Of a DNA stretch of 39,793 bases, positions 1-39,793 are shown piece by piece. The notes below the pieces were generated by a model. That model saw only the letters and a list, made by a program, of their open reading frames with translations, was not told the origin of the DNA and made no database searches. Source of the DNA: Thermoplasmatota archaeon (GTDB lineage: Archaea; Thermoplasmatota; Thermoplasmata; Thermoplasmatales; Thermoplasmataceae); contig JAMDBW010000074.1 of assembly GCA_023487765.1 (NCBI GenBank), positions 1-39,793 on the forward strand, read 5' to 3'. The translations under genes were made by a program, and so were the position numbers. Within the stretch, counting starts at the first letter, position 1. Each line of letters opens with the position of its first letter.

Positions 1-31
1 GATTTGAATTTCGATCTGTACACCGTCGGGA

Positions 32-2167
32 ATGGGTATTGCTGCCCATATAGATCACGGCAAGACTACCCTCAGCGATAATCTGATAGCCGGCGCTGGA
101 ATGATGAGTGAAGATCTCGCCGGAAAGCAGCTGATGCTTGACTTCGATGAACAGGAGCAGGCACGGGGGATTACAATCAACGCGGCTACGGCTTCAATGG
201 TCCACGAATCTCAGGGGAAGGAATACCTGATCAATCTGATCGACACTCCGGGACACGTAGATTTCGGCGGGGATGTCACAAGGGCCATGAGGGCTGTGGA
301 TGGCTGCATTATAGTGGTAGATGCGGTGGAAGGCGTTATGCCTCAAACTGAAACAGTCATTCGGCAGGCTTTGAGAGAAAGGGTGAAACCTGTTCTGTTC
401 ATAAATAAAGTTGACAGGCTCATAAATGAGCTGAAATTGAACGGAGATGAGATGCAGAAGAGATTCCTCAAGATTATCACCGACGTTAACAGACTGCTCG
501 GAAAATACGCTCCGGATGAATTCAAACAGACCTGGCAGGTCAATGTCCAGGACGGAAGAGTGGCCTTCGGTTCGGCATATCACAACTGGGCGATATCTGT
601 TCCCGCAATGGTGCAGTACAATATCTCCTTCAAGCAAATTGCTGAATTGGTGAAAGATGGAAAACAGAAGGAACTGGCAAAAAAAACTCAGCTGCACAAG
701 ATCATTCTGGATATGGTTATAAAACATCTTCCGAATCCGCTCGAAGCACAGAAATACAGGATTCCTCAAATATGGAAGGGAGACGCTTCTTCGGACATCG
801 GTATGGCCATGGCTAACTGTACCTACAACGGTCCGGTCAGCATGATGATAATCAAGATAATAGTTGATCCGCACGCCGGTGAAATTGCCGTTGGCAGGGT
901 TTTCAGCGGTACTGTCAGGAAGGGAACCGACCTTTATATAGTGGGACAGGGAGCAACCAAATTCAAGGTGCAGCTTCTGGCAATGATGGTTGGACCGGAC
1001 AGGATATCTGTTGACGAAATAGCTGCAGGAAATATTGCTGCCCTTGTTGGGCTGAAGGCTGCAATCGCCGGATCAACGGTGTCTTCAATCCCTAACATGG
1101 ATCCGTTTGAGCCGATGGTGCACTATTCAGATCCTGTTGTCACTCTGGCTATTGAGGCTAAACACACCTCGGATTTACCAAAGCTCATAGATGTTCTCAG
1201 GAGTGTTTCCAAGGCAGATCCGTCCATTCAGGTCGATATTAACCAGGAGACCGGGGAACACCTTATTTCCGGTATGGGAGAACTGCATCTGGAAGTCACA
1301 CTGTACAGGATCAAGAATGACTACAAGGTCGAGGTTCAAACATCCGATCCTCTGGTAGTTTACAGGGAGACTATTGATCACGTGGGAGGACCTTTTGAGG
1401 GCAAATCTCCAAATAAACACAACAAGTTCTATTTCGAAGTTGAACCACTCGGCGAGGAGGTCATACAACTCATAAAGGAAGGAAAAATACCTCAGGGTTC
1501 CAAATTCAAGGATAAGAAAGCACTGATGGAGAATCTGGAAAAAGCAGGTCTTGCCAGGGAAGAATCCAAGGGGCTGGTTCTCGTGAACGGAAACAACATA
1601 ATGACCGATGTGACAAAGGGTATACAGTACCTGGATGAAACCATGGAACTGCTTATTGAAAGTTTCACAGAGGTTATGGCGAGAGGTCCGCTGGCCAACG
1701 AGAAAGTTTATGGCATCAAGGCGAGACTGGTCGACGCAAAACTCCATGAGGACAGCATTCACAGGGGACCCGCACAGGTTATTCCAGCTGGAAGAAACTC
1801 AATTTACGGTGCCATGGCTCAGGGAAAGAGGGTCCTGATGGAACCTATGCAGAAAGTTTTCATCAATGTTCCCCAGGAAATCATGGGATCTGTCACAAAC
1901 GAAATCCAGCAGAGAAGAGGAGTGGTAGAAGAGATGACCCAGGAAGGCGACGATCTGGTGATTGTTGCTAAAGTTCCTGTTTCCGGAATGTTCGGTTTTG
2001 CATCCGCAATAAGGAGCGCAACTGGCGGAAAGGTACTCTGGAGCTCGGAAAACCATGGATATCAGAGAGTCCCGTCGGAACTGCAGAGGGAAATCGTTGC
2101 GAAGATTAGGGAGAGGAAAGGCCTCAAATCAGAACCCTACGACGAAGCCTATTATTCCCAACTCTAA
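32..2167 (+). CDS. fusA: Archaeal translation elongation factor 2 (EF-2); 5' end incomplete or abnormal at the window edge
   Basis: GIAAHIDHGKTTLSDNL (G1), DTPGHVDFGGDVTRAMRAVDG, NKVDRLI, and the diphthamide-loop region EDSIHRGPAQVIPAGRNSIYGAM. The usual ~25 residues before the G1 motif are absent; in-frame TGA at 5-7. Confidence 0.96.
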   Translation: MGIAAHIDHGKTTLSDNLIAGAGMMSEDLAGKQLMLDFDEQEQARGITINAATASMVHESQGKEYLINLIDTPGHVDFGGDVTRAMRAVDGCIIVVDAVEGVMPQTETVIRQALRERVKPVLFINKVDRLINELKLNGDEMQKRFLKIITDVNRLLGKYAPDEFKQTWQVNVQDGRVAFGSAYHNWAISVPAMVQYNISFKQIAELVKDGKQKELAKKTQLHKIILDMVIKHLPNPLEAQKYRIPQIWKGDASSDIGMAMANCTYNGPVSMMIIKIIVDPHAGEIAVGRVFSGTVRKGTDLYIVGQGATKFKVQLLAMMVGPDRISVDEIAAGNIAALVGLKAAIAGSTVSSIPNMDPFEPMVHYSDPVVTLAIEAKHTSDLPKLIDVLRSVSKADPSIQVDINQETGEHLISGMGELHLEVTLYRIKNDYKVEVQTSDPLVVYRETIDHVGGPFEGKSPNKHNKFYFEVEPLGEEVIQLIKEGKIPQGSKFKDKKALMENLEKAGLAREESKGLVLVNGNNIMTDVTKGIQYLDETMELLIESFTEVMARGPLANEKVYGIKARLVDAKLHEDSIHRGPAQVIPAGRNSIYGAMAQGKRVLMEPMQKVFINVPQEIMGSVTNEIQQRRGVVEEMTQEGDDLVIVAKVPVSGMFGFASAIRSATGGKVLWSSENHGYQRVPSELQREIVAKIRERKGLKSEPYDEAYYSQL

Positions 2168-2222
2168 TCTATTTTTGTTTATTCAAAGTCTCTTTTTTCA
2201 ATTGTAATTTTTATAAAATAAC
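2167..2222. terminator. T/A-rich intergenic stretch between convergent fusA and lysA-like genes, plausible archaeal oligo-T terminators
   Basis: ctatttttgtttattcaaagtctcttttttcaattgtaatttttataaaataa, with T-runs on the + strand right after the EF-2 stop. Confidence 0.4.
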
Positions 2223-3521
2223 TTATTTCCCGGAATTATCCAGCAGATGATCCGGGATTTTTGTGTTCCGGACGAAATCCTCGAATTTATCACGTTCTCT
2301 CACGACATGAATTCCGTCATCAGAAAGAAGTATCTCCCTGGCTCTTGTCCTTCCATTGTAATTACTGCTCATGCTGCTGACGTATGACCCCGATGTAAAC
2401 ACGGCTATGATATCATCAATCCTGGCTTCAGGAAATTCCCGTTCTTTTGCGATCCTGTCAGTGTTCTCGCATATCTGGCCGACAATTTCCTTTGGACCTG
2501 ACAAAGCCCGGGAAAGGTCATTTGCCAGAACGATATGGTGATAAGCACCATACAGTGCAGTTCTCAACATGATATTCATGCCAATATCCGTGCCCACAAA
2601 GGTCTTTGTATAGGACTTGATGTTGTTCACCCTCCCGAGAAGAACGGTAGTATCTGCAGAAATATACCTTCCAGGCTCAATCAGTAACTTAGGATTGCCA
2701 AGACCGTATTGCGCGTTTGCTTTCTCCAGACTATTTATAACGCTGCTGGCAACAGTATCGACGTTGAGCTCTTTCTCTTCCGGCCTGTAAGGAACTCCAA
2801 ATCCTCCGCCGAGGTCAATGAAATCGAATTTGATGCCCGTTTCACGGGAAATTCTTCCTGCAGCATTAAAAATCTCTCCCGCTACGTGCTCAAAATGATC
2901 AGGAGACAGTACATTAGATCCAATCATCACGTGGATTCCAAATTTTCTCACGCCAATTTCACGGGCTTGTCTGTAGGCTTCCGCTGCATAACTCTCCGGC
3001 ATTCCAAACTTTGCGTTTGGACCAGCAGTGGTCGTGCCTGGAAATTCCCCCTTCTCTATGTTCAGGTTTATTCTGAACGAGGCAGTTTCCGGGTGTTTAT
3101 CGCCGAGGATATTCAATTGACCGATGTCGTCAAAATTTACGGCGACGCCGTTTTTTAATGCTTCCAGCAGTTCATCCCTGCTGGCATTATTCGGTGAGAA
3201 TAGTATCTTTTCAACCGGAACCCCGCAATATCTGGCGATATTCAGTTCATTAATGGAAGAAACGTCCACTCCCGATCCTTCATCCCTCAGGATTGAGATC
3301 ACAGCAGGGTTGGAATTTGATTTTATTGCGTACCGGATTTCAAAGCGAGAATACAGTGATGAAAATGCGTTATATATTCTCCGATAATTTTCCCTGAGTC
3401 TTTTTTCGGAAGTAACCAGGAGTGGTGTTCCGTGGAGGTCACACAACTCACAAAGGTCGTGATCTTCCAGGAATAATCTGTTATCTCTGCTGGTGAACGG
3501 TGGAAAAATTACTTGATTCAT
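2223..3521 (-). CDS. lysA: Diaminopimelate decarboxylase-like PLP enzyme (fold type III)
   Basis: IRYAIKSNSNPAV (PLP Lys), GIHVMIGSNV (variant of HxHIGSQ), DLGGGFGVPY, IEPGRYI, CENTD (variant of CESSD), FTSGSYVSSMSSNYNGRTRAREIL. Confidence 0.85.
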   Translation of the reverse strand: MNQVIFPPFTSRDNRLFLEDHDLCELCDLHGTPLLVTSEKRLRENYRRIYNAFSSLYSRFEIRYAIKSNSNPAVISILRDEGSGVDVSSINELNIARYCGVPVEKILFSPNNASRDELLEALKNGVAVNFDDIGQLNILGDKHPETASFRINLNIEKGEFPGTTTAGPNAKFGMPESYAAEAYRQAREIGVRKFGIHVMIGSNVLSPDHFEHVAGEIFNAAGRISRETGIKFDFIDLGGGFGVPYRPEEKELNVDTVASSVINSLEKANAQYGLGNPKLLIEPGRYISADTTVLLGRVNNIKSYTKTFVGTDIGMNIMLRTALYGAYHHIVLANDLSRALSGPKEIVGQICENTDRIAKEREFPEARIDDIIAVFTSGSYVSSMSSNYNGRTRAREILLSDDGIHVVRERDKFEDFVRNTKIPDHLLDNSGK

Positions 3522-3543
3522 CGGGGGATGAATCCCGGTCAGG

Positions 3544-3554
3544 ATATAAATAAA
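3544..3554 (-). promoter_or_regulatory. TATA box for the lysA-like gene
   Basis: tttatttatat on the minus strand, ~23-33 nt upstream of the ATG at 3521, consistent with a leaderless transcript. Confidence 0.5.
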
Positions 3555-3566
3555 TCAATCATGAAT

Positions 3567-4676
3567 TCAGGTAAAATCTTTGTGAATTTTCGTGACGGTG
3601 TTTATGAGCAGTTGATCCACTATTTCATTTGCAGGTTTTTCAGCGTTGGTATAATTATTGACCGCTATGCTGAAGGATATCCCAAGCTTCCTGATGTAGC
3701 CTGACAGAGTTGAAACTCCATAGAGGCTTCCCGTCTTTGCTCTGACTTCAAATCCGGAAAGCTCTGAAAGCCGGTTCTTCAGCGTACCCTTTCCCGGGCA
3801 GGGCAAATAATCAATAAAATCACAATCTCCTGACTCTACGATTTTGTGAACAAGTTGGGACAGGAAACTTGTCGGGACAGCATTGAGTCTTGAGAGGCCT
3901 GAACCATCTGCAATGCTGATTCCGGAAATATCCAGTCCCAATTGATCCAGGAAGTTCATTATAATTTTGATGGAATCGCTCCAGCTACCTCTTCTGTTCT
4001 GAATTGCGTGGGAAAGATATTTTGTCAGAACCTCGGTGGAGAAGTTGCAGCTCACTTCTTCAATGTGACCCAGAATGTCTCCGATGGTTTCCCTGTGAGT
4101 AAAGAGAATTTCTCCTGCTTCTAAATCATTTCTCCGGATACTTGGTCTGCCGCTCTTGCCCATCAACTTCCATAACGCCTTTCCCAGGTTCTGGATTTGA
4201 TCAGGGTGCGCTAAAGTACCATCCGAATGACAGGAATCAGGGGTGTGTATCTGCCTCCCCCCCTTCATGTAGCAGCCCTCGTTCAATGAAAACGCGGAAA
4301 TACCACTCTGATAACAGAATGATTTGTTGTCTATGGCCCATCCTGGCGCATATCTCTGTCCGTCCAGGACCTTATCGGCGAATACCAGCCTGTTGATCTT
4401 TTCTCCAGCATTGCCAATAGCATCAGAAGCGCTGGTAAGATCTTCCCGGGAGAATAATGGCATAGGTCCGCCGCTGACCACAAGAGAATGGCCCCGTATT
4501 GAAAAGTCAGTTTCAAGTTCGTGGTTCTTTCCGAGAAGTTTGTATATTGCAAACCCGCTGATTATTTTCATATTCGAGGCGGGCAGAACAGGGATATCTT
4601 CGTTCATGGAGGATATGGTTTTGCCATCCCTGTCACGAAAAGAGTATGAGAGGAGATAATTCATGGAACGGAGCAT
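3567..4676 (-). CDS. D-alanyl-D-alanine carboxypeptidase/endopeptidase, S13 (PBP4/DacB-like), no evident signal peptide
   Basis: S13 motifs: PASNMKI (SxxK), VSCNFSTEVLTKYLS (SxN), IADGSGLSRLN, VRAKTGSLYGVSTLSGYI (KTG). TATA aatttataaatt at 4687-4698 may fit the internal Met at 4664 better as a leaderless start. Confidence 0.83.
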   Translation of the reverse strand: MLRSMNYLLSYSFRDRDGKTISSMNEDIPVLPASNMKIISGFAIYKLLGKNHELETDFSIRGHSLVVSGGPMPLFSREDLTSASDAIGNAGEKINRLVFADKVLDGQRYAPGWAIDNKSFCYQSGISAFSLNEGCYMKGGRQIHTPDSCHSDGTLAHPDQIQNLGKALWKLMGKSGRPSIRRNDLEAGEILFTHRETIGDILGHIEEVSCNFSTEVLTKYLSHAIQNRRGSWSDSIKIIMNFLDQLGLDISGISIADGSGLSRLNAVPTSFLSQLVHKIVESGDCDFIDYLPCPGKGTLKNRLSELSGFEVRAKTGSLYGVSTLSGYIRKLGISFSIAVNNYTNAEKPANEIVDQLLINTVTKIHKDFT

Positions 4677-4772
4677 CTTGAGGGTTAATTTATAAATTTT
4701 GAAAATGACTTTCCTTGCACGTCAATTATTATAAGAAATTATCCCCACATCATTGGGAGAAATAATGCATCT

Positions 4773-5996
4773 TCATCGCTTTTTCAATACATAAACTACT
4801 ATCCCCGCAACTGCCAGTATGATGGATGTGGCCAGAATCGAGAGCGAAAACATTTCGCCAAGTCCAAATATGGATAATCCCTGCTCACCATTGTATAGCG
4901 TTACATTTGCATAAGCAGTTCCGTTACTTCCGGTTGATTCAACTTCTATCTCATTTTTTCCCGGGATCATGGAAAGATTGAAACTTTGGGATGTGGATAC
5001 CGTAACCCCATTATCTTTCCACTGGTATGTGTAGTTCCCGAATCCAACCCCGTCCGGGAACGAAGCGATTATTAGCATTCTGCTGCGACCGGGAACTGTT
5101 GTCTGCGACGAATTCACGATCATATCGCCAATTATTCCCGTAATTCGGACAGTCTTCAGTGGCGAGATGGTTGGCATATGCATGTAAAGGGCTGAGACAT
5201 TTTGTCCCTCAAGGGTCAGGAGCCCATAAAAGCTGATATTATAATCAATACCGGGATCATACTGCCACATGCCTGCAGGATCAGTCTGAATAACCGTTCC
5301 ATTTCCAGCATAAAGTGTTGCATGGCCATTTTCAGCTCCACCGTCGACAATCACGTCTCCCGGGGACAGGAAATATGAAGGGAACATGCTGTCATTCGTT
5401 ACATAGTATACCGAGGCATGAGGTGATCCGTAATACGAGGCAGGTATCGGTTGATAGCCTATTGTCTGTTCATCAGTGGCATTAACCGGGAAAACTGGAA
5501 GATCATAACCGGCAAGATAGTCTGCAAGCCTGTAAACCCCAACAATTCCATAGCTTCCGACGAAATTGTTGTGATCATACCCCGTCAGGTTATCCCCGGG
5601 AGGATTCGAAGAAAGGGATGAGAGTCCACCGGAAATCAATGCCTCGGAAACAAAATGAGCACAGTCCTCGGAACCATAGTGATCCAGGTTTTTCTGAAAC
5701 ACCGTCGCGTTAGTTCCGGACGGGTAGGTTGATGAATGGTAGTAGTTCTGGTCTATGAGCCTGGCATAGCTTACGGCATTTTGACCGTTGTAAGAATAAC
5801 CCGGGTAATAATAACTTGAAGAACCTGATGATATCCGGCCGTATGGAACACTATTTACCACTGTTGCGTGTGCTGTCGGATTGCAGTTAAATGCGTTGAA
5901 TGATAGCAGTACAAGGCTTAGAACCGATATGAACACAAAAAGCAGTTTTAAATTTGATATTCTGTGAATACTGCCTGAAATATCTTCCTTAACCAC
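4773..5996 (-). CDS. Secreted, C-terminally membrane-anchored amidase/cysteine-peptidase-like protein (Amidase_6-like) with Ig/PKD-like domain
   Basis: GTG start; N-terminal hydrophobic signal (LKLLFVFISVLSLVLLSFNAF); NAVSYARLIDQNYY...EDCAHFVSEALISGG (Cys), PGDVIVDGGAENGHATLYAGNG (His); C-terminal TM ILATSIILAVAGIVVYVLKKR. Confidence 0.68.
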   Translation of the reverse strand: MVKEDISGSIHRISNLKLLFVFISVLSLVLLSFNAFNCNPTAHATVVNSVPYGRISSGSSSYYYPGYSYNGQNAVSYARLIDQNYYHSSTYPSGTNATVFQKNLDHYGSEDCAHFVSEALISGGLSSLSSNPPGDNLTGYDHNNFVGSYGIVGVYRLADYLAGYDLPVFPVNATDEQTIGYQPIPASYYGSPHASVYYVTNDSMFPSYFLSPGDVIVDGGAENGHATLYAGNGTVIQTDPAGMWQYDPGIDYNISFYGLLTLEGQNVSALYMHMPTISPLKTVRITGIIGDMIVNSSQTTVPGRSRMLIIASFPDGVGFGNYTYQWKDNGVTVSTSQSFNLSMIPGKNEIEVESTGSNGTAYANVTLYNGEQGLSIFGLGEMFSLSILATSIILAVAGIVVYVLKKR

Positions 5997-6093
5997 GTTA
6001 CTTGTACACGCTTTCCCATGTTATATTTGTACCGGCTTAATCACTTTCAGTCGCCTGGAGAATACTGGCAAACTCATTTCTGTTCCATAAGAA

Positions 6094-7194
6094 TCAGAAT
6101 TGCAGGTCCTTGAGGCCATTGAAAGTGATCTTGCCCAGCGGGATCAGCTTTTTTGCACCTGACGCTCCGGAATTTGATGTCTTCAGTCTTGATGAAAGAT
6201 AACCAATCACCGCAAATGCCAGCGCTTCGCGGAATTCATGGGGCACACCCATAGAATCGCTTACCTGAAATTTCCCGGGGAAAAGTTCTGATAATCTCTT
6301 TGTAAAATATCCATTCTTTACTCCACCTCCGGCGCAAACAAGCCTGAGGCCGGCAGGAAAATGTTTCCTGACGTTGTGCTCTATGCTCCGAACCGTGAAC
6401 TCGGCAAGTGTAGTTATGATGTCTTCCGGGGGATACTTCGAAAAAGAAGGATTTTCAAGTATCTCTTCAAGAAATTGGGAGCCAAATCTTTCCCTGCCGC
6501 AGCTCTTCGGAGGGTCCGCGTTGACGAATTCGTCTTTCATCAGCACATCGAGGAGCCCTCGAATCACTTTTCCGGAAAGAGCTATTGTTCCATCCTGGTC
6601 ATACTCCCTTTTGAACAGAATTCTCATGGCTCCGTCCAGAAGCATGTTTCCGGGTCCCAGATCGAACCCGGTTATGTGCTCACCGGTGAAGGAAACATTT
6701 GAAATTCCGCCTATGTTAAGAACCAGTAAACCGGGCCCGAAGAGTATACTGTCTGCCAAAGGAACCAGTGGTGCACCCATTCCGCCTGCAGCTACATCAC
6801 CTGACCTGAAATCTGATATGACCGGGATGTTCAGATGGACAGAAAGCGGTTCCACCGCTCCAATCTGGAATGTGCCTCCATGGACACCTCCGGACTGCTC
6901 CGCATGGTACAGAGTATGGCCGGAAAAAACGGCAACTTCGGGCCTATTCTTCATCTTATCTGCTGCCCGGATTAACTCCTGTCCTAAATTCCAATGGGCA
7001 CTGTTCACGCTCTCCAGAGATCCCCTGCCGCTGTTTGTCAACATAAGAAGTTCATCGCGAACGTGCGGCATAAATTCGTGGACACCGCTTTCAATTATGT
7101 GGAAATTTATTCCTCTTTCATTCTCTTCCAGATCAGCAATAACCCAACTTATGCCGTCTGTGGACGTGCCTGACATCATGGAAAGGACCCTCAT
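6094..7194 (-). CDS. anmK: Anhydro-N-acetylmuramic acid kinase
   Basis: MRVLSMMSGTSTDGISWVIADL, FSGHTLYHAEQSGGVHGGTFQIG, VISDFRSGDVAAGGMGAPLVPLADSILF, LNIGGISNVSF, GFDLGPGNMLLDGAM, VCAGGGVKNGYFTKRL. The start was moved from 7413 to the internal ATG at 7194, which matches the family N-terminus and removes overlap with the upstream gene. Confidence 0.95.
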   Translation of the reverse strand: MRVLSMMSGTSTDGISWVIADLEENERGINFHIIESGVHEFMPHVRDELLMLTNSGRGSLESVNSAHWNLGQELIRAADKMKNRPEVAVFSGHTLYHAEQSGGVHGGTFQIGAVEPLSVHLNIPVISDFRSGDVAAGGMGAPLVPLADSILFGPGLLVLNIGGISNVSFTGEHITGFDLGPGNMLLDGAMRILFKREYDQDGTIALSGKVIRGLLDVLMKDEFVNADPPKSCGRERFGSQFLEEILENPSFSKYPPEDIITTLAEFTVRSIEHNVRKHFPAGLRLVCAGGGVKNGYFTKRLSELFPGKFQVSDSMGVPHEFREALAFAVIGYLSSRLKTSNSGASGAKKLIPLGKITFNGLKDLQF

Positions 7195-7309
7195 GTGAAG
7201 TGCCTCCTGAAACAACCGGATTCCTGAAATAAAGTGAAGCCTGCAACCAGTCGGACATTCCATTGGACACGGGAAGGACCTACGAATTTTATTAGATACA
7301 TCTGACACC

Positions 7310-7999
7310 TTAGAGGCTTTTGTCGACTCTCCCAATCTTTTCGAATATTGAAAGCAGTTCCCTGGAATATTTGCTCCCGTCAGAGAGGTCTGTCGTGCTG
7401 ATGGAAGCGTCATGGCCGTTTGCGTGGATTATCCTGTTATTTCCAAGGTACAGGGCGACGTGATTCCTGAAGAAAACAAGGTCTCCCGGTATCGCTTTTT
7501 CAAATCCCGGAACATCGGCAGTGAAATCCCTCTGCCAGTCTGCATTGCGGGGGAGTTCCTTTCCAATGAATCTGTACAGCCTCTGGACAAAGCCTGAGCA
7601 ATCAAAACCGAAATCAGAAGTGCCTCCCCAGAGGTATGGTATTCCAAGAAAACCCCTTGAAAGTTCGGGCACAGAAAAATCGAAGTTGCCAATCTCCGTC
7701 AGTATATCACCCGGGAATCCATATTTATTCACATCTTCCCTGCTGACATAAGATCCAAAGGGGAATCTGGCGGTTTCTGCAATATAACTGGCCTTCAGCT
7801 TATACGCCCGCGGTTCTCCATCCACTACGAGTCTCGATTTCATGTATCCCTGAAGGCCGTCGCGTCCCTCAATGAGAGAATAGTCAGAGTGTGTGGAAAT
7901 TACCTTGAGTTCCTCTCCATAAATCAGTTGTGAATCTCTTTCAGATTCGAATTTTGGTTCTTTCCGGATATCCGCAACACTAATTCCGACGAAATACAC
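7310..7999 (-). CDS. NlpC/P60 endopeptidase with SH3b-like N-terminal region (YkfC-like gamma-D-Glu-diamino acid endopeptidase), no signal peptide
   Basis: RGFLGIPYLWGGTSDFGFDCSGFVQRLYRFIGKELPRNADWQRDF (catalytic Cys), GDLVFFRNHVALYLGNNRIIHANGHD (catalytic His residues). Confidence 0.9.
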   Translation of the reverse strand: MYFVGISVADIRKEPKFESERDSQLIYGEELKVISTHSDYSLIEGRDGLQGYMKSRLVVDGEPRAYKLKASYIAETARFPFGSYVSREDVNKYGFPGDILTEIGNFDFSVPELSRGFLGIPYLWGGTSDFGFDCSGFVQRLYRFIGKELPRNADWQRDFTADVPGFEKAIPGDLVFFRNHVALYLGNNRIIHANGHDASISTTDLSDGSKYSRELLSIFEKIGRVDKSL

Positions 8000-8176
8000 A
8001 ATGGAGTATTCCGGCGCATATTAACAATTTTCGTCAGAACAACCTCTTAAGCCCTTACGGTCGGCATTCAGATGTCCCGCTGCCTGCATGCCATGTCCGG
8101 ATACAAGTTCCAGAATTTAGAGAAGTTATTTTAGCGGAATGTCATTTGCGTCTAATGCAACGAGAGGTAGCTGATC

Positions 8177-9157
8177 TTGGAACAAATGATACGGGAAATA
8201 TATGAACAGTCTGAGATTCTGGACAAAATACTGGCCTCCACCAGGGAAAGTATTGGCAAAGCAAATGCGGAAATAAGGAAAGCCCGCCGCATATTTCTCA
8301 CCGGCAGCGGAACCAGCCTCCACGCTGCAATGCTTTACCAGATATTGCTGAATCGAACAGGAATATCACCAGTCTCCATTCCGGCATCAGAATTCCATTA
8401 CTGGTTCACCAGGGGGGCAGTCTTTTCCGACAGTGTTCTCATAGTATTCAGTCAGTCAGGAGAAAGTTCCGATGCCCTCAACGCGGCAGGTTTCGGAAAG
8501 GAACTTGGAATGACCGTCATAGGGATAACAAACGGCGAGAATAGCGAACTGTACGAGTTATCAGATATTCCGATCTTCACGAATGCCGGCAAGGAAATGG
8601 CTCTGGCGGCAACAAAATCATACATCGCGCAAATTACGGTCATACTGGAAAGTTATATGCTTCTCTGCAACAGGGATCTGAAAGATTCAATTCCGGTGAT
8701 AAAGTCATCAATCAGGGAAATATTCGCCGATGAAGAGAACATTCGCGACATTGCAGGCAGACTCGGAAACCACGTAGTTTTTCTTGGTTCGAGATTATTA
8801 TTCCCGACGGCCCTGGAAGGGGCATTGAAGATGAAAGAATCCTCCAACACTATATCAGATGGATATGCGATCAGGGAATTCATACATGGACCCAAACAGG
8901 TTGTAGGCAACGGCACGAGCATTATCCTGCTGGATGGTGGAACCACAACCGGTGAAATCTCCATGTTGAGAGAATTCGGTGCATCTCTCACAGATATTTC
9001 CGAAAGTCCCGAATCGGATATACGGGTTCCGCACATAGACGATATCCTGAAGCCGATTCTCTATATAGTGCCTTTACAAATGATTGCTTATTACAGGGCG
9101 ATCAGCAAAGGACTCGACCCGGATAAACCTGATAAGTTGAGTAAAGTTGTCAGGTGA
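8177..9157 (+). CDS. SIS-domain glucosamine-6-phosphate deaminase/isomerase (GlmS isomerase-domain / NagB-II type)
   Basis: TTG start (ATG at 8186 as alternative); IFLTGSGTSLHAAMLYQILL, VFSQSGESSDALNAA, ATKSYIAQITVI, FLGSRLLFPTALEGALKMKESSNTISDGYAIREFIHGP; no glutaminase domain. Confidence 0.85.
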   Translation: MEQMIREIYEQSEILDKILASTRESIGKANAEIRKARRIFLTGSGTSLHAAMLYQILLNRTGISPVSIPASEFHYWFTRGAVFSDSVLIVFSQSGESSDALNAAGFGKELGMTVIGITNGENSELYELSDIPIFTNAGKEMALAATKSYIAQITVILESYMLLCNRDLKDSIPVIKSSIREIFADEENIRDIAGRLGNHVVFLGSRLLFPTALEGALKMKESSNTISDGYAIREFIHGPKQVVGNGTSIILLDGGTTTGEISMLREFGASLTDISESPESDIRVPHIDDILKPILYIVPLQMIAYYRAISKGLDPDKPDKLSKVVR

Positions 9158-9214
9158 TCCTCCAGCGGCTTTGCACGAATCGAAAAACAACAGTATTACC
9201 CTGAGGGGAATCAA

Positions 9215-10396
9215 ATGGTTGGACTGAACAGAAATCCGGACGGGAAACTCAGAAAATATCGTTTCAGCAGAGTTATAAGTGATGGCAATGTTATCGAAAA
9301 CGGGTTAATCGTCATCAAGGGGGAAAAAATAGCAGAAGTCGGGACGCCGGAACATTCCGATTTCATTGATTATTCCGATTACATTGCCGTTCCAGGGTTC
9401 ATAGATATACATACCCATGGAATGAAAGGCGTTGATACCTATGATCTCGATACCCGGTCACTGGAAGCGTGGTCTGCTGACGTGATCAAAACCGGAGTGA
9501 CGGGGCTTATTCCTTCAATAGTCTCGGCTTCGACTGAACGAATAGTCTCCTTCCTGAACACAGTCTCAGCTTTCCCCAACGAATTCCATCCGGGTAATCA
9601 CGCAGTTATTCTGGGCGGAAGACTTGAAGGCCCATACATTAACAGAGAAAGAAAAGGTGCCCACGATCCGGCGTATATAAGGAATCCACGGGCGGCTGAA
9701 TACGAAAGCCTTTTCAGTAATTTCTCCCGGGTACTGAAAATTATAGACGTTGCTCCGGAAATAAACGGTGCCCTTGAAATGATAAAGGCGTCAGGAAAAT
9801 CAGGAATCAGTGTATCAATTGGTCATACAGCTGCTGATTTCCCGCAATCCATGGCTGCATTTGAAGCAGGTGCAAGACTTGTGACACATTTTTACAATGC
9901 AATGAATCCATTCCACCACAGAGAAACCGGGCTCATCGGTTCAGGGATGCTGGATGAACGCATATACATTGAATTAATCTGTGACCTTAAGCACGTATCC
10001 CGGGAAGCCCTGAAGATCGCATTAACCATGAAAACCTTTGACAGGGTGATAACAGTGACTGATTCATCACCGGCCACTTTATGCCAGGACGGTTTTTACA
10101 AGCTTGGCTCACTTGATGTAGAAAAAAAGGGTGATGAATGCGTTCTTAAAGGAACTGACACCATAGCCGGAAGCGTAGTGACCATGGACAGTGAAATCAG
10201 GAACCTCAGGAACATGGGTTATCCGCTGGAACTCATCGTAAAAACTGTCACATCCAATCCGGCAAGATTACTGGGGTTGAGGAACATTGGATTCCTGAAA
10301 CCGGGATATAATGCAAATGTGGTACTGCTTGACAGGGAACTGAAAGTGAAATATGTCATTCTGGATGGAAAAATGCTTGACGTCGCTGAAATTTGA
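9215..10396 (+). CDS. nagA: N-acetylglucosamine-6-phosphate deacetylase
   Basis: VPGFIDIHTHGMKGVDTYD, GRLEGPYINRERKGAHDPAYI, SIGHTAADFPQSMAAFEAGARLVTHFYNAMNPFHHRETGLIG, ITVTDSSPAT. Confidence 0.94.
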   Translation: MVGLNRNPDGKLRKYRFSRVISDGNVIENGLIVIKGEKIAEVGTPEHSDFIDYSDYIAVPGFIDIHTHGMKGVDTYDLDTRSLEAWSADVIKTGVTGLIPSIVSASTERIVSFLNTVSAFPNEFHPGNHAVILGGRLEGPYINRERKGAHDPAYIRNPRAAEYESLFSNFSRVLKIIDVAPEINGALEMIKASGKSGISVSIGHTAADFPQSMAAFEAGARLVTHFYNAMNPFHHRETGLIGSGMLDERIYIELICDLKHVSREALKIALTMKTFDRVITVTDSSPATLCQDGFYKLGSLDVEKKGDECVLKGTDTIAGSVVTMDSEIRNLRNMGYPLELIVKTVTSNPARLLGLRNIGFLKPGYNANVVLLDRELKVKYVILDGKMLDVAEI

Positions 10397-10402
10397 CGGA
10401 CG

Positions 10403-11275
10403 TTGCAGAGTAGATATGCTGAGGCTGAAAATTTGACTGAGAAAATAAAGAGAACGGAAGACAACAATCCGAACAGTAGAGGAATTGCTGATAAGGATAT
10501 CCGGAATATTCTGGAAATTATTCACGCAGAAGATTACAACGCCTTTCGGGCCGTAGACGACGTACTGGATCAGTTATCAGTCGCAGTCAGGGAAACACAC
10601 AAAAGACTGGAATCAGGTGGCAGGGTGTTTTACGTCGGTGCCGGCACCAGCGGAAGACTGGCTGCCCAGGATGCTGTAGAACTTGAACCAACATACGGTA
10701 TTGGAAATGATAAGTTTGATTTTATAATGGCAGGCGGCAATGAAGCGCTGACACGATCTGTGGAGGGCGCGGAAGATGACGCAGATTCATCCAAGGAAGA
10801 ATTGAAAAAACGAGGCCTTTGCGAACTTGACACTGTTGTAGGGATATCAGCATCCGGAAGAACCCCGTTTGTCCAAGGTGCTATTGAATACGGAAGGGAG
10901 AGAGGTGCGCTGACAATCGGTATTGTGAACAATACTGGATCAATGATATGCGAAAGATCGGAGATCTGCATTGTCCTGGAAACCGGGCCGGAAGTGATAC
11001 AGGGTTCTACCAGGATGAAGGCAGGTACCTCCCAGAAAATAGTATTAAACGCCTACAGCACTGCCCTCGCTATCCTCCTCGGCAAGACGTATGACAACAT
11101 CATGTCGCACATGGGCGTGAAATACAACATAAAGCTGAAGCAGAGGGCGGTTAATATCCTGACCTCAGAGTTCAAAATAGGGACGACAGAGGCTGAAGCC
11201 CTGCTGGTCAAGTATAATTACCGGCTCGACAGCATAATAAACAGCTTGAGGAGCAATGACAAATTCGATAAGTAA
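10403..11275 (+). CDS. murQ: N-acetylmuramic acid 6-phosphate etherase
   Basis: NPNSRGI, RVFYVGAGTSGRLAAQDAVELEPTYG, IMAGGNEALTRSVEGAEDD, VVGISASGRTPFVQGAIEYGRERGA, TGPEVIQGSTRMKAGTSQKIVLNAYSTALAILLGKTYDNIMSHM. TTG start; TTG at 10433 as alternative. Confidence 0.95.
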   Translation: MQSRYAEAENLTEKIKRTEDNNPNSRGIADKDIRNILEIIHAEDYNAFRAVDDVLDQLSVAVRETHKRLESGGRVFYVGAGTSGRLAAQDAVELEPTYGIGNDKFDFIMAGGNEALTRSVEGAEDDADSSKEELKKRGLCELDTVVGISASGRTPFVQGAIEYGRERGALTIGIVNNTGSMICERSEICIVLETGPEVIQGSTRMKAGTSQKIVLNAYSTALAILLGKTYDNIMSHMGVKYNIKLKQRAVNILTSEFKIGTTEAEALLVKYNYRLDSIINSLRSNDKFDK

Positions 11276-11286
11276 AAGGAGTATAT

Positions 11287-12378
11287 TTACAGTTTTTCGT
11301 TGAGAAGATCATGAAAGATCCTGTTGTGTATTATTCTCCTGAACCTTAGTATTTTTAGGTTATCTCTTGTCGGGTACACCCTGTTTGCAAGGATTATGAC
11401 CATGATTTTACTGACCGGGTCAATACAGACAGAAGGGCCGGTGAAGCCGGTGTGTCCATATACTCCAAAGGGAGCATAATCTCCTACGAATCGTGCATAT
11501 CCGAAATCAGGACTGACGGCATTTGGTCTGGGAAGATTTATCATCCATCCGAGTCCGAACATACCTCCAATATACTCGTTTGCAGGTCTTGTTGCCATTT
11601 TCAGGGTTGCTTTTGAAATAATGCGCCCTGAGACATAATTCAGGTAAAAATTATGAAGATCATTCAGGTTCGAGAACAGTCCGGCGTGTCCTGCCACTCC
11701 CCCCAGATAGTATGAGTTCTCATCATGTACCTTTCCCCATAATAATCCACGATCTTCGCTCGCCTCTGTCGGGGCAATCTCTTTCCTGTCAAAGTCAGGC
11801 TGGAATCCCGTAGTCCTGAGATTCAGGGGAGCAGAAATGTATTCCTCAAAAAGTTCCCGTAAGGTTTTTCCGCTAAGCCGCTCCAGAAGGAACCCCAGCA
11901 GAATGAAATTCAGGTCGCTGTAGTTCTCTTCCGAATAAATTTTTTCAGGCTTGCAGACCTGTTCCATGGCAGTCAGGTACTTATCTCTTGTTTTCCCAGT
12001 TTCGTACATGGGTATGTGGGGAATGAAACCTGAAGTATGCGTCAGCAGCGATTTCACAGTCAACTTTTCAATGCTGGCGAATCCGCTGAAAACGCCATAG
12101 GTCTCAAGAGTGTCTTCAAGGGCGATTTTTCCAGTTTCCAGGAACTTGAGAGCAAGAGCAGCTGTGGCTGTCGGTTTAGTTAGAGATGCAAGGTCGTAGA
12201 CGGTCTCATTCGTGTATACAAATCCCAACTCCTTTATCTCTCCCACAGAATTCTTATAAAGTACTTTTTCACCCTTCGCAACGAGGACGCTCATGCCATG
12301 CGATACCTGTGGAACAGCCCCGACTATCAATTCATCAAGTTTCTTTCGGAAATTGCCCGAGAAGTCATCATCCATCAC
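11287..12378 (-). CDS. Serine hydrolase of the class C beta-lactamase/AmiE (YbbE) family; candidate cytoplasmic MurNAc-L-alanine amidase
   Basis: DLASLTKPTATAA (SxxK), ENYSDLNFILLG (YxN-type), LLWGKVHDENSYYLGGVAGHAGLFSNLNDLHNF (AmiE-like signature), YGHTGFTGPS; no signal peptide. Confidence 0.85.
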   Translation of the reverse strand: MMDDDFSGNFRKKLDELIVGAVPQVSHGMSVLVAKGEKVLYKNSVGEIKELGFVYTNETVYDLASLTKPTATAALALKFLETGKIALEDTLETYGVFSGFASIEKLTVKSLLTHTSGFIPHIPMYETGKTRDKYLTAMEQVCKPEKIYSEENYSDLNFILLGFLLERLSGKTLRELFEEYISAPLNLRTTGFQPDFDRKEIAPTEASEDRGLLWGKVHDENSYYLGGVAGHAGLFSNLNDLHNFYLNYVSGRIISKATLKMATRPANEYIGGMFGLGWMINLPRPNAVSPDFGYARFVGDYAPFGVYGHTGFTGPSVCIDPVSKIMVIILANRVYPTRDNLKILRFRRIIHNRIFHDLLNEKL

Positions 12379-12490
12379 GGTTTACCAGGTCCTGCGCGTT
12401 GATAAGTTCAAATCCTATTAATTTTAGTTCCGATCAACATGGGACCTGAGCAGAATAAAATAATTATCCATCAATTCATTGTTGAATTCA

Positions 12491-14179
12491 ATGTCTTCAT
12501 ATCCTGTCAGCAGCGATAATATCAGTTGGGGCGCCGGCATTCCGATGAGGGATGGAGTGAATCTGTCATGTGATATCTTCTTCCCTGAACAGCCCGGAAG
12601 GTTTCCGACGTTATTATTACGCACTCCGTACGGAAAGGGGACCGATGAAATTTATAAAGTTGCTTCTTATTTTTCAAAAAGAGGTTTTGTATTTGTTGCA
12701 TGTGATGTGAGGGGCAGAGGGGATTCCGGAGGATCTTTCACACCGTACCTGAACGAGGCAGGAGACGGTTATGATGCCATAGAATGGTGTGCAAAGCAAA
12801 AGTGGTCCAATGAAAAAGTCATAACGCGCGGAGCATCATATTCAGCCAGGATACAATGGCTCACCGCGCTTACGAAGCCTCCACATCTTGCTGCCATGAT
12901 CAGTACGGTGTCACCGTCCGATCCTTTTGTCGAGGATCCAACGTGCATGCCAAGTCCCCTTGTGATCTCGTGGCTTTTCCTGATTTCCGGGAGGATGCTC
13001 CAGAACATTAAAAACGTGAACTGGGAGAAGATTTACTGGCATCTGCCCCTGAAGGACATTTCCCGCCTCACAGGAAGGGAAATTCCATTCTGGGATGAGT
13101 ATTTCAGGTACAGGCCCGATGATAAATTCTGGGACCGGCTAAGGTATCAGGGGAGATTCAACGAAATAGATGTCCCTGTACTGCATATATCGGGCTGGTA
13201 CGACGATGAGCAGATAGGTACACCGCTAAACTTCGCCGGAATGAGAAAAAATGCTCCGTCGGAAAAGACGAGAAGATCGCAGGGTCTTTTGATGGGACCA
13301 TGGCCGCACCAGGTCAACTCTGCACAAAAACTCGGAGACATTGATTTCGGTCCGGATTCTGTTATCGATCTCCCGGGTTACGAGGTTGAATGGTTGAATC
13401 GTGTGCTTTCGGGAGCGATGCCTGATAAGAGCATGGATGATCCAGTGAGGATATTCGTAATGGGTTCAAACGTATGGAAAACATTCAGTGAATGGCCTCC
13501 GAAAACAGTGTCTTTCAACAGCCTGTATCTCAGCTGTACCGGTTCCGCAAATAGCAGGTTTGGATCCGGCGTGCTCATGCCAGCGGTACCCGAATACTCA
13601 AGCCGATTTGATTCGTACGTTTATGACCCGGCTAATCCGGCTCTTTTCATAGCTGATGAGAATTTTGCCCAGATCGGGGGGCCGGATGACTATTCTCCAG
13701 TGGAGAGGCGAGACGATATTCTTGTCTACAGTACCGGAAAGTTGTCCTCAGACATTGAAGTAATCGGTCCCGTCAGGGCAGACCTTTATGTATCCTCTTC
13801 TGCAGTTGACACGGACTTTACAGTTAAATTACTTGATGTGTGGCCAAACGGGTGCGCTCAGAGGTTATGTGACGGGATAGTCCGGATGAGATACAGGGAC
13901 GGGTACATGGATGAAAAGTATATCGATCCCGGCAAAATATATCGTGTGACCGTTGATTTATGGAACACTTCAAACCTGTTCAGGGTCAACCACAGTATCC
14001 GTATAGAAGTCTCGTCCAGTGCATTTCCGAAGTACGCAAGGAATCTCAATATCCGCGGAAACCCGGGAGAAATGGAATCGTGGGAAACGGCCGTGCAAAA
14101 AGTATTCCACGGATCGAACAATCCTTCCAGGATCATTCTTCCCGCGACCGGATCTGTTGACGACAAGTTTCAACCCTGA
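12491..14179 (+). CDS. CocE/NonD family hydrolase (X-Pro dipeptidyl-peptidase S15-like)
   Basis: GIPMRDGVNLSCDIFFPEQPGRFPTLLLRTPYGKG, VACDVRGRGDSGGSFTPYLNEAGDGYDAIEW, GASYSA nucleophile region, VLHISGWYDDEQIGTPLNF, GPWPHQVNS. ATG at 12491; ORF track starts at TTG 12479. Confidence 0.85.
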   Translation: MSSYPVSSDNISWGAGIPMRDGVNLSCDIFFPEQPGRFPTLLLRTPYGKGTDEIYKVASYFSKRGFVFVACDVRGRGDSGGSFTPYLNEAGDGYDAIEWCAKQKWSNEKVITRGASYSARIQWLTALTKPPHLAAMISTVSPSDPFVEDPTCMPSPLVISWLFLISGRMLQNIKNVNWEKIYWHLPLKDISRLTGREIPFWDEYFRYRPDDKFWDRLRYQGRFNEIDVPVLHISGWYDDEQIGTPLNFAGMRKNAPSEKTRRSQGLLMGPWPHQVNSAQKLGDIDFGPDSVIDLPGYEVEWLNRVLSGAMPDKSMDDPVRIFVMGSNVWKTFSEWPPKTVSFNSLYLSCTGSANSRFGSGVLMPAVPEYSSRFDSYVYDPANPALFIADENFAQIGGPDDYSPVERRDDILVYSTGKLSSDIEVIGPVRADLYVSSSAVDTDFTVKLLDVWPNGCAQRLCDGIVRMRYRDGYMDEKYIDPGKIYRVTVDLWNTSNLFRVNHSIRIEVSSSAFPKYARNLNIRGNPGEMESWETAVQKVFHGSNNPSRIILPATGSVDDKFQP

Positions 14180-14188
14180 CACGAACTA

Positions 14189-14197
14189 ATTTATACG
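14189..14197 (+). promoter_or_regulatory. TATA box for the nagZ-like gene
   Basis: aatttatac centred ~26 nt upstream of the ATG at 14219 (leaderless spacing). Confidence 0.55.
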
Positions 14198-14218
14198 CTT
14201 TAAATCTGATCTCAGTCG

Positions 14219-15619
14219 ATGCGGTCAGGGTTATTCATACAGACAGGAATAAGGGGTGTCGAAAGGGATCAGGCACTGAAAATAATCTCATCCATGCTTC
14301 CCTCCTCAATCGTACTGTTCAGGGGTGATTTCAGCAATGAAACCGAGTTACAGGAACTTATAAAGGATATCCAGAAGTTATACGCGATCGAGAAAAGCAC
14401 AGTTCCTCCTGTTTTTGCCATAGATCAGGAGGGTGGAAATGTTGTGAGGATACCATGGCTGGATTATAATCCTAGCAATTATTTCCTCGGGCAGGTTAAT
14501 AACGAAAAACTCACAAATTATGTCGGACTTGTTACCGGAAGTGACCTTTACCGCCTTGGAATAAGGTGGAATCTGGCTCCGGTACTGGACATACTTAACA
14601 ATTATAATCAGGTTCTTCTCGAAAGAAGTTTCGGGGAAGATGTTGAAACTGTTGCCATAAACGGGGCTGCCTACATTTCCGGGTTACAGAATCAGGGTGT
14701 CGCTGCAACAGCAAAGCATTTTCCCGGACACGGTGGAGTTCTTGAGGATTCGCATCAGACACTGCCCAGGGATAAAAGGACCATGAATGCACTGCTCAAC
14801 GATGCCTTCCCGTTCAGGGCGGCAATAATGGCAGGGGTACGGACGGTAATGCTTTCCCATGTTCTATACGAGGAACTGGACGCCGATAACCCTGCGACAT
14901 TGTCACAGAAGGCATATGATCTACTGAGAAAAACGTTCCAGTTCAACGGGCTCGTGATAACTGACTCGGTTGACATGAAAGCGGTATCCCGGAACTATTC
15001 AACGCCGGAAATTGTCTCGAAAACAGTAGGGCTTGGGGCGGACCTGGTAGAATGTGCCGATCTTCAGACCTCAGTTGAACTCAGTGATTCTATACGGGGC
15101 ATTGACAGTGACAAATTGAAGAAAAAAGTTGAAAGAATATCATCATTCCTTCCGGAAAAAAAGGTTAATTTCAGGCCTCCACGGGAAGTTCTCCAGTCCT
15201 TTTCAATAATATCGAGCAAGGTTCACAAGCAGATATACATTGACCCGGACAAACATTTTTATGTAGTGCTGCTGGACAGTATCGCGGAAAGCCAGGTTGC
15301 GGAGGAGTATTCAACAGCCGGCGCGCTGACCAGAAGCCTTAAGGAAAACTACTTTGACTTCACGCTGATGGATGCAACTGCTTTCAGGGGATTCCACCTT
15401 TACGGGACACAGATGATTATTGTGGGCCGAAATGAGCATCTCAAGGACAGGGTCTCATCAATTACGGAGAAATGCGTGCAAAACAGGTGTGTATTCATCT
15501 CCACAAGCATATCAAAGGATATCGGAATCATTCCGGAAAACGTCGGATATATCGCAGCCTATTCGAGCAAGCCTGAGAATATCCTTGGCGCTATCTACAG
15601 GGCTATGAAGTTCTTCTGA
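14219..15619 (+). CDS. nagZ: Beta-N-acetylglucosaminidase, GH3 (NagZ-like), no signal peptide
   Basis: VFAIDQEGGNVVRI, NLAPVLDI, RSFGEDVETVAINGAAYISGLQNQGVAATAKHFPGHGGVLEDSHQTLP (KHFPGHG-x5-SH with NagZ D/H dyad loop), VMLSHVLYEELD, GLVITDSVDMKAVS. Confidence 0.92.
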   Translation: MRSGLFIQTGIRGVERDQALKIISSMLPSSIVLFRGDFSNETELQELIKDIQKLYAIEKSTVPPVFAIDQEGGNVVRIPWLDYNPSNYFLGQVNNEKLTNYVGLVTGSDLYRLGIRWNLAPVLDILNNYNQVLLERSFGEDVETVAINGAAYISGLQNQGVAATAKHFPGHGGVLEDSHQTLPRDKRTMNALLNDAFPFRAAIMAGVRTVMLSHVLYEELDADNPATLSQKAYDLLRKTFQFNGLVITDSVDMKAVSRNYSTPEIVSKTVGLGADLVECADLQTSVELSDSIRGIDSDKLKKKVERISSFLPEKKVNFRPPREVLQSFSIISSKVHKQIYIDPDKHFYVVLLDSIAESQVAEEYSTAGALTRSLKENYFDFTLMDATAFRGFHLYGTQMIIVGRNEHLKDRVSSITEKCVQNRCVFISTSISKDIGIIPENVGYIAAYSSKPENILGAIYRAMKFF

Positions 15620-15688
15620 TATCCGGCCGGGGAAAAAACTGATGATCCAGTTTCTATTACTTTGTACAGGCCAGTACAGAATCGCTGC

Positions 15689-16546
15689 TTAAGGGATAAG
15701 GCCGGTATTATGATCAGTGAAAATTGCCATTGATTCGCTTCTGAAACCGAGGTTTTCGTAAAGACTCTTCGCTGTGAAATTATCGGACCGTACAAACAGG
15801 GAAGCGTAAGAAGAGAATTTGGCAAGGTCTTTGAGGATTCTCCTGATGATATCACTCGCATATCCTTTTCCTCTGTGCTCCCGGGAAGTATAAAATGCTC
15901 CCACTGTTGAAATATCACTATTAATGGACATAATGGCGCCTCTGGAAACAAGCAAGCCGTCGTGAAGGATGCCGTATACCAGACGTTCGTCGATAAATCT
16001 GGCTTCCCTTGCCAGTACTTCTGAATCAGCAGGACTCTCCCGATACCCTGCCAGATTGAGTGATCCTTCAGCGTTACTCCGGCCAAGTTTCAAGACTCCC
16101 GGGCCAGGGCTGATGATTTCTGGAGTGCGGTCAAGTTTATTCAGCATAAGGTTCTCGCGAAAATGTATCGAATCGGGAAAAGCTGTTTTCAGGTCTTCTT
16201 CGAGTTCAAACGGGGCCTGTATGGTAATCCTCCCGTATTTTATGGAACGTAAAAGCGCAGGGGCACATTCATCGGAACTGACTATCCAGGCCAGCGGATC
16301 ATGCCATATATGCGGGTTATAACCGGAATGAAAGATTATCAGGCATCCGGAAATTGAATCAGCCTCACGTACAACGAATGTTTCACATTTTTCGGGAAAA
16401 GCGGACGCCGCATGTATCATGTTGGCGGTGAATGGCAGATGCGAAGAGAGATATGGATACACTTTCTCCCCGTATTTCCCCAACAGCCTTTCAACCTGCT
16501 TACCATCCGTCATTCTTGTATCTCCCGGAAAATCTTCCCACGCCAT
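15689..16546 (-). CDS. GNAT-family N-acetyltransferase
   Basis: C-terminal GNAT core ISTVGAFYTSREHRGKGYASDIIRRILKDL (acetyl-CoA loop) and FTAKSLYENLGFRSE; N-terminal half resembles a second, degenerate acyltransferase fold. Confidence 0.8.
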   Translation of the reverse strand: MAWEDFPGDTRMTDGKQVERLLGKYGEKVYPYLSSHLPFTANMIHAASAFPEKCETFVVREADSISGCLIIFHSGYNPHIWHDPLAWIVSSDECAPALLRSIKYGRITIQAPFELEEDLKTAFPDSIHFRENLMLNKLDRTPEIISPGPGVLKLGRSNAEGSLNLAGYRESPADSEVLAREARFIDERLVYGILHDGLLVSRGAIMSINSDISTVGAFYTSREHRGKGYASDIIRRILKDLAKFSSYASLFVRSDNFTAKSLYENLGFRSESMAIFTDHNTGLIP

Positions 16547-16595
16547 ATGGAAATTCGGAATTGAGTTTTATGGCGGTGACCGGCGATCGGAATAC

Positions 16596-17663
16596 CTAGA
16601 TATATTCTCTTTTCAGGGTTACTCCGAGGCCTGCGTCCTCGTTGGAAGATATGTATCCGTCCTTCAGTTCGATTCCTTTTTCAGCGATATCTTTTACGAT
16701 GCTGCTGTAGCCGTCCAGGTCAGTATATTTCACGCCTTTCTTGGCCAGTGCAACAACAAGACCTGCTGTGTTGGACAGTCTTGTCTCGATCATGCATCCA
16801 ATCATTACAGGGGCTCTGAAAGATTCTGCAGTGTTAACCATCTTGACAGAATCAGTTATTCCGCCGGACTTCATGAGCTTTATATTGATCCCGTCCGCAG
16901 CCTCCATGCCGAGGATAGTGGACACGTCTTCAGGAGTGAATATGGCTTCATCAGCCACCACTGGTATTGCGGTATTGTTCCGGACAAACTTGAGGGCCTT
17001 CAGGTCGTTTGCAGGGACAGGCTGTTCCAGAAATTCAATTTCATAGGCTTCCAGTTTGCGTGCAATCTCCACGGTTTTCTTTGCAGTGTAGGCCTGGTTA
17101 AAGTCCACGTAGACCATCCTGTCCGGTCCGATTACTTCCCTGACCGCCTTGACTCTGTCAAGATCCTCCTTAATTCCGGAACCCATTTTTATCTTGAAAA
17201 CCTGTATGCCTGAATCCAGCAATTCCTTTGCCTGCTGTTTCGCTGAATTCCGGTCAACAAGATCAACGGTGTACGATGTGAGAATATTACTTCTGTAGCC
17301 GCCAAACATTTTCTTCAGGCTGATATTTGATCGTTTTCCGATTATGTCCCATATGGCAGTGTCCACGGCATTCCTGCTGGCTTTAGCGGATTTCATCAGG
17401 CTCTTCATCTTCTCATTAATTAATTCCGGGTTTTCATCCATTTTAATGAGCTGTTTTGAGAAAACATTCAGTTCATGCTCTATAGAGCCCATAGTGTCAC
17501 CGGTTATGAACGGCGTTGGTGTTGCTTCTCCATAACCCGTGAATCCATCATCGGAAACCACCTTCACCAGGAAACCTTCGTAAGCGTCGGTCGATCCAAG
17601 GGAAATCTTGAAAGGCTTTTTCATCTGGAGTTCCAGTTTTGTGTATGAGATAGACTTGATCAC
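16596..17663 (-). CDS. Dipeptide epimerase (L-Ala-D/L-Glu epimerase, YkfB/YcjG type, enolase superfamily)
   Basis: GTG start; FKIKMGSG (KxK), YVDFNQAYT, EFLEQPV, VVADEAIFTPEDV, GINIKLMKSGGITDSVKM, YTDLDGYSSI (DxD motif). Confidence 0.9.
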   Translation of the reverse strand: MIKSISYTKLELQMKKPFKISLGSTDAYEGFLVKVVSDDGFTGYGEATPTPFITGDTMGSIEHELNVFSKQLIKMDENPELINEKMKSLMKSAKASRNAVDTAIWDIIGKRSNISLKKMFGGYRSNILTSYTVDLVDRNSAKQQAKELLDSGIQVFKIKMGSGIKEDLDRVKAVREVIGPDRMVYVDFNQAYTAKKTVEIARKLEAYEIEFLEQPVPANDLKALKFVRNNTAIPVVADEAIFTPEDVSTILGMEAADGINIKLMKSGGITDSVKMVNTAESFRAPVMIGCMIETRLSNTAGLVVALAKKGVKYTDLDGYSSIVKDIAEKGIELKDGYISSNEDAGLGVTLKREYI

Positions 17664-17749
17664 TCCCTGGTATCTTAGCCCGATAAATAATTTTCTTCCA
17701 TCTCAGGGGTGCTTATGGGTATGTTCTTGCCCGATCCGCGAAAAGTGAA

Positions 17750-18844
17750 TCAGCGGTACAGCAGAAAATTCTCCCTGCTCTCCCTGAATAACCGGAGATC
17801 GTCCTGCCACGAATTTACAATATCCTGAGCGGAATTTCCTTCCTCAATCATGGAAATTAGTTTGTTGGAACCATACAGAAGTCCAAGCCACCTTTTATTT
17901 ATCTCAATCCTGCCGTGCCTGTATGCTTCAATCATCGTTTCAATTGCAAATTTCAGGGGATTGTAGGAATCTCTGTCTGTTATGTGCAGATAATAACCCC
18001 CGACTCTCTGGTTCCTGAACGGATCAAGCAATGGTGTGAACTCAGTTCTCCTGAGCGTGAGGCCATCGGTACCTTTGAGATTCATGTCCCAGAGAAATGG
18101 CGATCCGATCTGGAGAAAAGGGTAGGGGGTCCCTCTTCCAAGACTCATGTTAATCCCCTCCAGAAAGCACATTCCCGAATAATTGATGGCCGCACTCACG
18201 GAGGGAAGATTCAGGGACATTGGTATATAGTGTGGCATAAGATCATCAAGATATGTATCCCTGCTGTACCCGCTCATTTCAACGACCTTTACATCTGAAC
18301 CTATTTCTTCGTCAAAAAGTCTGGAAAGCTCGCCTATTGTCATCCCGTATCTGGTCGGTATCTCCTTTATGCCGACAAAGGATGAAAATTCCTTGAGAAG
18401 AACCGGACCATCCACAATATCAGATCGGATGGGATTGGGGCGATCAAGCACCAGGAGCCTCCCCTTCTGGGGCTTCATGGTTGTCATTACTTTATAAAGG
18501 GTCGATATGTAAGTGTAGTGTCTTACCCCTGCGTCCTGCACATCAAAAATAATCGTGTCGAACTCTTCGAACAGAGACCTGTCAGGATCGCGTGTGTCGG
18601 ATTTATAGAGTGATTTTACTGGAATATGGTTATAGGTCTCGTCCGGGACTATTTCACCGTTATTGTATGTTCCGTAGAAACCGTGTTCAAGTGAAAAAAT
18701 GCAATTTAATTTCACGTTCTTCCGGGTAAGGTAATCTATATTCTGCTCAATGTTACCGGTCACTCCGGTAGAATTTGTAATTATCCCGACAGAGCCCTTG
18801 AGTTCATTCGTCTCTATATTATCAATTCCAAGCCGGAAAACCAT
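17750..18844 (-). CDS. namZ: Exo-beta-N-acetylmuramidase NamZ family (DUF1343), no signal peptide
   Basis: LKGSVGIITNSTGVTG, FSLEHGFYGTYNNGEIVPDETYNHIPVKSLY, IIFDVQDAGVRHYTYISTLYKVM, VLDRPNPIRSDIVDGP, SFVGIKEIPTRYGMTIGEL, FLEGINMSLGRGTPYPFLQIGSPFL. Confidence 0.92.
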   Translation of the reverse strand: MVFRLGIDNIETNELKGSVGIITNSTGVTGNIEQNIDYLTRKNVKLNCIFSLEHGFYGTYNNGEIVPDETYNHIPVKSLYKSDTRDPDRSLFEEFDTIIFDVQDAGVRHYTYISTLYKVMTTMKPQKGRLLVLDRPNPIRSDIVDGPVLLKEFSSFVGIKEIPTRYGMTIGELSRLFDEEIGSDVKVVEMSGYSRDTYLDDLMPHYIPMSLNLPSVSAAINYSGMCFLEGINMSLGRGTPYPFLQIGSPFLWDMNLKGTDGLTLRRTEFTPLLDPFRNQRVGGYYLHITDRDSYNPLKFAIETMIEAYRHGRIEINKRWLGLLYGSNKLISMIEEGNSAQDIVNSWQDDLRLFRESRENFLLYR

Positions 18845-18957
18845 CTAATCTGTCGATTCATTCTTATGACTTATTTCTTTTCATGGTTGATCCGGCGTGA
18901 ACATTCATGGGGGACAACGCAGCAGGCACGAAGGAACTCAATCTCAAACGACTTACC

Positions 18958-19983
18958 TTAATGCATGAAGAGGTATTTTTTCCGCTCTTCTGCTGGGAGC
19001 AACATAATCTTCCTGTCTATCTGTCTTACAAGATAATCTATGTCTCCTTCTTCAACGCTTATCCCGTTTTCGATCAGAGTTAACAGTATTGATCCCGCCA
19101 CAGCGTGATACCCGTATATGGGTCGCAAAAACTCCGCCTCTGGTATGGCATTCCTTACAGCTTCAGTCATGGAATTCCAGTAAATGTCTCCCGATCGGTA
19201 TACTCCGCCATAACCGCTGACAGTAATTTCTCCCCTTATCCCCAGCCGCCTGTGAAGACTCAGGACACATTTCGCAGCCTCTCTCGCAGCCTCCCTGATT
19301 AAGTCAGTACAAAGATCATCACCCGAATTAGCCATTTCAGAAACTATTGTGGCTAAACTGGCGATCTCCCTGATGTTGATCTTCTTGCCATATACTTTAT
19401 TTACCAGGTCCCTTCCTTTTTCCACCTTGAATTTCTCCTTGAGTCTGAGATTCAAGTTACTGGAATATTCACTTCGTCCATCCTCCAGCTTTGCGGTTTC
19501 CTGTAAAGCGCGTTTGCCAATATAGAATCCTCCGCCCTCATCTCCTATAAGCCATCCCCATCCGCTGGATCTTTCCACTCTTTCCCCGTATCTGCTGTAA
19601 GCTATCATGCCGGTTCCGGGGGCGGCAATGATACCGTTTCCATCAAGGAATCTTGAAAAATACCCGGCTTCACCATCATTGAGAAGCTGATATTTCAGGT
19701 TCTTCTCGGAACGTTCAACGATTCCCCTTATGATCTCAGTGGAACGATCAGAATCCTTCACTCCGGCTATGGCGAGAATTATGCTCTTAATCTGATTCCT
19801 GTCCTTTCCAGATTGTTCAAGAGCGCCCTGTACTGCCTTTTTTATATTTTTCACGGTATTTGGAATGCCGATATTACGGTAATTGGACGGGCCGGCAACA
19901 CCAAGGCCTTCAATCTCTTTCTGTTCATTGAAAACCGCAGCAACAGTTTTCGTGGCACCACCATCAAGAGCAATCCATGTCAT
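18958..19983 (-). CDS. BadF/BadG/BcrA/BcrD-family sugar kinase; candidate GlcNAc/MurNAc kinase (MurK/NagK-like)
   Basis: MTWIALDGGATKTVAAVFNE, AGPSNYRNIG, LNDGEAGYFSRFLDGNGIIAAPGTGMIAYSRYG, SSGWGWLIGDEGGGFYIGKRAL, ITVSGYGGVY. Start reassigned from 20067 to the internal ATG at 19983. Confidence 0.87.
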   Translation of the reverse strand: MTWIALDGGATKTVAAVFNEQKEIEGLGVAGPSNYRNIGIPNTVKNIKKAVQGALEQSGKDRNQIKSIILAIAGVKDSDRSTEIIRGIVERSEKNLKYQLLNDGEAGYFSRFLDGNGIIAAPGTGMIAYSRYGERVERSSGWGWLIGDEGGGFYIGKRALQETAKLEDGRSEYSSNLNLRLKEKFKVEKGRDLVNKVYGKKINIREIASLATIVSEMANSGDDLCTDLIREAAREAAKCVLSLHRRLGIRGEITVSGYGGVYRSGDIYWNSMTEAVRNAIPEAEFLRPIYGYHAVAGSILLTLIENGISVEEGDIDYLVRQIDRKIMLLPAEERKKYLFMH

Positions 19984-20129
19984 TCCATACGGAATTGAAT
20001 GGTAATTAAGAATTTGATGTAGATATGAAGATATGGAACTTGTAGTGCTTTTCTCAAAACGGGACAAAACGCGGAAAGAATTCAGATAGGAGTCCGCGTT
20101 GCAAATCTATGAGTTGAACCAGAATTTGA

Positions 20130-20400
20130 ATGTTAGAGGGTTTCTCAGTTAACATTTGGTGAAGTGGGCAAAGTAATTTCAGATCATGGTAAATATTCTT
20201 GCACAAAGCAGCAGATCAAAAATCACCTCCAGAGTGATCATTTGGCTGAACAACATTGATGTCGGAGGAAAAGAACTGCCAAGCAATGCCGATTAGCAGA
20301 GAGATTTCACAAAACTGTTCAAGATTTTCAGTCAGCGAAGCTGATAGATATTGTATTCTTTAAAGGGCATGTTGCCTTATATCCGGGCATCAGGACACAA
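20130..20400 (+). pseudogene. Decayed second copy of the NlpC/P60 endopeptidase gene (multiple frames, premature stops)
   Basis: Hand translation: RGFLS* (20135-) vs RGFLG; ISDHGKYSC vs TSDFGFDC; GGKELPSNAD*QRDFT (20264-20311, TAG at 20294 where the intact gene has Trp) vs GKELPRNADWQRDFT; then in another frame DIVFFKGHVALYPG (20347-20388) vs GDLVFFRNHVALYLG. Confidence 0.75.
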
Positions 20401-20402
20401 TC

Positions 20403-20594
20403 CGCTCCAATGACCTCTACGATTCAGTGTCTATCGATAACTTCTTCGACGAGTCATCAGGTGATGTAATAATTGAAGGTGGAGCTGGCAGTGGGCATGC
20501 AATGCTCTACGTTAGAAACAATTTAGTGATACAGAGTGACCCTGCTGCAATCATAGCAGTTGTGTTGCCTGCGCATAAAAGAAACAAAAATTAA
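20403..20594 (+). pseudogene. Truncated remnant of a second Amidase_6-like gene (paralogue of 4773..5996)
   Basis: Frame ending at TAA 20592-20594: NDLYDSVSIDNFFDESSGDVIIEGGAGSGHAMLYVRNNLVIQSDPAAIIAVVLPAHKRNKN*, vs intact SMFPSYFLSPGDVIVDGGAENGHATLYAGNGTVIQTDPAGMW. Confidence 0.75.
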
Positions 20595-20641
20595 ATCCGG
20601 AAAAATTAGTTCGACGGCCGAATTTATTCTGTCAGTTTTTA

Positions 20642-21640
20642 TCAATTTATCGGATGGAAACAGGCAACCCAGTGCTCGTGTGAAATTTTCCTCAATTCCG
20701 GCTTTGTTGTTTCACATTCTGAAGTCTTGAACGGACATGTGTGAGCGAATGTGCAACCTTTGATTCCACCATTGTATACATTGTAGTCAGTATGCCTTTC
20801 CTCTCCTGGCAATATTCTTACCCCTGCTCTCGGATAAGACCTGATAAGGAGGTCTGTGTAGGGATGCTTTGGCGATTTCGTAATCTCGTCAGGGTTGCCA
20901 TATTCAACAATCCTTCCAAGATTCATCACAGCCATGTCATCGGCAATGTACCTTGAAGTGGCTATCTCGTGGGAAATATAGAGCATTGTGAAATTCAGCT
21001 CATTCTTAAGGGATTTCATGAGGTTTATCACTGTTGACGTGATGGAAACATCCAGCATTGATGTTGGCTCGTCTGCAACCACAAATTCAGGATCGTTGAT
21101 CAGTGACCTGGCGATGGCAACCCTTTGTCTCTGGCCACCTGAAAGACTTTTGGGATAAATATCAAGGAATTCAATGCCCGGTGACAAGCCCACCTTGTCA
21201 AGCATTTCAGCTGCCCTGCCACGTCTTTCGCTCCTGCTCAGCCCTTTCTGGAATGACTCCAGGGGGGCGGACACCGTAGTGAAGATACTGTCATAGGGAT
21301 TTAGCGAAGAATACGGGTCCTGGAAAATCATGTGGGTCTTGGATCTGAAATCCCTTTGCTGGCTCTTGTTGAGTTTTGAGATATTTTTTCCCTGGAAGTA
21401 GATATGGCCTGACGTGGGTTCCAGAAGGCCCAGGGAAGCCAGTCCGAATGTAGTTTTCCCGCTTCCGCTCTCGCCCACTATGGAAAGAGTCTTCCCCTTT
21501 GTTATAGAGAAACTAATGTCATCCATTGCATAGTTGGTTGAATGGCCCGACTTGTAGATCTTGTTAACATTTCTGAATGAAATAATCTCATCCGGCGGAG
21601 GAGCGTATTCTTCAGCTCTCTGTCTCCTGTTCATCAACAC
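20642..21640 (-). CDS. Oligo/dipeptide ABC transporter ATP-binding protein (OppF/DppF type)
   Basis: GESGSGKTTFG Walker A, SGGQRQRVAIARSLINDPEFVVADEPTSMLD, C-terminal oligopeptide-ABC Cys motif (GCTFAHTCPFKTSECETTKPEL). Confidence 0.93.
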   Translation of the reverse strand: MLMNRRQRAEEYAPPPDEIISFRNVNKIYKSGHSTNYAMDDISFSITKGKTLSIVGESGSGKTTFGLASLGLLEPTSGHIYFQGKNISKLNKSQQRDFRSKTHMIFQDPYSSLNPYDSIFTTVSAPLESFQKGLSRSERRGRAAEMLDKVGLSPGIEFLDIYPKSLSGGQRQRVAIARSLINDPEFVVADEPTSMLDVSITSTVINLMKSLKNELNFTMLYISHEIATSRYIADDMAVMNLGRIVEYGNPDEITKSPKHPYTDLLIRSYPRAGVRILPGEERHTDYNVYNGGIKGCTFAHTCPFKTSECETTKPELRKISHEHWVACFHPIN

Positions 21641-21666
21641 TTAATTCACCCTTCCCACAATGGAAT

Positions 21667-22665
21667 TCAATCCACTGCCTCCACTTCTCGGGCCATCCTA
21701 CCCGGATGAATGCACTCCACATATCCTTCACCATAAGATTTACCCGGAGACAGATCATAGGTGCCGCATGCAGGCTCTGCGAGAGGACATCTGCTCATGA
21801 AACTGCATCCCTGAATGGGTTTTCTCAAATCCGGGGGAGTACCCCCCATAGTTTTCAGAAATGCATCCCTGTTGGTGTTAAGGGAAATCATTGAGGAAAG
21901 AAGCATGGCTGTATAGGGATGCTGCGGCGACTTCAGGAGTTTTTCTGCTGAACCCACCTCCACGGGTCTTCCGGCATAGAATATTGCAAGCCTGTCAGCT
22001 ATGGATGAAGCCACTGAAAGATCGTGTGTGATGAACATCACTGTAAGATTCAATTCTTCCTTGATTTTTATTATGGATGAGAGTATCTCCTTCTGTACCA
22101 CAACATCCAGTGCTGTAGTGGGTTCATCGGCAATTAGAACGGATGGTTCACAGGACAACGCAAGCGCGATGCTCACTCTTTGCTTCATTCCGCCGCTGAG
22201 TTCATGTGGATACATCTTCTTGACCTGTTTCCCAAGACCTGCGATTTGCAGATACTTTTCAATTCTTGCCTGGTAATCGCCTCCTAAATTGTGTGCTTCA
22301 AAGGTATCTATGAACTGTCTCTCTATCCTTGCGACTGGATTGAGAACATTCATGGCAGACTGAAAAATCATTGAAATATTTACCCATCTGAATTCCCTCA
22401 GTTTCGGCAGGCTCAGGTCAAGGATAGACACATCACCGTCTTTGTCATGATATGTTATTGACCCGCTGACTATTTCACCGGGGCTGTCAATCAGTCTGAG
22501 TATTGAAAATCCGAGGGTGGACTTTCCTGAACCAGATTCTCCAACAATTGCAAGCACTTCTCCTCTTTCTACTTCCAGGCTGAGGTCTCTCAGTGCATTA
22601 ACATCACCGGACGGGGTGTGAAATACCGTGTTAAGTTTCCTTATGGAAAGTATTGGGAAACTCAC
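21667..22665 (-). CDS. Oligo/dipeptide ABC transporter ATP-binding protein (OppD/DppD type)
   Basis: GESGSGKSTLGFSIL, ELSGGMKQRVSIALALSCEPSVLIADEPTTALD, GCSFMSRCPLAEPAC. Confidence 0.93.
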   Translation of the reverse strand: MSFPILSIRKLNTVFHTPSGDVNALRDLSLEVERGEVLAIVGESGSGKSTLGFSILRLIDSPGEIVSGSITYHDKDGDVSILDLSLPKLREFRWVNISMIFQSAMNVLNPVARIERQFIDTFEAHNLGGDYQARIEKYLQIAGLGKQVKKMYPHELSGGMKQRVSIALALSCEPSVLIADEPTTALDVVVQKEILSSIIKIKEELNLTVMFITHDLSVASSIADRLAIFYAGRPVEVGSAEKLLKSPQHPYTAMLLSSMISLNTNRDAFLKTMGGTPPDLRKPIQGCSFMSRCPLAEPACGTYDLSPGKSYGEGYVECIHPGRMAREVEAVD

Positions 22666-23561
22666 CTTACCTCACCTGACCTCTGTCCCACATATTCATT
22701 CAACCCGGTACCAAAGAGGTTCGCGGCGATACCAATCAACGCTATAGACAATCCCGGGGGGACAATCCACCACCAGGCATTGTAAACGATAGCATCCGAT
22801 GACTGTGCCCAGTAAAGTGATGTACCCCAGTTCACGGATGAAAGGTCTCCCAGGCCAAAGAAGGCGAGTCCTGCCTGGGCTACGATAGCTCCAACGACAA
22901 CGTAGACAGCATTGATTATAATCAATGGCAGGAGGTGGGGGAAAATCTCCTTAAACAGCACTTTGCTGCCGGAATAACCTGACAATTTGGCCGCATTCAC
23001 AAATGGCCTCTCCTTCAATGTTAGTACCTGGGATCTGATGACCCTCGACATGAATGGCCAGGAAAGCATTCCCAGAATAAGTATAGTGGTTGTGTTGGTT
23101 GGCGGGAGGTAGACCGCCAGAATGACCAGCAGTGGGAAAGTTGGTATGATGAGAAGCACATCCACCGTCCTCATAAGGATATTATCTATGGCTCCACTGT
23201 AATAGCCGGATATGAGGCCCACTGCTGTTCCCAGAAAAGTAGTAATCAGCGATACTGTAGCACCAACGAAAAGTGAGGTCCCTGTTCCAATCACGAACCA
23301 TGAATAAACGTCATGGCCAATGTAATCGGTGCCAAGCAGATGTGCTGACGATGGAGGTAGCCAGCTTTGGAAACTGGTATTATATGGGCTGTAAGGGGCT
23401 ATGAATGGACCCAGGATACCCAGAAGGGTGAAGGCGAGGAGGATAATGAGGCCCGACAGGAACTTCCTGTTTCCGAGAGCACCACGTATGAAACTATCTT
23501 CATCTGTTTGCTTTTTTGTTTTAAGTGATTTGCTTGCCAATGGCTCTAATTCTGGTAACAT
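22662..23561 (-). CDS. Oligo/dipeptide ABC transporter permease (DppC/OppC type)
   Basis: LLGTDYIGHDVYSWFVIGTGTSLFVGA, multiple TMs, EAA-type loop AAKLSGYSGSKVLFKEIFPHLLPLI. Confidence 0.92.
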   Translation of the reverse strand: MLPELEPLASKSLKTKKQTDEDSFIRGALGNRKFLSGLIILLAFTLLGILGPFIAPYSPYNTSFQSWLPPSSAHLLGTDYIGHDVYSWFVIGTGTSLFVGATVSLITTFLGTAVGLISGYYSGAIDNILMRTVDVLLIIPTFPLLVILAVYLPPTNTTTILILGMLSWPFMSRVIRSQVLTLKERPFVNAAKLSGYSGSKVLFKEIFPHLLPLIIINAVYVVVGAIVAQAGLAFFGLGDLSSVNWGTSLYWAQSSDAIVYNAWWWIVPPGLSIALIGIAANLFGTGLNEYVGQRSGEVR

Positions 23562-23565
23562 TTTC

Positions 23566-24555
23566 TCACCTCAACTCCACTCTTGGATCCAGATATGCAT
23601 AGAGGATATCGGAAATAAAATTCGCTATAATGACTGTAAGGGTAATCATCAGGAATATGCCATCAACGAGTGGGTAATCAAGGGATGTAACAGCGACATA
23701 AAGGGCATCGCCTATTCCTGGATACGAGAACACAACTTCTACAAAGAATGCTCCGGCCACAACATAACCAAAAGCTAGGACTATGTGCGTTGCAACTGGC
23801 AGAACAGCGTTTCTGGCAGCGTAGTTTTTCACGATCAATCTTTCAGGTATTCCCTTTGCTTTTGCCAGCGTGAGATAATCTTCCCTGTTCTGGTTCACCA
23901 TCGTATTACGCATGGTAAGGGAGAATCCGGGAAACGACACGAGAACAAGTGTGAAAATAGGCAATATACTATGCTTTATAACACTCAGGATGAAGGCTGC
24001 CGTGAAGGAAGGGACCAGTGTAACAGAGAAGGCACCGGATATGGGAAGCAGATTTGTAAGGTAAAGCGCAAAAACAAGCTGGAATATCACTGCTATCCAG
24101 AAGAATGGTATAGAGGTGAGTCCCATAAAGAGGGCAGAAACAAAGGTTTCTTTCCTTGTCCCGCTGTGCCATCCGATATATTTCCCGACAATTACGCCTA
24201 TAAGAGATGATATTGCAGTGGAGGTCCCAAGAAGATAAAGTGTCCAAGGAAGGTGAGTTGCAATTACATTAACAACCGTTGATGGGTAATAGTAGTATGA
24301 AATTCCCAGGTTTCCGTGAAATAACTCAATGATATAACGCTGAAACTGATACCATAGACTTGGGTTCTGGAGCCCGAATTGTGACTCAAGAAGCTTGATC
24401 TGGTTTGGGGGAAGGTAATGATATTTTGTCAGAAGAATTGTGTAAACTGGATTTCCAGGAACCAACCTGGGCAGGAGGAAATTGATAATTAACGCAATGA
24501 TTGCGGTGACAATGGCATAGCTCGTTCTAGTTGCCAGATATTTTCTAGTAATCAT
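23566..24555 (-). CDS. Oligo/dipeptide ABC transporter permease (DppB/OppB type)
   Basis: FLLPRLVPGNPVYTIL, GNLGISYYYYPSTVVNVIATHLPWTLYL, LAKAKGIPERLIVKNYAARNAVLPV, VEVVFSYPGIGDALY. Confidence 0.92.
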   Translation of the reverse strand: MITRKYLATRTSYAIVTAIIALIINFLLPRLVPGNPVYTILLTKYHYLPPNQIKLLESQFGLQNPSLWYQFQRYIIELFHGNLGISYYYYPSTVVNVIATHLPWTLYLLGTSTAISSLIGVIVGKYIGWHSGTRKETFVSALFMGLTSIPFFWIAVIFQLVFALYLTNLLPISGAFSVTLVPSFTAAFILSVIKHSILPIFTLVLVSFPGFSLTMRNTMVNQNREDYLTLAKAKGIPERLIVKNYAARNAVLPVATHIVLAFGYVVAGAFFVEVVFSYPGIGDALYVAVTSLDYPLVDGIFLMITLTVIIANFISDILYAYLDPRVELR

Positions 24556-24604
24556 CTAATCACATCAAAAAAAGGGAAAAAAATGGATTTAAAATAGTTT
24601 ATGT

Positions 24605-26398
24605 TTATTTTTCTTCCTTACCCTTCTTTCCTTTGAGGGTGTAGACGACTACTCCTCCAACGACGATAGCAGCAACAACTCCGCCAAGGACATAATACAG
24701 CGTGCTACTGCTGGAAACTGGTGCAGGAGGTGTGTAGGAGGATGTTATCTGCATCAGATTGTAAGGACTGTCCATTGTCAGGTTCGGAAGGAATCCCTGT
24801 ACCATCTTGCTGTTGTAGGCATAGTAATTGTTTGCGTTTCCTATTGGAACCATTGGGACCTGGTTGTCAATGATCTGCTGCATCTGGTTGAGGTCATTTG
24901 TGTAATTAGAACCAGTTGCACTGACGGTCGTGTTGAACAGACCATTCAGTGAAGCGTTGGAGAAGTGCTCAACATTCCAGAATCCACCATTATAGTCATA
25001 TGGTGCCTGTAGCTGTATATATGGATTCGTGAATGATGGAACGTATCCGAAGTATGTCAGGGTTGTGAAGTTGGCACCGAACGTGTCGCTGCCCCACGTA
25101 CTGAACGGAACGTTTTGCAAAACTGCGTTGATTCCCAACACCTTGAGATCAGACTGTATGAATGTTCCCGCTGCCTGCCAGTCAGCAACCGGCGGTTCCT
25201 GAATGGTTAATGTAAGCTGCTTGAGGGATGTATTGTTGAGGAGTTCTACTCCTGAAGATGTTATATTCTGGTGATAACCCGCAAGTTCAAACTGATGGAG
25301 AGCCTTTGTGTCATTGAACGAGTAGTTAGTGAGACCTGGCGCCCAGTATGCTTTAAGCACTGTTGGAAGACCTCCGTATGAGATGTTTGAACCCCATGAT
25401 CCGAGTCCGTCTTCAGCTTTCTGCATGATCTGTGTCTTGTTTATCGCGTATGCCAGACCCTGCCTGAAGTGCGGGTTTGAGAATGTTGGAAGCGTGTCGT
25501 TCATCCACAGGTAGAATGTCCACGGCTCAACCTGGTTCACGTTTGTTATATTTGCTGTTCCGGAAAGTGCGTTATAATCACTCAGTGAGGGGAATACACC
25601 GGCTATGGATCCATCCTCAAGTGAAAGTGTTGCTGCAGAAGTGGATTTGAACTTCTCAACATAGAAGGTTTCTATGTGAGGTGCTCCCATCCAGAAGTGA
25701 GTGTTTGCAACAAGGATTGCACCCGCAGATGATATATTCTCCAGTGTGAATGGGCCGGCAGAAATCTCCTGTCCGTATGGTCCCATATTCGTGTAGCTTC
25801 CGATGTTTGCTGGCGTTCCATTGTCATATTGGTTCCATGAAGCAGGTACGATTGTCTGTGAAGTAACGTACAGGAACCAGAGTGAACTTGTTGTGTTGAA
25901 GTTGAATGAGACTGTGGAGTTGTTATCCCATGATTTGACGCTGGTAAGGTGCGATGCCAAATTGTATGAGTCGAGAGAACTGTTTTTGGTAATAGCGTTG
26001 AATGTGAAAACAACATCCTTACCGGTAATCGGTCCTACAACTGAACTTCCCTGCACCCAGTCGGCATTGGGATTCAGGTGGTATGTTATGTTTTCTGCTC
26101 CAGAGCTGTAGGCAATTGACCAGGAACTGGCAAGCCAGGGTGTAAATGTTCCATCAGCCCACTGGAAACCAAGTGAGTCGGCGTAAATTTCTTGGGTAAT
26201 AATGGTGGCAAGGCTGTTCGACGCTGTAAGTGGATTAAGGTCGCTGACCGATGTTGAAACCGGAGTTCCAAAAATAAACTCGCCCGAGGGTCCGGAGGAC
26301 GATGCAGCCGATGAGGTTGGTAACGCTGCAGTAAAACCCAAGGCAACAACGGCTAAAACCATAAAACCCACTATGATTTTCTTAATATTGTTAACCAT
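24605..26398 (-). CDS. Extracellular solute-binding protein, family 5 (peptide type), with N-terminal signal and C-terminal TM anchor
   Basis: Signal MVLAVVALGFTAALPTSSAA; HFRQGLAYAINKTQIMQKAEDGLGSWG; C-terminal LYYVLGGVVAAIVVGGVVVYTLKGKKGKEEK; first gene of the dpp-like operon. Confidence 0.9.
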   Translation of the reverse strand: MVNNIKKIIVGFMVLAVVALGFTAALPTSSAASSSGPSGEFIFGTPVSTSVSDLNPLTASNSLATIITQEIYADSLGFQWADGTFTPWLASSWSIAYSSGAENITYHLNPNADWVQGSSVVGPITGKDVVFTFNAITKNSSLDSYNLASHLTSVKSWDNNSTVSFNFNTTSSLWFLYVTSQTIVPASWNQYDNGTPANIGSYTNMGPYGQEISAGPFTLENISSAGAILVANTHFWMGAPHIETFYVEKFKSTSAATLSLEDGSIAGVFPSLSDYNALSGTANITNVNQVEPWTFYLWMNDTLPTFSNPHFRQGLAYAINKTQIMQKAEDGLGSWGSNISYGGLPTVLKAYWAPGLTNYSFNDTKALHQFELAGYHQNITSSGVELLNNTSLKQLTLTIQEPPVADWQAAGTFIQSDLKVLGINAVLQNVPFSTWGSDTFGANFTTLTYFGYVPSFTNPYIQLQAPYDYNGGFWNVEHFSNASLNGLFNTTVSATGSNYTNDLNQMQQIIDNQVPMVPIGNANNYYAYNSKMVQGFLPNLTMDSPYNLMQITSSYTPPAPVSSSSTLYYVLGGVVAAIVVGGVVVYTLKGKKGKEEK

Positions 26399-26420
26399 TG
26401 ACCTTCGCTACAGATTTCTC

Positions 26421-26430
26421 ATATATAAAC
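26421..26430 (-). promoter_or_regulatory. TATA box of the dpp-like operon
   Basis: gtttatatat on the minus strand, centred ~26 nt upstream of the ATG at 26398. Confidence 0.55.
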
Positions 26431-26519
26431 TTTCGTTTCTCAATGTTCGGTCGAGTATGTTAGCTACTGGTCCACGAATCAATTTACCACCTTAATTCGG
26501 CAAATAGAGCATCTCATGT

Positions 26520-26960
26520 TTTAGCAAGCGACGATTTTCATTATCCCCCGTCGCTTTTCTCCTGCTTCCATATTTGATATCACCACGAGATTGTATGCAA
26601 TGGCCTTCAGCCCCATTGCAGTGTCATAAACCCCATTCCCGGAGTACCGTATATTCTCTCTATTTCCGGCCTGAATTCTATTCCGGTCTTCCAGTTCACA
26701 TATTCTGCATCCTCCGCAAGATTTTCAAGTAATCTGTCGATTGTGCCTCTGTGATACTATGTTATCTCCTCTATGGGACGGATTTCATTCTTTTTCGCTA
26801 GGAGTTTACAGATATTTATGATCTCAGTTTCAGGAAGGTGCTTCTGATACAGTGACGTCAACGGGGTCTCGGAGAATGTGTGGTTGCAGTGAAGGCACCT
26901 GTACAACTGATGGCCTGCACGATTCTTTTCCCTCTTTATTGTGTCCTCTTCTCTCTCCAT
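26520..26960 (-). mobile_element. Degenerate insertion-sequence remnants (IS1-like InsA zinc-ribbon fragment plus a second transposase C-terminal fragment)
   Basis: Minus-strand translation: HQLYRCLHCNHTFSETPLTSLYQKHLPETEIINICKLLAKKNEIRPIEEIT*YHRGTIDRLLENLAEDAEYVN (stop where GHHR-type residues are expected), then GVYDTAMGLKAIAYNLVVISNMEAGEKRRGIMKIVAC* in another frame. Confidence 0.6.
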
Positions 26961-27107
26961 GCCGAATCACCTGCAGCTGTGATTCTGGTATGTGACCAGA
27001 TGCTCGTCTCTTGGACTGGCCATGAGTTTTGATGCGGGGAAAATATATTAAACCAAATAAAGTACGACACTACCCAATATCCGGATATTATTAGAATCCA
27101 ACCATTG

Positions 27108-27926
27108 TCAGTAATTCCCATGATCGGTATTTGACAGCGACACCAGCACTCTGAAAGCCTGATATGCGTGAAGCATATCGCCTGCCTGAGCAGCCACAGT
27201 ATATGCATCGATCCTCTCCACTCCGGGGAATATCATGCAACTGTCCGCCATTCCTGAATTTTGAAACTCCAACGAGATACTAACCGGGGGCTCTACAGAA
27301 AATATTCTGCCTTTCAATGCCGTTGCCCTCTTCGCAGCAGAGGTCAACTCATCATCTGACGTTTCCATTGGCATGTTGGCTGCACTGTACCGGGAAATTC
27401 CCTCCTTCAGGACAACGAATTCAGCTTCTTCTAATACTTTGTTAGCTTCCGATACTGCAGCTTTATCGCCAGCAAAGAAGACCACAGGTTTCCCGAAGAA
27501 ACCCGCAACACCGGCACTGAGGCCAATCTCCCCCATTTCCTCACCATTGACCTTCAGGCGATGAACATTTGTGGAATATGTATGATCCAGAACCCCGAAG
27601 AGGGTTCCGGCTTTGCTATGGTAACCCAGAAAAAATGCCTTGTCGCATGATCGGACTCCTTCTACCATACTGAGAGGCTTCGGATAACCGGAAATAAGGT
27701 TCACACGATTATCTAATTCCGATGCCCGAATGTTCCGGTTTCCGTCGTGAGCATCGACAACGTATATTTCTTCGGATCCGCCCGACCTGATTCCCTTTGT
27801 GGTTGCATTGATGCTTCTGGTTGCGATCTCTCTGCCAAGAGAATACTCCTTCATTTGCGGTAGCACCTGTGAACCATGTGTTATTCCATTTAGCCCTTCC
27901 ATGTCAACTGAAACGAGGGTCCTCAT
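27108..27926 (-). CDS. dppA: D-aminopeptidase DppA-like, peptidase family M55
   Basis: MRTLVSVDMEGLNGITHGSQV, EIYVVDAHDGNRN, AFFLGYHSKAGTLFGVLDHTYSTNVHRLKVNG. Confidence 0.92.
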   Translation of the reverse strand: MRTLVSVDMEGLNGITHGSQVLPQMKEYSLGREIATRSINATTKGIRSGGSEEIYVVDAHDGNRNIRASELDNRVNLISGYPKPLSMVEGVRSCDKAFFLGYHSKAGTLFGVLDHTYSTNVHRLKVNGEEMGEIGLSAGVAGFFGKPVVFFAGDKAAVSEANKVLEEAEFVVLKEGISRYSAANMPMETSDDELTSAAKRATALKGRIFSVEPPVSISLEFQNSGMADSCMIFPGVERIDAYTVAAQAGDMLHAYQAFRVLVSLSNTDHGNY

Positions 27927-28014
27927 GAACTATCATATTCCAAACATATAAAAGAGAATCCTGTGGTCGAGTCATTATAATCGGGTTAATAACCGGGGGC
28001 CAGGGAAATAAACT

Positions 28015-28024
28015 CTTTTATCTT
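28015..28024 (+). promoter_or_regulatory. TATA-like element upstream of the DUF218 gene
   Basis: cttttatctt centred ~26 nt upstream of the ATG at 28046. Confidence 0.4.
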
Positions 28025-28045
28025 AATGCAGTTGATCCCTTCGAA

Positions 28046-28543
28046 ATGCCTGAAAGCAGTTTAGTTATTGTTCTTGGGATGCGACTATCATCAGATACTA
28101 TCGGAGAGGAACTCGTGGGACGCATGGATATCGGGCTCAGAGTCATGACGGAACAACCAGCTGAATTTATTATGGTCTCCGGAGGTTATACCAACCCGAA
28201 AATTGACATCTCCGAGGCACTGGCAATGAAAACATATGCGATGAATAAGGGGATACCCGAGGAATCAATAATAATGGAGGAGCAATCGGTTGACACAATC
28301 GGCAACGGAATTTTTTCAAGAAAATTAGTCGAATCCAGGAACCTTGCGCACAAGATATTCGTTGTGACCAGTTGTTATCACACCCCGAGAACGAAGTATA
28401 TCTTTGATCACTATTACGGCGATAATTTCATTCTGAACTATGATTATTGTTACAATGTATTTTCTGAAAAAGCTCAGCTGGAGAAGTCTAAATTTTTGAG
28501 AGACCGTGAGTTCTTTGAAGATGCGAAGAAAAATAAACGTTGA
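28046..28543 (+). CDS. YdcF/SanA/ElyC-like DUF218 domain protein
   Basis: LVIVLGMRLSSDTIGEELVGRMDIGLRVM, FIMVSGGYTNPKIDISEALAMKTYAMNKGIPEESIIMEEQSVDTIGNGIFSRKL, VVTSCYHTPRTKYIF. Confidence 0.88.
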   Translation: MPESSLVIVLGMRLSSDTIGEELVGRMDIGLRVMTEQPAEFIMVSGGYTNPKIDISEALAMKTYAMNKGIPEESIIMEEQSVDTIGNGIFSRKLVESRNLAHKIFVVTSCYHTPRTKYIFDHYYGDNFILNYDYCYNVFSEKAQLEKSKFLRDREFFEDAKKNKR

Positions 28544-28680
28544 AACATCTCCCGCGTTTGAGCCTGAAAATAACGTTTAAGCTTCAAAATTCAGGGCATA
28601 TAATTTTGCAAAAAAATATTACCAGAAAAATTGAAGTTTGACGCTTGCGAGGAGTCCGGCATCAGTTAGAAAAGATGACC

Positions 28681-29763
28681 TCAACTTCCAAAAATCTCCG
28701 TCTTGGCATAATCTTCCGCCTTAAGCCTACCGTTGGCCTGTCCAGTTTCGTCAAAAAGATAGACTCTGTTTTTCTCCACATAAACTGTCTTCATTTTCCC
28801 CTCCGCAATCTGATCAAACTGTTCCCGGCGCACGCTAAAATATAGACTTTCGCCATTAATTCTCATGAGTACCAGCGCCTCATTGCCGAGAAGATTTATG
28901 CCCTCAATTTTACCAGTCAGCTCTATATATTCTTCTCCTTTGGCGTCGTGAGTTACGGCAACAGCTCGCGGTCTTACGCCTATGGACCCCGATTCAGCAC
29001 CAACTCCCTTCAGTGTCTCGGGAGCACTGAGAATATTCATGGGGGGACTTCCAATAAACGAAGCGACAAAGGAATTAACCGGTTGTTCAAAGACATTCAT
29101 TGGAGGGCCCATTTGTATGAGCTTCCCACCATTCATCACAGCAACCTTCGTGCCAAGCGTCATCGCTTCCAGCTGGTCATGCGTAACATATACGGTCGTT
29201 ATCCCGGTCTCATTATGTATTTTTTTGAGTTCAAAACGAACCGTGTCCCTCAACTTCGCATCAAGATTGCTTAGCGGTTCGTCCATCAGGAGCAGTTTCG
29301 GGTTTTTCACAAGGGCTCGGGCTATGGCCACTCTCTGTCTTTCACCACCGGAAATGTTACTGGGTTTCTTGCCCAGTATATGTTCTATCGCAAGAAAAGA
29401 GGAAACTTCTTTCACCTTGTCAATGATTTGCTGTCTCTCCGTATGGGCAATTCTCAGAGGAAACGCTATGTTTTCGAAGACAGTTTTGTGAGGATAAAGT
29501 GCGTAATCCTGGAACACTAACGATAATTCTCTCTTGCTTGGAGACAGATCATTAATTACGTTTCCGTCTACTATAACATCGCCGGAAGTTTGCTGAACCA
29601 GGCCAGCAATTATTCTCAATGTAGTGGTTTTTCCGCATCCCGAGGGTCCGAGAAAGACAAAGAAGTCTTTGCTTTCGATTTTAAGGTTCAGGTCTTCTAT
29701 TATGGTCTTATTTCCAATTCTTAAGTTAATGTTTTCAAGTCTAAGTTCTGTCAATAAATACAC
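28681..29763 (-). CDS. CUT1-type sugar ABC transporter ATP-binding protein (MalK/UgpC-like)
   Basis: FLGPSGCGKTTTLRIIAGL, NISGGERQRVAIARALVKNPKLLLMDEPLSNLDAKLRD, VYVTHDQLEAMTLG, C-terminal TOBE-like region (GVRPRAVAV). Confidence 0.93.
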   Translation of the reverse strand: MYLLTELRLENINLRIGNKTIIEDLNLKIESKDFFVFLGPSGCGKTTTLRIIAGLVQQTSGDVIVDGNVINDLSPSKRELSLVFQDYALYPHKTVFENIAFPLRIAHTERQQIIDKVKEVSSFLAIEHILGKKPSNISGGERQRVAIARALVKNPKLLLMDEPLSNLDAKLRDTVRFELKKIHNETGITTVYVTHDQLEAMTLGTKVAVMNGGKLIQMGPPMNVFEQPVNSFVASFIGSPPMNILSAPETLKGVGAESGSIGVRPRAVAVTHDAKGEEYIELTGKIEGINLLGNEALVLMRINGESLYFSVRREQFDQIAEGKMKTVYVEKNRVYLFDETGQANGRLKAEDYAKTEIFGS

Positions 29764-29766
29764 CTC

Positions 29767-30585
29767 TCATTTAAGGGCACCTGCAAATACGTTGCTCTTG
29801 AGATACCTCTGAAGCACGAGCACAAGTACAATGACCGGTATCATGAGTATTATGGAAAATGCATCTGCCGCTTGAACTCCACCTACGCCACGTGTGATTT
29901 CATAATATATGAGGACGGGTAGGGTAGTGTGCAGCGGGGCTATTATGGAAGCGAGCACAAATTCATCCCAGGAGAAAAGCCAGGCCAGAATCACTGCCAC
30001 ATATATTCCGGTTAATGCCAGTGGCAAATCGATACTGTAGAATGCCTGCAGTTTACTGGCACCATCTATCTGGGCAGATTCCGAGAGTCTTGACGGAACA
30101 CTCTTGAATGTTCCCACCAAAACATAAGTTATCATTGGCAGAGCAATCGAAGACTGCGCCAGTGCGATTCCAAAAGCCGTATTATATAGCCCGAGAATTA
30201 ACATAGTCCTGGCTATTGGTACAGCAATTACTATTTCAGGCACCATCTGGGTTACGAACAGGAATATAATTATCGAGTAGCCGAGGCGTTTTGGCATTTT
30301 GGAGATGGCGTATGCACCCGGAATGCCAAAAAGCAGACAAATTCCGGAGACCAGGAACGCCGTTTCCAGGCTGAGAATCAGGTGGGGCATGAAATCGTAT
30401 ACTGCGATCACAAGGAAAAATCTTGAAAACGTAATTGTTGAGGGGATCAGCACAGGACTCGAATTAAATATCTCGCCGGATGGGGCGAGGGCTATGATCA
30501 TAATCAGATATAAAGGGAACAAAACGAATATTGAAACAATTATCATAGCAATGTACCATAGCAAACTCTTACCGATATTATTCAT
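29767..30585 (-). CDS. CUT1-type sugar ABC transporter permease (MalG-like)
   Basis: Multiple TMs; ESAQIDGASKLQAFYSIDLPLALTGIYVAVILAWLFSWDEFVLA (EAA loop and W(N/D)EF motif). Confidence 0.92.
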   Translation of the reverse strand: MNNIGKSLLWYIAMIIVSIFVLFPLYLIMIIALAPSGEIFNSSPVLIPSTITFSRFFLVIAVYDFMPHLILSLETAFLVSGICLLFGIPGAYAISKMPKRLGYSIIIFLFVTQMVPEIVIAVPIARTMLILGLYNTAFGIALAQSSIALPMITYVLVGTFKSVPSRLSESAQIDGASKLQAFYSIDLPLALTGIYVAVILAWLFSWDEFVLASIIAPLHTTLPVLIYYEITRGVGGVQAADAFSIILMIPVIVLVLVLQRYLKSNVFAGALK

Positions 30586-31450
30586 CTGACCCTCTCTCCA
30601 TTAATCTGTTTGACGCATAAATGTACAAAGCCACAAAAATCATCACTATTACAAGAAGGATGGTTGCGACAGCATCTGCAAGATTGGCTGATCCAAGTGA
30701 AAACGAAGTATATATGTCATATGAAAGAGTTCCGAGAAACAGCAGGTTATTGCCAACAAGGATCAGTGGAAGTGAAAGTATATTAAATTCTGAAACTGCC
30801 CGGATAATAAGTGCGATCATGATAAAGGGGAACAGGCTGGGTATGGTCACATGTACAAATTGCTGGATCTTTGAAGCCCCGTCAATGGCGGCGGCCTCGT
30901 AAAGACTATCCGGAATAGTTTGCAATCCACCCAGAAGAATGAGCATGATCAATGGAAAGGTTTTCCATGAATCTGCTACGGCAACTGATAGGAATGCTAT
31001 GGGCCCCCTGATCCAGTTTATACCTGAATGTATCAGGCCCAACTTCAACAGTATCTCATTACCGTACCAGCCGGATGGTGCAAAAATGAATGTGAATCCT
31101 ATGGCGGAAACGACTGTGGCAACGCCATAGGGAAGCATAACAATTGAACGGAAAAATGTTCTTCCTTTAAAATTCCTGTTAAGGAGAAGCGACGTCAGCA
31201 AGGCCAGGGCAAATTCAATGACCAGAGCAAGTCCAACGATAATGACCGTATTCGTGGTTTTATTCAGTATTGAATAGGTCGGAGTGGCAAGCTGCTGGTA
31301 GTTATAAGTGCTATATCGTCCCAGGACCTGAAAACCAAGGAGTATACCTCGAATAATTGGCAAAACGTTAATCCATGAAATAAAAATTAAGAGCGGGAAA
31401 ATAAAAATAATTTCTAATAAATTTTTTTTAATTATTTTAGTGACTCTCAT
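30578..31450 (-). CDS. CUT1-type sugar ABC transporter permease (MalF-like)
   Basis: Multiple TMs; EAAAIDGASKIQQFVHVTIPSLFPFIMIALI; overlaps the MalG-like gene by 8 nt. Confidence 0.92.
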   Translation of the reverse strand: MRVTKIIKKNLLEIIFIFPLLIFISWINVLPIIRGILLGFQVLGRYSTYNYQQLATPTYSILNKTTNTVIIVGLALVIEFALALLTSLLLNRNFKGRTFFRSIVMLPYGVATVVSAIGFTFIFAPSGWYGNEILLKLGLIHSGINWIRGPIAFLSVAVADSWKTFPLIMLILLGGLQTIPDSLYEAAAIDGASKIQQFVHVTIPSLFPFIMIALIIRAVSEFNILSLPLILVGNNLLFLGTLSYDIYTSFSLGSANLADAVATILLVIVMIFVALYIYASNRLMERGSDE

Positions 31451-31459
31451 AATGTCCCA

Positions 31460-32923
31460 TCACGAAGTACTCTTTGGTCCCAAATAGGCTCCCGATGGAA
31501 TAATGGTTCCGTTCTGGTATTCTGACGGGTAAGCAGTGCCACCATAGTATATTTTCAGATAGTGGTACATGCTCGAGTGTGCCTGACTAAGGGCGTGCGA
31601 GACGTTTCCTCCATTCATAATAACCGACCATGCGCTGTCAAAGTAGTTATCCCACTGGGTCATCCATGGAACTGCTGGTCTGAAGATTCCATTAGATTCT
31701 TCGTACTTTATCAGCTTGAACTGAAGCGACTGTGCAGACGGCGTAGCATATGCCGCTTCATTCACAACAGGCCATGTCAGGTTTTGCATCAATTGTATCT
31801 GAACCTTCTTTGAATCAAGGAACTGTATCCAGTGAAGTGCTGCCCATAGGTGAGGTGTGTTGTTTACTATTCCCAGAGCGTCTCCTCCCACTATGAATTG
31901 AGCGATATTATTTGGTCCAGTAAATCCGTGGGTGAGTCCAAGTTCTTTTCCGGAAGTCACATTATGTGGCGCTATGGTTGTATTGTTCCATCCGTTGTTT
32001 GCAAGAATCGAGGTTATGTAAGGCCACTGATTCAAGTACTGGTAGTTGTTCGACATAAGTCCCTTGTAGGAACCCCAGTAGCCGGTTGCATTATACGGGG
32101 ACATCAATCCTGTTTTTTCCATATTCTGCAGGAAGGTCAGGGCTGCAATATCTCCGGTTGTGTTAAAAGCCATTGGATTTCCGCCAAATTCCGCCATCCA
32201 CTGAAATACCTGTGTTGGGGTGCTGGCTCCGCCGTGTCCCATCATGTTGAACGGACTCGCGTAAAGACCATTGTGAGTCGTAGAGTAATTGTTCAAGTCC
32301 CACATGTCTGCCTTCAGGTTCGTTACGTTCGTCGGGGTGGTAATATTGGTATACCCGGCTGATCTAACCTGGTTCAAAGCAGACTGATTGTAATACGCCA
32401 ACTGTACATTTCCTCTTACTGGGAAGAAGTAGAACGTTCCACTGAAATTCCCCTCATTATAGTACGCGGGGATTATTGATCCGTTTGCCGCAGTTGCAGT
32501 GGCTGAAGAATTCATAGGTTCAAGCTGTGACAGATAAGGAGTAAGATTCATGACAAGCCCGCTTGATACAAGCGGTCCAATGAAACCATTATCCTGCTGG
32601 ACAACGTCAATGGTTGGGGTAGGTTCTTGAGCTTGCAGTGTGCTAACAACAGTTGAAGCTGACTGAGTAGTGAACTGTATCGTCACATTGGGGTACATCT
32701 GTTGAAACTGCGGTTTAAGTGTGCTGTTGTAATACGCATATTCACTAGGTGCAAGCGATATGTTGACAGTAAGTACTGTTTTGTTCGATTTAGCTGGCTG
32801 TAGTTGAGTTAATGCAATACCAATACCTGCAATAATAACCACGATGACTACTATTGCAACGACAATATATGTCATTGGAGGCTTTTTGCCTTGCATTCCT
32901 TGAGGAGTATCTTTTTGCTCCAT
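31460..32923 (-). CDS. CUT1-type sugar ABC transporter solute-binding protein (family 1) with N-terminal TM anchor
   Basis: MTYIVVAIVVIVVIIAGIGIALTQ; substrate-binding pattern FQQMYPNVTIQFTTQSASTVVSTLQAQEPTPTIDVVQQDNGFIGPLVSSGLVMNLTPYL; first gene of the CUT1 operon. Confidence 0.88.
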   Translation of the reverse strand: MEQKDTPQGMQGKKPPMTYIVVAIVVIVVIIAGIGIALTQLQPAKSNKTVLTVNISLAPSEYAYYNSTLKPQFQQMYPNVTIQFTTQSASTVVSTLQAQEPTPTIDVVQQDNGFIGPLVSSGLVMNLTPYLSQLEPMNSSATATAANGSIIPAYYNEGNFSGTFYFFPVRGNVQLAYYNQSALNQVRSAGYTNITTPTNVTNLKADMWDLNNYSTTHNGLYASPFNMMGHGGASTPTQVFQWMAEFGGNPMAFNTTGDIAALTFLQNMEKTGLMSPYNATGYWGSYKGLMSNNYQYLNQWPYITSILANNGWNNTTIAPHNVTSGKELGLTHGFTGPNNIAQFIVGGDALGIVNNTPHLWAALHWIQFLDSKKVQIQLMQNLTWPVVNEAAYATPSAQSLQFKLIKYEESNGIFRPAVPWMTQWDNYFDSAWSVIMNGGNVSHALSQAHSSMYHYLKIYYGGTAYPSEYQNGTIIPSGAYLGPKSTS

Positions 32924-32945
32924 GAACCGACAATTATAATCATCA

Positions 32946-32953
32946 CTTAAAAG
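32946..32953 (-). promoter_or_regulatory. TATA-like box of the CUT1 sugar ABC operon
   Basis: cttttaag on the minus strand, centred ~26 nt upstream of the ATG at 32923. Confidence 0.4.
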
Positions 32954-33092
32954 ACTTTCGAAGACAATATTATAATGTCGACAAATTAACGTTGATGTAC
33001 AATAATTCCCATAACCGGTGTGTTTGATACGTTTTGTTCAGGAACGGTACTTCGTCCTGTAATTGTCGCTTCATTAAACGTTCCAGCTTGGA

Positions 33093-33117
33093 AATCCTGT
33101 AATGAAATAACAGGATT
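33093..33117. repeat. Perfect 8-bp inverted repeat with a 9-nt spacer (aatcctgt-N9-acaggatt)
   Basis: aatcctgt at 33093-33100 and acaggatt at 33110-33117 in the CUT1/threonine-synthase-like intergenic region. Confidence 0.6.
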
Positions 33118-33210
33118 GGACTTCATCTGCCGAAAAACAGGAGTGAATAAGGCACGAGTGAACCTTAAGATATGATTAATATCTATCCACTTCATTTTAC
33201 GGACAGGTGT

Positions 33211-34242
33211 ATGCAAATGTTGAAATCTCGGTGTTACAATTGCGGGAAGCACAGAAAAAATCCCCTCACCGGGCCAAGATGCGGCTGTGGTGGAATTTTC
33301 ATTCCCGAACTCGATTTCAAGTTTAGAGATGGTGATTATAGATCAAATTACCCGTACATTGAAAATATAATAAGTCTCGGCGAAGTGGAAACTCCATTGG
33401 TTGATGTAGGCAATGTATCACTGAAACTGGAATATTACTCACCGACCTTTTCCTACAAGGATCGGGGAACAAGAGCACTGATTTCATGGCTCCATCAGTT
33501 GTTACCTCCCGGATCAAAAATCAATGAAGATTCATCCGGCAATGCCGGGGCTTCCATTTCCGCATATGGCATGTCCGCAGGTTTTGATGTCAACATATTC
33601 ATCCCGGAAAAAACGGTTCAGAGCAAGGTCAATCAGATTAATGCCTATGGAGCAAGAATTCACAGGATCACCGGAAGCAGAGAGGCGGTATCCGAAGCTG
33701 CGGAACACGCGGAAGGATATTTCGCCAGCCACGTGCTGAACCCGGAATTCAGGGATGGCATGAGGCAGATCAGTTACGAAATCTTCAGACAAAACCAGTA
33801 TAGGCTGCCTGACGCTGTTTTCATTCCGGTTTCTGCAGGTACGCTGCTGCTCGGCATGATATCAGGTTTCGAACATTTAGTGACATCCGGTGAAGCGCCA
33901 AAAGTGCCGGAGATTATAGCTGTTCAGACAGAAGCAGTCAGCCCGCTGTGTTCCAGATTAAACGGAATCCCGTACGATCCGAATAAAAACACACAGTCCA
34001 TTGCAGATGCGCTGGTGTCGAGAGCACCTCCGCTCCTGCCACAAATGACTGAAGCGGTATCGAGATACGGCAGATGCATTACCGTTTCCGAGGAAGAGAT
34101 TATTTCCGCCCGCAACGAACTGGCCGGTAAAGGATTCCTTGTGGAATACAGTTCAGCCACAGTTTACGGTGCTCAGAAAAAAATGAAGAAAACCGGAAGG
34201 GCGGTTCTGATAATGACGGGAAACGGCCTGAAAAATCTCTAA
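33211..34242 (+). CDS. Threonine synthase-like PLP (fold type II) enzyme with N-terminal zinc ribbon
   Basis: CYNCGKHRKNPLTGPRCGCGG, YYSPTFSYKDRGTRALISWL (PLP Lys), DSSGNAGASISAYGMSAGFDVNIFIPE, VSAGTLLLGMISGF. ATG at 33211 or 33217 preferred over 33172. Confidence 0.82.
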   Translation: MQMLKSRCYNCGKHRKNPLTGPRCGCGGIFIPELDFKFRDGDYRSNYPYIENIISLGEVETPLVDVGNVSLKLEYYSPTFSYKDRGTRALISWLHQLLPPGSKINEDSSGNAGASISAYGMSAGFDVNIFIPEKTVQSKVNQINAYGARIHRITGSREAVSEAAEHAEGYFASHVLNPEFRDGMRQISYEIFRQNQYRLPDAVFIPVSAGTLLLGMISGFEHLVTSGEAPKVPEIIAVQTEAVSPLCSRLNGIPYDPNKNTQSIADALVSRAPPLLPQMTEAVSRYGRCITVSEEEIISARNELAGKGFLVEYSSATVYGAQKKMKKTGRAVLIMTGNGLKNL

Positions 34243-34703
34243 TTTTCAGCAGCTTCCGCCAGAGCCTGCTCGGGCAACCTGTCAAAATCATAATTTTTAC
34301 CATCAATTGTAAGGGAATATCTGAGATCAGCACCACCCTGCCTGACGATAATAGAGACGCTGCAGTATTTAGTTAATGAAAGATTGATAGCTTTCCTCGC
34401 TTTCACAGGATTTATTTTTTCCCTGAAAATGAAGTGTATATTCACATGCGTCAGAGTCTTGGGGTTTTCTTCTCTCCTCTCTCCGCTTATCTCGCATTGG
34501 AATCCGGATACCGGTTCCTTCATTTTTGTAAGTATGGTCAGAATATCATCGCTGGAACACCCGCCCATAGCCAGTAGCAGATGTTCTGTCGGAGAAAAAT
34601 GCTTTGTGTTATTTGATATTGAATTTTTCAGTATCACATCAGTTTTGTTCTCCACATTCGTTCTGAATCCATCCTTTTCGTCATAAACAAAAGAAACTTT
34701 CAT
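34239..34703 (-). CDS. OsmC-family protein
   Basis: SPTEHLLLAMGGCSSDDILTILTKM (catalytic-type Cys motif), C-terminal TKYCSVSIIVRQGGADLRYSLTI. Confidence 0.88.
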   Translation of the reverse strand: MKVSFVYDEKDGFRTNVENKTDVILKNSISNNTKHFSPTEHLLLAMGGCSSDDILTILTKMKEPVSGFQCEISGERREENPKTLTHVNIHFIFREKINPVKARKAINLSLTKYCSVSIIVRQGGADLRYSLTIDGKNYDFDRLPEQALAEAAEN

Positions 34704-34799
34704 GTTTAAAAGATTTCAGAACAATATTTTAGGCTTTGGTATATGTACAGGAGATCAGCCGCAAAATACCTTTTCATTGCTGCAAGGGGGAGTGCAAAG

Positions 34800-34808
34800 A
34801 ATATATAG
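34800..34808 (+). promoter_or_regulatory. TATA box upstream of rpoL
   Basis: aatatatag starting 28 nt upstream of the ATG at 34828. Confidence 0.5.
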
Positions 34809-34827
34809 TTATGTTCCATAAGGCAGC

Positions 34828-35127
34828 ATGGACTGCCAACTCAGGGTTATAAACAAGGAAAAGAATTCAATAACCCTTGAAATGTTAAATTATGACAACA
34901 CGATACTGAGGCCGCTTATAGACGAGATCCTAAAGGACGATCAGGTTGAAGAGACACGGTATTACATAAAGCATCCAATCATAGATAATCCTGAAATTTT
35001 CATAAGAGTTAAGACCGGCAAACCGCAGGCGGCTGTCAAACGATCCATAAGAAGACTGAGCAAGGTTTTCGAGACTCTCGAAACCGATTTGATCAAGGAA
35101 ATCAAGAGACTCGAGGAAAGCAACTGA
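34828..35127 (+). CDS. rpoL: Archaeal DNA-directed RNA polymerase subunit L
   Basis: NSITLEMLNYDNTILRPLIDEILKDDQVEETRYYIKHPIIDNPEIFIRVKTGKPQAAVKRSIRRL. Confidence 0.92.
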   Translation: MDCQLRVINKEKNSITLEMLNYDNTILRPLIDEILKDDQVEETRYYIKHPIIDNPEIFIRVKTGKPQAAVKRSIRRLSKVFETLETDLIKEIKRLEESN

Positions 35128-35131
35128 CCAG

Positions 35132-36100
35132 ATGCCTGATGTTTTTTTCATCGAGTTAAGCAGGGAAATCGAGGGAGCCTCCCATTACGAGCTGGAGGTG
35201 TTATCAGAAACAGGTCATTTCTCAATAACCAGGTCAGGAGAAAGATTTGCTGTCGTGAGCGGCGAAACAGATTCTCTCACAAAAACCGCTTTTGTTAACC
35301 GGATATCGCTAATCCTCAAATCCGGACCTGATCCATCGGTTGTGTCGGATGTGAAATTAGGGGAAGGCAGATTTCATGTGCGTTTCATGGACAACGACGA
35401 ATGCCATGATGCACTTATTGAACCGGAAATAGGGAACGCGCTTGACGGCAAAGGGAGGATAGATTTCAAAAACCCTGACTTCATCATACGGGTTTACCAC
35501 TGGGGAGAATGGTACATATGCAGAGAAATATACCAGAAAAGCCAGAAGGAACTGCAATCGCGTCGTGCTCCTTTGCGTCCGTTTTTCTCCCCGGTCTCCA
35601 TCCATCCCAAGTTCGCCAGATTCTTTGTCAATATTTCAGGCACCAGACCAGGCGACACCATTCTCGATCCATTTTGCGGCACCGGGGGTATACTCATAGA
35701 AGCCGGACTCATGGGAAGAAATGTCACTGGAAACGACTGGTCTCTTCAAATGGCTACGGGCGCAAAATTAAATCTGAAATATTTCGGCTTAAGAGGTTTC
35801 AATATATACAATGAGGATTTCATCAACATGAATTTCACGGAAAAATTTCATGCAATAATTACTGACATGCCCTACGGAAAAAATGCTCCGCTGTCACAAA
35901 AGGATCTCAGCGATCTGTATTCCAGGAGTTTTAAGAAATTCCACTCGTTGCTCCATGAAGGTGGCAGATGCGTTGTGGTTCTCTCAGATATAAACTATCT
36001 TAATGATATCAGGTCATTGTTTGATATCAGGAAGATTATCAGGTACAGGGTGCACAAATCCCTCACGAGATACTTTGCAGTCCTTCAGAAAATAGGGTGA
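35132..36100 (+). CDS. THUMP-domain tRNA (guanine-10-N2) methyltransferase (TrmG10/Trm11 family)
   Basis: RAPLRPFFSPVSIHPKFARFFVNISGTRPGDTILDPFCGTGGILIEAGLMGRNVTGNDWS; ITDMPYGKN (N/DPPY-type motif). Confidence 0.88.
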   Translation: MPDVFFIELSREIEGASHYELEVLSETGHFSITRSGERFAVVSGETDSLTKTAFVNRISLILKSGPDPSVVSDVKLGEGRFHVRFMDNDECHDALIEPEIGNALDGKGRIDFKNPDFIIRVYHWGEWYICREIYQKSQKELQSRRAPLRPFFSPVSIHPKFARFFVNISGTRPGDTILDPFCGTGGILIEAGLMGRNVTGNDWSLQMATGAKLNLKYFGLRGFNIYNEDFINMNFTEKFHAIITDMPYGKNAPLSQKDLSDLYSRSFKKFHSLLHEGGRCVVVLSDINYLNDIRSLFDIRKIIRYRVHKSLTRYFAVLQKIG

Positions 36101-36118
36101 TACCATGAACCTGCTGTA

Positions 36119-36126
36119 TTTATATA
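36119..36126 (+). promoter_or_regulatory. TATA box upstream of grpE-dnaK-dnaJ
   Basis: tttatata centred ~26 nt upstream of the ATG at 36149. Confidence 0.55.
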
Positions 36127-36148
36127 GAAGGACAAATTTACTTGTAAA

Positions 36149-36694
36149 ATGTCTGCCTCATCATCCTCAAGAGATAGATTACGTAATCCAGTGGAGTCGG
36201 AAATGAGTTCCAGCAGAGTGAGAGCTTTGAGCAGGACACAGTTGAGATCATTGCAGATAGAGAACCAGCTTAGGGAAACCAGGGAACAGCTGGATCAGTA
36301 TCGCGATTTATTCCTGCGACAAAGGGCAGATATGGAAAATTACAGCAAAGCAAAGGAAAGGGAGATATCGCAGATAATAAAAAACGCAAGTCGGGAAGTA
36401 GTTAAGAACCTTCTTCCTATACTGGATTCTCTCGATTCGGCAATTGCAAATTCAAAAGACGGCTCCAACCTGACCCAGGTGCAGGACCAGACACTCAAGA
36501 TACTTGGCACCTACGGTTTCAGGATCATAGAAGCCAAGGGCAAAAAATTTGATCCATATCTGCATGAGGTAATCGCAGTAAATCAATCAGAAGAGGATGG
36601 AATAGTGCTGGAAGAAATCCAGAAGGGCTACAGGCTCAACGACGAGGTCCTCAGGACTTCAAAAGTGATAGTTGGAAAAAAAGGTGAAGAATAA
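36149..36694 (+). CDS. grpE: Nucleotide exchange factor GrpE
   Basis: [93 protein letters not shown]. Confidence 0.93.
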
Positions 36695-38544
36695 TGTCAA
36701 AAATAATAGGAATCGATCTAGGAACAAGTAATTCAGCTGCAGCAGTGGTAATTTCAGGTAAACCTACCGTTATACCGAGTGCGGAAGGTGTATCTATCGG
36801 CGGAAAGTCTTTCCCGAGCTACGTGGCATTCACAAAGGAAGGGGACCTGCTCGTCGGGGAACCTGCAAAGAGGCAGGCACTCCTCAACCCGGAAGGCACT
36901 ATTTATGCTGCGAAAAGAAAAATGGGTACGGATTTTAAATTCAAGGTAAGAGGTAAAGAATATACTCCCCAGCAGGTATCGTCCTTCATCCTGCAGAAGA
37001 TTAAGAGGGATGCGGAAGCATTTCTGGGAGAAGAGGTGAAGGAAGCAGTAATAACTGTTCCAGCTTACTTCAACGACAACCAGAGACAGGCAACAAAGGA
37101 TGCGGGACTGATCGCAGGTCTTGAGGTCAAGAGAATCATAAATGAACCGACGGCGGCATCCCTGGCATACGGTATTGATAAACTCAACCAGTCTCAGAAA
37201 ATTCTAGTCTTCGATCTTGGCGGTGGAACCCTGGATGTTACCATAATGGATTTCGGAGAGGGAGTATTCGAGGTCGTTTCAACATCGGGAGATACTAGCC
37301 TTGGTGGAACTGACATGGATGAAGCCATAATCAGGTTCCTGGTGGACGATTTCAAGGCAAAGGAGGGAGTCGATCTTTCAAAAGACAAGAACGCATACAT
37401 AAGATTGAAGGATGCTGCTGAAAAGGCCAAGATAGAGCTCTCCACGACCATGACGACTGAGATAAACCTGCCATATATTTCGGCGACTCAGGACGGACCG
37501 AAACACCTCCAGTATAACCTCACAAGATCAAAACTGGAGGAACTGATATCGCCAATAGTGAATAAGTGCAAAAGTCCTATTGACAATGCAATACAGGGCG
37601 GTAAACTCAAGAAGGAAGATGTCGGAAAAATTATACTCGTCGGAGGCCCGACCAGAATCCCGATGGTACGGAAATTCGTAGAGGACTATTTCGGCAGAAA
37701 GGTTGAAGGCGGAGTAGATCCGATGGAGTGTGTGTCTGTCGGTGCAGCTATACAGGGGGCAGTTCTTTCAGGCGATATAAAGGACATAGTTCTCCTTGAT
37801 GTGACGCCTTTGACTCTCGGTATTGAAACACTGGGAGGCGTCATGACTCCGCTCATATCCGCAAATACGACGATACCTACCAAGAAATCACAGATATTCA
37901 CAACGGCCGCTGATATGCAGACGGCGGTAACGATTCACGTGGTACAGGGCGAGAGAACCATGGCAAACGACAACGTATCTCTTGGAATGTTCAACCTCGT
38001 AGGTATACCGCCAGCCCCAAGAGGCATTCCTCAAATCGAGGTCACCTTTGACATAGATGCGAATGGTATCATCAACGTGTCCGCCGCTGACAAGGGATCA
38101 GGAAAGAGCCAGAGTATTTCCATAACTGCGTCCAATAAACTGTCCAAGGAAGAAATTGAAAAGATGAAGAATCAGGCAAAAGAATTTGCGGAACAGGACC
38201 TGCAGAAAAAGGAAGAAGTGGAAAAAGTCAACGCCGCCGAGACGCTTGCATACACCGTTGAAAAGACGATCAACGAATCCGGTGACAAGATAGACGAAGC
38301 TTCAAAGAATGAAGTGAAGGAACAGGTCAAGGAACTGAGAGAAGCGATAGCAGCAAAGGACACGAACAAGATCGAAAAACTTACCGAAACTCTTTCAAAG
38401 AAGATACAGGAAGTCGGGGCGAAACTCTACCAGAATCCCGGAGCTGCTGGCCCTGAAGCTGACACTGGCTCACAGCAGTCCGACTCCGGACAGCAGCAGG
38501 ATACGGATGGCAAAACAGTTGACGCCGATTTCAAGGAGAACTAG
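36694..38544 (+). CDS. dnaK: Molecular chaperone DnaK (Hsp70)
   Basis: [75 protein letters not shown]. Confidence 0.98.
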
Positions 38545-38566
38545 GATTCCCCGGATCTAGATTCAA

Positions 38567-39667
38567 ATGGTCAAGGACTACTATAAGACTCTCGGTGTGG
38601 AACGCAACTCCTCCCAGGACGAAATCAAGAAGGCGTTCAGAACCCTGGCCAGAAAATACCACCCTGACACGAATCCTGAAAACAAGGCCGAGGCTGAGGA
38701 GAAATTCAAGGAAGTCAGTGAAGCCTATGAGGTGCTGTCTGATGAGAAGAAGAGATCAATGTATGATCAGACTGGTCACGTAGACTTCGGTCCGGGTAGG
38801 TCAGACTTTACCTGGCAGGACTTCTCGCATTTTGAAGATTTCAGTGATCTGAGAGACATATTCGGGAGAATCTTTGGTGGTGGCGGGGGACCGGACTCTT
38901 TCTTTTCAGGTTTCGGCGGACAGCAGGAAAGCCTTGATCTGCTGACAAACATGAGAATAGGCCTTGAAGACGCTTTCTACGGCGTGACAAAAACAATCAA
39001 GTACAAGCGTAATGCACCGTGTAATCAGTGTAAAGGCAGCGGTTCCAGAGATGGTAAAATAAGGACCTGCTCTACGTGCAACGGATCAGGACAGCAGAGG
39101 ATCGTGCAGGGGCAGGGATTTTTCAAAATGGTAACGGTGACAACCTGCAGAACATGTCAGGGGAGGGGGCGTATCCCCAGTGAAGCGTGCAACGTATGCA
39201 AAGGGTCCGGTTCAACATCGATCACGGAGAGTCTTGAGATTCAGATTCCAAAGGGTGCACAGAATGGACTGAGACTGAGGGTTCGCGGAAAGGGACAGTC
39301 AAACCTCGGAAATACGGGAGACCTGTTCGTTGTTCTCAATGTGCTCGGCGAGAATGGTATAACGAGAAATAATGACGACCTTTACATAACCAATGAAATC
39401 AGCTTTCCGGAAGCTGCTCTGGGGACCGTCAAGGAGATTCAGATATTCCGTGAGAAGTACGAGTTAAAGATACTCGGGGGTACACAACCCGGTGAGGTTC
39501 TTAGAATCAAGGGTGCCGGAATGCCGCATATGAACGGGCATGGAACCGGCGATTTGCTCGTGGAGGTGAAGGTCGTTGTTCCAAAGCACCTGACTTCTGC
39601 GCAGAGAGACCTGATTTCAAAGTTGATGGATGATAATGGAAAAAAACATTCCTGGCTCAAGGGATAG
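38567..39667 (+). CDS. dnaJ: Chaperone DnaJ (Hsp40)
   Basis: J-domain [37 protein letters not shown]; four CxxCxGxG zinc-finger repeats; C-terminal substrate-binding domain. Confidence 0.98.
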
Positions 39668-39694
39668 TTTTTTTGATATAGTTCCTGATCGAAA

Positions 39695-39704
39695 CTTATA
39701 AATT
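39695..39704 (+). promoter_or_regulatory. TATA box upstream of the partial USP gene
   Basis: cttataaatt centred ~26 nt upstream of the ATG at 39725. Confidence 0.5.
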
Positions 39705-39724
39705 TCCCTAAATTAATAGACATT

Positions 39725-39793
39725 ATGAAAATTTTAATTGCTTTCGACAATTCCGGCGTCGCAAAAAAGGCTCTAAAGTTCGCCCTTAAACTG
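39725..39793 (+). CDS. Universal stress protein family, N-terminal fragment cut by the window end
   Basis: MKILIAFDNSGVAKKALKFALKL (USP N-terminal pattern); absent from the ORF track because it is truncated. Confidence 0.65.
   Translation, partial: MKILIAFDNSGVAKKALKFALKL

Follow-up and report, generated by a model that had tools for sequence, protein, structure and literature searches.

In B. subtilis, murein recovery genes are organized in the murQ-murR-murP-amiE-nagZ-ybbC(namZ) cluster, and both AmiE and NagZ act extracellularly (PMC5061867). The archaeal island analyzed here likewise groups MurQ, an AmiE-like hydrolase, NagZ and NamZ, but it lacks MurR and the PTS transporter MurP, relying on predicted ABC import instead, and its NagZ, NamZ and amidase carry no export signals. 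Moreover, the host of the island, unlike B. subtilis, makes no murein. In the recycling of anhydro-muropeptides by Gram-negative bacteria (PMC5061867), NagZ, AnmK and MurQ are cytoplasmic, as predicted for the island. Unlike in that system, no SLT lytic transglycosylase was found in 18 genomes carrying the island, and no AmpG permease is encoded in the window (the whole stretch of 39,793 nucleotides that was analyzed); the substrate must come from other cells, and anhydro-MurNAc would therefore come from bacteria.

The peptide arm of B. subtilis, dppA-E and ykfABC, comprises an M55 D-aminopeptidase, an Opp/Dpp-type importer, a dipeptide epimerase and an SH3-NlpC/P60 protein. The island shares these components; it differs in that the peptide and sugar arms are found in one island, LysA is added, and the LdcA-like YkfA was not found in the window. 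Two Chloroflexota clusters (L069 and L074) also carry OppBCDF-NagZ-NamZ-AmiE-BadF-MurQ in one block, but their proteins are only 26-45% identical to those of the island and they are not its nearest relatives in the MurQ tree.

Archaea acting on bacterial murein have been reported in the form of peptidoglycan hydrolases that kill bacteria, and Thermoplasmatota were named as a prominent group (PMC12352652). In the accessible passages of that 2025 study, these proteins are secreted weapons, defined by catalytic and wall-binding Pfam domains, no intracellular catabolic route is mentioned, and it is left open whether archaeal murein-degrading enzymes are weapons or feeding tools. The island would fill this gap on the intracellular side, leading from import into central metabolism, in organisms unable to make murein. 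It suggests that the carriers live partly on bacterial remains, makes archaeal nutrition on bacterial walls directly testable, and represents a bacterial-type multi-gene catabolic pathway held across several archaeal families. No earlier report of such an archaeal island was found in the open literature searched, although this absence is not proof.

Gene content of the island

The host genome, a fragmented MAG that is 70% complete, belongs to the Thermoplasmata and not to the Bathyarchaeia, as a named match and the identity of its MurQ with that of G199 indicate. Searches of the ORFs with Pfam and NCBIfam profiles recovered each enzyme family named in the original prediction at its expected position (Table 1): LysA, the S13 DD-peptidase, AnmK, NlpC/P60 with SH3, the SIS-type deaminase, NagA, MurQ, the AmiE-like serine hydrolase, NagZ, the dipeptide epimerase, NamZ, the BadF kinase, OppABCDF, DppA and the sugar ABC importer. 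Catalytic motifs were intact wherever checked. The predicted location between archaeal EF-2 (aEF-2; TIGR00490, 1108 bits) and archaeal RpoL was borne out, and "near-complete" is a fair label for the murein salvage set, with no LD-carboxypeptidase found in the window.

Table 1. Features of the predicted murein salvage island and the adjoining importer
Feature	Position	Strand	Evidence
LysA, diaminopimelate decarboxylase (DAP to Lys)	2223-3521	-	TIGR01048, 358 bits (cut-off 298)
S13/PBP4-type D,D-peptidase, no signal peptide	3567-4676	-	PF02113, 150 bits; TIGR00666 above cut-off
Conserved secreted protein, 407 aa, previously unannotated	4773-5996	-	Conserved in 15 homologs
AnmK, anhydro-MurNAc kinase (predicted)	6094-7197	-	PF03702, 242 bits; GFDxGPGN motif aligns to that of the solved AnmK 8bre
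SH3-NlpC/P60, YkfC-like gamma-D-Glu-DAP endopeptidase, no signal peptide	7310-7999	-	PF00877, SH3_16
SIS-type glucosamine-6-P deaminase (GlmD/NagB-II/GlmS isomerase kin)	8177-9157	+	NCBIfam profile
NagA, GlcNAc-6-P deacetylase	9215-10396	+	TIGR00221, 261 bits, above cut-off
MurQ, MurNAc-6-P etherase	10403-11275	+	NF003915, 310 bits (cut-off 168)
AmiE-like serine amidase (beta-lactamase fold), cytoplasmic	11287-12378	-	PF00144
CocE/NonD (S15) hydrolase	12479-14179	+	TIGR00976, 348 bits
NagZ, GH3 beta-N-acetylglucosaminidase, no signal peptide	14219-15619	+	PF00933, 201 bits
GNAT acetyltransferase	15689-16546	-	Profile match; other orthologue only in congener G002
Dipeptide (L-Ala-D/L-Glu) epimerase	16596-17663	-	PF13378; best NCBIfam NF041118 (L-Ala-D/L-Glu epimerase), below cut-off
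NamZ, exo-beta-N-acetylmuramidase, no signal peptide	17750-18844	-	PF07075, 206 bits; PF20732, 120 bits
BadF-type kinase (MurK/NagK-like)	18958-20067	-	PF01869
Remnant of second secreted-protein copy, beside OppF	20454-20585	+	Profile match, E 3.4e-11
OppABCDF oligopeptide/muropeptide importer (predicted)	20642-26398	-	Profile matches
DppA, D-aminopeptidase (M55)	27108-27926	-	PF04951, 282 bits
DUF218/ElyC-like protein	28046-28543	+	PF02698; recurs in related clusters
Sugar ABC importer (ATPase, two permeases, binding protein)	28681-32923	-	Profile matches

Among the sugar-arm genes, the predicted MurQ orthologue retains both family glutamates, E93 and that of the VEGAED motif (E121/E124 region), which do not vary among 14 homologs, as expected for the MurQ-dependent MurNAc pathway. 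This pathway also requires a kinase or a PTS as a route to MurNAc-6-P, which AnmK and the BadF kinase, of predicted specificity, would provide. AnmK carries the catalytic Asp in its GFDxGPGN motif, and solved AnmK chains outscore levoglucosan kinase. Because the AnmK frame as listed (439 aa, running to 7413) overlaps NlpC and the congener ORF has 366 aa, the true start is probably Met73. NamZ has both its N and C domains, NagZ conserves the KHFPGHG...DSH Asp-His dyad motif, and the S65xxK68, Y153-S and H309-T-G motifs of the AmiE-like protein are invariant in 14 homologs. Solved kin of the BadF kinase include both a MurNAc/GlcNAc kinase (8zo3) and a hexokinase (2e2n). Several members come from promiscuous families (BadF, SIS, GH3, S15), a counterpoint to reading the island as a scavenging set.

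In the peptide arm, the S13 peptidase, which is probably cytoplasmic, has S34xxK37, S209-C-N211 and K314-T-G316 invariant in 9 homologs. C134, H180 and H192 of the SH3-NlpC/P60 protein are invariant in 12 homologs, and its nearest solved structures are dipeptidyl-peptidase VI and 3h41. LysA is also present in the clusters of G013, G017, G023 and G038, and homologues of DppA share 59% identity in G013 and about 50% in G002. The CocE/NonD hydrolase recurs beside NagZ in related clusters.

The original prediction assigned two ABC importers to the island. OppABCDF can be retained; OppBCDF was found in 11 of 18 related regions, and the OppABCDF genes run in the opposite orientation to those of the congener. 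The sugar importer probably belongs to the site itself and is not specific to the island, since the EF2-PALP interval of island-less congeners (G001, G003 and G005) holds a homologous importer and no murein genes.

Predicted route of muropeptide catabolism

Very probably, the island was horizontally acquired and allows a wall-less Thermoplasmata archaeon to scavenge murein by uptake of foreign muropeptides and mostly cytoplasmic catabolism. We infer substrates, direction of import and flux from knowledge of the families. Bacterial murein would be cleaved outside the cell by the membrane-anchored exported Cys-His hydrolase, or soluble muropeptides shed by bacteria may be used directly. Import would proceed through OppABCDF, with muropeptide binding by OppA as an assumption, perhaps helped by the sugar importer. 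The remaining steps would be cytoplasmic: the AmiE-like amidase would strip the peptide, NagZ and NamZ would split GlcNAc-MurNAc, the BadF kinase would phosphorylate MurNAc and/or GlcNAc, and AnmK would convert anhydro-MurNAc to MurNAc-6-P. MurQ would then yield GlcNAc-6-P and D-lactate, and NagA with the SIS deaminase would yield fructose-6-P, acetate and ammonia, while the S13 peptidase, NlpC/P60, epimerase, DppA and LysA would degrade the peptide to Ala, Glu and Lys. In relatives, four clusters carry a GlcD/D-lactate-dehydrogenase-like and Fe-S protein pair, and NagB (PF01182) substitutes for the SIS deaminase in G068 and G111, both of which fit the by-products of the proposed pathway.

NagA, the deaminase, the GH3 enzyme, the BadF kinase (which also resembles hexokinase), Opp and the epimerase are all used more widely, and the island could thus serve general scavenging of amino sugars and peptides from chitin, glycoproteins or protein debris, with muramic acid incidental. 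This is very unlikely given that MurQ, NamZ and AnmK define the co-occurrence pattern, and we know of no use of these three for chitin or protein. Once weak profile matches in some 290 further genomes had been discarded as shared SIS domains, 24 of the 400 genomes from the class Thermoplasmata had MurQ. It accompanies AnmK in 15/15 genomes, NamZ in 20/21 and the secreted protein of the 4773-5996 type in 15/16.

In bacteria, recycled material often returns to synthesis, and the SIS deaminase has the isomerase domain of GlmS among its relatives; GlcNAc-6-P from muropeptides might accordingly be salvaged to build UDP-GlcNAc and N-glycans of the archaeon itself rather than serve energy metabolism. 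As a full account this is highly improbable, as NagA and the deaminase, LysA and the D-lactate-dehydrogenase-like pair of the relatives point to breakdown. Such salvage is compatible with murein scavenging as a branch of it.

Host wall and genomic setting

The enzymes of the island are those of bacterial recycling and could in principle act on a murein or murein-like wall of the organism itself. However, MurB was absent from 23/23 carriers, and in the 10 carriers searched no penicillin-binding transpeptidase was present and neither MurA nor MurC matched above cut-off. The remaining matches, far below cut-off (MurC, 19-38 bits; MurA, 26-82 bits), occur likewise in archaeal controls, and we take them to be other Mur-ligase-fold proteins and EPSP synthase. 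Self-wall recycling is therefore given hardly any credence, and peptidoglycan recycling in the strict sense, in which the host makes its own wall, is not the process encoded here. The gene set, its co-occurrence and the absence of murein synthesis all support the original interpretation of a murein-less archaeon that would feed on bacterial walls.

Judged from sequence comparison, the island, of about 26 kb, was inserted at this site, because in sister species without it EF-2 adjoins the PALP/OsmC/RpoL genes; no repeats of at least 25 bases marking its ends were found. It is not confined to one genome but is present in this archaeon and at least twenty relatives. A search for the same synteny found the gene set, in shuffled order, in 17 other genomes examined, and chance grouping was therefore rejected. 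An assembly or binning chimera, in which a bacterial recycling cluster was joined to an archaeal contig, as the bacterial type of the enzyme families and the fragmented host genome might suggest, is refuted in practice and retains next to no probability: congener G002 has nearly gene-for-gene the same block between the same archaeal genes (81-94% identity), the single-contig genomes G013 and G017 carry the set at another location, empty sites exist, the main archaeal MurQ set forms one group separate from 78 bacterial rows, and base composition is even over the whole window.

A conserved exported protein

The earlier inventory of the island omitted one conserved member, ORF 4773-5996. Permeases aside, export signals were found only in OppA, the sugar-binding protein and this ORF, which is the sole enzyme of the set predicted to be exported; charged residues make up 8-11% of the exported proteins vs 20-28% of the soluble enzymes. 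It consists of an N-terminal signal/TM helix, a Cys-His domain, a PKD/Ig-like domain and a C-terminal TM anchor. C112, H225 and D239 are invariant across the homologs, as are DC and GH motifs in NlpC order. Profile matches in the family were all weak, with Amidase_6 in 9/9 members (E 0.0016 at best) and NLPC_P60 in 6/9 (0.012); hhalign gave a probability of 16%, and a single-sequence AlphaFold model was uninformative (pLDDT 36). No wall-binding Pfam domain was found in the ORF, its homologs offering in this respect only PKD/Ig-like matches, and it thus falls outside the definition of an antibacterial peptidoglycan hydrolase (catalytic plus known wall-binding Pfam domain) in PMC12352652.

We propose that ORF 4773-5996 is a putative extracellular murein endopeptidase or amidase, making it a candidate for a new family of secreted hydrolases. 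More tentatively, and at somewhat less than even chances, it may found a new archaeal family of surface-anchored, acid-stable murein hydrolases with which, together with Opp import and cytoplasmic catabolism, wall-less Thermoplasmata would actively exploit bacteria, living or dead, as food. The remnant of a second copy listed in Table 1 has a counterpart in G002, likewise located downstream of OppF.

Gene content and insertion site

Pfam and NCBIfam scans recovered every enzyme named in the original prediction. From left to right, the window carries genes for LysA, an S13 D,D-peptidase, an unannotated 407-aa protein, AnmK, an SH3-NlpC/P60 protein, a SIS deaminase, NagA, MurQ, an AmiE-like serine hydrolase, a CocE-like hydrolase, NagZ, a GNAT protein, a dipeptide epimerase, NamZ, a BadF kinase, OppFDCBA, DppA (M55), DUF218 and a sugar ABC importer. 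Since the AnmK domain starts at residue 74 of the listed frame and the AnmK ORF of a congener (G002) has 366 aa, the listed frame is too long and the gene was reset (see table). The CocE/S15 hydrolase adjoins NagZ in several clusters; it may act on a murein-linked ester or amino-acyl group. No recognisable regulator was found in the window's island. A protein that by eye resembles a TrmB-type regulator lies near the cluster in G017 and in the G038 region.

As predicted, the block lies between archaeal EF-2 (TIGR00490, 1108 bits) on the left and RpoL on the right, the right flank comprising PALP, OsmC, RpoL, a methyltransferase and GrpE-DnaK-DnaJ. The window is contig C36, and the genome it belongs to has 1.33 Mb at 70% completeness and 0.5% contamination. 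A bacterial/archaeal chimera, named beforehand as grounds for rejecting the prediction, is excluded because G002 carries the whole block within the same flanks, its genes being mostly 81-94% identical, and because the single-contig genomes G013 (2.2 Mb) and G017 (1.9 Mb), both 99% complete, carry it at another place and in another gene order.

EF-2 is directly followed by PALP and OsmC in G013 and G004 (an empty site), the EF-2/PALP interval of G001, G003 and G005 holds only a sugar ABC importer (33-48% identity to the window's, opposite strand), and the murein block fills this interval in G000 and G002. This comparison across G000-G005 and G013 sets the limits of the island proper and indicates that the sugar importer is probably an older resident of the site. 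Of the two ABC importers initially assigned to the island, OppABCDF is retained, but the evidence does not support including the sugar importer, which may nevertheless serve the murein pathway. The OppABCDF block and the remnant of a second 407-aa-protein gene are inverted between the window and G002.

Coordinates of features in the window and in loci of other genomes
Feature	Locus	Position	Strand
Island proper	window	about 2223-28543	
407-aa protein	window	4773-5996	-
AnmK, as reset	window	6094-7197	
CocE/S15 hydrolase	window	12479-14179	
Second-copy remnant of secreted NlpC/Amidase_6-like gene, beside OppF	window	20454-20585	+
Same remnant	L015	18224-18400	-
Sugar ABC importer	window	28681-32923	
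Class II glutamine-amidotransferase-like protein	L018	13347-14075	
TrmB-type-regulator-like protein	L049 (G017)	19327-20358	
Flavoprotein/Fe-S pair	L066 (G045)	14704-17335	
Classical NagB	L064 (G111)	5888-6712	

Conservation across Thermoplasmata

A search of related genomes, proposed with the original prediction, recovered the gene set in shuffled order in 18 regions, spread over 17 other genomes in several families, with identity outside the genus mostly 30-60%. Among 400 genomes drawn from Thermoplasmata, true MurQ (E below 1e-35) was found in 24, which include all 15 genomes with AnmK, 20 of the 21 with NamZ and 15 of the 16 with the 407-aa protein; chance overlap is <1e-19 by genome and <1e-7 by genus, neither figure taking relatedness into account. 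The exceptions are just two, G001 and G005, which have other cluster genes in partial clusters at another site (L176 and L173, respectively), and since these congener contigs end inside the cluster, carrier counts are lower bounds. A class II glutamine-amidotransferase-like protein also recurs in the clusters, with relatives in G002, G013, G060 and G402.

The 22 main archaeal sequences cluster together in the MurQ tree (95/75; recovered in 96% of bootstrap trees), with 19 of these grouping at 100/100. Six second copies fall into a group of their own, a topology that fits an old acquisition and a further one. The second, canonical MurQ constitutes its own archaeal clade (loci L019, L020, L021, L022, L023 and L025) and in G006 adjoins a second OppABCDF. 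The MurQ frame of L037 (G402) contains one in-frame TGA.

Source of muramic acid and proposed pathway

MurB was absent from all 23 carriers searched, and ten bacterial controls matched its profile. PBP transpeptidases were not found in 10 carriers, nor SLT lytic transglycosylases in 18, and MurA and MurC profiles gave only weak matches far below cut-off, likewise in archaeal controls. Hence other cells must supply both muramic acid and its anhydro form, in line with the predicted lack of murein in the host.

Among catalytic residues, MurQ retains E93 and the VEGAED glutamates, which align with those of the solved MurQ; also retained are GFDxGPGN in AnmK, the KHFPGHG...DSH motif in NagZ, Cys-His-His in NlpC, SxxK/YS/HTG in the AmiE-like protein and SxxK/SxN/KTG in the S13 peptidase. 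NamZ homologs share invariant E53, D101, D104 and D134-R135. Permeases aside, an N-terminal hydrophobic export segment is seen in just three proteins (OppA, the sugar-binding protein and the 407-aa protein), in which 8-11% of residues are charged versus 20-28% in the soluble enzymes. With no such segment and a higher charged share, NagZ, NamZ and the amidase seem to reside in the cytoplasm here; in B. subtilis, by contrast, AmiE and NagZ work extracellularly (PMC5061867). Cytoplasmic placement would suit an acid-living organism, a habitat suggested by the class.

The 407-aa protein also has a C-terminal membrane anchor. Its Cys112 (SEDCAHFVS), His225 (GHA) and Asp239 (QTDP) are invariant in 15 homologs, several with a PKD/Ig-like stretch. 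Weak matches to Amidase_6 (9/9 scanned members) and NlpC/P60 (6/9), and a PDB search with RipA-type murein endopeptidases as best enzyme-type chains (E 0.14), suggest that it is likely a murein hydrolase.

The data establish which genes are present, their conservation, their predicted location and the absence of murein synthesis; for substrates, import and flux, we infer that murein would be cleaved, or shed muropeptides captured, outside the cell and imported via OppABCDF; inside, a sugar arm would proceed through the amidase, NagZ/NamZ, kinases, MurQ, NagA and the deaminase, and a peptide arm would yield Ala, Glu and Lys. The island joins the sugar arm of B. subtilis to the dpp/ykf peptide arm and to AnmK of the Gram-negative type; its mode of operation is that of a recycling pathway, yet it is not recycling, as the host has no wall of its own. 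A 2025 study of murein hydrolases from archaea (PMC12352652) left the question of scavenging open, and no earlier report of such an island was found in the open literature searched.

Gene replacements in relatives, we argue, support function better than gene names do. In G068 and G111 the cluster has NagB instead of the SIS deaminase, and an M19 dipeptidase is added in three genomes. Four related clusters include a GlcD/D-lactate-dehydrogenase-like flavoprotein and an Fe-S partner, a pair that would be expected if MurQ releases D-lactate; it lies inside murein clusters of one family, f3 (G038, G045, G051 and G060).
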